Origin: Scedosporium boydii | Taxonomy: Eukaryota > Ascomycota > Sordariomycetes > Microascales > Microascaceae | Direction of reading: 5' to 3' | NCBI GenBank assembly: GCA_002221725.1 | Contig: NJFT01000020.1 | Span: 186,001 to 250,000, forward strand | Length of the DNA: 64,000 nucleotides | Shown here: piece by piece, positions 1 through 64,000 of the stretch | Layout of the letters: every line of letters begins with the position of its first letter | Numbering within the stretch: position 1 is the stretch's first letter | Position numbers and translations under genes: made by a program | The notes under the pieces: generated by a model | Databases searched by the model: none | What the model was told of the DNA's origin: nothing | Seen by the model: only the letters and a program-made list of their open reading frames with translations

Positions 1-3000
1 ACTAGAATTAAATAAATAGTAGTAAAAATAGTAATGGGAAATCTAAAGGCTCTAATAGCAAATAGCTAGCTTATAAAGGCTATGGTATAGTAGCTCGATA
101 TCAGTTACTAAAGGAATCACACAAACAATAAGACCCGGACCTAAGCAAGAACTATAGGAAATAAATATCATAGAAGGACAGTAGATCTACTACCTAAAGG
201 TGCCCATCGCCCTAGCTAGACAAGAATTCCTAGCTCTAGTAGATAGTAGGGTATAAGGGAACTTTATTTCCCTAATAATTATCAACTAGCTAGAAATACT
301 ATAGGTTATAAAAAACTAGCTATATACTCTAAATATATATAATAGAATACTAGTAGACTATAAAGGCAGAGTAGTTAGTATAGAGACTATACACTTCTAT
401 ATTACTATTATAAGAAGAGTTAACTACATTTCTTTTAATATTACTAAAATTACTAGATACCCTATTATACTAAGAATATTATAATTATAAATAAGGAACC
501 TATAAATTAATTAGGTAACTAATTAGCTTACTTAAAACAAGACCAAGCAAGGCCTAGGAAATAGCTTAGCTACTAAGTAGTATTAACTAGGAAAGTTACT
601 CTTAAGTAAGCTAAAAGCTTTTAAAATAATAATTTATTTTAAAGTACTTACTATAAAAAATTTAAATTACTTACTAAAGAAAAGATAGTATAAATAAGTA
701 TATATAATAAGAGCTATAATAACTTTTAAAACCCTATTATTAGTAGAAGGGATATTATAATATATACTTAGGAAATACTAGAAATATAATAAAATATTTA
801 CTAAAGAACTAGAAACTAGACTATCTAAATATAGCTAGTAAGATTATATAATATTATTAAAAGAAAGTACTTAACTAAAGTTTATACCTATCTATAATCT
901 TAGTAAAATATAATAATAAATATTAAAAGACTATATAGTAAAAATACTAAAGAAGGAATATATTAGACCCTTAATATTACTAGTAGGATACCTAATCCTT
1001 TAGGTACTAAAGAAGAATAGTAAACTATAAATATATATAAACTATTAACAACTTAATAAGATTACTATTAAAAACTAGTACTTACTACTACTTATCTCAA
1101 AGCTATAGGATATACTCTAGAAAGTATAGTAGTTTATAACTTTAGATTTAAGAAGAGCTTATAACCTAATCTATATTAAAGAAGGTAATAAGTAAAAAAC
1201 TACCTTTAGGATATACTTTAAGTACTTTAAGTACTTAGTTATACTTTTTAGATTAATAAATACTTCTATAAGCTTTTAGATAATAATTAATTACATCTTA
1301 TAAAAATACTTAGACTACTTTATAGTAGTATACTTTAATAATATTTTTATCTTCTTAAAAATATTAAAAGAATATAAGGAATATATATATAAAGTCTTAT
1401 AGAAATTGTAAAAAATAAAACTGCTAGTAGAATTAGCTAAGTGTAAATTCTATAAGTAATAAGTAAACTTTTTTAAATATATAATCTAACTTAAGAAGAT
1501 TTAAATATAAGAATTAAAGGTTAGAGCTATATTAGAATAGCCTATATTAACTAATATTATAGAAGTTAGAAGATTCTTTAGATTCTTTAACTTCTATAAG
1601 AAATTCTTAAAAGACTATAGTACTTATATATAAGCCCTTATAAAACTTACTAAAAAAGATAAACTATTCTAGTAGGGACTAAAGGAATAGGAGGCATTTT
1701 AGAAAGCTAAGTAATCAATATATAAGTAACCTATACTCTATTAGGTAGACCCCTTAAAACCCTTTAAAATAGAAATAGATATATTAGACTATAAACTAAG
1801 CATATAGCTAAGACAGTAAGATAAAAATAGTAAGATTTACCTAGTAGTATTTATATTAAAGAAACTTAATAGACTAGAGCTATATTATACTATCCCTAAT
1901 AAAGAACTAATAGCTATTATTAAAGTATTTAAAAAATAAAGATATTATCTTATTAAAGCTAAATATCTAATTATAGTATACTCTAATTATAAAAACCTTA
2001 TAGGATTTACTATAATAAAGAAGCTTAACTAACAACAAGTGTAATAGGTAGAAGAACTATCTAAGTATAATTTTAGAATTATATATATTAAAGGAAAAGA
2101 AAATAAAAGAGCTAATACTCTAAGCTGGAGACTAAACTATTTTTAAAAAGTATTAAAAGAAATAAGTACCCTCCTATACTAGAATAAGGAAGGAAACCTA
2201 TAATAGCTGGCTGCAGGCTACTAAATATAATAAATTAATCTAATTATAGAAGAAATTAAAAACTATTATATAAACTATAGACTATAAAACTAAATATAAA
2301 ACTAAGGGTAAATATAGATAATAGTGCCCCTAAATCTAGTAGAGAAGTTTATCTAAGTGATCTATAAAGTACTATATAATAAGTATCTAGAAATTATAAA
2401 AACTATAAAAAAGATACTAAAGAGATACTATATCCTATACTTTAAAAAAGTAACTACTAAAGTTATAGCTAGATATCTTTAATATAGAAAAAATAAAAAT
2501 CGACCTTATAAACCCTATAGGTAACTACAACCTATACTAGTACTAGAAGTACTATAGTAAAAGATTATTATAAATTTTATTATTAAACTACTAAAGTTAA
2601 AGAACCTAGCTACAGGAGTTAGATATAATAGTATTATAATAATAATTAATAAGCTAATAAAATATACTTACTTTATACTCTATAATAAATTTATAAAAGT
2701 ACTATAATTTGCAGAGCTGTTCCTGTAAACTGTAGTAATAAACTACAACCTACTAGAAGAAATTAATTTAAATAGAGGTAGAGTATTTATTTCTTACTTC
2801 TAGTAGAGTCTAGTAGATAGAATAGGAATTAACTATAAGCTATCTACTATTTACTATCTAAAGATATAAGGATAAGTAGGATAAATAAACTAAATACTTA
2901 AGATATACTTATAGTACTATATTAACTAAATAAGATAACTAGGTATTATTATTACTTCTAGTTTAGAAAGCTTATAATATTAATATATTAGAAAGCCTTA

Positions 3001-4290
3001 AAATATTACTATTCTATATTAACTATAGTATTAAATTATAAACTGGATTTAAGCTTATAGATATAAAAATATAAGTAGAATAGGCAATCCTTATAATAGA
3101 TAAGATAAAGGAGTTATATAAGTAGTTAAAAGAGGAATTATAGTTTATCTAGTAAAGAATAAAGTACTATACTAATAATAAGTAGCTTAAGAAATTAATT
3201 CTTAAGAGGGGAAGCAAGGTTTAATTACTATAAAAGAAACTAAAAACTAAGGACCCCTAAATTAAAATTATATAATTAAGTAATAAGCTCGATTACTAGA
3301 AACTAAGACCCCTCCTAGTTAAAAAAAAAGTTTTAGAAGTTAACTATAAGTTAAAGCTACTAGAAGGTATAGATAACTATCTAGTATTTTATATAATACT
3401 ACTTAAACTAGCTTATAGGAGTATATTACTAAGAAAATCAGTCTAGCTTAAAATTAAAAAATAAAAAATCTTTAAAGTAGAAAAAATTACTAACTTATAA
3501 AATAATAAAGGAATTATTAAATACTTAGTTAAATAAAGAAACTATAAAAAAAGTAATAATACCTAGGAACCTATTAAACATTTAATAGGGAGCCTATAAC
3601 TCCTTATAGACTATTATTAGAAGAACTTAATAAAACTAAGAGATCTAGTAGTGCTAGATCTATTAGCAAACTCTAGTTAATCTCTAAACTAGGGATAGAA
3701 GTAGAAGTGCTCTCTATAGTATCCTCCTCAGCTACCTATTCTATCCCTAATCTAATAACCTCTAGCACCCTCTTTCTATAAAGCTCCTTTTCTTAGCAAA
3801 TCTTTATAATATAAGATAAAGCAGCCTAAAGCACTACCTCTACCTCCTACTCTTCCTTTATAATATAAGACTACTCCTACTCTAAATAATCAACTAATGA
3901 ATATACTAGTTAGGGAAAGAAGAAAAGGAAGGAAAGAAAACTAATAAGTAAAATCTATAATTCTCTTAATATTATAATTAATATAATAGAGGAGGATATA
4001 GTAATTATAATAAAACTACTTTTCTTAAATAATATACTTATAGGAAGTATAAGAATTAAAATAAGCTATATACTTTAATATTTTAAAAAAATACTAATAA
4101 AAAAGGATATTATCTACTACTTAAGCTAGGTATTTATAATTTACTTTAAAAGAAACTATTAGAAAATAAGACTTAGAAATATAAGTTAATATAATAAAAG
4201 AAGGAGATAATATAAAGACTTATTAAGAAAGAAAAGGAGATTAGAACTAATAAGTCTTTAAGGACAAAGACTAAGGGAGAGAGGAAATTG
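1..4290 (+). mobile_element. Ty3/Gypsy retrotransposon 1, 5'-truncated by window, RIP-degraded
   Basis: Internal (pol) part of a Gypsy-type element. It is colinear with 7,680 to about 11,990 of the second element, so it can be read by comparison. The protease active-site region (LVDSG-like) lies near 235-270. The reverse transcriptase YxDD box is at 1331-1342, where both Asp codons have become AAT (Asn), as expected from G-to-A RIP. RNase H and integrase parts follow. No open frame survives and CA/TG dinucleotides are scarce. The 5' LTR and gag lie outside the window. The element is certainly dead; the family call rests on the order of protease, RT, RNase H and integrase-like segments. Confidence 0.85.
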
Positions 4291-4724
4291 TATTACAACC
4301 TAGCTATAATTTAGGCCACCTAGGGCAGTGAGAAATAGCAGGATCAGGACAAGGTTACGTGGTCGCTCCTTGGCAGTGCGACTAGGTAGATGTACTAGAA
4401 GCAACTAGCTACACGAGGAGGATATAATTAGGCAATTGCTAGAAAGGCAACTAGGTAGGCGCCTAGAGGGCAACTATATACTAAAGATAGATAGAAGAAG
4501 TATCTATATAAAGCTATAATGTTCCTTACTAGTCTAGTTATCTTCTAGACTCTTTAGTAGTTAATATAAGTAATATCTATACCCTATATTTATATATATA
4601 CTCTTAATACTTATTATTCTAAATACTACTTAACTACCCTACTTATCCCTAAATAGGGCCCTACTATCCTAGTACTTACCTATTCTATTAATTAGCTAGA
4701 ACCTAAAGTATTAGGATTGTAATA
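4291..4724 (+). repeat. 3' LTR of Gypsy element 1 (family A)
   Basis: About 434 bp, alignable end to end with the cleaner solo LTR at 36,277-36,710 (reverse strand) and with the LTRs at 4,938 and 11,998. The ends read TATTACAACC...GTAATA, the RIP-changed form of TGTCACAACC...GTAACA. The flanking sequence that resumes at 4,725 belongs to the Tc1/mariner element seen intact at about 41,800. Confidence 0.85.
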
Positions 4725-4937
4725 CTTATAAGATTAAGAGTTAGTTATCTTCTTAAATAAAATATAAGTATAGAATAATATAATATAAAAGTAATAGATT
4801 ACTATTTATAATATAAAAGACTTAGAAATATAAGCTTTTCTTTATATAAAGTTATATAGCTAGATATTTATAAAGATATTTATAGGCTTAGTAAAGAAGC
4901 CTAGTTTTTTCTAAGAAAAGAAATAGAATATTATTAT
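4725..4937 (+). mobile_element. Middle piece of Tc1/mariner element 1, between two Gypsy insertions
   Basis: This stretch of about 210 bp matches 41,795-42,005, the undisrupted middle of the third Tc1/mariner-type copy. It ends in ATTAT (4,933-4,937), which is repeated at 12,414-12,418 just after the second Gypsy element. The same transposon then continues to 12,898. The piece upstream of Gypsy element 1 lies outside the window. Confidence 0.8.
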
Positions 4938-5363
4938 TATCACGACCAGGCCGCGACATAGGCTGTAGAAAAGGCGGTGAGAAACAGCAGTAATAGCGAA
5001 GGCATGTGACTATAGAAAAGAATGATCAGTCGATCGAGGATTAACTGACCGATGATCGATCGGAAGGAGTCCGACTGGCCAGCCAGTCGAGGACTGGCCG
5101 ATCGACCAGCCTATAGGTACTGAAGGCAGATAGAAGAAATGTCTATATAAAGCTACGATGTTCCGTACTAGTCTAGTTATCTTCTAGACTCTTTAGTAGT
5201 TAATATAAGTAACACCTACACCCTATACTTATATATACACTCTTAGCATCTATTATTATAAATACTACTTAACTACTTTACTTATCTCTAAACAGGTACC
5301 TACTACCTTAGTACCTTCCTATTTTATTAATTAACTAAAACCTAAAGTATTAAGATTATAATA
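4938..5363 (+). repeat. 5' LTR of Gypsy element 2
   Basis: 426 bp. The U3-like first 190 bp still carry GC-rich blocks (for example CACGACCAGGCCGCGACA), unlike the matching part of the 3' LTR. A TATA-like TCTATATAAAGC occurs near 5,142. The 3' end corresponds to the GTAACA terminus of the family. Confidence 0.85.
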
Positions 5364-8300
5364 TATTAACTACTCCTATTTAGTAAGTAAACCTATCTAG
5401 TAATATACTAATAAATAATATATTAATTACTAAAGAAAGTACTACCTCTATAGAAGATATAAAAAAGGCTTATATAGCCTTTATTAAAGAAAAGGAATAA
5501 CTTAAAATAGAAGGATAGTAGCTTAAAGATAAGCTATCTACTAGCAATAACTATATTAAGTAGCTAGAGGACTAGGTTACTTACCCCTAATATAAGATCC
5601 TAGCTCCTAAGCTTCATAATAGGAAGAAAGAAGTACTATGAGGATTTTTAATATAGGCCTAAGCCTACCTCCTATATTATTACCTTAATCTTAATAGGGA
5701 AGAAGACCAGGTACTTACTATTACTACATTCCTTACTAGGGATGCCCTAGCCTAGTTTAAATCCTAAATAAGAAATTACTTAGAAAACCCCTTAATTAGA
5801 AACTAGAATAAAAAAACCTAAAAGCTTTTTAGAAAATATAAGGACTTTAAGTAAGCTTTAAAGGGTACTTTTAGTAACCTAGACAAGGAATAAGCTAATA
5901 AATAATAACTTAAAAACCTATAATAGAAAGGAGCTACCTCCTAGTATACTACTAAGTTCTAATAGGTAGTATCTTACCTTAACTAAGAAGATAAGCCCCT
6001 AATAGCCTAGTTCTATACTAAACTTAAAGATAAAGTTAAAAATAAATTATATAAGATAGATTAACTAGGAGACTTATCTAAGTATATTACTATAATAATA
6101 TAAATTAATAATTAATAATATAAGTAATATATAGAGAAATAAAGATAAGGATAATCTTATATTAAGAAAAAACCTACTTATAAGATTATTATATAGGGAA
6201 CCTATACTAGATTTATAGAACTTAGTACTAATACTATAAAATAAACTAATTCTAAGAGGCTTAGAGAGAAGTTAGGAAAATACTATAAATATAGATACTA
6301 TAGCTACTATATAAGGGAATACTAAATAAGATATAAGCCCAAGCCAGGCTATAAAAGACCTAATAGAAAGAAATTTAGATTTAAGCCTATACTAGAAGGA
6401 AAAACTTAATAGCTAGGAGCTAGTACTATTAATTACAAATCTTTATTATAGACTATATATTATAATGATAACTATATTACCTACTAAAGTAATAAAGATA
6501 GGGCTAGCTACTATCTAAAGAAACTATAGATACTTAGAATAATAAAGTAAGAAGAAATTACTAAGATCTTAGGGATTACTAAATAGATCTAGGAGACTAA
6601 AGAAGAACTCCTAAGGAAATTTAATACCCTTACTAGTAAGGACTTATTATATAAAGAGTACTATAATAAGGCTTATAAATAATACTATTAGATGCCTAGA
6701 TTACTATAGTAGTTTATATACTAATAGAACCTGGAAAAATAGGACTAAAAATAATAAGTAGCTTAGATTACCTAAAAATAAAAAGAATAGTTTAAAAACC
6801 TCCTAGTTAGCTACTATACTATACTTAAAGAAGAAAAAGAAAGATAAATACTTAGGGAAATTATTGAAAACCTAGAAGAGGAAGTAATCTAGTAAATCCC
6901 TAAAATTATAAGGGAAGACTTTAACTATAAATAACTAGAGTATAAAGTAGCTTAGTACTTAGAGGACTTCTAAAGCTTAACTAAATAATAGAACTACTAT
7001 ATAGAGGCTTTAAAATAGAAAAACTGCCTATACCTATAGAATAAGGAAAAATGAAAAGATTAGGAAGTATAAAGGAAGACTAAGGAAGCTAATATAAAAG
7101 TGAAAGTGGCAACTAAAGACTTAGATACTCCCTTTAGTATATAAGACCCTAATAATAAAATATAGGAAGAATAGAAGCAGTCTGTAAAAGAATAATAGAT
7201 AAACTGAAGGAAGGTAGTAAGGGGAGAAGCCCCCTTTGTATAGTATAAAGGTACTAGTAGAAGCTAGATACCCTATAAAAAACTTAATTAATATTATAAT
7301 AGGAAACTAAATAATATCTTATTAGACCTTATCGACCTTTAAAAATAAGTTAATAATCTTTACTATACTATTTTTAATAAAGCTAATCTTAATATAAGGG
7401 TTAATAATATAAAAGAAGAAGGTCTCTAAAATAATAAAAAATAATAAAAGGAGATCTAGAAACTCTAGTAATAAGTTTAAGGACTAGAAGAAGAAAGAGA
7501 ATAAAGGGAAAGGTTTTTAGAAGAACTAGAGGAGTAAGTATACCTCCTTAAAGGCTAAACAGACCCTATAGAATTGAAGAACCTCTATAAAGAACTTTAG
7601 GAGGGAGTAAATAAGTAGCTTAAACTTACTTAAAGTCTTATTAATAACTTATAAGAGATAGTAGAGCTAAATAAGTAGTAGTAAAAATAATAGTAGGAAA
7701 TTAAAAGACTCTAATAATAAATAGCTAGCCTGTAGAGGCTATAATATAGTAGCTTAATATTAGTTATAGAAGAAGTTATATAGATAATAGGACCTAGACC
7801 CTAGTAGGAACTACGAGAAATAAATATTATAGAAGGATAATAGATCTACTACCTAAAGGTGCCTGTTACCCTAGCTAGATAAGAGTTCTAGGCTCTAGTA
7901 GATAGTAGGATATAAGGGAACTTTATTTTCCTAATAATTATTAACTAACTAGAATTACTATAAGTAGAAAAATACTAGCTATATACCTTAAATGTATGTA
8001 ATAGAATGCTAGTAGACTATAAAGGTAGAGTAGTTAGTATAGAGACTATATACCTCTATATTTATATTATAGGAAGAGTTAACTATATTTCTTTTAATAT
8101 TACTAGAATTACTAGATACCCTATTATACTAGGGACTCTATAGCTATAAATAAGAAACCTGTAAATTAATTAGGTAACTAATTAGCTTACTTAGGATAAA
8201 ACTGAGTAAGGCCTAGGAAATAACTTAGCTACTAAGTAGTACTAACTAGAAGAGTTATTCTTAAGTAAGCTAAGAGCCTTTAAAATAATAATCTATTTTA

Positions 8301-11300
8301 AAGTACTTACTATAAAAAACTTAAATTACCTACTAAAAGGAAGAAAGTATAAATAAATATATATAATAAGAGCTATAATAGCTTTTAAAGCTATACTATT
8401 AGTAGAAGAGATATTATAATATATATTAAAGGAATATTAGAAGTATAGTAAAGTATTTACCAAAGAACTAGATACTAGACTACTAGAATATAACTAGTAA
8501 GACTATAAGATACTATTAAAAGAAGGCACCTAACTAAAGTTTATACCTATCTATAATCTTAATAAAGTATAATAATAAATACTATAAGACTATATAGTAA
8601 AAATATTAAAGAAGGAATATATTAAGCCCTTAATATTACTAGTAGGATATCTAATCCTCTAGGTATTAAAAAAGAATAGTAAACTATAAATATATATAGA
8701 CTATTAATAACTTAATAAAATTACTATTAAAAACTAATACCTACTACTACTTATCTTAGAACTATAAGATATATTCTAGGAAGTATAGTAGTTTATAACT
8801 TTAGACTTAAGAGGAGTATATAACTTAATTTATATTAAGGAAGGTAATAAGTAAAAGACTGCTTTTAGAATATACCTTAGATACTTTAAATACTTAGTTA
8901 TATCTTTTAGATTAATAAATGCCCTTATAAGCTTCTAGATGATAATTAACTATATCTTATAAGAATACTTAGACTACTTTATAGTAATATACTTTGATAA
9001 TATCTTTATCTTCTTAAAAATGCTAGGAGAATATAAGGAATATATATATAAAGTCCTCTAGAAATTATAAAATATAAAACTATTAGTAAAATTAGCTAAG
9101 TATAAATTCTATAAGTAGTAAGTAGATTTTCTTAGATATATAATTTAACCTAGAAAGATCTAAATATAGAAATCGAAGGTTAAAGCTATTTTAGAATAGC
9201 TAGTACTAACTAATATTATAGAAGTAAGAGGATTTCTTAGATTTTTTAACTTCTATAGGAAGTTTTTAGGAGGCTATAGTATTTATATATAGGCTCTTAT
9301 AGAACTTACTAAGAAGGATAAACTATTTTAGTAGGGACTAGAGGAATAAAAAGCGTTTTAAGAAGCTAAGCAATCAGTATGTAAATAACCTATACTCTAT
9401 TAAGTAGACCCTATAAAACCCTTTGAAGTAGAAATAGATGTGTTAGACTATAGTCTAGGTGCCTAATTAGGATAATAAGATAAGAATAGTAAGATTTACC
9501 TAGTAGCATTTATATTAAAGAAACTTAATAGACCTAGACTATATTATACTATCCCTAATAAAGAACTAATAGCTATTATTAAAGCATTTAAGGAATAGAG
9601 ATACTATCTTATAGGAGCTAAGTACCTAATTACAGTATATTCTAATTATAAGAACTTTATAGGGTTCACTATAATAAAAGAACTTAATTAATGATAAATG
9701 TAATAGGTAAAAAAACTATCTAAATATGATTTTAAGATTGTATATATTAAAGGAAGAGAAAATAGAAGGGCTAATACCCTTAGCTAAAGACTAGACTACT
9801 TCTAGAAGATATTAAAAGAGATAGGTACCCTCCTTTACTATAATAAAGAAGGAAACCTATAGTAGCTAGCTATAGGCTACTAGATATAATAAGTTAACCT
9901 AATTATAAAAGAAATTAAAAACTACTATATAGACTTTAGATTATAAGATCAAATATAGACCTAGGAGTAAATATAGATAATAGTATCCCTAAACCTAGTA
10001 GAAAAGTTTATCTAAGTAATTTATAAAGTACTATATAATAAGTACCTAGGAATTATAAAAACTATAGAAAAAGTACTAAAGGAATATAATATCCTATACT
10101 TTAAAAAGGTAACTACTAAGGTTATAGCTAAATGTCCTTAGTATAGGAAAAATAAGAATTAGCTTTATAAGCTATATAGATAACTATAACCTATACTAGT
10201 ACTAGAAATACTATAGTAAAAGATTATTATTAACTTTATTATTAAACTACTAAAATTAAAAGACCTAGCTATAGGGGTTAGATATAATAGTATTATAGTA
10301 GTAATTAATAGGCTAATGAAGTATACTTACTTTATACCTTATAATAAATCTATAAAGGTACTACAATTTATAAAGCTATTTCTATAAACTATAATAGCAA
10401 ATTATAACCTACTAGAAGAAGTTAACTTAGATAGAGGTAGAGTATTTATCTCTTACTTCTAGTAGAGCCTATTAGATAGAATAGGAATTAACTATAAGCT
10501 ATCTACTGCCTACTATCTAGAGATATAAGGATAGGTAGAATAAATAAACTAAATACTTAAGATATACCTATAGTACTATATTAACTAGGAATAGGATAAC
10601 TAGGTATTGCTACTACCTCTAGCTTAGAAGGCCTATAATACTAATATATTAAAAAGCTTTAAAATATTACTATTTTATATAAACTATAGTATTAAACCTA
10701 GGACAGGATTTAAGCTTATAGGTATAAAAATATAAGTAAAATAAGTAATTTTAGTAGTAGATAAAATAAAGGAATTATATAGGTAGTTAAAAGAAGAACT
10801 ATAATTTATCTAGTAAAAGATAAAGTACTATACTAATAGTAAGTAGCTTGAGGGACTAACCTTTAAGAGGGGAAGTAAGGTTTAGTTACTATAGAAGAAA
10901 CTAGGAACTAAGGACCCTTAAATTAAAACTATATAATTAAATAATAAACTTAATTACTAAAAACTAAGACCCTTCCTAGTTAAAAAGAAAGTCTTAAAAG
11001 TTAACTATAAGTTAAAACTACTAGAAGATATAGATAACTATCTAGTATTCTATATAGTACTACTTAAACTAGCTTACAAAAACATACTACTAGGAAAATT
11101 AATCTAGCTTAAAGCTAAAAAACAAGGAATCTTTAAAGTAGAGAAAATTACTAACTTATAAAATAATAGAGGAACTATTAAATATTTAGTTAAATAGAAA
11201 AACTATAATAAAAGTAATAATACTTAGGAACCTATTAAATATTTAATAGGGAGCCTATAACTCTTTACAGACTACTACTAGAGGAACCTAATAAAACTAA

Positions 11301-11997
11301 GGGATCTAGTAGTATAGAATCTATTAGCAAACTCTAATCAATCTCTAAACCAGGGATAGAAATAGCAATGCTCTCTATAGCATCCTCCTCTACTACCTAC
11401 TCTATCCTTAGCCTAACAATCTTTAATACCCTTTTCTTATAAAGCTCCTTCTCCTTCTTAAGATAACTAGTTTAGGATATAGCTATATTAAAAGTAGTAA
11501 GATAATAAGCTACTTTAGCCTCTACCTTTTACTCTTTATAGTCTAGATAGGATTACTCCTACTCTAGATAGTTAACTAGATATAAAGTTAGAAATATAGG
11601 ACTTACTAAAAGAAGGAAGGAATAAAGCTTATAAGCTAAGTTAGTTATACTGCTAGTATTATAGTTAGGATATTTAAGGTAAATATAACTATTATAGTAG
11701 GACTATCTCTTATAAACTATATAGTCTTAGAGAACTTTTATATTAAAATAAGAAGTATACTTAGGTATCTTAAAAGGATATTATCTAATAAGAAGGTTAT
11801 TAACAGCCTAGGTAAGATAGCTATAGTTTACTTAGAAAGACCTAGACTATAATTTAGTAATATAATTAAATATAATAGAAGGAAGGAGGGATATAAATAA
11901 GAAGAAAAATACTTACCTAAAGAAGAAAGTTAAGAAAAATAAATTAATAGGTCTTTAGAGATAAAGACTAAAGAGGAGGGGAAATTATATTATAACT

Positions 11998-12413
11998 AGG
12001 CTACAATATAGGCTATAGGAAAGACAGTAAGGAATAGTAGTAATAGTAAAGATATATAACTATAGAAAAGAATAATTAGTTAATTGAGGATTAATTAATT
12101 AATAATTAATTAGAAGGAGTCTAACTAGCTAGCTAGTTAAGGACTAGCTAATTGACTAGCCTATAGGTACTGAAGGCAGATAGAAGAAATATCTATATAA
12201 AGCTATAATGTTCCCTACTAGTCTAGTTATCTTCTAGACTCTTTAGTAGTTAATATAAGTAATACCTACACCCTACACTTATATATATACTCTTAGCATC
12301 TATTATTGTAAATACTACTTGACTACCTTACTTATCTCTAAATAGGTACCTACTACCTTAGCACCTTCCTATTCTATTAATTAGCCGAAACCTAAAGTAT
12401 TAGGATTATAATA
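11998..12413 (+). repeat. 3' LTR of Gypsy element 2
   Basis: 416 bp, homologous over its length to the 5' LTR at 4,938 but with nearly every C or G in a RIP context converted. It is followed immediately by the ATTAT target duplication. Confidence 0.85.
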
Positions 12414-12898
12414 ATTATAGCTTATAATTATATTTTCTTCTTTCTTCTATTATTATAAGCATTTCTTTATATTAACTACCTTTCTATCTTCTAGTAAGAT
12501 AATATAAGGTCTTATATAGTAAAAATGACTAAGTCTATCTTATATTTAATAAAAGTTCTAGTTCTTCTATAGCTAGTAAAAAGCCTTAATTTAAACCCTA
12601 TTGAAAATGTCTAGTTTATTATAAAAGATTAAGTAGAATATAAGTATGATATCTAGTTACTAAAACGACTAGAATTGTGTGCTGCGATTGAGGCTGCTTG
12701 GATAGCTATTCTAGAAACCTTTTTGCGGGATCTAACCCATTCTATGATCGAGCGGCTAATAAGAGTAATTACTACAAATAGGGAAATAGTATAGATACTT
12801 CTTTATAGCCTGTTTTTATATAGTAACTAAGGTATATATACTTCTTCTAAAAGTGGTCAGCAGGTTCCGATTTAACGTTTCAAATCCTGGTATAGGAT
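12414..12898 (+). mobile_element. Right part of Tc1/mariner element 1, ends at island 1 border
   Basis: C-terminal transposase coding remnant. The SPDLNPIENVW region is recognisable around 12,590-12,620 but carries stops, and the following helix region (12,660-12,790) parallels the better-preserved fragment at 24,578-24,907. The terminal inverted repeat (TTTAACGTTTCAAATCCTGG) lies just before 12,898 and is followed by a TA dinucleotide at 12,899-12,900, the usual target site of this superfamily. Non-RIP sequence starts immediately after. Confidence 0.8.
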
Positions 12899-12900
12899 TA

Positions 12901-13331
12901 TTATTATTTAGCCCAACACCAAGGTTGAATCTTTGCTGGCAACTGGAACTATTACCCTAGACTATCCAGCCAACTAAAGACTTGGCTATGCACCCCGGTG
13001 CGGGGGCAAGTTCGGGTGCGGGGGAGATTGATGGTTGTTTTGAACTTGGCCGCCAATGATAGCGATCATCAGGACAACTTTACGCACCCAGACCTTGCTC
13101 TACCCCGTCTTTTGCATTCCGTGAATCATGACAACAAGGAGACCTCGAGTAAATCGCTTACTCGCTGGTCGCTTGCGGAAATGAACATAACTACAGCCAT
13201 CCGCCGTCAGCCATCGATGCCATTTCCTCGTCGTCGTGCTCTTCCCCGGGTCGATCCTATGTTCATATAGCCTCCATCCTACACATCTCTCCATCAACAA
13301 CCGTCACATAAGGAACAGCAGCCACACAACA
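12901..13331. promoter_or_regulatory. Upstream region of permease 1
   Basis: Island 1 begins here. This 431-bp stretch separates the transposon end from the permease start. Short open frames are present but none resembles a protein. No ATCTAAGCGC motif is visible; if there was one further upstream, the transposon has displaced it. Confidence 0.4.
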
Positions 13332-15016
13332 ATGGGAACCATGGAGAAGGCTAAAACATCCGGTGCAGATATATCACTGCAGCCCCCTTCCATCACCACG
13401 AGCCACCATGAAGGAGAAACCAAAACTTTGGAAACCACCTTTGATCGTAGCCAACTGAAGTCGGACCGTTTCAACATATGGAATACCATCGGTGTTCAGT
13501 TCTCCGTCGGCGCCGCCCCGCTGTCTACCGGAATCTACCTTAGCCTCGTTGTTGCTACCGGCGGAAGGCCGTACTTTTTCTGGTCCAGCTTGGTTGCCCT
13601 CATAGGGCAGTTTCAGATCATGCTTAGCCTGGCTGAAATAGCATCTGCCTACCCGCACACAGCCGGTAAGTTACGAGTGGCTCCCACCCAGTCCCTCTGG
13701 GAGACCCCAGCATCAAAAGATTTTGTTTAATTTCTTTTTTTTTTTTCAATTTACTAATAACCCGTTTCTCTGCAGGCCCACCCTACTGGGTCTCGGTTCT
13801 CTCGCCGCGCAAGAGTGTACGGTTCCTTAGTTATTGGAGCGGCATCTCAACCTGCTTTGGATGGCTCTTCGCCCTCGCCGCATCCACCATCTTTTGCTCG
13901 CAATTCCTCTTCTCCTTGGGCACCCTCACCACAGGCCACACTGCAACAGTTTGGCAACTATACCTAGGTGTCCTCGCATTGTTGGCTGTCGGACTCTACC
14001 TCAACACCCTGGCTGTTGGGGCGTTTTCCCATTTGACCTCGTTTTTCCTCTTCTTCATCAATGCTGCTGCCATTTTCCTCGTTATTTCCCTCTTGGTTAC
14101 TTCAAATCCTAAAGCGGGAGCCTCGGAAGTCTTCTTGGATCCGGTCAACATGACCGGCTGGGGCTCGGACGGCCTAGTTTTCCTACTCGCCATCGTCCCG
14201 GGTGTTTCAGTTGTCTCCTATTTCGATACAGCTTCCCACATGGCCGAGGAGCTCCCACGACCCGATAAACAGGTCCCAAAGGTGATGATCGTAACCAACA
14301 TTCTGAATGCCATCTCGATGCTGCTCATGGTCGTCGTCCTCTCCTTCTGCATCACACAGCCTGAAAACCTACTTGCGCCGATGGCGGGATTACCTATTCT
14401 CCAACTCTGCTGGGATGCCTTTCCCTCGCAAGCCTACGTTCTCACGGTAGCCGTATGTTACATTCTCACTCAGACTTTTGCCTGCAGCTCCATCGTCTAC
14501 ACGCTCAGTCGATTGTTATGGTCGTTTTCCAAATCCCGCGGCGTCCCCTTTCATGGCTGGCTTTCGGCCACCAACGGTCGCCTTCAGGTGCCCGTCAACG
14601 CCGTCGTCGCCTCCTCGCTGCTATGCGCCGTTGTTACCCTGCTGGTACTAGGCCCGAGCACGGTGCAGAACGCCTTCTTCGGCTCAGCGGGCATCTTCTT
14701 TACATTTTCGTATACGATGCCCATCATCCTTCTGCTCGTCAAGGGGCGTAAGACCCTTCCGGAGAACAGACCGGTAAATCTGGGCGCGTTCGGCCCTTTC
14801 ATCAACGTGGTTGCACTGCTCTGGGCGTTGGTTGTCGTTGTATTCATTTCTTTCCCTACCAGCTGGCCAATCGAGCTCACGACTATGAATTGGGGATCTC
14901 TTACAGCCGTCGGCCTCATGGTTTTATCCCTCGGAAACTGGTTCTGGAAGAGGAATTCATACATATTGCTGCATGGCCTGTATATTGACAGGGAATCTGG
15001 GGACACGGACGCGTAA
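13332..15016 (+). CDS. APC-superfamily amino-acid/GABA permease (permease 1)
   Basis: Predicted integral plasma-membrane transporter for amino acids or related amines, in the amino acid-polyamine-organocation superfamily and closest in style to fungal GABA/choline permeases. Exons are 13,332-13,665 and 13,776-15,016; the phase-1 intron has GTAAGT and CTGCAG ends. The product is 524 aa, normal for the family, with a hydrophilic N-terminus of about 50 residues and then roughly 11-12 hydrophobic segments. The block DGLVFLLAIVPGVSVVSYFD followed by MAEELPRPDKQVP is the typical APC loop region. The ATG has ACA just upstream, and the reading frame before it is not protein-like. The gene is a paralogue of permease 2 at 43,454, with the same intron position and phase and about half the residues identical by eye. 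Substrate and direction are inferred; in this context it may import a precursor or export a product. Confidence 0.9.
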
Positions 15017-16158
15017 CTGATCGGAAAGAAGGTATCGAATCGATTTGGAGTTGTGTCTAACTTGGCACGGAAATTGGAGGATTTGGTGGGAACCATATTA
15101 CTTTGGATTTGAGTTGGGGCTAGGAAGACTGTGTTAGGGAATTCCCAGTATTATGTGGGGATGGTATTGTTTAGTTTACGTTCCATATTCATTATTCAAC
15201 GTATTATGTGGGACAAATATGGGTATATTTGTCTACTGATGATCATGATGATGATGATGGTGGTCATGATGGGGAAGAGAGGAATACGTAGATCTGTGGC
15301 CGGCGAGAGGAGCCAAAGAGCAATATTCCTCCATATGGTGGGCTCGTGATCATGTGACCACCTGGGGCATGGTAAACTTTACATAGGGAAGGTGCGACTG
15401 GTCAACAATAGAGTTGCATTTGTCGAGATACCTCTAAACGGCTGTCGCTCGCTCCGTGGCTGCACAAGTGTCGAGAAAGACAGACGTCCAGCATGCGGAA
15501 TTTGAGCGCGGAATTTGAGCACGCGTCTTTGCTACGTACGCCGGCCACCAAGTCAATGGTGCTGTCGACCAATGGCTGTGACTTACATGTTAATGCGAAC
15601 GTCCGAACAAGGAATGCATGCGGTCTCGCAACGCGTCAACCGAGGTCGCAGGGTGCCTGTGGGAGTGGCCATCGGGAGGGGTGGACAGTGAGAGACAGAT
15701 GCCCTCCCAAGAGCTTATCTGTACTCCGTATTTCCTTCTCTTTCATATGCCACACTACCTTGTTGCGTATAATATGCCTCCTAAGCCAAGAGGTGTGGAG
15801 GCCGGGAGCAGGGTGGGGAAAGGAAGGATGGCGGATCAGCGGGCGTGGTCTAGCGCACGCACCCCGCAATTGGCCTACTGTAACCCCGCAAACAATACCT
15901 TCAAGTGCCAGATGCCAGGACTAGAAGGTACTGTCCAGGTTCCGCGGGGATTCGGGCTGGCTACATAACTAAGCCCCGATGTTATGATTGGTGTTCGTTG
16001 TGGTTTGTAATAGGGGGTGTGGCACGTAGTCTGTTTGATACCGAAGAGCTTGGAACACTCAAGGACCAGATCATCGCAACCGTCCAATCCGAGCTGCTGT
16101 TATCCCAACCATGGCCTCTCAAATGTTGGGGTAGGGAAGACTCCGAACCCCCGAATCT
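15017..16158. other. Intergenic region between permease 1 and P450
   Basis: No convincing gene. It holds one copy of a three-copy dispersed repeat (about 15,207-15,420) and a TACTCCGTA site at 15,721-15,730. Several open frames of 70-143 codons in 15,490-15,970 overlap each other on both strands and resemble no protein I know. Confidence 0.6.
15207..15420 (+). repeat. Three-copy dispersed repeat, copy 1
   Basis: About 210 bp containing GTGGGAC-AATATGGG, a GAT-rich trinucleotide tract, GATCTGTGGCC, GGAGCC, ATTCCTCCATA, GTGGGCTC and ACTGGTCAACAA in that order. The same order recurs at 32,071-32,260 and, inverted, at 45,545-45,750. Each copy sits downstream of a gene's stop codon. No clear terminal inverted repeats were found. 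Confidence 0.75.
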
Positions 16159-16169
16159 AATCTAAGCGC
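16159..16169 (+). promoter_or_regulatory. Cluster motif AATCTAAGCGC upstream of P450
   Basis: Exact copy of the recurrent motif, 232 bp before the first P450 ATG (16,401) and 280 bp before the second (16,449). Confidence 0.7.
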
Positions 16170-16400
16170 GAGCTCGCCGCTCTGTTGTCACTTGAGTCGG
16201 TTGTAGCCGCGGGGGATATACTATAGGATTATAAAGATAAAATTGCACGTTCATTCTGGGCTTCCGAAAGCTCATGCTCTTCGTATAAAGAATTTATCTC
16301 GCCATCAATCTCAGGAGATTTACGAAATACTGTCCTTCTATTGCGACTGTGCCCAACTAATAAAGGAAAAAAAAAATATCGGGGTATAATCAGGGTCAAA

Positions 16401-18424
16401 ATGATATCGTTAAAGTCCTGTGAAGGGCCGTGTTCTCCAACCCAGCTCATGGTCGAAAATTGGCCGCTGGCTCTTACTGCTCTTGTTACTCTCAGCACTC
16501 TCGGCTACGTCGTCTATCAACTCTATCTCTCTCCACTTTCCAGATTCCCAGGCCCCTTCTTAGCCAAGTTGACCGATTTCTGGAGGGCACACCTGGTCCT
16601 CTATGGCATGCAGCATGAGACATTGATGGAACTGCACCGAAAGCACGGCCCCGTGGTGAGAATCGGGCCAAGCGAATTGTGAGACGAACCCTCTCTATCT
16701 ACATCATGAAACACACAAAGCGGAACAAATATACTCATGACCTTGTATCAACAGGAGCGTTACCGATCCCGTCGCTTTCAAGGAGATATACAGGGTGTCC
16801 AAGCCGTTTTACAAATCAGCATACTATGACGCTTTCCACAATGGCCGTGAATTTGACATCTTTGCGGAACGCGACGAAAAGAAACACGGTCAAAATCGAA
16901 GGATATTCTCCAGACCCTATTCTTCCGCAGGGATCAAAGACTTTGAAGCCGACCTCGACGATGTGCTGATGAACTTTGTCAACACCCTCAAGAGTATGGA
17001 TGGGCAGGATGTCGACTTTGGAAAATATCTAGAGCTATTCGCTCTCGGTAAGCGGTATTATCAATTCTGACAAAAAAAAAGAAAAAAAAATCTTAACAGA
17101 GAATCAAATCATTTCAGATTTCATCACTCAGGCGAGCTTTTCGCGACATTTCAATTACGTCGGAAAAGGAACCGACAATGGCGTGTTCAAATCGATCCGA
17201 ACCCTGACAAAATTTGCCACATTCTTCGGCCAGGTGCCTTGGCTCTTCCATGCGACCAAGCCCATCACGGCATTCATGGGTCGTTTCTCCGCCCTTGACG
17301 AATCCTCACGAGTCATTGGCGGCCTGCTGGTAGCGGCCCTACAGGAACGGAATGCCAACTTGGAGAAGGCAGGGGGAAATGGCGAAAATCAACCCGACAT
17401 TTACGGAAAACTTTTCCAAGCGCGAAAGTTGAGCTCTGTCCCAACCGACGAGCAGATCTTGCAGGGCATGGGAGCCAACATCGTCGCCGGAGTGGGCGAT
17501 GTCTCCATCTTCCTTAATGCTCTATTCTATTATCTCGTCTGTAACCCTGACAAGCTAGAAAAGCTCGTGGAGGAATTGAGGCAGAGGAAGGTTGCAGGCC
17601 TTTTAAGCGATGTCGTTCGATCTGAAGAGGCAAATGCGTGCCCCTACTTGCAAGCAGTCATCTACGAGACTTTGCGGCTTCACTCTCCCGCTCCAGGCCT
17701 ACTGCAACGGACCGTCCCTAAAGGTGGTATGCTAATCAAGGGCCAACACATACCGGAAGGAGTGAGTTTTACAGCGGCGGCTGATTGAATTTCTCTCTAC
17801 GAACATTTTGAACAATTCACTTAACCCTCATCTCATGTCTAGGTTACTGTGGGCACGGCAGCGTGGACCATCCACCGCGAACCTGGGATCTGGGGGAGTG
17901 ATCCGGATGAGTACCGTCCCGAAAGATGGCTGGATGAAGAGAGGAAAACCGAGATGCGTAAGTCCACCATGCACGCGAAGAAGAACGGCGCTCCGAGAAG
18001 TTTAGCTAATGTCTGGCGTAGACAAGTATTTCTTTGCATTCGGTGGTGGCACAAGGACATGTATTGGCCGAAGTAGGTCCCCGTAAGCGTTGTATACAAT
18101 AGCGGTTGCTGACACTGATCTTGCAGACTTCAGCTGGATGGAAGCGAACAAGGTAGGGTTCTCTCTTCCTGCGTTTTTAGCAGGGCAGGCATTGTCGCGT
18201 CGTGAAGATATATACTGACACTAGCACTCACTAGCTTCTGCCTACTCTACTTTTACATCTTGATCTTAAGCGGTCGGAGAAGGTCCCTGACTGGACCGTT
18301 ACGTGCAAGTAAGTCGTCCATGAATGTCGCCGGGCCGGAGGTATCCAGGGCGCTGACGACAGACAACAGGGGCTCTGTCCACCAAGATGACCTGTTCATC
18401 AAAGTTGTTGCACGAGAGTTATGA
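16401..18424 (+). CDS. Cytochrome P450 monooxygenase with non-canonical I-helix
   Basis: Microsomal fungal P450. Eight exons: 16,401-16,678, 16,755-17,047, 17,118-17,761, 17,843-17,957, 18,022-18,072, 18,127-18,152, 18,235-18,308 and 18,370-18,424. All junctions are GT-AG and in frame, giving 511 aa; a second in-frame ATG at 16,449 would give 495 aa. An N-terminal membrane anchor (WPLALTALVTLSTLGYVVY) is followed by the proline-rich FPGPF hinge. The K-helix ExxR is ETLR, the PERW motif is YRPERWL, and the heme loop is FAFGGGTRTCIGR with the ligand Cys at residue 457 of the long form. The I-helix reads AGVGDVS where relatives in the pisatin-demethylase-like group have AGSDTT, so the usual acid-threonine pair is not in place. 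It probably oxidises a cluster intermediate; the substrate is unknown. The last two small exons are the least certain. Confidence 0.87.
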
Positions 18425-19451
18425 ACAAAGGAAAACTGCGGGTATCTTAGGCACAGGTAGAGTTTCTATTTCTGCCCACCGGTACTGGCTGGTTAGGGAA
18501 AGTTGGGCTAGTAAGGGCTGGGACACATTAGGCTCCCACTTCAACTAGCGACATACCTCCCCCTTTGAGGACTTGGAGATAAAGGAGGAAACACACATGT
18601 AGCGATCGTGAAGTAACATGCTACTTCAGGGATGCAATGGAAGTACAGGGAGTGCGTGGAGAGACACCAGGTACTAGGTAAGAAAAATACCAACGAAAGC
18701 CTCTGGAGCTATTTCAATAGCCTATGTTTTATTTTATTTTATTTTATTTTATTTTATTTTATTTTATTTTATTTTATTTTATTTTATTTTATTTTATTTT
18801 TATGTTTATAAATGATGAATGAGAAATAAAACAAAAGTGGCCTGGCTATCTGCAATCAAGGCAGGCACGCTTATGGGGTTGTGATAAGAGTGCTCCCCGG
18901 TATCAAGATTGATAAGCACGGAGAACAAGACTGGAGGTGAAGCGTAGTATATCGGACAGATGTAGGGCAGTAGGGCGGCTGTGCGCTAAGATTTGGCTCC
19001 GGTAGCAGTCTGGGGAAATCCTCCATGTCTTGGCCCTAGAGATAATACGTTTCTAGAGGATCGAGCGCTAGGAGCCGAGGCTTTCCTATGCTAATACTCT
19101 CTTATCCCTAGTCGCCCAACCCCGCACCATTCCCCTTGTTTAAAACGGTGTCCGCGGGCGCCGAGATCCATTTCGGAATGGTGAGATTGGGACCGGTCGG
19201 TTGGTACTGGCCTGCCCCTCTTTCTATCAACTGATGCAACACAACAACACACGCACAGCACACGCATTATTAGTTTACAAAGCCGACCGGTTGGACCGGA
19301 CCTATACATTCCTTGCCTACTCCGTGCTCGGGTGAGCGAGCGCAAAAGCATTAGAAATCACCCTTTCGGCTGGCATCATCATCGTAGCTGCTGCACTCGT
19401 GGACAATGGCGGGCCTTTCGCGAACGCCGTCCATAGTACCGACTAGATGTC
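18425..19451. other. Intergenic region between P450 and amine oxidase
   Basis: No gene seen. It contains a long TTTTA microsatellite (18,727-18,801) and a near-match of the cluster motif on the - strand at 18,983-18,993 (AATCTTAGCGC). An 86-codon open frame on the - strand (19,091-19,351) has no recognisable features. Confidence 0.6.
18727..18801. repeat. (TTTTA)n microsatellite
   Basis: About 15 uninterrupted copies of the pentamer TTTTA, just 3' of the P450 gene. Confidence 0.98.
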
Positions 19452-19481
19452 ATCTAGGCGCCGGCTTTATCTAGGCGCCGG
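19452..19481 (+). promoter_or_regulatory. Paired motif variant ATCTAGGCGCCGG upstream of amine oxidase
   Basis: Two copies of ATCTAGGCGCCGG at 19,452-19,464 and 19,469-19,481, spaced 17 bp start to start. Each differs from the cluster motif ATCTAAGCGC by one A-to-G change. They lie about 280 and 264 bp before the ATG chosen for the amine oxidase fusion, the same distance range as elsewhere in the cluster. Confidence 0.55.
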
Positions 19482-19732
19482 GGAATGAGGGGTTTCCTAA
19501 CATGGCCCAAATGCACACGTAGATTTGTCCGCTCTGTTCACTTTCGATTATAAAGATGGCCCTGCTCGGTATCCCCCACGGCTGCTACCATTACGCAATG
19601 CTTTATTGGTATACAGTCTCGTCTCAGTGGAAACGAAAACAGCCACACAAACCACTCCACCGCCTCATCCTCGCTTTTCTACCCACCGATTCAGGGACGC
19701 TCAAGTCCGTTAGCTTTAACAAGTTGTTTCCA

Positions 19733-21688
19733 ATGGCGTGGTATGCCAAAGAGCGCGAAACCGCTGCCCGAAATGTCAGCTACATCTCCCGACCGACCGG
19801 AGCACCTACACCGCTAGGTTATTCTCATGTCACCATCTCCGAACCCGGATTGCAGTGGGTTGAGATCTCGGGGCAGGTAGGCAAGCTAGAAGACGATACC
19901 ATCTTGGGGAGCTACAAAGAGCAAGTCTTCCAGGCCTGCAAAAACCTCAAGATCTCCATGGACGCCGCACATGTCCGTGCCTGTGACCTCCTGAAAATAC
20001 GCTTCTATTCTGTCGGTTTTGATGCGGAGAAAATGGAGGTCTTGAAGCAAGCCATGGGCCAAGTAATCTCTCCCGAGTATCTGTCGAACCTTCCAGGCTC
20101 CTTGCTCGTCTGCGTGCCTTCGCTGGCGGACCCGAGGTATCACTTCGAGATGGAGGCTACAGCCGTTAGGCGACCCAACCCGGCAATGAATTCTCTCCCT
20201 CCGACTGTCCCAGACGTCATGGATACCGATGTCGTCGTCGTTGGAGCGGGCTTAAGTGGTTTGCAGGCGGCAGTTGATCTTCAGGCGGCGGGTTTCAGAG
20301 TACTTGTCGTGGAGGCGACTGATCGCGTGGGCGGGAGGACCTTTTCCGTCGAATCGTCCCCGGGTGGCTCAGGAAAAGTAGATCTCGGCGGTGCATGGAT
20401 CAATGACACTTACCAGAGCCGAATATGGGCGCTGGCCAAAAAATACAACATAGACACGGAGAAACAGTCGACCGAGGGCCATAACCTCAGGGTCAACGCA
20501 GATGGAAGTGTCGATGTTTACCCGTTTGACCAACTCACGGTGCGTATTCCTTTGTATTAGTTTCTCCCCCATCTGTTTCTCTCGCTTTCTGACAGACGCG
20601 ACACACTTTAGCTGGATCCGACTGTCGATAAAGAACACATCATCCCCTTCCTCAAGGGCATTGATGAACTTGTCAAGCTCGTCAACCCCGAAAGCCCGGA
20701 GACGTCCCCGCTCGCGGCTGAGTACGATGGCATAACACTGGCCCAGTACGCAAAGCAGAGCTCTTCAAACCCTTCGGTGCACCAGACCGCTGCGTTGTTG
20801 TCACGAGCCATGCTCAGCGTCGAGCCTGAAGAAGTGAGCCTTCTGTGGTATCTGACGTATATTGCACGGCAGAGCACGTTGGCCCAAATGACCTCGGATG
20901 GTTATGACGGCGGACAATATCTGAGAGTCAAGGGAGGCACTATGCAGTTTTCTGAACGACTCGCCGACGAGCTTTACCCCAATACCGTTCTTCTAGCGAC
21001 TCCTGTCACACATATCGAGCAGCTGAGCCCCGGCACCGTACGCGTTTCGGCCGGTCTCTCCAAGACTATCTACTGCAAGAAGGTGGTCATCTCCGCTCCG
21101 ACCCCGGCTTACTCAAGAATTCGGTTCTCGCCGCCACTCCCCAAAGCTAAGAAGCTCATGAGCGAATCCACCACCCTTGGCCATACCAGCAAGGTCGTCC
21201 TTGTGTTCGAGAAACCATGGTGGCGCGATGGACCTAAGCCCCTTTCCGGTTCCCTGAGCTGCCCAGAGGGCCCCATCACCTTCTCGCGAGATACGTCTTT
21301 CCCCGACCAGAATCTGTGGGCCATCACCTGCTTCATAAACGGCGACCACGCCAGGAGGTGGTGTCCGCTTTCCAAGGCAAAGCGCCGGGACTTGATTCTA
21401 GCGCAGTTCAACAAAGCTATGGGCGCGGTTTTTGCTGACATTCCCGAACCGATTGCCATCCACGAAATGTCGTGGTCGGAGTACCAATGGTATCCCGGAG
21501 GGCCGTGCCCCGTGATGGGCCCTGGCCTCTTGACTTCCGATGTAGGCCAGTCCCTGTGTGCCCCGGTCGGCGACATTCACTTCGTAGGCACAGAGACCTC
21601 GTTGAAGAACCCGGGATATATGGACGGAGCACTGTACTCGGGGAGCCGCGGCGCAAATGAGATTAAGGCCGCCTTGGGAAAGAAATGA
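19733..21688 (+). CDS. RidA-like / flavin amine oxidase fusion protein
   Basis: Two-domain enzyme of 627 aa. Exons are 19,733-20,539 and 20,612-21,688 (phase-0 intron). Residues about 20-145 form a YjgF/YER057c/UK114 (RidA) fold domain. Residues about 165-620 are a monoamine-oxidase-type flavoprotein with the dinucleotide-binding DTDVVVVGAGLSG (GAGLSG at 171-176), a Glu at about 194, RVGGRTFS, and the C-terminal HFVGTETSLKNPGYMDGAL motif. The oxidase should convert an amine to an imine with H2O2 release. RidA proteins act on reactive enamines/imines, so the fusion suggests direct handling of the oxidase product. The usual RidA catalytic Arg (PAR-S) is replaced by PGS at 121-123. An upstream in-frame ATG (19,556) directly abuts a TATAAAG and would add 59 residues of no domain character, so I prefer 19,733. 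A covalent-flavin Cys is not evident. Confidence 0.9.
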
Positions 21689-23331
21689 AGTTCACACAAC
21701 ACACCAACACCAACGCGAGCAGCTACTGTGAAAAGTTTCCCGGGTACCAATTCCAGGGTACTGGTTCCTCAACTGTCTGAAGATGGGCATGAGCGTCTAC
21801 TTGGAGAGTAGTTTATTACTATAATTTTATTCCATGTACCCGCGTGTATCTATCTGCATTCCGACCGGGGAACGGTGAACTTTGCTCGTAGTTGTATGCG
21901 CACCTGGAGCCCAAGTCATCATCCGAATCATGAAACTCAACGACAGATAATCACTGCACTTAAAGTTTACATATCCCAGCCACGTTAACATTCTAAATAG
22001 CTCATGGACGGCCAATATCTGGGATTCTTGGGCTGACCCCCCTTTGTGAGGGCCAGGAAGCAAAGCCAGCCGCAATAAGTTGCCGAGGTAAATTTTCGGT
22101 AATAGTGGCAAACTGATTCGCTGAGAAAGCTACGCAAGGATCCGAAGTACCCCGTTCGCTATTACTGCTTCACGGATACATATGTAGAGGCCTAAGGCGG
22201 GGAACCGAATGGAAGCTGGGGAGTCCCCCGCACACCTCCCCCGCACACCTCCTCGCACACCCTCGCATCTTGCATTCGCTAGGACAACGAACCCAGTCTA
22301 CCTCGTACCCGTGCCACCTCTTAGGTAAGAGGGCGTGGCATAGGTACTCCGTAAAGCTAAACTATGATGCCAAGGTCAATCACCCACTACGAAAGACTGG
22401 CGAACCATCTATTAATTGCCTGCTGGCTCCGCATCTTCGATGTGGGAGGCCCTACTGTACCCCAACGATACGCATCTGCTGGCGGCTTCACTGGCGGACA
22501 TTGCCCCGCGAAGGAAGAGGATGAGATCAACCAACAAACACTGGCTTCTCTGCAAAGGCGACACTTGTTCGGCTCCACTTTCCCAAATTCAAATCCAGCC
22601 GCCCCACTATGAGTAATCGAGAAAACAAACTGTATTCTAGCGTACAACGCTCTTCTGTATTCTGATTGGCTAGAGTGATTTTGCGAAATTCATAATGTCC
22701 TTTTTCTATGTAATATATCAGCTTCTCTTAGGTTTCAATCAGAACTATGATCATTTAGCATCTTAAAACAGTTTAATATGATCAGAATATTGATTATTGT
22801 AAGAAGGGTAAGAACCAGCATTTTCCCTGTGTGATTTAGTTGTATTTTGAGCCTGATGCATTGTGTTTGTGCGAATGTACTGGCCTACTGTCAAAATCGA
22901 AATTAGAACAGCCAAGACAGCTTTTTAGCTGTTTCAATTTCAGCGCATGAGACTCTGGGAATGTCTGCAAAGCTCCACTTCCCCAGAATGTGTATGCACC
23001 ATCGTATTCTATATAATAATAAATATCCTGAGGGGTAAATCCCGAAACTCCCTTCGTCGGACGCCTTATAAGCCAGAGACTACGTAAGTAATATACAACG
23101 ATAAGAAAGCAACCCATGACTTACCAGCCACATTGAGGTTTTCGGTTTCCCGTCCTAGGCTACTCGTCCCTTGGGTATCGTATACTGCCTGAACATACGG
23201 CACGAGTAAACTGATGCCTTATGAGGGATATAATGGATGTAGCTTTCAAGAAGCAGCTCGATCTGCAGCTGGAAAAGTAAAGCTTGCGCTCGACAACGGC
23301 CGGTCTGTTTTATTCAACAAAAAACGCTTCG
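21689..23331. other. Intergenic region 3' of amine oxidase
   Basis: No supported gene in this 1.6-kb stretch. It holds a TACTCCGTA site (22,344-22,353) and small overlapping open frames at 22,270-22,650. A 93-codon - strand frame (22,836-23,117) begins with a hydrophobic run but matches nothing I recognise. Confidence 0.5.
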
Positions 23332-23545
23332 CTATTTGCACCCGGAGAACAACCCGGACGGTCTTATCGAATGACCCGTTTCCCATCGCATTCAAGGCTG
23401 GACATGGGCCCGTTTCTCAGGTCGTACAACGAAAATTATCTCGACTTTGTCTCAGAGTACTGCAATGCAATGGCTAGCCACTCACATCCGAAGATAACCA
23501 CAAGGATCCATGCCGTCACGGATAATAGCTTTGTGCTCAGCAGTC
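23332..23545 (+). pseudogene. Decayed fragment of a class III aminotransferase (paralogue of 48,732)
   Basis: Two adjacent frames together match residues about 70-140 of the intact aminotransferase of island 2. TRTVLSNDPFPIAFKAG (from 23,351) parallels TRAVLLYTPFPLVFSGG. After a frame change, YLDFVSEYCNAMASHSHP (23,430-23,490) parallels YLDFVSEYCAGMFGHSHP. Upstream, LFAPG in yet another frame fits VLPGG. At least two frameshifts are present, and no PLP-lysine region follows. The sequence is not RIP-mutated. It is a truncated, broken second copy of exon 1. Confidence 0.85.
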
Positions 23546-23812
23546 TGATGCTTTGCAAAGGGCGAGCTTGCCTAGCTCCTTATGGATTGATTTCGAAGTC
23601 GTAATACTGCGAGGCCTTGCGACTCTAGGACTGAACCTGTGCTTAGCTCGGGCAATGTAGGGTGATGGACTTGACTGATTAAGCTCCGCGATCGCGGCTC
23701 CCCCCGATCCGAGTCAACAGCTATGTACTCCGTACAAGGCCATATTCAGATGTCGTAATGGAAGCTCTGCCCTTGGCCCTTCTCGGCATCGAATGGGGAA
23801 TTGTACTTTATA

Positions 23813-24002
23813 TTACTATACCAGGGTTTGAGATGTTATTTTGAGAGATCAGATCCACCACATGGCCTATCTCCTGATAGGTACTAAATAAGTATTTTCA
23901 AATATAAATTATTAGAGGATATACCTTCGTAAAACTTGATCTAAGATATACCCGGTGGCGGCGAGCATCTCTCGATTTAACATTTCAAACCCTGGTATAG
24001 TT
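23813..24002. mobile_element. Short MITE-like element with Tc1/mariner-type inverted repeats
   Basis: The left end ACTATACCAGGGTTTGAGAT (from about 23,815) and the right end ATTTCAAACCCTGGTATAGT (to about 24,001) form an imperfect inverted repeat. The right-end sequence TTTAACATTTCAAACCCTGG is nearly the terminal repeat of the larger elements ending at 12,898 and 42,482. About 190 bp with no coding capacity: a non-autonomous derivative of that family. Confidence 0.75.
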
Positions 24003-24144
24003 TACATGGACCGCGTCCGCCAATGACTACATAGACTGTGGGGTCGAGAGTGGCAAGGAAATGGGGGCCGCGTGCGGGGAAAGTTCTTGTTGTGCACGTG
24101 TGGTCTCCCAGCTAAGCAAAATTTCATGAACACTATTGATTACG

Positions 24145-24155
24145 GCGCTTAGATT
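24145..24155 (-). promoter_or_regulatory. Cluster motif AATCTAAGCGC (reverse strand)
   Basis: Exact copy read on the - strand, in the gap upstream of the Zn2Cys6 regulator. It is 1.18 kb from that ATG, or about 0.57 kb if the transposon at 24,402-25,012 is removed. Confidence 0.55.
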
Positions 24156-24401
24156 AGATAGTGGGCAGGTACCTCTTCTCTTGTATTGGTGGCCAAGTCG
24201 CTGACAAACCAAACGAGACACACAAACTTGATGAAGTACCTCTCCTAGAAAATCTCTCGCTGAGAGTGACATGGAACGAGCTGACTAAAAAGCCTCTTCC
24301 TCTTCGTTAACTGTCTCGTTGAATTTGTCACCTGACCCGGAGTTTACGTCGTCTCTTCGGTTGGTTTGCAAAAAATGCGGGGTAAAACCTTAATCGGCAT
24401 A

Positions 24402-25012
24402 AACCTCTCCCGGGGGTTTAAATGTTAGTACGAGAAATTGACGCCACTGCCCCACGCCACCCTTGTAAGTACTATATAAGTATTATCACTAGTATTTTAT
24501 ATGTAAGAATACTACTAGAATACAAATACTAAAAACAGTAATATTACACCCACTAACAATTTTTCTTCAGAAACTGATCGAACATCTTCGACATCACAAG
24601 ATTCCAGCAAGATAATGCAAGGGCCCATACAGCAAGAATAACCAAGTCAGCTTTGGAAGCTATGGAAGTTCCACTTCTTCCATGGCCAGCACATAGTCCT
24701 GACTTGAACCCTATTGAAAATGTTTGGTTTGTAATGAAGGATTGGGTGGAACGCGAATATGATATTCAGACATTAAATCAGGTGGAATTACGTGCTGCAA
24801 TCGAGGCTGCTTGGGAAGCTATTCCGGAAGACTTTCTTCTGAAATTAAGTCATTCCATGATTGAGCGGCTAACAAAAGTAATTGCTGCAAATGGGGAAAT
24901 AGTATAGATACCTCTAATATAGCTCTATCTAATATTGGAATCCATGTATATATACCCCTTCTGAAAGTGGTTAGTATGTAATGAACTAACATTTAAACCC
25001 CCGGGACAGGTT
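24402..25012 (+). mobile_element. Internally deleted Tc1/mariner element with intact ends
   Basis: A 611-bp element flanked by TA (24,400-24,401 and 25,013-25,014). The ends are AACCTCTCCCGGGGG... at the left and its inverse ...CCCCCGGGACAGGTT at the right; 22 bp at 24,408-24,429 are a perfect inverted match to 24,985-25,006. Inside, a frame from 24,578 to 24,907 encodes the C-terminal third of a DDE_3-type transposase, including FQQDNARAH (second catalytic Asp) and SPDLNPIENVW (third catalytic position). The N-terminal DNA-binding domain and the first Asp are gone and the frame is preceded by a stop at 24,575, so it is non-autonomous. It is little mutated compared with its relatives. Confidence 0.92.
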
Positions 25013-25332
25013 TACATAAGGATTATCTCGCCTCCCTCAGCTGCTTCGTATCGTGGCTCGAGCCCTCTCCTTATCCATATCTTGCCTCTATCTCGTCTAT
25101 CCATTATTAATGCCTTCTTATCTATCAAGAACGCTGTTAGGTACTTTCAACGGTAATCTCAATCTATAGAGGGGCATCCAGCATCTGCCAACTCTCAAGT
25201 ATTCCCCTCTACCATACGGCGTCACACCAATCTAGTCATTGCTTTTGGGGGGCTATTTGCTACGTCGTACTGCGCTCGCGGCTGGCTCGTTAATTTTACC
25301 GACGTCTCCTGGCCCCCTTTCTGTCAGTCGAC

Positions 25333-26943
25333 ATGATGTCAGCCGCTCCCCCCTCTCCAAGATGCGCGGAGCTCAAGCCGCGGCGGTCTCGTTGCAAAAC
25401 TGGGTGCCTGTGCTGCCGCCTTCGTCGCAAGAAGTGCGACGAGAAGAAGCCTAGATGCACTGCATGCCAAAATTTAGACCTGATCTGCTCCTGGCCGAAT
25501 TCGAACGAATTCGCCTGGCGAATCCGCATGGGTCTCTCTGCCCCCTCACAACCGACATCTCCAACCGGATCGTCGGCCACCCCACCATCGACTTCATCAT
25601 CTGCAAGCTCACCAGATGACGGAAAGGAGACAAGGCCACCCCCCTTGGCGCCATGCGCGCGTCAAACGGCTTTACCAGCATTGTCTCTGAACCTACGTCG
25701 ACCTTCGTTATCACCTTTGCCTCCATCATCTCAACAGTTGCTACAGCTCTACCTCGAACGGACATGTTCATTCTTGGCTGTAATTGGGCCTAGTACTACT
25801 AACCCCCTCATCTATACGGTCCTTCCCCGGGCTTTTAAGGACAGCCTCATCATGGATGCCGTTTTAGCTCTTGGGGGTTCCTTCGGGAATGCCTTGGATA
25901 CGGCCACTGAAGAAACCTCCCTGAAGTACTATGGTCACGCTATTCGGACCCTCAAGTCTGAGTTAACAGCCTCTTCAACTGGCTCGCTGCGAGAAGCGTT
26001 GCGGCTTCTGTTAGTAACTATGTTTCTTTGCTTCTCTGATGTAAGTAAGGGGGTATATCACTTGATAAATCAAGTCGAATTTTGACCGCTAACGTCGCCA
26101 TGATTTAAGATGTATAGGGGAAATCGGAATGGCGCCTCGTTCCACCATCTTCGGGCCAGCCGATATTTTGCCCCAGTCGTACAAGAGGCCCTGAAACAGC
26201 AAAATGAAGCAATTGAGCACGAAGATCGTCAACTAGGCCAGTTATTACTCGAAGTATACGCATACTGCGATCTATCTTCCGGCATACGTCTCCTTCCAGA
26301 TCCCGAGGATATGAAGGCTGTCTACCAGTCACAAGTGCTGCAGCTCGAAACTCTCAAGGAATTTGAGACTGCTGGTGCGAACTTCGGATGCACTTGGGAG
26401 CTGTATAGGCTGGTACCACGTATCTGCTGGCTCGTTAGACAGAGGAAGGAGGAACTAGCTCAAGGCGAAGACCTGGGCTGTTTGGCCGCCTACAACAACT
26501 TAAAACGCACCATAGATCTATGGCGCAGCTCTATCGAGGCTCCTGCTATCGCCATTAACCATTATCAAGATGGTTGTTTAGCAGCAGGGCTGCTAAGCTG
26601 TAGCGCTATCACGCTTTTCTTGCACACAGCCTATTATTGCGATGATCAGTCGCATTTACGCCGTGTTGCCCAGCCACTTGTCGATGAGGCTATTGAACTT
26701 GTCAGCATCTGTAACAGTACTCCATGGTCGCCATTTGGCTACTGGCCAACGGTCGTTATCGCGTCCTTCGCGACCACAGCGGCCCAGCGGGAGTCGTTAC
26801 AGAATTCGCTGTCTAACGACATGCACATAGTAAGACGTGCGAAGGAGCTTCTGAGCTGGACTTGGGATATTTCTGACGAGGTATATGGGCTGAATGGATT
26901 GGCGCAAGTAATCAAGCGACGAAACACGAGTTGGTGTTGTTAA
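25333..26943 (+). CDS. Zn2Cys6 fungal transcription factor (regulator 1)
   Basis: Nuclear DNA-binding regulator of 513 aa. Exons are 25,333-26,040 and 26,110-26,943, joined in phase 0. The N-terminus holds a canonical binuclear zinc cluster: Cys25, 28, 35, 42, 45 and 52 with spacing C-x2-C-x6-C-x6-C-x2-C-x6-C, inside RCKTGCLCCRLRRKKCDEKK. A Ser/Pro-rich linker follows (about 65-135), then a long helical region of the fungal_trans_2 type with FLCFSDMYRGNRNGASFHHL across the splice junction. A second ATG codon immediately follows the first. Such proteins often control the cluster they sit in and bind CGG half-sites; a CGG-N6-CCG palindrome lies at 29,775-29,786. The role as cluster activator is inferred. 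Confidence 0.9.
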
Positions 26944-27120
26944 GATACCGCGAACAGGTTCACTACGTGTATCGCCGAGGATAAAAATTTAAAGGCGTGC
27001 TGGGAGTTGAAAATAGTAATGACTTCTTTTTATTTTTATTTTTAATAATATCCATGCTAAATGCAACCCTCGCGTCTCTTCCGACACGGTCTAGTTATTA
27101 ACCCCCGCGTGGGACAGAGG

Positions 27121-29061
27121 TTAGTTTAACGCAGCACCCGAACCCGAAGCGGTTATCTGTAAACCGTTCAAGTCCCCCTTGGCCTCCCAGTCTTCCAGTT
27201 CCTTAGTATAATCAAGGATGCCATAGCACCAAGTCAGGCCCTTCCCAATCTTCAACTGATCCTCTTCTGTTTGCGCCTCCAACCTTGCTCCTTCTGCAGT
27301 AGCGTAACTAGGTGTGCATGCAGGTAGGGCAGCAAGCCCCAGTGCTCCTCCTGCGACCCTCAGAGCCCATTCTTTCTCACCCTCCTCGGTCGGCTCCAAG
27401 ACGAATTTCTCCCCCTTGGCCCGTTCTTGAGCCGTAGCAACTATATGAGCCGCGTGAGTCGCCATGACGTCCATGCTGTGAACGACATTGACAGTTCCTC
27501 CCGCCTGCGTTAGGCCAGACAGGATAAGGTTGGGGAACCCCTTCGTCAGAAGTCCATGGAGCGTATCGGGTCCTCGTTGCCATTTATCATCTAGGGAGAC
27601 ACCCTCGCGGCCGGTAACAGTAGTACGGGATCGGAATGCTGGGCTGCCTACCGTGAATGACTCGAAGCCGGTACCCCAGACGATCAGGTCAACGTCGTAT
27701 TCACGGCCGTTGAACAAGACTCCCTTACTGGAGAGCTGCTCAAGGCCTTTGCCATCCGTGTCAACCAGCTCAACGTTGGGTAAGTTAAACGCGTCGAGGT
27801 ACTCGTCGTGGAAGCATGGTCGCTTGCACCAGCCGGGGTACCAGGGCTGCAGGCTAGCAGCTGTCTTCTTGTCCTTGACTACCTCGTCAACTCGAGCACG
27901 GATTCGGTCCTGGCGAGGTAGGTCGAGGAGGTGTAGTGACGCGACATATGGTTCGACGTTCTCCATAGTGAGGGTCTTAACGCTAGGTCCGCCGACCAAG
28001 CCGGAAAACGACGGGAAGTGAGTCCAACCATCGTCAATCAAGTTCTCGGTAGTGTTGGGAACATTGCTCAGGCGGGCGGCCATGTTCTCACGTCGCCGGC
28101 GCTGCCAACCCGGCTTGCCACTTATCTGCTGTTCGAACTCCTTCGCATCGACGGGGCGTTGACCTCGGATGTCAACTGCCGACGGGGTTCGCTGGAAAAC
28201 GTAGAGGTGCTTGGCCCAGCGGGCAAGTTGAGGCACGACCTGTATGCCGGTAGCGCCCGTTCCGACGAAAGCGACCTTCTTGTCTTTGAGATTAAGCAGG
28301 GTAGGATCAGTAGGAGAACCACCGGTGTAGTCGTAGTCCCAGCGAGAGGTGTGGAACATGTGCCCCGAGAAGTCTGCAACGCCGGGCATGCGGGGCAACT
28401 TTGGTCGATTGAGGATACCGGAAGCCAAGATGTAAAAGTCGGAGCGAAGCTCAATGACCTGCTCAGGCCCAGTGGGAGGCTTGCGAAGGATGCGAGTAAC
28501 CCACTCGGAGGATTTCTCATCCCAGGTTGTCGACTGGACCATCGAACCAAACAAGGCTCGGTTTTGAAGCCCCCAACGAGCAGCGACAAGCTCTGCGTAT
28601 TCTCGCAACTCGGGGCCATAAGAGTAACGGTGTTTCGGGGTATAGCCAGTCTCCTCGAGGAGAGGCATGTAACTAGCACTCTCCACGTCGCACATTAGGC
28701 CGGGATAGCGATTCCAGTACCAGGTACCTCCCCATCCCCAGGCCGAATCAACGAAGATGAAGTCGGAGGCTTGGAAGCCGGCTTTTTCGATGAGCCGAAC
28801 AGCGAAGAGTAAAGAGCCGAATCCAGTACCTGTAACGACGACTTTGACGCGTGCTCCATTCTCGACAGGGGGTGGTTTGTTTACATAGGGATTCGTCGGG
28901 TCTCTGACCCACGGGTCCTCGGAAAAGTGCCTATATTTGTCGACTTCCTCGATGGGCACGAACTGGGCGATACCCTCGGGGCGCAGGCGCTTCTGACGCT
29001 CGCCCTCATACTTGGCCAGCACCTCGCGTAAACGAGATTCGTCGTTGGCGACGGAGCCCAT
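27121..29061 (-). CDS. Baeyer-Villiger-type FAD/NADPH monooxygenase
   Basis: Single-exon gene of 646 aa. The order of motifs is that of class B flavin monooxygenases: first Rossmann motif VVVTGTGFGS at about 74-83 (a Ser replaces the third Gly), GGTWYWNRYPG at 111-121, the Baeyer-Villiger fingerprint FSGHMFHTSRW at 231-241 (FxGxxxHxxxW), and the second Rossmann motif VGTGATG at 266-272. Such enzymes insert oxygen next to a ketone or oxidise N or S atoms; which applies here cannot be told. The N-terminal extension of about 70 residues is common in long fungal members. No signal peptide. It is transcribed divergently from the imine reductase across a 1.6-kb shared spacer and has an exact cluster motif about 280 bp upstream of its start. 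Confidence 0.93.
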   Translation of the reverse strand: MGSVANDESRLREVLAKYEGERQKRLRPEGIAQFVPIEEVDKYRHFSEDPWVRDPTNPYVNKPPPVENGARVKVVVTGTGFGSLLFAVRLIEKAGFQASDFIFVDSAWGWGGTWYWNRYPGLMCDVESASYMPLLEETGYTPKHRYSYGPELREYAELVAARWGLQNRALFGSMVQSTTWDEKSSEWVTRILRKPPTGPEQVIELRSDFYILASGILNRPKLPRMPGVADFSGHMFHTSRWDYDYTGGSPTDPTLLNLKDKKVAFVGTGATGIQVVPQLARWAKHLYVFQRTPSAVDIRGQRPVDAKEFEQQISGKPGWQRRRRENMAARLSNVPNTTENLIDDGWTHFPSFSGLVGGPSVKTLTMENVEPYVASLHLLDLPRQDRIRARVDEVVKDKKTAASLQPWYPGWCKRPCFHDEYLDAFNLPNVELVDTDGKGLEQLSSKGVLFNGREYDVDLIVWGTGFESFTVGSPAFRSRTTVTGREGVSLDDKWQRGPDTLHGLLTKGFPNLILSGLTQAGGTVNVVHSMDVMATHAAHIVATAQERAKGEKFVLEPTEEGEKEWALRVAGGALGLAALPACTPSYATAEGARLEAQTEEDQLKIGKGLTWCYGILDYTKELEDWEAKGDLNGLQITASGSGAALN

Positions 29062-29339
29062 GGCGATAAGAAATGGGCGTAGAATAGAAGAGAGAAAGGG
29101 AGTGCGTGGGGGTGGGGTTTAGGTCCGCTGTAAGTTGCACGTTATCCAAAGGGAAAGGGGCCAGTGAAAAGGATAGGTATGAGCGGAACTCGTGTTGGGA
29201 GCAAGACTGTTAAATATTTATTCATGGACTTCGAGTAACTACATTGGCAGTTTAATGACCATGTGGACCGACCACAAAGTAGTTAAGAAATCCTACCCTA
29301 AACAGCTATTGAGTGGGAAGGTGGAACGTTCTCGGTCAC

Positions 29340-29350
29340 AATCTAAGCGC
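29340..29350 (+). promoter_or_regulatory. Cluster motif AATCTAAGCGC upstream of BVMO
   Basis: Exact copy, 279 bp upstream of the BVMO start codon. It reads away from that gene. Confidence 0.7.
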
Positions 29351-29746
29351 CACGTTCCGCGAGTTGTAAGTTTGCTTCTGGTGCACATGTAAAGGCCATG
29401 CCATGCGCGCATATTCTTGACCTTACATCCATCCATTAATTCATGGCATACTCGGCTATCTATTGGTGGACGGGTTTAGGGTTCTTCTGCGCATCCGCAA
29501 CGAGCGGCACGTACATATTTTTTTTTCTTTGCGCAAGTCCCCGATTGATGATTTCGACATAATGGAGCATGCTGTGCCCGAAGTCGGATTCCCCATTTCT
29601 AGACCATTTCAATTTGTTTTGAGCATCGCTCGTACCTGACGGAAGTGTGCTATGACTGGCTGAGAACGATATTACCCCACGTACAGAGGAGGGACCCTTG
29701 CTCCCGCACACCCTTCATGTGGACGAATCTATCCCTTTGCCCGTAG

Positions 29747-29788
29747 GTGACGTGACGTGACGTGACGTGACTTACGGAGTACTCCGTA
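29747..29788. promoter_or_regulatory. TGACG tandem array and CGG-N6-CCG palindrome
   Basis: Five consecutive GTGAC units with overlapping TGACGTGA (bZIP/CRE-like) run into TACGGAGTACTCCGTA at 29,773-29,788. The latter is a perfect 16-bp palindrome containing inverted CGG triplets separated by six bases, the spacing class used by many Zn2Cys6 dimers. The protein that binds is unknown. Confidence 0.5.
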
Positions 29789-29896
29789 GGTGAGGGGAAG
29801 ATTGTGATTACCGAACAGTTGTGTGATTGGCATTAGCATGCTACCCCGCAAACTCTGGCCTCGGGGGAGGAAGTGCCAGGCCGAGGTCCAATCGCG

Positions 29897-29906
29897 ATCT
29901 AAGCGC
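29897..29906 (+). promoter_or_regulatory. Cluster motif ATCTAAGCGC in divergent spacer
   Basis: Exact 10-mer, preceded by G instead of A. It is about 790 bp upstream of the imine reductase and about 836 bp upstream of the BVMO. Confidence 0.6.
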
Positions 29907-29952
29907 TGACTCCAATATCTCGCCACGCCAGGCTTAGCAACAGAACCTAAGA

Positions 29953-30060
29953 AAATGGAGGGGAACAAAATAGAGGGGGACAAAATAGAGGGGGACAAGA
30001 TAGAGGGGGACAAGATAGAGGGGGAGAAGATAGAGGGGGGAATAAAGATGGAGGGGAGGG
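29953..30060. repeat. 15-bp purine-rich minisatellite
   Basis: About six tandem units of AGGGGGACAAGATAG with small variations, decaying into G-rich sequence. All purines are on the + strand except one C and one T per unit. Confidence 0.9.
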
Positions 30061-30694
30061 GGTGACAACGGGAGTGGAGTACGGGAAGTAGGCGGTAGTA
30101 GCAATACGGTGTATTGCGATACGCACTCGTTCGAGGACGGTTATGGAAATATTCAGCCCATTTGAAACTGCGCTAGCGACCTGGGTGTCTGCCTCTCTCC
30201 GATTGTTCGCGTGCAACAAACTGGTTTCATTACCGGGCAAAATCCCGCAATCGCTTACCCTACTCCGTAGGGCCTTTATAGACGGAGTGAGGCTAATTAG
30301 ATCACCTCTCCTCCGAGGTAGTTCGATATTCACAGGGTTTTTTCTATCTATGATTTACACCCTAGCTAGACCTAGTTGAGAATGATAAGACAACCGGATT
30401 CCGCGGGTTGCGTGTAATAAACAATGCACATCTCGCAACGCCTCTTTCTCTTCATTCAAGCCCCGAATCCGCCGGAGTCGGAATGTCAAGCACCACCGGC
30501 CCGATTAGCTGCGCTGGTTATTATGGCAGCGACGGTATAAAGAGCTGAGCAATTGGCGTACGTAAAAAGTATATGACTCTGGTCTTAACCAATACATTCG
30601 TTATAACCATCATAATCATAACAATATTATCCCCCCTCCCCCCGGAAATCCGAATTCATTTCCTTGACAATTTAAGGCTGTTGGTCCTTCAAAA

Positions 30695-31609
30695 ATGCCG
30701 GAATCCCAGCCCTCAGTCTCTGTTCTTGGCCTTGGCCTGATGGGAGCAGCGATCGCGTCCACGTACTTGGACAAGGGATGGAAAACCACAGTATGGAATC
30801 GATCTTCTGCTAAAGCGGCGCCGTTGGCCACCAAGGGTGCCATCGTGGCCGCATCGCCTGCTGACTGCGTCCAAGGGAGCGACTTGATCATCGTCTGTCT
30901 CCTTGATACCGCCGTCTACCATCAAGTATTGAAGGATTGCACGGCCCCTCCTGGCAAGGATCAGACGTTCGTCAACTTCACAACATGCGCACCTTCGGAT
31001 GCGGAATCATCTAAGAAGGCTGCTGCCGATGCTGGATTTTCAACTTATATCCAGGGTGTCATCATGACTATGCCTACCTATGTTGGACGTCCCGAGTCCG
31101 TCTTTTGGTACAGTGGGAACGAAACCGCGTTCAACGCCCAAAAGAAGGCCCTCGAAGTCCTCGGCACGCCCCTATTTATAAATAACGATGTGACATCTTC
31201 AGTCATCTATGACGCTATCCACCTCAACGGTTTCTACGGCCTCGTGTCCGGTTACCTTCACTCCATGACCCTCCTCCGCAACTCTAGGCTTTACGTCCCC
31301 GGTGCCGCTCAGCAGTTTACAAAGGATATCCTAGCCCCCAGCCTCGCACATGCAAACGAGCTACTTGCCGAGATTGCACGCCAGATCGACGAAAAGGACT
31401 ATCTCACCAAAGGTGATGGCGCAAGGTTGGGCCAGCATATCCACGCTCTCGATATATTCAGGCGAACCAATGAGGAGCATGGCGTCTCTTCCGTTTGTTT
31501 TGACCCTCTGCTCCAGTCTATAAAGGAGAGAATTTCCCAGGGTGGTGAGGACGAGGAGTTGGGCGCGCTTGTCGAGGTCCTAAGCACTCGGAAGCGGGCT
31601 GAGCCTTAG
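30695..31609 (+). CDS. Imine reductase / reductive aminase-like NADPH enzyme
   Basis: Single-exon, 304-aa member of the 6-phosphogluconate dehydrogenase-like NAD(P)-binding superfamily with the imine-reductase signature: VLGLGLMGAAIA (residues 10-21) and TVWNRSSAK (32-40), where NRS is the NADPH-preferring loop. From family knowledge, the fungal reductive aminase AspRedAm uses Asn93, Asp169 and Tyr177. Here Asn94 (in TFVNF), Asp173 (in IYDA) and Tyr181 fall in the matching contexts with the same Asp-Tyr spacing of eight. The C-terminal half is helical, as expected for the domain-swapped dimer. It would reduce an imine, or aminate a carbonyl reductively, with NADPH in the cytosol. It is divergent from the BVMO and close to the amine oxidase whose product is an imine. 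A beta-hydroxyacid dehydrogenase is less likely because that family's catalytic Lys region is not visible. Confidence 0.9.
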   Translation: MPESQPSVSVLGLGLMGAAIASTYLDKGWKTTVWNRSSAKAAPLATKGAIVAASPADCVQGSDLIIVCLLDTAVYHQVLKDCTAPPGKDQTFVNFTTCAPSDAESSKKAAADAGFSTYIQGVIMTMPTYVGRPESVFWYSGNETAFNAQKKALEVLGTPLFINNDVTSSVIYDAIHLNGFYGLVSGYLHSMTLLRNSRLYVPGAAQQFTKDILAPSLAHANELLAEIARQIDEKDYLTKGDGARLGQHIHALDIFRRTNEEHGVSSVCFDPLLQSIKERISQGGEDEELGALVEVLSTRKRAEP

Positions 31610-31800
31610 TATGAGTTAAAAAAAGAAAGTGCTAGCTAGGTCCCGTCGTGAACAGTACATATGAATAAACCATTATGAGAAGATGATTCATGCTATTGAG
31701 GATCAATTGTGAGAGGGTCCGATTGATGTTTCTCTGTACTCTTGTTATAGATTGGCATTATAAACATCATTGGTCTCCAGACTTTTGTTGAAGCTATCAG

Positions 31801-31974
31801 CAACGGCGTTGGCCTAAAGGAATTCTTGATAGGAATCTCGAATAACCTGTAATCCTGGTAGATATGGGCCCTAGATATGAACGATAGCAACGGGCTTGAC
31901 CTAAAGGAATTCTTGATAGGTATCGCGAATAACCATGTAATCTTGGTAGAGGTGGGCCCTAGATATGAACAAGA
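31801..31974. repeat. Two-copy tandem duplication, about 87 bp unit
   Basis: 31,801-31,886 and 31,888-31,974 share CCTAAAGGAATTCTTGATAG, CGAATAACC, TGTAATC-TGGTAGA and GGGCCCTAGATATGAAC in order, with a few substitutions. Not coding. Confidence 0.9.
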
Positions 31975-32070
31975 TTGAGCACGGCAAAGAAACCACGGGC
32001 TCCAACGTAGATTCGCCTACTAAGCAGATAAGAGATAGAACAGCTGGCGGAGCTTCACGGAGTAATAGTG

Positions 32071-32260
32071 ATGTGGGACGAATATGGGGATATTTGTCGT
32101 CTGTCGATGATGATGATGATGGGGAAGAGAGAGGAAGAGATCTGTGGCCAGAGGAGCCAGAGATATTCCTCCATACACCGTACATATAGTGGGCTCTTGG
32201 TCTTGTGACCGCCTGGAGCATGGTACGTAGGGAAGGTTGCCACTGGTCAACAAGTGGCAT
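32071..32260 (+). repeat. Three-copy dispersed repeat, copy 2
   Basis: Same order of blocks as at 15,207-15,420, including a GAT trinucleotide tract, GATCTGTGGCC, TATTCCTCCATA, GTGGGCTC and CACTGGTCAACAA. Located about 460 bp after the imine reductase stop. Confidence 0.75.
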
Positions 32261-32429
32261 TCTTACCAGTAAAGTAAACTCCTGCCGTAACCCCATAGCC
32301 ACGTGCGGCTACGACTGCCGAACCAGGCTTCTCTCCCTAAATATTGCCGCAATTTCATTCCGAAAATTGTCTCCAAGCTTATTAGTAGCATCGATCGCCT
32401 TACGGAGTACGCATATCATTTACTTAGTA

Positions 32430-33046
32430 ATCCTATTCTAGGATTTAAGATATTAGCTTAAGAAATCAACATTTTCACACTACCTAAATCACCCTATGTA
32501 CTCAATAAGTACTTTCCCTAACACCTTATATAGTAATATACTTATAAAGTATAAATTTCTAAAATAGAAAATATTAAGTCTACTAACAATTTTTTCTTAG
32601 AAGGTAATCAAATATTTAGAAATTCGTCATAAGATATCTTAAAATCTATCCTCAAATCTATTCTCGAATCCATCATAGAATCTATCATCAAATCTATCAT
32701 AGAATCCATCATCAAATCCATCATAGAATCCATCGATTCCAATAATTCTAACAATTCTAATAACTCTAACGCGAAATCTAGCTAAAATAGAATAGTTTCT
32801 ATATAGAATTCTAATATAGATACTCTTACAACTACTACTACAAATATCACCACTACAAACATCGCCGCTACAAACACCACCACTACAAACACTAACTAAA
32901 ATATATCATTATTAAAGGCACCTCACATATAATAAAAGAATTAGAATCCAAGCCCTATAAAGATATACAAACTAGACATACTAGAATATCTTAGAGGCAA
33001 CTAGGTTTATATATCATTAAGTCTAACTTACCTATATTAGCCCAGT
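32430..33046 (+). mobile_element. Left part of Tc1/mariner element 3
   Basis: The left inverted terminal repeat ATCCTATTCTAGGATTTAAG, next to TA, matches the inverse of the right end at 42,482 (ATCTTATACCAGGGTTTGAA) apart mostly from transitions. A GAATCCATCATA/AAATCCATCATC tandem tract lies at about 32,640-32,735. The piece is moderately RIP-mutated with no open frame. It is cut at 33,046 by a Gypsy element and continues at 41,506. Confidence 0.8.
32640..32735. repeat. 12-bp tandem repeat inside transposon 3
   Basis: About seven imperfect units of the type TCCATCATAGAA / TCCATCATCAAA in alternation. Confidence 0.85.
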
Positions 33047-33500
33047 TATTATAGTCCTAACACTGGGGAACCGGTTAATCAACAGATATCAGGTAAGTAC
33101 AGCAAGTGTCAGGGTCGTAGGAGCCTATTAGTAGTAAACAAGGCAATTAAGCAGTATTTACAATAATATAGTAGAAGTGTATATATAAGTATAGGTTATA
33201 ATTATACTTATATTAACTACTAGAAAGTCTAAAAAGATAAACTAGATATATAGCAGGATCTATAGTTTATATAGATATTCCTTTTCCAAGCTCTCCAAGG
33301 TAATCACTACCCTAGGGCTACAATCACTCCCCTTGATCATAATACTTATTATTATAATTATTATAATCACTACAGGTAATCACTAAGTAGCCTAGCAATC
33401 ATTTTTATAGACTATATACTTACCAGGTAGGTATACCTATCTATTACATTCTACTATTTATCACTACTTTCCAAGCCTATATAAAGGTTAGCCTATAATA
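33047..33500 (-). repeat. 3' LTR of Gypsy element B
   Basis: 454 bp, homologous throughout to 41,048-41,500. Its plus-strand right end is GCCTATAATA where the other LTR has GCCCGTGACA, showing heavier RIP in this copy. Confidence 0.85.
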
Positions 33501-36276
33501 TAATACTCCTCCTTCTTTAGTTTTTATCCCTAAAGACCTATAAATAGACTACCTACTTATTAGTTATATCTCCTTCCCTATCCCTTCCTTTCTTCTTTAC
33601 TAATTATAGCTAATTATATTAAATAAGATTTTATCTACTCCTTACCTCTATACTCTTTACTATACTAAAGTAATTAAATAAGAGGGCTTTAAAGTTATAT
33701 TATACTTTTTTTATAAGAAGAAGAAGTTAGCCTATAAAATAATTAAAGAGATATCTTATTATGGAGAATATACTTACTAATAGTATTCCTACAATACTTC
33801 TAAAGTAATAGTTTTATTTAATATATTAATTTCATTTCTTCTAGCCCATCACCTACTAACTTATATACCCTAGTATCCTAAATTAGTATAGAGTAGTACT
33901 ATCTTAATAAAGAGAAGGAGGAGATTAAAAAGTCCCTCTATCAATTACAAAAAGCTCTTTTTAAGAAGCTAGCCTACTTATCCTATATTTAAAAATAAAA
34001 ACAAATACTTTTAAGAAAGGGGTTAGAGATAGTTTATTAAAATATTAAGTTACTAGATAAACTAAAGGAAGTAGAATATTAAGAGTCTAAAGCTACTATA
34101 ACTATATAGTCTTCTAATACTATAGATATAATTAATTAGAATTTAATTAGGTTATCTCTAAATTTATAACTAATAGATCCTAGAACTTTACTAAGTTTCT
34201 CTAGTGGAATATAGTAAGAAGCTACTAGCTCCCTATTAAATATTTAATAAGCTCCTAGGTATTTTTACTTTTATTATAATTTTTTTACTTAATTAAGTAC
34301 TTTATAGTTCCCTTATAATATTAGGAGTTAAGGATCTTTTCTACTTTAAAGATCTCTTCTTTTTAAGCTTTAATCTATATTACTTTTCTAAGTAGTAGGT
34401 CTTTATATATTAGTTTAAGTAGGGCTATATAGAATACTAGGTAGTTATCTATATCTTCTAGTAGCTTAAGTTTATAATTAACTTATAAGATCTTATATTT
34501 AACTAGGAAAAGTCTTAGTTTCTAATAGTTAAGTTTATTACTTAGTTATATTATTTTAATCTAGGAATCTCTTATTCCTAGCTTCTTTTAAAGTAGCTAG
34601 ACCTTACTCTCCCTTCTAAAAATTAGTCTCTCAATCTATTTTTAATCTATATAGTATTTTATTTATTATTATATAAATTAGAATTCTTCTATAAGCTATT
34701 TATATAGCTTCTTCATTTTATCTATAGTAATAATTACTTATTCTACTAGTATTTTTATTCCTATTAGCTTAAATCCTACTTAGAATTTAATACTATAATT
34801 TATATAAAATAATAATAACTTTATACTTTCTAATATATTAGTATTATATACTCTTTATACTAGAGGTAATAGAGATATCTAGTTATCTTATTCCTAGTTA
34901 ATATAGTACTATAGGTATACCTTAAGTATCTAGTTTATCTACTTAACCTACTTTTATATTTCTAGATAGTAAGCTATAAAGAGCTTATAGTTAATTTCTA
35001 TTCTATCTAATAAGCTCTACTAGAAGTATAAGATAAATACTTTACCTCTATCTAAGTTAATTTCTTCTAGTAAGTTATAATTAGCTACTACTATTTATAG
35101 GAATAGTTTAGTAAATTATAGTACTTTTATTACTTTATTATAGAATATGAAATAAGTATACTTTATTAGTCTATTAATTACTACTATAATATTATTGTAC
35201 TTTATTTTAGTAGTTAAGTCTTTAGACTTTAGTAGCTTAATAATAAAATTAATAGTAATCTTTTACTATAGCATTTCTAGTATTAGTATAGGTTATAGTT
35301 TTTTATATAGCTTATATTATGATGTCTTATTTTACGCATAGTACTTATATATCTTAATTAAGTATTTAAGGTTCTTAAGGCTATAATCTATCTAATAATC
35401 TCTTCTAAAGATTTTAAGTATTTTTCTAAAGCTTAGGTAACTATATAGTAGTAACTTATATATTTCCTAGAAGATATAACTAGTAAGGTTACTAGTAATT
35501 ATTAGTTTTCAATTTTAATACTATAAGCTATTATATTTTCTTATATCTAGGTAGTTTAAGGAGTCTTCATAATATAAGGTCTTATAGCCTTTTTATTATT
35601 TCCTTATCTCTTTAAATAGTTTCTAGTTCTACTTAACTTAATAGCTTACTATAACTTATTATAAGCTACCTTTATTATCTTAGTATAATATAGTCTATAT
35701 TTTCTTAAATATCTTTTAAAAATAGTTAGGGTATTAACTAAGAGTATCTACTCTTCTATTTTCTTTTCCTTTAATATATATAATTTAGAAATTATATTTT
35801 AATAGCTCTTCTACTTATTATACTTATTATTAGTTTAATTCCTTAGTTATTATAAACCTTATAAGGTTTTTATAATCTAAGTAGACTATAATAGGGTACT
35901 TAATACTAACTAGGTAATATCTCTATTCTTTAAATACTTTAATAATAACTATAAGTTCTTTATTAAATATAGTATATTATAATACTAGTCTACTAAGCTT
36001 TTTAAATATAAAAGCTATTAATTAGACTTTATTATTTTTATCTTATTACCTAAGCTGAGCTCTAATATTATAGTCTAAGGTATCTATTTCAACTTTAAAT
36101 AGTTTTATAGAGTTAGCTTTAGTAAGTACTAGTTATTTACTTACTACCTACTTAGCCTCCTAAAGTACTTCTTATTCCTTTAGTCCCTATTTAAATAGAG
36201 TATCTTTCTTTATAAAGTTAGTAAGTGCTTTTACCTTCTTATTATAGTTCTTAAGAAATCTTTAGTAGAAGTTAAG

Positions 36277-36710
36277 TGTTACGATCCTAACACTTCGGGT
36301 TCCGGCTGATTAATGGAATAGGCAAGTGCTAAGACAGTAGGGCCCTGTTTAGGGACAAGTGAGGCAGTCGAGCAGTATTCACAATAATAGGTATCGAGAG
36401 TGCGTATACAAGTGTAGGGTGTAGGTGTTACTTGTATTGACTACTGAAGAGTCTGGAAGATAACTAGACTAGTGGGAGACATCGTAGCTTTATATAGACA
36501 CTTCTTCCATCCGTCTTCAGTATGCAGTCACCTTCCGGGCGCCTGCCTGATCGCTTTGCCAGCGATCGTCCGGTCGCGTCCTCTTCGTGCGGCCGGTCGC
36601 TTCTAGTGCGTCCGCCCAGTCGCACTGCCAAGGAGCGACCACGTGACCTTGTCCTGATCCTGCCGTTCCTCACCGCCCTGGGCGGCCCAAATCACGGCCG
36701 GGTTGTGACA
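36277..36710 (-). repeat. Solo LTR of family A, almost free of RIP
   Basis: 434 bp between perfect TTAAG target duplications (36,272-36,276 and 36,711-36,715). On the - strand it starts TGTCACAACC and ends ATCGTAACA. It is the cleanest copy of the LTR family that bounds the elements at 1-12,413. Open frames of 69-80 codons inside it are LTR sequence, not genes. Confidence 0.92.
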
Positions 36711-37297
36711 TTAAGGAATCTAAGGAATCTTTTAACTTCTATAATATTAGTTAATATTAGCTAGTCTAAGATAGCTTTAACTTTTAATTCCTATATCTAG
36801 ATTTTACCTAGCTAGATAGTATAGCTAAAGAAGTCTACTTCTTGTTTATAGAATTTACACTTAGCGATTTCAACTAGTAAGTTAGCTTCTTCTAACTTTT
36901 AGAGGACCTTATATATATATTCCTTATATTTCTCTAGTATTTTTAAGTAGATGAGGATATTATTAAGGTATATAATAATAAACTAGTCTAGATATTTATA
37001 TACTATATAGTTAATTATTATCTAGAAACTTGCTAGGGTATTAGTTAATCTAAAAGGTATAACTAAGTACTTAAAGTAACTATAATAGGTTTAAAAGGCC
37101 ATCTTCTACTTATTACCTTCCTTAATATAGATTAGGTTATATATTCTCTTTAGGTCTAATATTATAAACTACTAAGCTCTTTAGAGCCTATCTTATAGTT
37201 TAGAGATTAAAGGTAATAAGTATTAGTTTTTTATTATAATATTATTAAGTTACTAATAATCTATATATATCTATAGTCTCCTATTCTTTTTTAGTAT

Positions 37298-37600
37298 TGT
37301 GATCGAGTAGGGAAACTAAACCAAAACACCCTCTACAAAATGAAAGAAACAGTCATCTTGGAGACATCGATCGCTTTGCGATCGATGTTGGAAAGGTTGG
37401 TCTAATGGTCATAGAAAAACTGGAATCGAAAAGGAAAAGAAGGATTCTGATTGAAAAAGATGTTCTAACTTGAAGTCGATAGCCACTAAGGAATTCTTCA
37501 CTTTTTATTCCATGCCGCTGCTGCCACGCGTCACGTGCCATGTGGCAGCTACTGCCACAAGCCACAGTTGCCACATACCAGCCGCCCCACGCACCAACAC
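37298..37600. repeat. Solo LTR (family C), copy 1, little mutated
   Basis: 303 bp flanked by AGTAT on both sides (37,293-37,297 and 37,601-37,605). It starts TGTGATCGAG and ends CGCACCAACAC; in reverse it begins GTGTTGGTGCG, reminiscent of Ty1/Copia-type LTRs. A second copy is at 55,640-55,945. Internal GATCGCTTTGCGATC palindrome. Confidence 0.85.
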
Positions 37601-40600
37601 AGTATAAAGAAAATAGGGTATCTAACTAGTAATATTAATAGTTAGATATATCCCTTCTTTAGTATTTCTTTAATATATTCTCTAAGTATTTAAAGTTATA
37701 CTTTATTAAAATTATAAATAGATATAAACCTTAGTTATATACTTTCTTTTAGGAGTATCTTATAGTCCTACTAGCTATATTCTAATAGTCTAGTTTTTAG
37801 TTCTTTAGTAAATACCTTACTATATCTTTAATATTTTCTAAATATAAGCTATAGTATTTCTTCTACTATTAGTAAGGTTTCAAAAGCTATTATAGCTCTT
37901 TTTATATATACTTATTTATACTTTCTTCCTTTTAATAAGTAATTTAAATCTTTTATAATAAGTACTTTAAAGTAGATTATTATTTTAAAAGCTCTTAACT
38001 TACTTAAAAGTAACTTTTCTAGTTAATACTATTTAAAGGCTAAGTTATTTCCTAGGCCTTACTTAGCTTCATTCTAAGTAAGCTAATTAGTTATTTAATT
38101 AATCTATAGGTTTTTTATTTATAGCTATAGGGTCCCTAATATAATAAAATATCTAGTAATCCTAGTAATATTAAAAAAAATATAGTTAACTTATCTAGTA
38201 ATAGTAATATAAAAGTATATAGTCTCTATATTAACTACTCTACCTTTATAATCTACTAGTATTCTATTATATATATTTAAGGTATATAGCTAGTATTTTT
38301 CTACTTATAGTAGTTCTAATTTATTAATAATTATAAGTAAAATAAAGTTTTCTTATACTTTATTATCTACTAGGGCTATAAATACTTAACTAGTTAAAGT
38401 AATAAGTACTTTTAAATAGTAGATTAGCTATCCTTCTATAATATTTATCTCTTATAGTCTTAGTCTTATTTTTCTAGTAACTTCTTCTATAACTATTTAT
38501 TGTAGTAGTTACTATAAGCTAGTAACTTATTATTATAGCCTTTCAATTTCTACTTATTATACCTATTATTAGCTATTTAGCTTAATTATTTCTTATAGGT
38601 TATTAAGTAAGGTCTAATATAATTTCTATTATCTTTCTATTTCTCCCTAAAGCTGTTCTTATAACTCCTTAAAGTCTTAGTTAATCATTTATTAAGCTTA
38701 GTAGAACTAATTCTATTATTTTAAATTCTTTATAAGCTCTTAAGTAGCAGCCTCAACCTTTATAAGCCTTTCTTTTTTCTTAAGTCTAGTATCTTCTATA
38801 AAGTTAATCTATTTCTCTAGGTTATTAATCTACTACTAGAACTTAATTCTTAGGTCTTTACTATAAAGAATATATTATAACTAGTCAATCTATACTTAGA
38901 GGTTAATAAAATCTAATGTAATATCTCTTAACTTCCTATTATAATACTAGTTTAGTTTTTTATAGGAGGTTTAGCTTCCTCTAGTCCCTTTATACTAGGC
39001 AAAAGGGGCTTATCCCTTTTTAACTTCTCTTTAATTAGCTTATTATTCTTTTATAGACTACTTTTATTATTTCTAGGTTTTATCTTCTAGATCTTAAGTA
39101 CTAAGATAGGTATCTAGGTCTTTAGTTAATACTTTAGTCTTTATTTTATAGTCCTCTAAGATCTTTAGATAATATAATTACTATTCTATTAAGTTTTATA
39201 GGTTCTTAAGACAGTAAGCTACTTCTTTTTCTAGCTATCTTAGATCTAGCTCTTCTTATATCATTTCTAAAGTATACTATAGGACCTTTTTTTCTAATAT
39301 CTTAATAAGTTCCTAAAGTATCTATCTTTCTTTATCTTCTTTAAGGGTAGTATAGTAATTAATTAGGAGGTTACTAAGCTACTCTTCTTATTTCTAGGCT
39401 ATCTAGGTTACTTATTATTCTTAGTCTTACTTTTCCAGCTTTTATTAGTATATAAACTACTATAATAATCCAGGCATCTAGTAGTATTATTTATAAGCCT
39501 CATTATAATATTCTTCATATAACAGGTCTATATTTATTAAGGTATCAAACTTCTTTAGAAGTTCTTCCTAGGTTTCTTTAATTTATTTTTAGATTTCTAA
39601 TATTTTAGTAATTTCTTCTTACTTTATTATTCCAAACTTTTAAAGCTTCTTAAGGTAATACCCTACTCCTTCTTTTTCACTTTAGTAAGTACTATAATTA
39701 TTATTATAGTATATTATCTAGGATAAGGTTTTATAGTTAATAAGGCTAGCTCCTAGCTACTAAGTCTTTCCTTTAAGTACTAGCTTAAAGCTTAATTTCT
39801 TCCTATTAGGCTTTTTATATCCTAATTTTAGTTTATACCTTATTTAACATTCCTAAATATAGTACTTTATATATTTACATTTATAACATTTCCTAATCTT
39901 AGCTTCTAAGGCCTTAAAAATAATACTTTTATTATTAGCTCCTAGTTTTATAGACTCTAAGTAGGTCCCTTATAAGGTATTACTATTACTCTACTTATAT
40001 TTAATATTAGTAGTAGCCTATAGCTTATAAGTCTTAGCTATAGTCCAGCCTTATTTTTACTATTATTACTTATATAGATAGTTATTAATCTTTATAGCAC
40101 TTTTAATATATTCTATAAGTTATACTAGCTTCTTAAGTTTATAAAGTTTATTCTTAACTTCTTCTTTAAGCCTATTATAAAAGTAGATTATAAGAGGCTT
40201 ATCTCCCTAGTTAAAATATATAATAATCTACTTAAATTCTATAGTATATTTAGTAGTAGATCCCTTTTAACTTAACTTCTCTAATTATTAAATTATAACT
40301 TACTATTTATTAGGTTTACTAAAAGCTTCTTTAAGGGCTTCCTTAAACTCTTTATAGTCTTTAAAGATTTTAATAGTCTTAGCTTTTTATATAATTTCGT
40401 CATTTTTAAATTAGTTTTAAAAAGTAGGTTTAAATTATATAAGTATATTATCTATAAGGTACTAGACTATAGTAGTTACTTTATTAGCCTTAGTATAAAA
40501 CTAGTTCTTATAGTATTATAAGTAGGTTTTTATTTAAGTAAGGAATCTTTATAGCTTCTATTAATTTCCTCTATACTTCTCTAGTAATATAATTTTAAGC

Positions 40601-41047
40601 CTAGGTACTAAGTTTATAGAGGCTATAGAAAATATACTACTTCTATAGGCTACTATATTTATATTCAACTACTAGATTATTTACTCTAGCTAGGTAATTT
40701 ATTATCTAATTAAAAGGTTAATATTTTCCTAGATTACCTATTTAATATTATTAAAATACTAATTAAATTCTCTATTTTTTTTATATTAGTAGCTAGTAAA
40801 CTCCTCTACCTCCTTTATTTTAGCTTACTACTTATCTATAATATCCTAAAGTTACTTAATAATAGTAATATTAGAGTCTTCCTTCTTATTACTAGATTCT
40901 TTACTAGCCTCTATAGTAGGTATAGTCACTTCTTATATCTTAACTTTATTATCTAACTTAGGAGGAGTCTTTTTCTTAGCTAGGGCTATAATTTCTAGAT
41001 GTTAGTACTACTTAATAGAATTACTTACTAAATAGAAGTAGTCAATA

Positions 41048-41500
41048 TATTACAGTCCTAATACTAGGGAACTAGTTAATTAATAGATATTAGGTAAATA
41101 TAGTAAGTATTAAGGTCATAAGGGCTTATTAGTAGTAAATAAGATAATCAACTAGTATTTATAATAATAAGTAGAAGTATATATATAAGTATAGGTTATA
41201 GTTATATTTACATTAACTATTAGAAAGTTTAAAAAGATAAACTAGATATATAGTAGGATCTATAGTTTATATAGACATTTTCTTTCTAAGCTCTCTAAAA
41301 TAATTACTACCCTAGGGCTGCAATCACTCCCCTTAATCATAATACTCATTATTATAATTATTATAATCACCATAGGTAATCGCTAGGTAGCCTAGCGATC
41401 GTTCTCGTAGGCTATATACTTGCTAGGCAGGTATACCTATCTATTACGTTCTGACATCCGTCACCGCTTCCCGGGCCTATATAAAGGTCGGCCCGTGACA
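41048..41500 (-). repeat. 5' LTR of Gypsy element B
   Basis: 453 bp. It retains a GC-rich segment at 41,375-41,500 that is AT-converted in the partner LTR at 33,047, another case of unequal RIP between the two LTRs of one element. Confidence 0.85.
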
Positions 41501-41505
41501 CTAGT

Positions 41506-42482
41506 TACACTACGAAAATATTATAAATAAAAGGACCTAATATCTACACTAGAAAAACTGCAACTATATAATTAGCTTCTTATAGATAGGAGGTATTAAT
41601 TTATTCCTTAACTAGATTTACATTTTATTCTTCCACTATTACTTACTTCCTTTAGTAAAATAGCTCTTTCTAGAGTATTATATAACTTAAAATATCAGTA
41701 TTAAGTTTAAAAGTAGAAAATAGCTTTAATACTAGCCTATAAAAGGGCCTATATTAGTTTATAATAAAATAGCTGTAATTATATCTATACCTATAAGATT
41801 AAAAATTAGTTATTTTTTTAGATAAAATATAAGTATAAAATAATATAATATAGAAGTAATAGATTACTATTTATAATATAAAAGACTTAAAAATATAGGC
41901 TCTTCTTTATATAAAGCTATATAGCTAGATATTTACAGAAATATTTATAGGCTTAGTTAAGGGACCTAGTTTCTTTTAGGAAAAGGAATAGAATACTATT
42001 ATAGCCTATAATTATATCTTCTTCTTTCTTCTATTAGTATAGGTATTTCTTTATACTAACTACCTTTTTATCTTCTAGTAAGATAATATAAGGTCCTATA
42101 TAGTAAAAATAACTAAGTCTGCCTTATATTTAATAAAAGTTCCAGTTCTTCCATGGCCAGTAAAAAGCTCTAACTTAAACCCTATTAAAAATGTCTAGTT
42201 TGTTATGAAAGATTAGGTAGAATATAAGTACAATATTCAGTCACTGAAACGACCGGAATTGCATGCTGCGATCGAGGCTGCTTAAGAAGCTATTCTAGAA
42301 ACCTTTCTTCAGGATCTAACTCACTCTATGATCGAGCAGCTAACAAGAATAATTGCTATAAATGGGGAAATAGTATAGATACTTCTTAATAGCCTGGTTT
42401 TATATAGTAACTGAAGTATATATACCTCTTCTAAAAGTGGTCAGCAGGTTTAGATTTAACGTTTCAAACCCTGGTATAAGAT
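41506..42482 (+). mobile_element. Right part of Tc1/mariner element 3, ends at island 2 border
   Basis: Continuation of the element begun at 32,430. Joined across the Gypsy insertion it would be about 1.6 kb, normal for the superfamily. The transposase C-terminal coding remnant at 42,130-42,380 parallels 24,650-24,907. The right terminal repeat TTTAACGTTTCAAACCCTGG lies just before 42,482 and is followed by TA (42,483-42,484), matching the TA at 32,428-32,429. Confidence 0.82.
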
Positions 42483-42644
42483 TATGCAAAGACACCTAAT
42501 TTGATCCTTTGGCCCGCTAAGCAGCTACTAGCTCTACTAGCTCCTCATCTCCACCTCCCTTCTGCAAGGCCGTGTTACGCACCCAGGTGATTAAAATCCC
42601 TCCTGTTGCCCCGGCAGGAGCCAACCAGGGCGGCCTAGTTTATC

Positions 42645-42655
42645 AATCTAAGCGC
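42645..42655 (+). promoter_or_regulatory. Cluster motif AATCTAAGCGC upstream of permease 2
   Basis: Exact copy about 800 bp before the permease 2 ATG. Confidence 0.6.
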
Positions 42656-43071
42656 TTCCCCCAAGTTCGGCTCGGTTAGTCTGTGTTAGCTCCATTTTAC
42701 CCCAGGTTTAGACTGTGGAGGTTCCAGCCAACCCCGCTTCCCCGCAAAACAGGTTGACCGCCGGTTGCTGTTCGTTACCATCGGAACCCTACCTTTTGGA
42801 TACGAGACCAAGGGACCACGGCCCATCGCTTGGGTCTAGCCTGTCGCCCCCGTCGAGTTCGTCGAGGATGCAGCCAGGGTTATGTGCATTTGTCTTCTTT
42901 CCATGCTCGCCATGATACCCCGCATATCTCGATCTAGTATGGTCGTGGCTTGGGTCCAGCTAAACTACGTTGAGACAGAATTTGCCTCCTATCTTCGGTT
43001 CCAAGTACTTCTCTCTCCACAGCTCCACATCCCAATTTCACACTAGTGCCCTTATCACTCCACCACACGGA

Positions 43072-43082
43072 GCGCTTAGATT
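43072..43082 (-). promoter_or_regulatory. Cluster motif AATCTAAGCGC (reverse) upstream of permease 2
   Basis: Exact copy on the - strand, about 370 bp before the permease 2 ATG. Confidence 0.65.
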
Positions 43083-43453
43083 GGACAAGGCACCCAACAG
43101 AATGCGACCAACACCTATGGAGTAAACTAACTAGTGCGCGCACCTTTATCTGGAAGATGATGGCGTCGGCTCCTTCGGGCGAAGACAGGGATACGGATAC
43201 CATTACTCCAGGTTTTATCTCCAGTCTCCACGAGATAGGGCATTGTGGAAACCTTATAACAACCCTACTCGCTCCGGAATCCATCATTCTTCTCTATCTC
43301 CTTTCCAACTCGTTCAGGTCAATGCTGCCAGTCGCCGTCTCGACTCGTCTTCTTTGTTCTTGCTCCGAGCCGGTAGGCAACCTCGTGTCGAACCAACTTC
43401 CCACCTCATTTGCGTATCTTTCATCCCCATAAAATTCTCCAGCAGCCGACAAG

Positions 43454-45092
43454 ATGGGTGAGAAGAGCCCGGATCCCACAAACGACTCTGCCGCAAGCCA
43501 GACAAATGGAGAAGTCGAAGTCCTCGAGACGCAGATCCTCGACGAGGGTCAACTGGACTCTGGACGACTCAACATTTGGAGCACCGTCGGTGTCCAGTAC
43601 TCCACGACGGCTTCGCCACTAGCTCTCGGTGCCTATCTCCAGCTTGTCCTAGGGGCTGGAGGCAGCCCCTACCTTTTCTGGGGAATCTTAGTTGCCATGT
43701 CTGCTCAATTTCTCACAGCCTTTAGCTTGGCTGAGCTCGCGGCTTCTTTCCCCCACGCATCAGGTATGAAACACCAATGAATCTCCCAACGTGAATAATC
43801 AGCAATCCATCTAACAAAACGGCTCCGCCATAGGAACGGTATACTGGGTTTTCGTGCTCGCGCCTCCCTCGACCGTACGATTCCTCAGCTACTTGAACGG
43901 CATGACAGTCTCTTTGGGATGGCTTTTTGCACTTGCCGGCACGGTCGTATACTCTGGGGAGTTCATAGCAAGCATGGGTGCCGCCGCGACTGGGTACCAT
44001 CCCGAACACTGGCACGTTTACCTCTTGGGCGTTGCGTCGCTCGTGGTTTCGGCTCTGCTGAACACCGTCTGGATCCGGGTACTCCCCGTGCTTACCAAGT
44101 TCATGGTTTTTTTCGTCAACATTGTCGCCATCTTTATCTTTGTTACCATCCTCGTCAAAACGCACCCCAAGGCCGCAGCCAAGACCGTGTTTGTGGACGT
44201 TGTCAACGAGACGGGGTGGTCGTCAGATGGTCTAGTCTTCCTCATCGCTCTGCTTCCAGGTGTCTCCCTTATCAGCTTATTTGACGGCGCTGCCCACTTG
44301 GCCGAAGAGCTCCCCCGACCCGACAAGCAAGTCCCCCAAGTCATGATCTTGACCAATCTACTCAATGCGTTCACGGTAATCGTCATGCTTCTTGCGCTCC
44401 TCTTCTGCCTGACGAAACCCGAGAACCTCTTGGAACCTCTCGCTGGGTTGCCCATCCTCCAGCTGTGCTGGGACGCCTGGCCGTCCGTCGGTTTCGTCAC
44501 GACAGTTGCCGTCTGCTATTCCATCGTTCAGATCCTGGCCTCCATGTGTATCCTCTTCGCAAGCAGCCGTCTTTTCTGGTCCTTTGCCAAGACGGGCGCT
44601 TTTCCCTTCTCCAAGTGGATGTCCCGAGTTGATGGAGAGTACAAAGTCCCCGCCAACGCGGTTTATGTCACTGCCTTGCTCGCCGCCCTCATCACCCTTC
44701 TCGTTCTCGGCTCGTCAACCGTCCTCAACGCTTTATTCGGATCCGCCGTCATTCTGATGGCCATAGCCTACTCGACACCGATTATTCTTCTGTTGATGAA
44801 GGGCAGATCTGTCCTTCCCGAGGGCAGAAGCCTTAACCTCGGGCGGCTTGGCACGGTGGTGAACATCGCGGCGCTGTGCTGGATCGCCCTCATCACAGTA
44901 TTCCTATCATTCCCAACATACATGCCGGTAACGAAGAACACCATGAATTGGGCCGCTCCGTTTGCGATTGGGTGTCTCGTTCTTGTATTCATCAACTGGT
45001 TCTTTTGCAGGAAGTCGTACCGCTTGCTTCATGGCCTCTACGTTGAAGGGCTACACGGGGCCGTGCCTGCGGGACTGGAAGCAGGGAAGTAA
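43454..45092 (+). CDS. APC-superfamily amino-acid/GABA permease (permease 2)
   Basis: 522-aa membrane transporter, paralogue of permease 1. Exons are 43,454-43,763 and 43,834-45,092, with a phase-1 intron after the same HASG/HTAG position as in permease 1. A hydrophilic N-terminus of about 45 residues is followed by 11-12 hydrophobic segments. Conserved blocks shared with permease 1 include GWSSDGLVFLIALLPGVSLI, AEELPRPDKQVP, NAFTVIVM, PENLLEPLAGLPILQLCWDA and the C-terminal RLLHGLYVEG. It probably carries an amino acid, amine or related metabolite across the plasma membrane. Two permeases in one cluster could split uptake and efflux, or one may be a duplicate drifting to a new substrate; the sequence does not decide. 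Confidence 0.9.
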
Positions 45093-46281
45093 CCGGGACG
45101 CACATTTAGCTAGCCACAGATATTGGTACCTGAAGTATGGGCAAAACTGAAAGCATCCGCGGGTGTGGAATTCATTTAATTCAGTTTTTGTCGTTGAATT
45201 GTATAGTGTTCTAGTCTCAACATTAATCAATAGTGCTTTGACGCCCGTCAGATTTAGCTCACCCTACACCCTCGCATAAATTTGTGCATGAAACCATGAA
45301 AGATTGATTTCCATTTATCTTGTATTCCCTACATAAGCCGCCTCTTCTCCTAGCAATATTACACTGATCCTTCGTGGGACCAAACACCTCTTGACGTTGC
45401 ATAACGCCAACTGTTGCCTTGACACTGATGGCCCCCTTCCTGGCCTTGCTATCTCCGGCACCCAACCGAGTATTGCTGCAATTGTACCCGTTTGAGAGCA
45501 CACTGCAGAGCTCAGGTAAGAAGTTCGCTGTGGTGGCGGCGGCTTTACTCGGTTGTGTTGACCAGTACCTTCCACCTGGTACCATGCTCCAGTGGCGCCT
45601 TCCACCTTGTACCATGCTCCAGTTGGTCACATGACTGCGAGCCCACCATATAGAGGGATATCTCTGGCTCCTCTGGCCACAGATCCATCCTCAACCCATC
45701 ATCATCATCATTATCTTCTTCATAGGGACAAGTATATCACATATTTGCCCCACAGGTTGAACCTGTGCCCTTGTAATATTTCCGTACCATTTAAAGCACT
45801 GGCTAATTCCCACAACGCGATAACAAGCCAGGACCCATTGATATCGTCGGTCCACTTTCGACGAACGCCTAACCGATTGAATCTCAAGCAGGTCGTGTAT
45901 ACCTTATCGTCATGCTCCGGACCCACTAGGCAAGCCAAATGAATGGATTGATCTGAGACGACGCCGCCTCCAGAATCGAAGCTAGTTCCTCGGAAGGTTA
46001 AAGGCTCCTTTTCCATCCGTTATCTACGTGTCGTGAGCATTGGTATGTATTAGAAGGGAAGGAATAGACCTACGTAAGTACTTTGATAACGAAAGTCGGC
46101 TCTCCCTTCACAATCGGACCATCAACAAGCTCCACCATTGCTGTTACCTTCCTGGAAGTCCTGAGGAGTTTTCGAGGCCAAATATATTCACCCAATTCAA
46201 AGATGATCGGTTGAGTCGTGGGGTTGATCCAAGTGGGCTATCCAGACATGCTGGCGAAAGATGGATATTTTAAAAGTTGAC
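45093..46281. other. Intergenic region between permease 2 and BBE-like oxidase
   Basis: The two flanking genes converge here. It holds the inverted third copy of the dispersed repeat (45,545-45,750). Several overlapping short open frames, none gene-like. Confidence 0.6.
45545..45750 (-). repeat. Three-copy dispersed repeat, copy 3 (inverted)
   Basis: Reverse complement of the arrangement at 15,207 and 32,071: ATGATG tract, GGATCTGTGGCC, AGGAGCCAGAGATATCCCTC, GTGGGCTC, TCATGTGACCA and ACTGGTCAACAC. Located about 450 bp after the permease 2 stop. Confidence 0.75.
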
Positions 46282-47913
46282 CTAAAATTTATGAAGCTTA
46301 TGAAGCCTATGAAGCTTATGGCCTGCCTGGTGTAATCTTTCAAACACGCGTTCGGGATCATACTTGGCAGAGACCTCTTCCAAAAATTGTTTGTTCTTCT
46401 CCCCAAAACCAGCAATGACATCCTGCTCCTGGTTCGCATAATTCATGTATTTGAATGTGCGACTCTTTCCCTTCTGCTTCGTCAATGCCTCAATCGCAAG
46501 ACCCAAGCTCCTCAGAACTGCCATGAACTCCTTGTCGTCAGAATCGTCATTCCATACACCAGTCAACAAGATGAGGGTCATTGGCTCATCCGGGCCTTCG
46601 AGGCCGTAGACGTTGCCTGCGCCTTCGCGCGCGGCCTTGTTTCTCATGGCAGGAGTGATGTGATTTACATCGAACACAAAGTCAAAACGACCGACATATG
46701 GCTCTGTCATCTCAGACCAGAGCGTGTACGCAGATTTGAGCAGGTTGATATCATACTCCATAGATAGTGTCCAATACGCATTCCGCTTGCCCCTTGAGTC
46801 GGTGACTTCTGCCATTTCTGCAGCAAGGTCGCTGTAGTCGGCAAGTCGAAGGGTATTAGAAAGGCTGGGTATGCGGCGAAATGCGTCGTAAATGGGGGGA
46901 TCTGCTGTTGGCTCTGGGTAACCCAAGAACTGCGCAACTAGCACCGCGCCATCGCTTCGGAAGAAGTCCAGAATCATGTGGGCTTTGCTATCTTTGGTCA
47001 AGTCATGGGTGTACTTGTCGTAGGTGTCGAAGAAGGTGTCGAAGTGTTCCTCATGAATGACATTCATACCGCCCCACATACCGTTGTATGGGTGCAGCTT
47101 CAGTGTCAAGCTCGTGACGATACCAAAGTTATGGGCCCCACCTCCGTGAAGGGCTCTGTGGAGGTCAGGGTGAGAAGCGCTGTCGACGGTGACGAGTTCA
47201 CCGCTAGCTAATACTATATCAGCAGCCACTAGGCCATCGATTCCCCAGCCATATTGGGCGGAATAGTATGAAAGTCCACCTGTGGTATGGATAATTAACA
47301 ACTTATTTCAGATAATCCCAAATAATTTCAAATAATTTCCCATAACCATAAAGAGCGCCAAAACTTACCACCAAAAATAAAGCCGGGAATGCCAACACCG
47401 AAATCTCGTCCACCGACTGTTATCACACCATGTTTTTCAAGTTCCTTGAAGAGCGGGCCCCATTGAAGGCCAGGCCCTACTCTCACAGTCTTTTTGTCGT
47501 CTGCTATCTCAATGTGATTGAGGTTGACCAGGTCGAACTGGATGCCACCTTGGATGCTCGAGCCTTCTGAGTTGGAAGAGTGGCCACCCCCTTTGATGGC
47601 GAAGGGGCATTTCGCGCGCGCGACTTCGACAATGGCCGCCTTGACTTCGTCGGCGCTCGTAGGTTGGAAGAAGCAAGCTGGCGTCTTTCGTCTCTGGAGT
47701 GCATTCCAAAACGAATTCTGCGCGTCGGCGAACTTGGTGGACGAGGGCAAAATGACCCGACCGGGACAGAGTGTGGCAATCGCATCTCGCTGATGCCAGG
47801 TTAGAAGACAGCTGGCGGATGGAGTTGTGTGTGTGTGTGTGTGATAAAGAGATACTCACCGCAGCAAAGGCGCACGATGCGATCTCATCAGTTTTTTCAG
47901 GCGTTGAACCCAT
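46282..47913 (-). CDS. Berberine-bridge-enzyme-like FAD-linked oxidase
   Basis: 490-aa vanillyl-alcohol-oxidase-fold flavoprotein. Exons in transcript order: 47,913-47,860, 47,789-47,369 and 47,279-46,282, all GT-AG and in frame. The FAD-binding PCMH-type domain shows FAIKGGGHSSNSEG with the His (residue 88) that normally carries the 8-alpha-histidyl FAD link, and GIPGFIFGGGLSYYSAQYG across the second junction. The second covalent Cys of bicovalent members is absent. The C-terminal BBE domain has YMNYANQEQD-like and KYDPERVF motifs. Without a signal peptide it should be intracellular. Such enzymes oxidise amines or alcohols and can form C-C or C-N bonds in alkaloid pathways. The last 12 residues derive from a short ATGAAGCTT-type tandem repeat, an unusual tail. 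It shares an 0.8-kb divergent spacer with the aminotransferase. Confidence 0.92.
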
Positions 47914-48252
47914 ATTGCTAAGCCGGGCGGTTAATCGATTTGGACTTGGAGGAGCGCGTGTGTCTGCGCAAAATCCCGGAATTTCTCGAGAATGGACTAA
48001 GTAATCAGAGGGTTTTGTTTTCCTGATGAAAACAGGGGCAACAAGATCCAAACAAGTCGTGCCAAGCCGATTCTCGCTGATACAATTAATTCTAGACGGT
48101 GTCCGCGGACAACTTCCGTTCCCCCATGGCTTTTGGTGGGTGGCTGATTCGAAAACATCATTTCGCTTAGATTCTGCAATTCCATTAAGGCATTGTTCCC
48201 AAATCAGACTAGGGGTGAAATCTGTACGTTACATGTACTGCATATCATTCAT

Positions 48253-48262
48253 ATCTAAGCGC
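48253..48262 (+). promoter_or_regulatory. Cluster motif ATCTAAGCGC
   Basis: Exact 10-mer, about 340 bp upstream of the BBE-like oxidase start and 470 bp upstream of the aminotransferase start. Confidence 0.65.
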
Positions 48263-48435
48263 CGCTCGCCAAATTGTTATCCGGAGTCCTTCCCTCCTTT
48301 CCCCGCATGCATTGTGGCAGTGTCGCCTCCGCGGGGTCGAAGCGGGGTCACTGGTGGGCTCAACTCCGGGGTTGAGGAGCGGGGTTGAAGAGCCCATTCA
48401 GATCCTCACGCCACCATTGAACCCTATCAGCACAC

Positions 48436-48445
48436 ATCTAAGCGC
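48436..48445 (+). promoter_or_regulatory. Cluster motif ATCTAAGCGC upstream of aminotransferase
   Basis: Exact 10-mer, 287 bp before the aminotransferase ATG. Confidence 0.7.
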
Positions 48446-48731
48446 TTCTATAGGAATGCACCCCGCGGGGGCGTTGGGGCATTCCCTTTACAGGATCAAC
48501 GAATCCAAACTTGGCTTTTCTTTATCTATTTCTCTAGCTTGTTCTTAGCTCCGATACTTGTTCCGGACCCGAGGCATGGGACCGTAATGGAACGCTCGGC
48601 CCGAGGAATTGGTGCTTATCGAAGCATCGCTCTACATCACAAAGTCGAGTCCTTTCCTTGCCTTTCTCTCAAGATATTATCTCTGCGGTGGTGACCACAC
48701 TTGGACTCTACAGACGGCATATTCGTGACGG

Positions 48732-50191
48732 ATGCTTTCTGCGTCGCTTAAGCGTATCCTTCGACTCACTTCACTTCAACGAAGAAGCCCTGGGCTCACA
48801 TCCGCAAACATGACCTCCATTCCAAGCGTCGAAGCATCCCAGCGGACACCGGTCCAGCAACTTCTCCAGCAGCAGGTTGACAAGTACGTCAAGGACAACC
48901 CGAAATCGGAAAAGGTAGTCCGCGAAGCTGCTCCTGTTCTCCCTGGCGGGACCACCCGAGCTGTTCTCCTCTACACGCCATTCCCTCTGGTCTTTTCCGG
49001 CGGCAAGGACACCTACCTCCGAACCGTCGATGGCGAAGATTACTTGGACTTCGTGTCCGAATATTGCGCGGGCATGTTCGGCCACTCGCACCCGGACATT
49101 GTAGCCGCTATCGACTCCGTGACCAAGCGTGGATTCACCCTGGGCGGCGCCACGGAAACCGAGGGTGAGATGGCGGCGGCTTTAACTAGCCGGTTCCCCA
49201 GCCTCGATGCCATCCGCTTCTGTAACTCGGGAACAGAGGCCAACACATTTGCCATCGCCACCGCGCTCGCCTATACGCAGAGAAAGAAGGTGAGCCGCGC
49301 CATTAACTATGGTTCAGTTGATGTTTTTATACAGCCCCTTTTTCAAAACTCACGAACCGGAATCTGACACCTCTGTGCGCAAACTAGGTCATGGTCTTTG
49401 AGAAGGCTTACCACGGCGGCACTTTGTCCTTCTCGTACACGAACCCAATGACGCTCCCGCATCAGTTCACGTACGGCATCTTCAACGACATCGAGCGCAC
49501 TCGCGCACGACTCGACCCAGAAGTAGGCGTCATCATTGTCGAGCCAATGCAATTTGCCGGTGGCTTGCAAGTGTCATCTAAAGAGTTTTTGCAATTCCTC
49601 CGCGACAAGGCCACAAGGATTGGTGCAGTCCTCATCTTTGACGAGGTTGTTACGTCTAGGCTGTGCTATGGAGGCATGCAGGAGCACTTCGGCATCACAC
49701 CCGATATGACGACCCTCGGCAAGCACTACGGTGGCGGATTCTCCTTTGGCGCTTTTGGTGGCCGCCGGGCCATCATGGATCTCTTCACGCCCGGCGCGCC
49801 GCGGAGCTTGTATCACTCGGGTACATGGAACAATAACCCCTTCACCATGTCGGCCGGCGTTGTCGCAACCAAACTCTTATCCAGGGAGGCCCTGGATAGG
49901 ACGAATAAGCTCGGCGATGCTCTACGAGAAGGCCTCCACGCCATCCTGGGTTCCGGAGACAGTGATGTAGCCGTATCGGTTGGATTTGGAAGCGTTGTCG
50001 GCCTGAAGTTCAAGGGACCCGAAGGAGACAATTGGAGGGATATATTCTACTTTTATATGCTCAACAACCACATATACATCGGACACAGGGGCTTCTTCGC
50101 GTTGAACATTACACATACTCAAGAGCACGTAGATCGCGTGCTCGAGGTTGCTAGGAACTTCTGTAGAGATACTGGGATAGCCTCCTATTAA
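48732..50191 (+). CDS. Class III PLP aminotransferase (glutamate-1-semialdehyde aminomutase-like)
   Basis: 453-aa fold-type I PLP enzyme. Exons are 48,732-49,289 and 49,388-50,191 (phase 0). Family motifs appear in order: VLPGGTTRAVL, a substrate-entry block YLDFVSEYCAGMFGHSHP, CNSGTEANTFAI (phosphate-binding GTEA), AYHGG, FDEVVTSR with the PLP-pyridine Asp (about residue 271), and TTLGKHYGGG with the Schiff-base Lys (about residue 298). It should transfer an amino group to an aldehyde or ketone, or act as an aminomutase. The N-terminal 26 residues are basic, Ser/Leu-rich and lack acidic residues, like a mitochondrial presequence; an alternative start at 48,810 would remove it. A broken paralogue is at 23,332-23,545 in island 1. 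Confidence 0.93.
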
Positions 50192-50907
50192 TGCCTACTT
50201 TTTTTTTTTTGTTGAACTTGGCTCGGACAGGATCTTTATGTGTGCATTATGCATGTGCTGAATGTGAAGCAACCTCCACTCGTTCCTACATGTAGTAAAC
50301 AATATAAAGGGGGTGTTCCCCAACCTCGCTTCCTGCAAAGTTAGGTTTCGAGGAAGTGTCGTTCTCCCAAGGATAGTACAAATGAAAATCAAGGTTTTAG
50401 AAAAAGAATAATGATAATAATAAATTATTTTGATTCTTATTCTTATTTTTTAATCTATTTTTTTCACTTATTATTTTTTCAAGTGTAGATGGCGTCCACG
50501 AGTTCGGTGGGAGATGGCCGGAAGGACCGGAATCGGGGATAGGGGAAAGGCTTTTGGGGGGGAGGTTAGGGGGGGGGATTCACGATCAAGTCCACTTAAG
50601 GGGAAGTAGGTGACATTTCTTATCAAATCTAAGCGCTTGGTCGCCCCATAGGGAAAATTCGCGACTCGTTGACCGACGATGTATTACGCGATGTACCCAG
50701 CCCCGGACCCCCGGACTACTCGGTGGCGACACTGTCGAGAACCTTCTCCGAGTTTTCACCAAAGCATCTTGACCCTTAAAATACCAGACGGGTTTATAAT
50801 AATTGGAAGACGGACCGGAACGGAACCAAGCTTCTTGGATTGTCTCCGTCCCTACACTTATTTCCCCATCTTCACAACTCCAAGTCGATCGAAACAAGAA
50901 ACCAACA
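50192..50907. promoter_or_regulatory. Region upstream of regulator 2
   Basis: 716 bp between the aminotransferase stop and regulator 2, with homopolymer-rich stretches (poly-T at 50,200, poly-G at 50,560-50,577) and an exact cluster motif at 50,626-50,636. No gene supported. Confidence 0.55.
50626..50636 (+). promoter_or_regulatory. Cluster motif AATCTAAGCGC upstream of regulator 2
   Basis: Exact copy, 271 bp before the regulator 2 ATG. If it is an activator site, this gene may be under cluster control or self-regulated. Confidence 0.65.
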
Positions 50908-52119
50908 ATGCCCGCACCCCTTCTGCAAGAGCCGTGGCGCTCCCAAGATGAAAGTCCCAGCTCCTGTTCCGATAGTGCTGGTAGGGAGAGATTGGACGCC
51001 TTGGTTGCGAATCCGACAAAGACAACGACGGGTCGAACAGTGCCGCCGAAACGTCGCGTCCGGACCCCGAAGGCCTGCCCCGAGTGCCGGCGCCGAAAGA
51101 TACGCTGCAATGGCGTGAAAACAGGATTCTGCTCCAGCCGCACGGGTTGTGAAGTCACCTGGCACGTCTCCGAACCCAGTGGAAAGTGAGTGTGCCGACC
51201 TTCAATGTCCTTTGAAACAACTGCGAGATATATGTTCCTAACATCAGCGTGTTTGACTACTACAGACCGAACGTCCTTGACAATACAACTGCCCGTAACG
51301 AAAGCCCGAAACAATCCGTCGAACCGACCACGCCTGACCGTCAACCACGACTCAAGACAGCCGGGTTCCAGCCTACCTGTCGCTCCGCGACACCAAACTT
51401 CACAGCCGATTGCAAGCCGGACTTCCGAATTACAGACCCTAGGGCCACAGTACTGCCCACCACCATGCCAAATGCCAAAATCTTCAATTCCTTTGGCGAC
51501 TACGTCTCAGCCATGTCGGTCGAGATGAAGCATTTGCAAGAACAGGGCTTCCTAGTCGCGACAAGCGTTGTGGTTGTGACACAAGAGACGCGCATCCAGC
51601 GTCTATTACTTCAAAGCGAGGATTTATCGGTACGGCAGTCGGCAGTCGAGGCTCTGTCCCGGTGCAGGACGACGATCAAACGACTGAAGAGGCACCAAGC
51701 CAAACTTGGCTGCACAGACAAGTTCTTAGACGGCGTTCTCGTGGAGATAGACGAAGAACTGGCCAACGCCACCGCCCGAACGTCAAGTCCTAGAGAGGAT
51801 GGGGCAGAAGATCTTCCCTGGTTGGTGAAGGATAACGGATCTGGCTCGGAGCAAAGCCTATCATCGTGTGTCCCGGGCGAGAGTTCGCCTCCAGACTTTG
51901 AACAAACGAGTATGGACTGGGGAGAAGACGCCGGTATACAGGTATGTTCTCCCGTGCGGGCGAGGCAGGAACGGCGCAGGTCTAACAAGAAACTAGGATT
52001 TTACTCTCTTAGACCAGTCTTCTTCTCCTTTAAATTACTATGAGCTAGGCTCGGCTATGCCTACCGAGGCGACCTGGCTATTAGAGCTTATAGCCGCCAC
52101 AAAGACAAATGTTATGTGA
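50908..52119 (+). CDS. Atypical zinc-cluster-like transcription regulator (regulator 2)
   Basis: 364-aa predicted nuclear protein. Exons are 50,908-51,185, 51,248-51,941 and 51,997-52,119; all introns are short GT-AG and the frame is kept to a TGA. A basic segment PPKRRVRTPKACPECRRRKIRC resembles the first half of a fungal Zn2Cys6 domain (Cys57, 60, 67), but what follows (Cys75 and Cys81, spacing x7 and x5) does not fit the second half and no sixth Cys is well placed. The middle (about 200-300) is helical with charged heptad-like stretches (VEMKHLQEQGF, RIQRLLLQSEDL). An acidic, Ser-rich region follows and the C-terminus is hydrophobic (TWLLELIAATKT). It may bind DNA with a degenerate zinc cluster, or act as a cofactor of regulator 1. 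The general class is likely; the exact family is not recognised. Confidence 0.75.
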
Positions 52120-52468
52120 GAGGATACATATCTGGCTACCAACGCATGAGCTGGTCGGCATATTTGCAAAGTCCACTTGGCGGGACCCTTAGGGAATGCA
52201 GTACCTTCTTGTCAAAAGCTCAATACCTATGAAAGCTGCAGCTGCAGAATGAGATTGGACTTTGCAAGGTAGCCACAGTGGTGAGATATATCACCGAGGC
52301 GACAAGAGAAGATAACCTATATCACGGTACGTGGATGCATCGTCTCAGCGGGACATGTTCTCGCAGCGATAGGGAGGTATACGGTCTTGCTGCCCCGAGT
52401 CTTGCTGCCTACTTTGTTCCAGAGTGTACTATCACTTTTATCGCAATCTGGCCAAATCTCTTCTTTCT
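52120..52468. other. Intergenic region between regulator 2 and helicase fragment
   Basis: About 350 bp with no recognisable feature. A + strand open frame from 52,278 runs antisense across the helicase fragment and is a shadow. Confidence 0.6.
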
Positions 52469-52915
52469 TTACCAGTCCCAGTTTTCTGCATCCCTAATAG
52501 TCGCCTCACTGAGCTGCTCTAGCCTCTCCTCCGCTGCCGCCATGCTTTCTGGTACAGTGTTGCCCACGACATCCCGTTCCCGTGCTCTCGACAGCAGCAT
52601 GCCGTCGAGTGACGAACATCGAGACAGCTGCACGTATAGGCTGTAGGGCCCGCATTGGCTGGGGACGGCTTCCCCGTTGACCGCTGTTGTCCGTGTCCCG
52701 CGCAGTTCCAGCACCACCCGTCCCAGCGTCCTGCCTTGCAGCTTGTAGTCCGTGCAGGCGAAAGCGCAGATCCCTCGCCATCCCCGAATAGAATCGCTGC
52801 GGACAATGGTATTCACCGGCTTCCGGGTGTGAAGGGTGGGGCTTACCGACCAAGGACCAACACTTCGGGGATAAATCTTAGCGCCTTGTGCCAACTCTGG
52901 TATCCGATCCACCAT
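52469..52915 (-). pseudogene. C-terminal fragment of a Helitron/PIF1-like helicase
   Basis: The - strand frame of up to 148 codons reads FACTDYKLQGRTLGRVVLEL near its middle and LYVQLSRCSSLDGMLL later, ending NWDW-stop. These correspond to the C-terminal motifs of PIF1-family helicases (an AFTDYKSQG-like motif, and a V-LSR-like motif VI) common in fungal Helitrons. Walker A/B and the Rep domain are missing, so it is a truncated remnant. Not RIP-mutated. A one-base variant of the cluster motif (AATCTTAGCGC, 52,875-52,885) overlaps its 5' part. Confidence 0.75.
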
Positions 52916-53319
52916 TCGCCACTGCTGCAGGCAGTTAGCGAGTTCAGCAGGCAGAGCGATCCAACGTGCGAAGAATTATTCCTACGAACCTTCCCCTCTC
53001 ACGTTGTACTCGGCCGGTAGGGCCGTTGTAAATACCAGGCGGAAACCAGAACTCGGTCAAGCTACATTACACAACGCACACGTATCCGAGCGCTGCCAAT
53101 TTCACGCAGGAGAACCGCCCTATATCGCACCTCCCCCTACTCCAGCTTATCCATGGCCTCTTTGATGCCTTCTTCTATTATCAGAAATATCTCCATCACT
53201 AGCACAATATCGTACAAAGCAGCAAATATAAGCATCTTACATTATATAGCTTAAGTAGCAGATATCGACCCTTGGATCCTGATCCCCCTACTTAGTAGAG
53301 ATATATATAAGATTACTAA
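52916..53319. other. Right end of island 2, no gene seen
   Basis: Transition from GC-balanced to AT-rich DNA over about 400 bp. No recognisable feature; it stops at the GTTCC target duplication of the following LTR. Confidence 0.6.
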
Positions 53320-53324
53320 GTTCC

Positions 53325-53536
53325 TGTAACGGATTGGGAAGTATTCTTCCATATCAGGGCAAAGGCTGACTAATCCGCCTTTTAGTGAAACGGGCGATGC
53401 CGTTAGACCAAAAGGTAATCCCAAGTTGACTGAACAAGTTCAGTCAATTGACTTTGCCACTTATGAAGGAAATCGCACACACAACTGGCATGGGCCAACT
53501 GCCCAAGCCACCACAGCGGGCATCCAGCCCGTTACA
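53325..53536. repeat. Short solo LTR-like element (212 bp)
   Basis: Begins TGTAACGGATTGG and ends CAGCCCGTTACA, with perfect GTTCC target duplications at 53,320-53,324 and 53,537-53,541. GC-balanced inside although its right-hand neighbour is AT-rich. It could be a solo LTR or a terminal-repeat retrotransposon in miniature remnant. Confidence 0.8.
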
Positions 53537-53541
53537 GTTCC

Positions 53542-53715
53542 TATAAGATATTATTAGTAAATAGATTTATAATCTTAATATTATTAATAGTAAGATAATC
53601 TTCTAGTCTAGTAGAATTAATATTATAATAAAAAAATATATAACTAGCTTCTAGAAGTTAAACTTACTATTTATTATAATAAACTTATATATTCTAAGAT
53701 TTATTACTTTATCTT
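53542..53715. other. AT-rich spacer
   Basis: 174 bp of TA-rich sequence without coding features, preceding the next LTR. Confidence 0.5.
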
Positions 53716-55639
53716 TATTATACTCCTAATACTAGGAAACCAGTTAATTAATAGATATCAGGTAGGTATAGCAAGTGTCAGGGTTGTAGGGGCCTATTAG
53801 GGGTAAATAAGGTAATCAAGTAGTATTTACAATAATATAGTAGAAGTATGTATATAAGTATAGGTTTTAGTTATACTTATATTAACTACTAGAGAGTCTT
53901 AAAAGATAAACTAGATATATAGTAGAACCTATAATTTATATAGACATTTCCTTCTAAGCTCTTCTTAGATTATTTTAACTTGCTATAAGCCTATTTAATC
54001 TAGATTACTCCTAGCTCGTCGTAATTCCTTACGACCTGGATTACTTGCGGCTTATCGTAATCCTGTGTAAGCGATCCCTTATTTTTGTAGTTCTGTTATA
54101 GTGCCGCAGTTTAACCTTCTCTACTACTCCTAACTGCCTAGCCTCCTTTCCGGCTATATATAGTTATAATATAATATTCTTCCTCTTCTAATCTTTATCT
54201 TTAAAGACCTATAAGTAAGCCTTTCCTTATTAGTTTATATTTTTTATAAGTTCTTTTTATAATTTTTTCTTATACTTTTTTATTATATCTAACTTTTTCT
54301 AAAGGTCTTTTTTTAGATCTACTTATAATTATTTAAACTTAGCTAATATAATTAAGTTATTAAATACTAAGACTAAAATATTATATATATATTATTTTAA
54401 AAATAATAAAGTATATATAATAAGTAAAGAGTCTTCTTAGTATATAGAATATATATAATAGAGTAGATTATATAATAGAGTTTTTATAGCCTTATTCTAT
54501 AGGTCTACTTCCTCTTCTAATTCTTCTCCTAGTAACTAACTTACTTTTTCCTTAATTACTTATCTTTTATAAAAGTAAAAGAAGCTAGAAAAAGAGGAAG
54601 TAGAAGTAGAGGAAATACTATTTATTCTTCAAATATAGCTATTAATAGTAGTAAACTATCTAGTATATATCTATTAGATAAAGAAGAATATTAAAGTAAA
54701 GAGTTTTAAAATATTTAGGAGGGGGATCTAGGGTTTAGATAAAGAGGACAGCATTTATCTCTCCATCTAGAAGGCTTGTATAGTAGAGGACATTCAGTTC
54801 CTCAAGGTTTCTAATCTTATTAACTAGTTCTCTTTAGGTTTAGAGGGCGATTTTATAAACTTAGGTCCTTTAGTTTTACTAGATTCTCTTAGTAGAATAT
54901 AGTAAGGAGTTACTAACTCCCTACTAGATATTTAATAAGTTCCTAGATATTCTTACTTTTATTATAGTTTTTCTATTTAATTAAGTATTTTATAATTCCT
55001 TTATAGTATTAGAAGTTAAAGATCTTCTCTACTTTAAAGATTTCTTCTTCTTAAATTTTAATTTATATTATTTTTCTAAGTAGTATATCTTTATATACTA
55101 GCTTAAGTAAGGCTATATAGAACACTAGGTAGTTATCTATACCTTCTAGTAGCTTAAGTTTATAATTAACTTCTAAGACCTTATATTTAACTAGGAAGGG
55201 TCCTAGTTTCTAATAATTAAGTTTATTACTTAGTTATATTATCTTAATCTAGGGGTCTCTTATTTCTAGCTTCTTTTAAAGTAGCTAGACCTTGCTCCCC
55301 CTTTTAAAAGTTAGTCTCTTAATCTATTTTTAGTCTATATAGTATTTTATATATTACTATATAAACTAGAGTTTTTCTATAAGTTGTTTATATAGCTCCT
55401 TTATCTTATTAATAGTAATAATTACTTATTCTACCTATGTTTTTATCTTTATTAGCTCAGATCCTACTTATAGTTTAATACTATAGTTTATATAGAATAG
55501 TAATAGCTTTATACTTTCTAATATATTAATATTATAAGCTCTTTATATTAAGAGTAGTAGGGATACCTAGTTATTTTATTCCTAGTTAATATAGTATTAT
55601 AGGTATACTTTAAATATTTAGTTTATCTACTTAACCTAC

Positions 55640-55945
55640 TGTGATCGAGTAAGGAAACTAAACTAAAACACCCTCTACAAAATAAAAGGAATAGTTATCT
55701 TGGAGACATCGATCGCAAAGCGATCGATGTTGGAAAGGTTGGTCTAATGGTTATAGAAACGAAACTGAAATCGAAAAGGAAAAGAAGGATTCTGATTAAA
55801 AAAGATGTTCTAACTTGAAGTTGATAGCTACTAAGGAATTCTTCACTTTTTATTCCATGCCGCTGCTGCCACGCGTCACGTGCCATGTGGCAGCCACTAC
55901 TACAAGCCACAGTTGCCACATGCCAGTCGCCCTACATACTAATAT
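55640..55945. repeat. Solo LTR (family C), copy 2
   Basis: 306 bp, alignable with 37,298-37,600. Flanks are CCTAC (55,635-55,639) and ACTAC (55,946-55,950), one mismatch. The surrounding sequence matches the uninterrupted Gypsy interior at about 34,950. Confidence 0.85.
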
Positions 55946-56695
55946 ACTACCCTTATATTTCTAGATAGTAAGTAATAGAGAGCTTATAGTTAATTCTTAT
56001 TCTATCTAATAGGCTCTACTAGAAGTATAAGATAAATACTTTACTTCTATCTAAGTTAATTTCTTCTAGTAAGTTATAGTTAGCTACTACTATTTATAGA
56101 AATAGTTTAGCAAATTATAGTACCTTTATAGCTTTATTATAGAATATAAAGTAGATATACTTTATTAGTCTATTAACTACTACTATAATAGTATTATACT
56201 TTATTTTAATAGCTAAGTTTTTAAACTTAGGTAACTTAATAATAAAATTAAGAGTAATCTTTTACTATAGTACCTCTAATACTAGTATAGGCTATAGTTT
56301 CCTATATAGCTTATACTATAATATCTTATTTTATATATAATACTTATATATTTTAATTAAGTATTTAAAGTTTTTAAGGCTATAGTCTATCTAATAGCTT
56401 CTTTTAAAGATTTTAAGTATCCTTCTAAAGCTTAGGTAATTATATAATAATAACTTATATATTTCTTAGAAGACGTAGCTCGTAAAGTTACTAGTAACTA
56501 TTAACTTTCTATTTTAATATTATAAGCTATTTTATTTTCTTATATTTAGGTAATTTAATAGGTCCTTATAATATAAAGTCTTATAGCCTTTCTATTATTA
56601 CCTTATTTCTTTAAATAGTTCCTAGTTCTATTTAACTTAATAACTTACTATAACTTATTATAAGTTGCCTTTATTATCTTAGTATAATATAATCT

Positions 56696-57130
56696 TGTAA
56701 GGAGTGCTGCCGGAGAGGACTAGGAACATACTTGAAGGCAAGCTCTACAATTGCCGAAGGGCACTGTAGGGCAAGTTACAGAAAGGATCAGTAAGACTCC
56801 AAGCACACTGCAACTAGACCAAAAGCATCATTAGCTTCAGAGGAAAAAGCAATGAAAGCGACCAACCCAGCTAAGAGCTAAGGGCGGGGTATTTGCATGA
56901 TTAGAGAATAAGCTATAGATAGCTGAAGATATAGTAAAGCTTTTAGGGAATAAAGAAGGAAGCTTAGGAGCAATTTGAGATCGTTCTCCAAGCTAAAGTC
57001 TTACTAGCAATTCTGTAATTAGAATCTATTACCTCTATAACTAGATTCTAAATACTCTTTAACTTATAACTATATAAAGAAGCCTATCTCTAACTAAGTT
57101 TTCTTATTGCTTATAGGTAATACTATTATA
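56696..57130. repeat. Solo LTR (family E), 435 bp
   Basis: Begins TGTAAGGAGTGCTGCCGG and ends ATTATA, between perfect AATCT duplications (56,691-56,695 and 57,131-57,135). Removing it restores the Gypsy sequence seen at about 35,690. Only partly RIP-mutated. Confidence 0.85.
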
Positions 57131-58073
57131 AATCTATACTTTCTTAAGTATTTTCTAGAAGTAGTTAGAGTATTAGCTAAGTATATCTACTCTTCTATTT
57201 TCCTTTTTTTTAATATATATAATTTAGAAATTATATTTTAATAGTTTTTTTATTTATTTAACTTATTATTAGTTTAATTTCTTAGTTATTATAAATTCTA
57301 TAAGGTTTTATAATTTAAGTAGATTATAATAGGGTATTTAATACTAACTAGGTAGTATCTTTATTTTTTAAAAGCTTTAATAATAATTATAAGTTTTTTA
57401 TTAAATATAATATATTATAATACTAATCTACTAAGCTTTTTAAATATAAAAGCTATTAGTTAGACTTTATTATTTTCATCTTATTACTTAAGCTAGGCTC
57501 TAATACTATAATTTAAAGTATCTATCTTAACTTTAAATAGTTTTATAAAGTTAGCTTTAATAAATACTAGTTACTTACTTACTACTTACTTAGCTTCTTA
57601 AAATACTTCTTATTCTTTAAATCCCTATTTAAAAGGAATATCTTTCTTTATTAAATTAGTAAGAGCTCTAATTCTCTTACTATAGTCTTTAAGGAACTTA
57701 TAGTAAAAGTTAAGAAATCTAAAGAATCTTCTAACTTCTATAATATTAGTTAGTACTAGCTAATCTAAAATAGCCTTAATCTTTAATTCTTATATCCAGA
57801 TTTCGCCTAGTTAAATAATATAGTTAAGGAAATCTACCTCTTATTTATAGAACTTACATTTAGTAATTTTAACTAGTAGGTTTACTTCTTCTAATTTTTA
57901 GAAGACCTTATATATATACTCTTTATATTTCTCTAGTATTTTAAAGTAGATAAAGATATTATTAAAGTATATTATTATAAATTAGTTTGAATATTCCTAT
58001 AGTATATAGTTAATTATTATTTAGAAGCTTACTAGGGTATTAGTTAATCTAAAAGATATAATTAAGTACTTAA

Positions 58074-60018
58074 TATCATAGGCCGACCTTTATATAGGCC
58101 CAGAAGCAGTAACGTGCGATAGAACGAAGGGCGTGGGCAGCCGGCTACAGGTACCCGGCGCCTAGGGAAGTAATCAGAGGAAGAGATCAATGATTAGCAG
58201 CGATCGCTACTATAATCATTCCGATCACCTAGTAATCACTTCCAATTACTTAATAAACAACCTCGATTACCTTAGAAAGCTTAGAAGGGAAATAGCTATA
58301 TAAATTATAGGTTCTACTATATATCTAGTTTATTTTTTAAGACTCTCTAGTAGTTAATATAAGTACTACTATAACCTATACTTATATATATACTTCTACT
58401 ATATTATTATAAATACTACTTAATTGCCTTATTTATTACTAATAGGCCCCTATAACCCTAACACTCACTGTACCTACCTGATATCTATTAATCCACTGGT
58501 TCCTTAGTATTAGGAATGTAACACGTTGACTACTCCTATTTGTGGCGCACCCCCTACGGTCCCTGTATCTGTGACGCCCAAGCTCAAGATCGCTGCACTA
58601 GAGAAGTATAGAAGAAACCAGTAGAAGCTACAAGGATTCCTTACTTAGATAAGAACCTACTTATAACACTATGAGGATCAGTTCCACACTGAGGCCAATA
58701 AAGTAACTACTACAGCCTAGTACTTTATAGATGACGCACTTATATAGTTTGAGCCCACCCTCTAAGACTATCTCGAAAATAACAAAATCGTACAAAAAGC
58801 TAAGACTATCAAAATCTTTAAGGACTATAAAGAGTTTGAGGAAGCTGTAAGGGTTCTGCGAAGCAGTACTACTTGACAGAGGCCTATATACAGGAAGGTT
58901 TCAATAGAGAGGAAGGAGAGAAAAGGAGATCGATTAGAAAGGGGTCAGAGAAGATATACGCGTTAGTGCCGTTGCTGTAGTGCTGCCATTCGGGGCGCCG
59001 GCTGGCCTGTGCCCGAACCGTCACCGTGGCACCGGTGTGGCGGCACCGGCATGGCGGTCGGCTTAAGCTCTTGCCGAAGCCACACACGCAGCGCAGCCCA
59101 TTACAGAAGCCCTTAAAGGAGCTTTTAGCAAACCTAATAAATAATAAGCTATAATCTAATAATTAGAAGAGTTAAGCTAGAAGAGATCTACTACTAAGTA
59201 TACTATAAAATTTAAGTAGATTACTATATACTTTAACTAGGGAGATAAGCCTCTTATAATCTACTTCTATAATAGGCTTAAAAAGGAAGTTAAAGATAAA
59301 CTTTATAAACTTAAAAAGCTTATATAACTTATAAAATATATTAAAAGTACTATAAAAATTAATAATTACCTATATAAGTAATAATAGTAAAAGTAAAGAT
59401 AGATTATAACTAAAATTTATAAGCTATAAACTACTATTAATATTAAATATAAATAAAGTAATAATAATACCTTATAAGGAACTTACTTAAAACTTATAAA
59501 GTTAGAAGTTAATAATAAAAGTATTATTCCTAAAGTCTTAGAAACTAAGATTAAGAAGTATTATAAATATAAGTATATAAGGTACTATACTTAGGAATAC
59601 TAAATAAAATATAAGCTAAAACTAGAATATAAAAAACTAGATAAAAAGAAGTTTAACTTTAAATTAATATTTAAAGGAAAGACTTAGTAACTAAAAGTTA
59701 GTATTATTAATTATAAAATCCTATCTTAGATAATATACTATAATAATAACTATAGTACTTACTATAGTAAAAAAGAAAAAGTAAGATAATACTTAAAAAA
59801 ACCCTAAATACTTAAGATAATAATATAGAAAGAAGTATCCTACCTCCTTAAAGTTAGAAGGAGAATTAAAGAAATTAAAGTAAAATTACTAGAGAAGTAT
59901 AAAATACTATACTAAAGCGACCTCTTATATAAAAAATATTATAATAAAGCCTACTAATAATATTATTAAATCTCTAAGACTTTATAATAATATAAATACC
60001 TATAAAGTATAAGAAAAC
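58074..60018 (+). mobile_element. Gypsy fragment: 5' LTR plus gag region, truncated
   Basis: The LTR at 58,074-58,523 starts TATCATAGGCCGACC and ends ATGTAACA. It is followed by CGTTGACTACTCCTATT, which matches the sequence after the 5' LTR at 5,364, and then by a gag-like interior resembling 5,400-6,700. The 3' portion is missing, replaced from 60,019 by another LTR. A GC-rich solo LTR is inserted at 58,846. Confidence 0.75.
58846..59105 (-). repeat. Solo LTR (family D), 260 bp, GC-rich and unmutated
   Basis: Flanked by perfect GAAGC duplications (58,841-58,845 and 59,106-59,110). On the - strand it reads TGTAATGGGCTGCGC...GAACCCTTACA. Contains CACCGGTGTGGC-type repeats. The mutated second copy is at 60,019-60,278. 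A 67-codon frame inside it is not a gene. Confidence 0.92.
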
Positions 60019-60278
60019 TATAAGAGTTCTATAAAGTAATACTACTTAATAGAGACCTATATATAAAAAGGTTTTAATAAAGAGGAAGAAGAGAAAAAGA
60101 GATCGATCGGAAAAAAGTCGGAGAAGATATATACATTAGTGCCATTACTATAGTGCTACTATTCAGGGCGCTAGCTGGCCTGTACCTAAACTATCACTGT
60201 AGCACTAGTATAACAGCACTAATATAGCAGTCAGCTTAGGCTCTTACCGAAGCTACATATGTAGTACAGCCTATTACA
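60019..60278 (-). repeat. 3' LTR of a family D element, RIP-mutated
   Basis: Exactly 260 bp and alignable base for base with 58,846-59,105, differing mainly by C-to-T and G-to-A. On the - strand it is preceded by AGAAGGAGGAGGGGGATAA (60,279-60,300), a classic polypurine tract, so this is a 3' LTR with its element extending to the right. Confidence 0.85.
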
Positions 60279-60982
60279 TTATCCCCCTCCTCCTTCTCTA
60301 ATATAAATTCTTCTCTATAGTAGCTAATTAGCGCTTAGCAGCCTATAATACTCTTTATAGTTATCTAAAGCTACTATATCTAGTACTTCTTCTATTAGTT
60401 CCTATAACTTATTATAGGTTACCTTTATTATCTTAGTATAATATAATCTATATTTTTTTATATATCTTTTAGAAGTAGTTAGTGTGTCGGCTAAGTACGT
60501 CTACTCTTCTATTTTCTTTTTTTTTTATATATATAATTTAGAAGTTATACTTTAATAGTTTTTCTACTTATTAGACTTATTATTAGTTTAGTTTCTTAGT
60601 TAATATAAACCTTATAAGGTTTTTATAGTCTAAGTAGACTATAATAGGGTATTTAATATTAACTAGATAGTATCTTTATTTTTTAAATATTTTAATAATA
60701 ACTATAAGTTCTTTATTAAATATAATATATTATAAAACTAGTTTACTAAGCTTTTTAGATATAAAAACTATTAATTAGACTTTATTATTTTTATTTTAGT
60801 ACCTAAGCTAGGCTCTAATGCTATAATCTAAGGTATCTATTTTAACTTTAAATAGTTTTATAGGATTGGCTTTAATAAGTATTAGTTACTTATTTACTAT
60901 TTACTTAATTTTCTAAAATACTTTTTATTTTTTAAGTCCTTATTTAAATAAAGTATCTTTCTTTATTAGATTAGTAAGTACT
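60279..60982 (-). mobile_element. Retrotransposon interior fragment, RIP-degraded
   Basis: From about 60,400 on it is colinear with 56,640-57,660 (pol of the - strand Gypsy elements). No 5' LTR is found to the right, so it is truncated. Confidence 0.65.
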
Positions 60983-63900
60983 GTGTTGGTGTATAGGGCG
61001 ACTGGCGGCGGCGCCGCTACATTGCTGATCGGCGCCGCTACCGGAAGCCCGATGTGCTATATATCCGAACCTTACTTATATATAAAAGGATGATGGCCCC
61101 CCATTTTTCATAGACTAGTTCTTAGACAAGGCAAGGATGGCGCAGAAGCAGGTGAAGGACAGCATCGCGATTGGGAGCGATCAGTTGTTTCCTGTTAGCT
61201 AGAGTGTTGTTGTAGTAGATGTTCTTTACTATTTTTTTCTTAATATTACTTCTTTTCCTATCTTTACATTTCTCTTCTCTTCTTTGGATGTGATGTCCTA
61301 TGATGTAGATTCTGACTGATCATCTACTTCTTGACATCCTACTTGACTATTAGACCATTCTGACAACTATTGGACCATTTCTTCTTTGTGGTGTAGCTCT
61401 TAGCTACTCCTGATTATTCTCTTGAGTGGGTGGTATAGTCTTGTTTGTGTTATTAGTTGTGCTGCCTAGCTCTGATAAATTAGAGGTCTAACTAGGATTT
61501 GCTTAGCAAGCTTAAGAAGCTTCCTTTGTAAGCTGTAAGTAAACTACTTATAAAATGAACTGTTAAAGGTATAATGAGAAGTGCTGAGGGCTAAAGGCCT
61601 TGGAAATTAAGATGATAATGATAACTAAGGAAGCTAAATGCTGTCCTAGGCTAATAGGTTGGAAAGTGAATATCTTTATGAAGAGAGCTCTTATTAATTA
61701 GCTGAAATTGTTAGTTAGTATTAAAAAACTCTATCCTAAGGATAAGGGTCTAACTAGACTAGTATAAGCTAGTCTCCTATAGTAAGAATAGATTATAGGG
61801 ACTAGAAATAAATTATTATAACTTATTAATTAGTAATTAAGAAGCTAAGAGAAAACCTTTCTATTAGGAATCCTTATGGGAATCTTAGTTGTCTTCCTAC
61901 TGAGGCTTATCCTGATAATTAGGTTAGGGTAAGTTGTTCTTATTGGATGCCTTCTCTATAGTACTTAATTGTACTATAAGGTGAATTCCTTAAAGAGTAA
62001 ACTTAAAGCCTTTTAAGAAAATAAAAAAGTAATAAAAGAATAAGAAGTACCTTTAGTTATTCCCTATTGTTCTCTATATCCTTACTTATCTACCTAAGAA
62101 CTATATACTCCTTATTTAGAGAAACTAAGTTAATACTTATTTAAGATATCTTCCTCCTTAATCCCTTAACTAAAAGTTCTATATATAGATTCCTCCTCTA
62201 ATAAGAAAGGAGCTACTCCTAGCTTAATCTTAAAGAATAAAGATACCTTTATAGATAAAGGTTCCTATAGCTTCCTAAGTTAAGTAATAGCTAAAGATAA
62301 GGTCTTAACCTTTAATAGTAATAATATTACTAAATTTTTTAATAACTATAAAGATATCTCCTACTATTATTATAGAGGGTTCTCTAGAAAATATATTGTC
62401 CTCTATAAGGCTGTTTGTAAAGCTAATTAAGGTATTAAGTTTACTATCTAGGAAATCCTTAATATAGCTAAGAATTAGGAAGATGTTAAGAAATAACTAC
62501 TTGAATTGTTCTAGTCTGATGATGTTCTGTAACTTGGAGGCTATAAGGATGAGTATACTAAGTACTTAGAGAAAAAAGCCCTAAAGAACTAAATAGAGTT
62601 AAATTAGTAGCTTTAAATTTAGAGAGTCCTAGCTAGTAAGTGTAGGAGTATAGTTATCTTAGAAGAATGAAAGTGTTAAGACTTATAGATAGTGCTTTTA
62701 AAGGACTATGTTAACTGTATTAAAATGATTAAATATTATACTAATACTAAACTAAAAGTTATAACTATAGATTAGCTAGTTAAAGCTATAATAGTTACTA
62801 TAGCTAAGGAGGTAGAAACTAATATATAAGATTAGTGTTATTATAGTATATTATATATAACCCTAGCTTGAAAAATAGCTAATTAGCTAGTTTTAGTATA
62901 ATTGTTTGCCCCTAAGTAGCCTATAATACTCTTACCTACTAAGTATATTACTATTAATTCCCCTCTTAAGACTACCTTATAGTATAAAGAACCTAATACT
63001 AATAATAAGATAGATAAGCTAATTAGTAGTATAGAGAAACTTACCCTCTTCTTTATATAAGGATATAGTATAGATGATGTTTACTGCTTACCTTATCTTA
63101 ATATACTAAGGACCTGACTATAGTTTAGATACTAATACTATAGGTATAAATATAATTAAGGTAAATGCTAAATCTAAGTAAATATTAAATTATATAGGTT
63201 TGTAGTTTACTATTGAGGATAGATTATTATAACTTTTAGTTTTAATAAATAAGATATAGATAAATGTTTAGATATTTTAAGGTTATAGACTTACTACCTT
63301 ATAGATAATAAAATACCTTTCTTAGACTTTATTATAGCTATGTATATACTCTATAAGATCTCTAGTAGTTAAGCTTATAAGAGAGTAGCTAAGTAAATAG
63401 ATTTCCCTACTCTAAGTATTAAAGTGTAGGCTGTTGCTAGAGAGTTTTATAAGGATATTTATAAACTTTAGGATAAAGAGAAGGCTAGAGGCTTTATAAG
63501 GAATAGAAGATAACCTATCTTCTCTAAGAAGGAGCCTGAAATAGCTGTAATGAACTTTGTTGAAGCTTATTTGTTTAAAGATAAGACTACCTTTGAATAG
63601 TAGTTTGTTATAGAGGAAAGTAGTGTAGGTCCCTTAGATGAAGAGGATGCCTATGTCCTTATAGCTGGAGCCTATAAGAGGTAAAGAGTGACTATTGAGG
63701 AACCCTCTAGGACTTCCCTTGACTAAGGACAGGAATAAGAGATAGAAATGCTACCTACTAATTAGCTAATTCCTATAAAGACAAACCCTATAGACATTCC
63801 TGTAAGTAATAAGATAGTAAAATAGCTATAACTATCTAACCTGCCCTGAATTCTAGTTAAATCTACTATTGTATAGTAAATGATAGATAGTACTATTAAG

Positions 63901-64000
63901 ATGTTGATCTAAGAATTAGTTTCCTTCCTAGGTATTTAGGACCTAATATATTGTAAAATCTCTAATATATTTAATGGAATTAGAATATATTATCTTCCTA
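60983..64000 (+). mobile_element. Retroelement-like region starting TGTTGGTGTATAGGGCGACTGG, runs off window
   Basis: Begins with TGTTGG, typical of Ty1/Copia LTRs, and a GC-rich GGCGGCGGCGCCGC block, then a TATATATAAAAGG box. The first 17 bases resemble the reversed start of the family C LTRs. The next 1 kb is less RIP-mutated than elsewhere (TG and CA still occur). From about 62,000 the sequence is again TA-rich with no open frame. I cannot identify protein domains, so the class is tentative. Confidence 0.45.

Follow-up and report, generated by a model that had tools for sequence, protein, structure and literature searches.

The window, a 64,000-nucleotide stretch of Scedosporium boydii contig C20, carries genes of a metabolic gene cluster. 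Encoded on the forward strand are an amino-acid permease (permease A, 13332–15016), a cytochrome P450 (16401–17788, 3' end approximate), a fusion of RidA (L-PSP) with a flavin amine oxidase (19556–21688, starting at 19556 or 19733), the 512-aa Zn2Cys6 and Fungal_trans_2 protein TF1 (25336–26943, with a modelled intron at 26041–26109), an imine reductase/reductive aminase-like protein (30695–31609), a second permease with similarity to permease A and to the permease of contig C140 (permease B, 43454–45092), a class-III aminotransferase whose closest solved relative is a beta-phenylalanine aminotransferase (AT, 48810–50191), and the Zn2Cys6-like regulator TF2 (50908–52043), whose zinc cluster is imperfect in the gene model. 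A flavin monooxygenase/BVMO-like gene (27121–29061) and a BBE/VAO-type FAD oxidase gene (BBE2, 46282–47913) are encoded on the reverse strand. No backbone synthase was detected among the scanned cluster frames. The cluster region contains many AT-rich repeats and transposon remnants.

All nine exact copies of the 10-mer ATCTAAGCGC claimed for the window by an earlier, sequence-only reading were found, but only some of its start positions were right; the others were shifted by one where the preceding base had been counted. The exact copies lie upstream of the P450 gene (16160–16169, +; 241 or 289 bp from the candidate ATGs at 16401 and 16449), upstream of TF1 (24145–24154, −), at −289 of the BVMO gene (29341–29350, +), again between the divergent BVMO and imine reductase-like genes, 798 bp ahead of the latter (29897–29906, +), twice upstream of permease B (42646–42655, +, and 43072–43081, −, the latter at −382), at −349 of BBE2 (48253–48262, +), at −374 of AT (48436–48445, +), and at −281 of TF2 (50627–50636, +). 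The TF1 site is separated from the TF1 start by a 615-bp DNA transposon with 30-bp terminal inverted repeats and a DDE_3 fragment (24400–25014). The claimed variants are likewise present: ATCTAGGCGC as a pair upstream of the RidA-amine oxidase gene (19452–19461 and 19469–19478, both +), ATCTTAGCGC between this gene and the P450 gene (18983–18992, −) and 3' of TF2, where it is assigned to no gene (52875–52884, +), and ATCTAAGCGA in the BBE2/AT divergent promoter (48163–48172, −). Intergenic regions with sites hold one to three copies in either orientation, and no copy falls within any modelled coding exon, as the same reading had stated. Permease A showed no site within two mismatches in its 1.3 kb of upstream sequence.

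The random expectation of 0.06 copies originally given was too low, since dinucleotide shuffles of the window yield 0.18; none of 100 such shuffles reached nine copies. Genome-wide, 51 exact copies of ATCTAAGCGC were counted, versus 30 for a reversed-pattern control, and 17 of them are confined to two short regions. Eleven lie in C20:182–237 kb (Poisson log10 P about −20, after multiplication by the number of such windows), two of them just left of the window, and six lie within 21 kb at C140:53.5–74.2 kb (log10 P about −10). The remaining 34 are dispersed at a near-background level. Among all 10-mers with at least five copies, ATCTAAGCGC ranked first by P, with 17 observed versus 0.1 expected in 57.3 kb of cluster DNA, and it was absent from 58.9 kb of flanks. 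One-mismatch forms followed suit, with 11 in 57.6 kb of clusters and none in those flanks. The tolerated form is ATCTWRGCGC, mostly with a purine directly before it, giving 23 sites in both clusters (17 exact and six variant). Stop-to-stop frames of at least 150 aa overlap three of these 23 sites, versus 14 of the 34 background copies; the frames over the three cluster sites were taken as spurious.

A 5' intergenic ATCTWRGCGC site was present for 10 of 11 modelled genes of the C20 cluster and for 8 of 10 of the C140 cluster, divergent genes sharing sites. Thus, as for a pathway-specific cis-element, ATCTAAGCGC is over-represented in cluster promoters relative to the genome and lies upstream of most cluster genes, with none in the flanks examined. 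The counter-case, equal frequency upstream of unrelated genes, was checked genome-wide and does not hold, the exact motif being near background outside both clusters; furthermore, at E 1e-5 no cluster reading frame had a relative in any of the 34 background loci (3 kb each). These findings strongly support the proposal of a cluster-wide regulatory element. The variants do occur beyond the clusters: ATCTTAGCGC is found 42 times genome-wide versus 45 for its control, without overall enrichment and with two copies in the C20 cluster, and ATCTWGGCGC 187 times versus 83. The 100 ATCTWGGCGC places listed divide into 28 of ATCTAGGCGC (two in the C20 cluster) and 72 of ATCTTGGCGC, which we guess to be largely coding. 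Another word, the palindrome TACGGAGTA/TACTCCGTA, was found eight times in the C20 islands; of its three places on C140, two lie outside the cluster, and it was therefore not taken as a cluster motif.

The C20 cluster is larger than the coordinates initially assigned to it, extending leftward past the window edge to about C20:180.2 kb. The second region, on C140, holds a rearranged paralogous cluster unlinked to the first, and since it was found with the motif alone, it provides an independent test of the motif. Between the clusters, long protein stretches of TF1, BBE2, the permease and the BVMO are approximately 56–79% identical. The P450, RidA-oxidase and imine reductase genes of C20 carry sites and lack C140 counterparts, and the C140 genes devoid of a site are a hydrolase and a likely third regulator, neither of which has a counterpart in C20:156–270 kb. 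Stand-alone paralogs of AT and BVMO, located on C119 and C27, showed no ATCTWRGCGC in the 20 kb examined around each. The C119 aminotransferase locus carries the shorter ATCTAAGC twice.

Conservation was then assessed between paralogous promoters inside this one genome. Six of the seven pairs keep the site in the same orientation, the BVMO pair through a one-base variant, as ATCTAGGCGC occupies the BVMO position on C140. The seventh pair, BBE1, has opposite site orientations and no 10-base word in common. In the TF1 pair (1250 bp compared) and in the BBE2 pair, ATCTAAGCGC is the sole shared same-strand word of at least 10 bases, and in the permease pair the longest such word, the 16-bp block TTATCAATCTAAGCGC around the permease B site at 42646, contains the motif. 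When permease A was compared with the C140 permease and with permease B, its own sequence showed no motif. Much further sequence besides the motif is conserved in the AT and TF2 promoters, which are consequently weaker as footprints. Unpartnered sites are those at −382 of permease B and −845 of the BVMO gene in C20, and at −591 of the BVMO gene in C140.

The distance to gene starts behaved differently from the 270–290 bp originally proposed as fixed. That range fits the BVMO (289) and TF2 (281) genes, but the gap between a gene start and its nearest site ranges from about 90 to about 1190 bp, TF1 being the farthest, so that a distance common to all genes is not supported. For AT, the proposed value is obtained only with the upstream ATG at 48732, whereas the paralog-conserved ATG at 48810 gives 374 bp; similarly, of the pair placed some 265–280 bp before the amine oxidase, the nearer copy lies at 264 bp with the later ATG but at about 90 bp with the first. 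Spacing is kept only within paralogous pairs, differing by at most 12 bp for AT (−362 on C140), TF2 (−270) and BBE2 (−344).

For both TF1 and TF2, searches by second exons detected two genomic copies, one in each motif cluster, which makes either regulator a plausible putative binder of ATCTAAGCGC. The Zn2Cys6 pattern comprises six cysteines, C-x2-C-x6-C...C-x2-C-x6-C. Both TF1 copies scored above cut-off for PF00172 and PF11951, while for TF2 the Pfam Zn_clus score was 25.5 bits in the C140 copy and 19.2 in the window copy (cut-off 21), the second zinc-cluster half lacking C-x2-C in the splice model used. Canonical Zn2Cys6 sites contain CGG-type triplets, mostly paired at fixed spacing. ATCTAAGCGC departs from this scheme: it is asymmetric, with neither a CGG triplet nor a dyad, and no second half-site at fixed spacing was found around the 17 pooled copies, with at most 0.52 bits at each of 20 flanking positions and CGG or CCG at any single offset in no more than three copies. 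It would be an unusual site for a Zn2Cys6 factor.

Several fungal cluster elements resemble the motif in part. The tox-box ATCTCNCGNA of HC-toxin cluster promoters, bound by ToxE, is described in PMC4109984 as a 10-bp site that works in both orientations and, in divergent promoters, as a single copy; as presented there, it shares with ATCTAAGCGC its length, its confinement to promoters of one fungal cluster and an ATCT start. ATCTAAGCGC diverges after ATCT, however, and does not match ATCTCNCGNA, which was not enriched here (one in 57.6 kb of clusters, three in 58.9 kb of flanks); in contrast to the ToxE system, Pfam scans of the cluster frames found no ankyrin domain. The same paper (PMC4109984) traces the Api-box TGACGTGA, which belongs to the apicidin F cluster and is assigned to Apf2, to homologous promoter comparison and genome enrichment followed by promoter mutation. 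The first two routes are those taken for ATCTAAGCGC, but the sequence differs, and the Api-box comparison, in that account, was between species rather than between two clusters of one genome. TGACGTGA occurs four times each in clusters and flanks. The kojic acid cluster-specific Zn2Cys6 site of KojR, CGRCTWAGYCG, located about 0.3 kb or less from the ATG according to PMC9961346, has the core CTWAG in common with the exact and ATCTTAGCGC forms, but is given there as an 11-bp palindrome with CG ends, whereas ATCTAAGCGC has no dyad. The KojR site was absent from the clusters and flanks examined. None of these three elements, nor the familiar AflR and CGG-pair search patterns, was clearly enriched in clusters versus flanks (CGG-N1-12-CCG, 179 versus 168). 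The CASSIS approach reportedly delimits fungal clusters by promoter motifs and likewise treats a cluster-wide motif as evidence of co-regulation; the difference is that here an unlinked second cluster was reached through ATCTAAGCGC alone. A literature search for ATCTAAGCGC in six printed spellings gave no fungal-cluster paper among the matches listed, as far as their titles and opening abstract lines indicate.

With a probability of roughly three in four, ATCTAAGCGC is a putative recognition site for a pathway-specific transcription factor that the cluster itself encodes. The observed basis is its cluster-restricted enrichment, the fact that six of seven pairs keep both site and orientation, and its co-occurrence with TF1 and TF2. 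These two, the Zn2Cys6 and Fungal_trans_2 protein and the degenerate Zn2Cys6-like one, would be the candidate binders. We infer protein binding, the identity of the binding factor, activation over repression, and cross-talk between the clusters from sequence. The sites would coordinate the genes of an amine/amino-acid pathway cluster and, as both regulator genes carry them too, may provide autoregulation. The cluster would have been duplicated in the genome, after which the copies diverged and were rearranged; most genes retained the site, and therefore both clusters probably answer to one recognition code.

A factor encoded outside the clusters, basic-region or otherwise general and perhaps acting with the GATA factor AreA while TF1 and TF2 act elsewhere, would account for the missing CGG triplet. 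TTATC, as in a GATA-type site, adjoins 4 of the 17 cluster copies (in two paralogous promoter pairs) and none of the 34 background copies, and HGATAR lies within 40 bp of nine cluster copies, where permutation gave a mean of 4.9 (P 0.03), and of 5 of the 34 in the background. This AreA/GATA composite association is weak and post hoc, however, and one would expect the site of a general factor to be frequent elsewhere, whereas exact copies outside the clusters are near the reversed-pattern control; we regard such a factor as unlikely. An RNA-level element of 5' leaders, affecting translation, stability or splicing, would fit the upstream location and the several copies no more than about 300 bp from the ATG. 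Yet it would sit on the transcript strand, and the sites are antisense at BBE2, TF1 and BVMO and sense at AT, TF2 and permease genes, each orientation being kept within its pair, so that this reading is very improbable.

A functionless leftover of the duplication, preserved through too little divergence, might be read from the other conserved blocks in the TF2 and AT promoters. Against it, the TF1, BBE2 and permease promoters have, over 900–1250 bp, no more than three further 10- to 13-base words in common (four for BVMO), the proteins of these four genes have diverged to the identities given above, and sites also precede the C20 genes without C140 counterparts and occupy non-matching positions; little credence can be given to it. 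The wealth of AT-rich repeats and transposon remnants could likewise point to a fragment of a dispersed repeat, or to a chance word chosen post hoc. The lack of shared flanks among the 17 copies contradicts a repeat or transposon origin, and the first rank of the word in an unbiased count and its independent recovery of the second cluster speak against chance, leaving this explanation close to negligible.

If a cluster-encoded factor does bind ATCTAAGCGC, the two unlinked, rearranged clusters might even form a single regulon through an invariant, asymmetric, CGG-free 10-bp site, read by a diverged TF2 without a paired half-site, with the factor copies cross-regulating both and with one cluster, in AT-rich, transposon-invaded DNA, staying connected through the sites retained by nearly all of its genes; we advance this only tentatively. 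The motif offers a sequence-only handle on a cluster without a backbone synthase among its scanned frames, extends that cluster past the window and exposed a second one. It brings the P450, the RidA-oxidase, the imine reductase and a second class-III aminotransferase together in one likely regulon, and the 17 exact and six variant ATCTWRGCGC sites constitute a panel for establishing which regulator binds and whether the duplicated clusters are still cross-wired.

Nine exact copies of the 10-mer ATCTAAGCGC are present in the window, against a mean of 0.18 in dinucleotide shuffles, none of 100 of which reached nine; the positions claimed in the sequence-only reading were borne out to within 1 base, and the variants that it listed are also present. 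A search of the 42.9-Mb fungal assembly returned 51 exact copies, compared with 30 for the reversed pattern used as a composition control. Eleven of them are situated in C20:182077-236627 on the contig of the window, which itself spans C20:186001-250000, so that two lie to its left, and six in C140:53548-74173 on a second contig, while the remaining 34 occur singly at 34 scattered places. Taking the rate of these 34 copies as the Poisson background, the 11 copies in 54.6 kb of C20 yielded a log10 P of -22.6 (-19.7 after P is multiplied by how many windows of that size the genome contains), and the six copies in 20.6 kb of C140 a log10 P of -13.6 (-10.3 corrected). Of all 10-mers seen at least five times in the 57.3 kb of cluster sequence, ATCTAAGCGC exhibited the lowest Poisson P (17 copies vs 0.1 expected), the runners-up being homopolymer and ATTTT-type repeats. 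The 58.9 kb of flanking DNA contained no copy, and one-mismatch forms numbered 11 in 57.6 kb of clusters vs none in these flanks. At the 34 other places (3 kb each), nothing related to a reading frame from either motif region was found at E 1e-5.

The C140 region was singled out through the motif alone. Six-frame reading-frame comparison revealed there paralogs of the C20 permease, the Zn2Cys6/Fungal_trans_2 regulator TF1, both BBE-type FAD oxidases (BBE1 and BBE2), the BVMO-like flavin monooxygenase, the class-III aminotransferase (AT) and the Zn2Cys6-like regulator TF2, with identities in long stretches ranging from about 46% (BBE1) to 84% (AT). C140:51122-75500 (L008-L010) carries a paralogous, rearranged version of much of the C20 cluster, in one stretch of uniform GC content (49-56% throughout the part examined). 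Gene order differs between the two clusters: in C20, BBE2 lies next to AT and is transcribed divergently from it, whereas ~10 kb separates the two in C140. Specific to C140 are a second, putatively ornithine-aminotransferase-type (on our reading) class-III aminotransferase, a TAP-like hydrolase and a likely third regulator of Zn2Cys6 type (Zn_clus 14 bits, under the cut-off); specific to C20 are a P450, a RidA-amine oxidase, an imine reductase and a second permease.

The C20 copy occupies GC islands of about 50% within DNA of ~25% GC, and continues leftward beyond the window with a BBE-type oxidase (C20:180256-182412, L003), isolated in AT-rich DNA and accompanied by the two further exact motif copies. 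Between TF1 and its site lies a 615-bp DNA transposon (window 24400-25014), bounded by 30-bp terminal inverted repeats and containing a DDE_3 fragment. A fragment resembling the cluster aminotransferase (window 23281-23604; 43% over 56 aa), with no full gene seen there, is a likely relic. Each of the two permease genes is preceded by a copy of one AT-rich repeat (window 12414-12713 and 41998-42297; 88% identical), which suggests that an island edge was duplicated along with the permease. The palindrome-like TACTCCGTA/TACGGAGTA recurs in the C20 islands (window 15722, 22345, 23726, 29773, 29780, 30261 and 32401) and on C140 outside the clusters too.

When a single site between divergent genes was credited to both, the tolerated form ATCTWRGCGC preceded 10 of the 11 modelled C20 genes, permease A being the exception; in C140 it preceded 8 of 10, missing from the hydrolase gene and from that of the likely third regulator. 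In C20, TF1 is 1.19 kb away from its site. Stop-to-stop frames of at least 150 aa contained 3/23 cluster sites vs 14/34 background copies, and the three frames were taken as spurious.

Six start-codon pairs were compared for same-strand words of at least 10 bases over 900 bp upstream (1250 bp for TF1), with starts picked by paralog agreement; those of the P450, RidA-oxidase and BBE1 are uncertain. The motif was the sole common word in the TF1 pair (-1191 in C20, -380 in C140) and the BBE2 pair (-349 and -344). In the permease pair, the longest common word was TTATCAATCTAAGCGC, with the motif at -808 and -723, and the BVMO pair, whose promoters share four unrelated words as well, combines an exact site at -289 in C20 with the variant ATCTAGGCGC at -246 in C140. 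Since the AT (-374 and -362) and TF2 (-281 and -270) promoters conserve other blocks too, the weight of the footprint rests on the remaining four pairs. Orientation was the same in all six. Sites lacking a partner were permease B -382, BVMO -845 and an extra BBE2/AT variant in C20, and BVMO -591 in C140. The seventh pair, BBE1, breaks the orientation rule, with two sense-strand sites in C20, two antisense in C140 and no common 10-base word; those in C140 could act on the divergently transcribed aminotransferase gene. Because of this pair, our confidence in the interpretation given below was slightly reduced. That orientation varies between genes yet is mostly kept within pairs favours an element acting at the DNA rather than the RNA level.

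Searches with their second exons detected two genomic copies each of TF1 and TF2, one per motif cluster. Solitary relatives of the aminotransferase (C119, 54%) and BVMO (C27, 49%) lacked ATCTWRGCGC in the 20 kb surrounding each; the C119 stretch carries a shorter form, ATCTAAGC, at two places and ATCTNNGCGC at one. TF1 has standard Zn2Cys6 and Fungal_trans_2 domains. The zinc cluster of TF2 is imperfect in our splice model, the C140 copy passing the Pfam cut-off of 21 (25.5 bits) and the window copy just missing it (19.2). The closest named BVMO relative (72% over 91%) belongs to Microascus stellatus (listed as Thermomyces stellatus), a tentative hint that the fungus falls in or near Microascaceae. 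For the BVMO relative P0003 and the TF1 relative P0123 alike, the longest contig listed measures 53,609 bases, and the two may come from a single homologous cluster of a metagenome.

Zn2Cys6 factors usually target CGG-type triplets, often paired. Around the motif, each of 20 flanking positions carried at most 0.52 bits, CGG or CCG occurred at any single offset in at most 3/17 cluster copies, and known cluster motifs showed no clear enrichment in the clusters, which points to a monomer on an unusual site or to a non-zinc-cluster protein. TTATC adjoins four motif copies (two promoter pairs) and HGATAR lies near 9/17 (permutation mean 4.9, P 0.03), a weak hint of nitrogen control. The closest analogues are the tox-box and Api-box (PMC4109984) and the KojR site (PMC9961346); the motif would resemble them in its predicted mode of action, and its sequence matches none. 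The motif was not found in published fungal-cluster work among the matches listed, judged by title and start of abstract.

Concentration in the two clusters, conservation between paralogs and co-occurrence with the two regulators support the motif as a candidate site of a pathway-specific, cluster-encoded factor, a reading to which we assign a probability of about three in four. Such a factor would bind the motif and switch the pathway genes, its own gene among them, and may mediate cross-talk between the C20 and C140 clusters.
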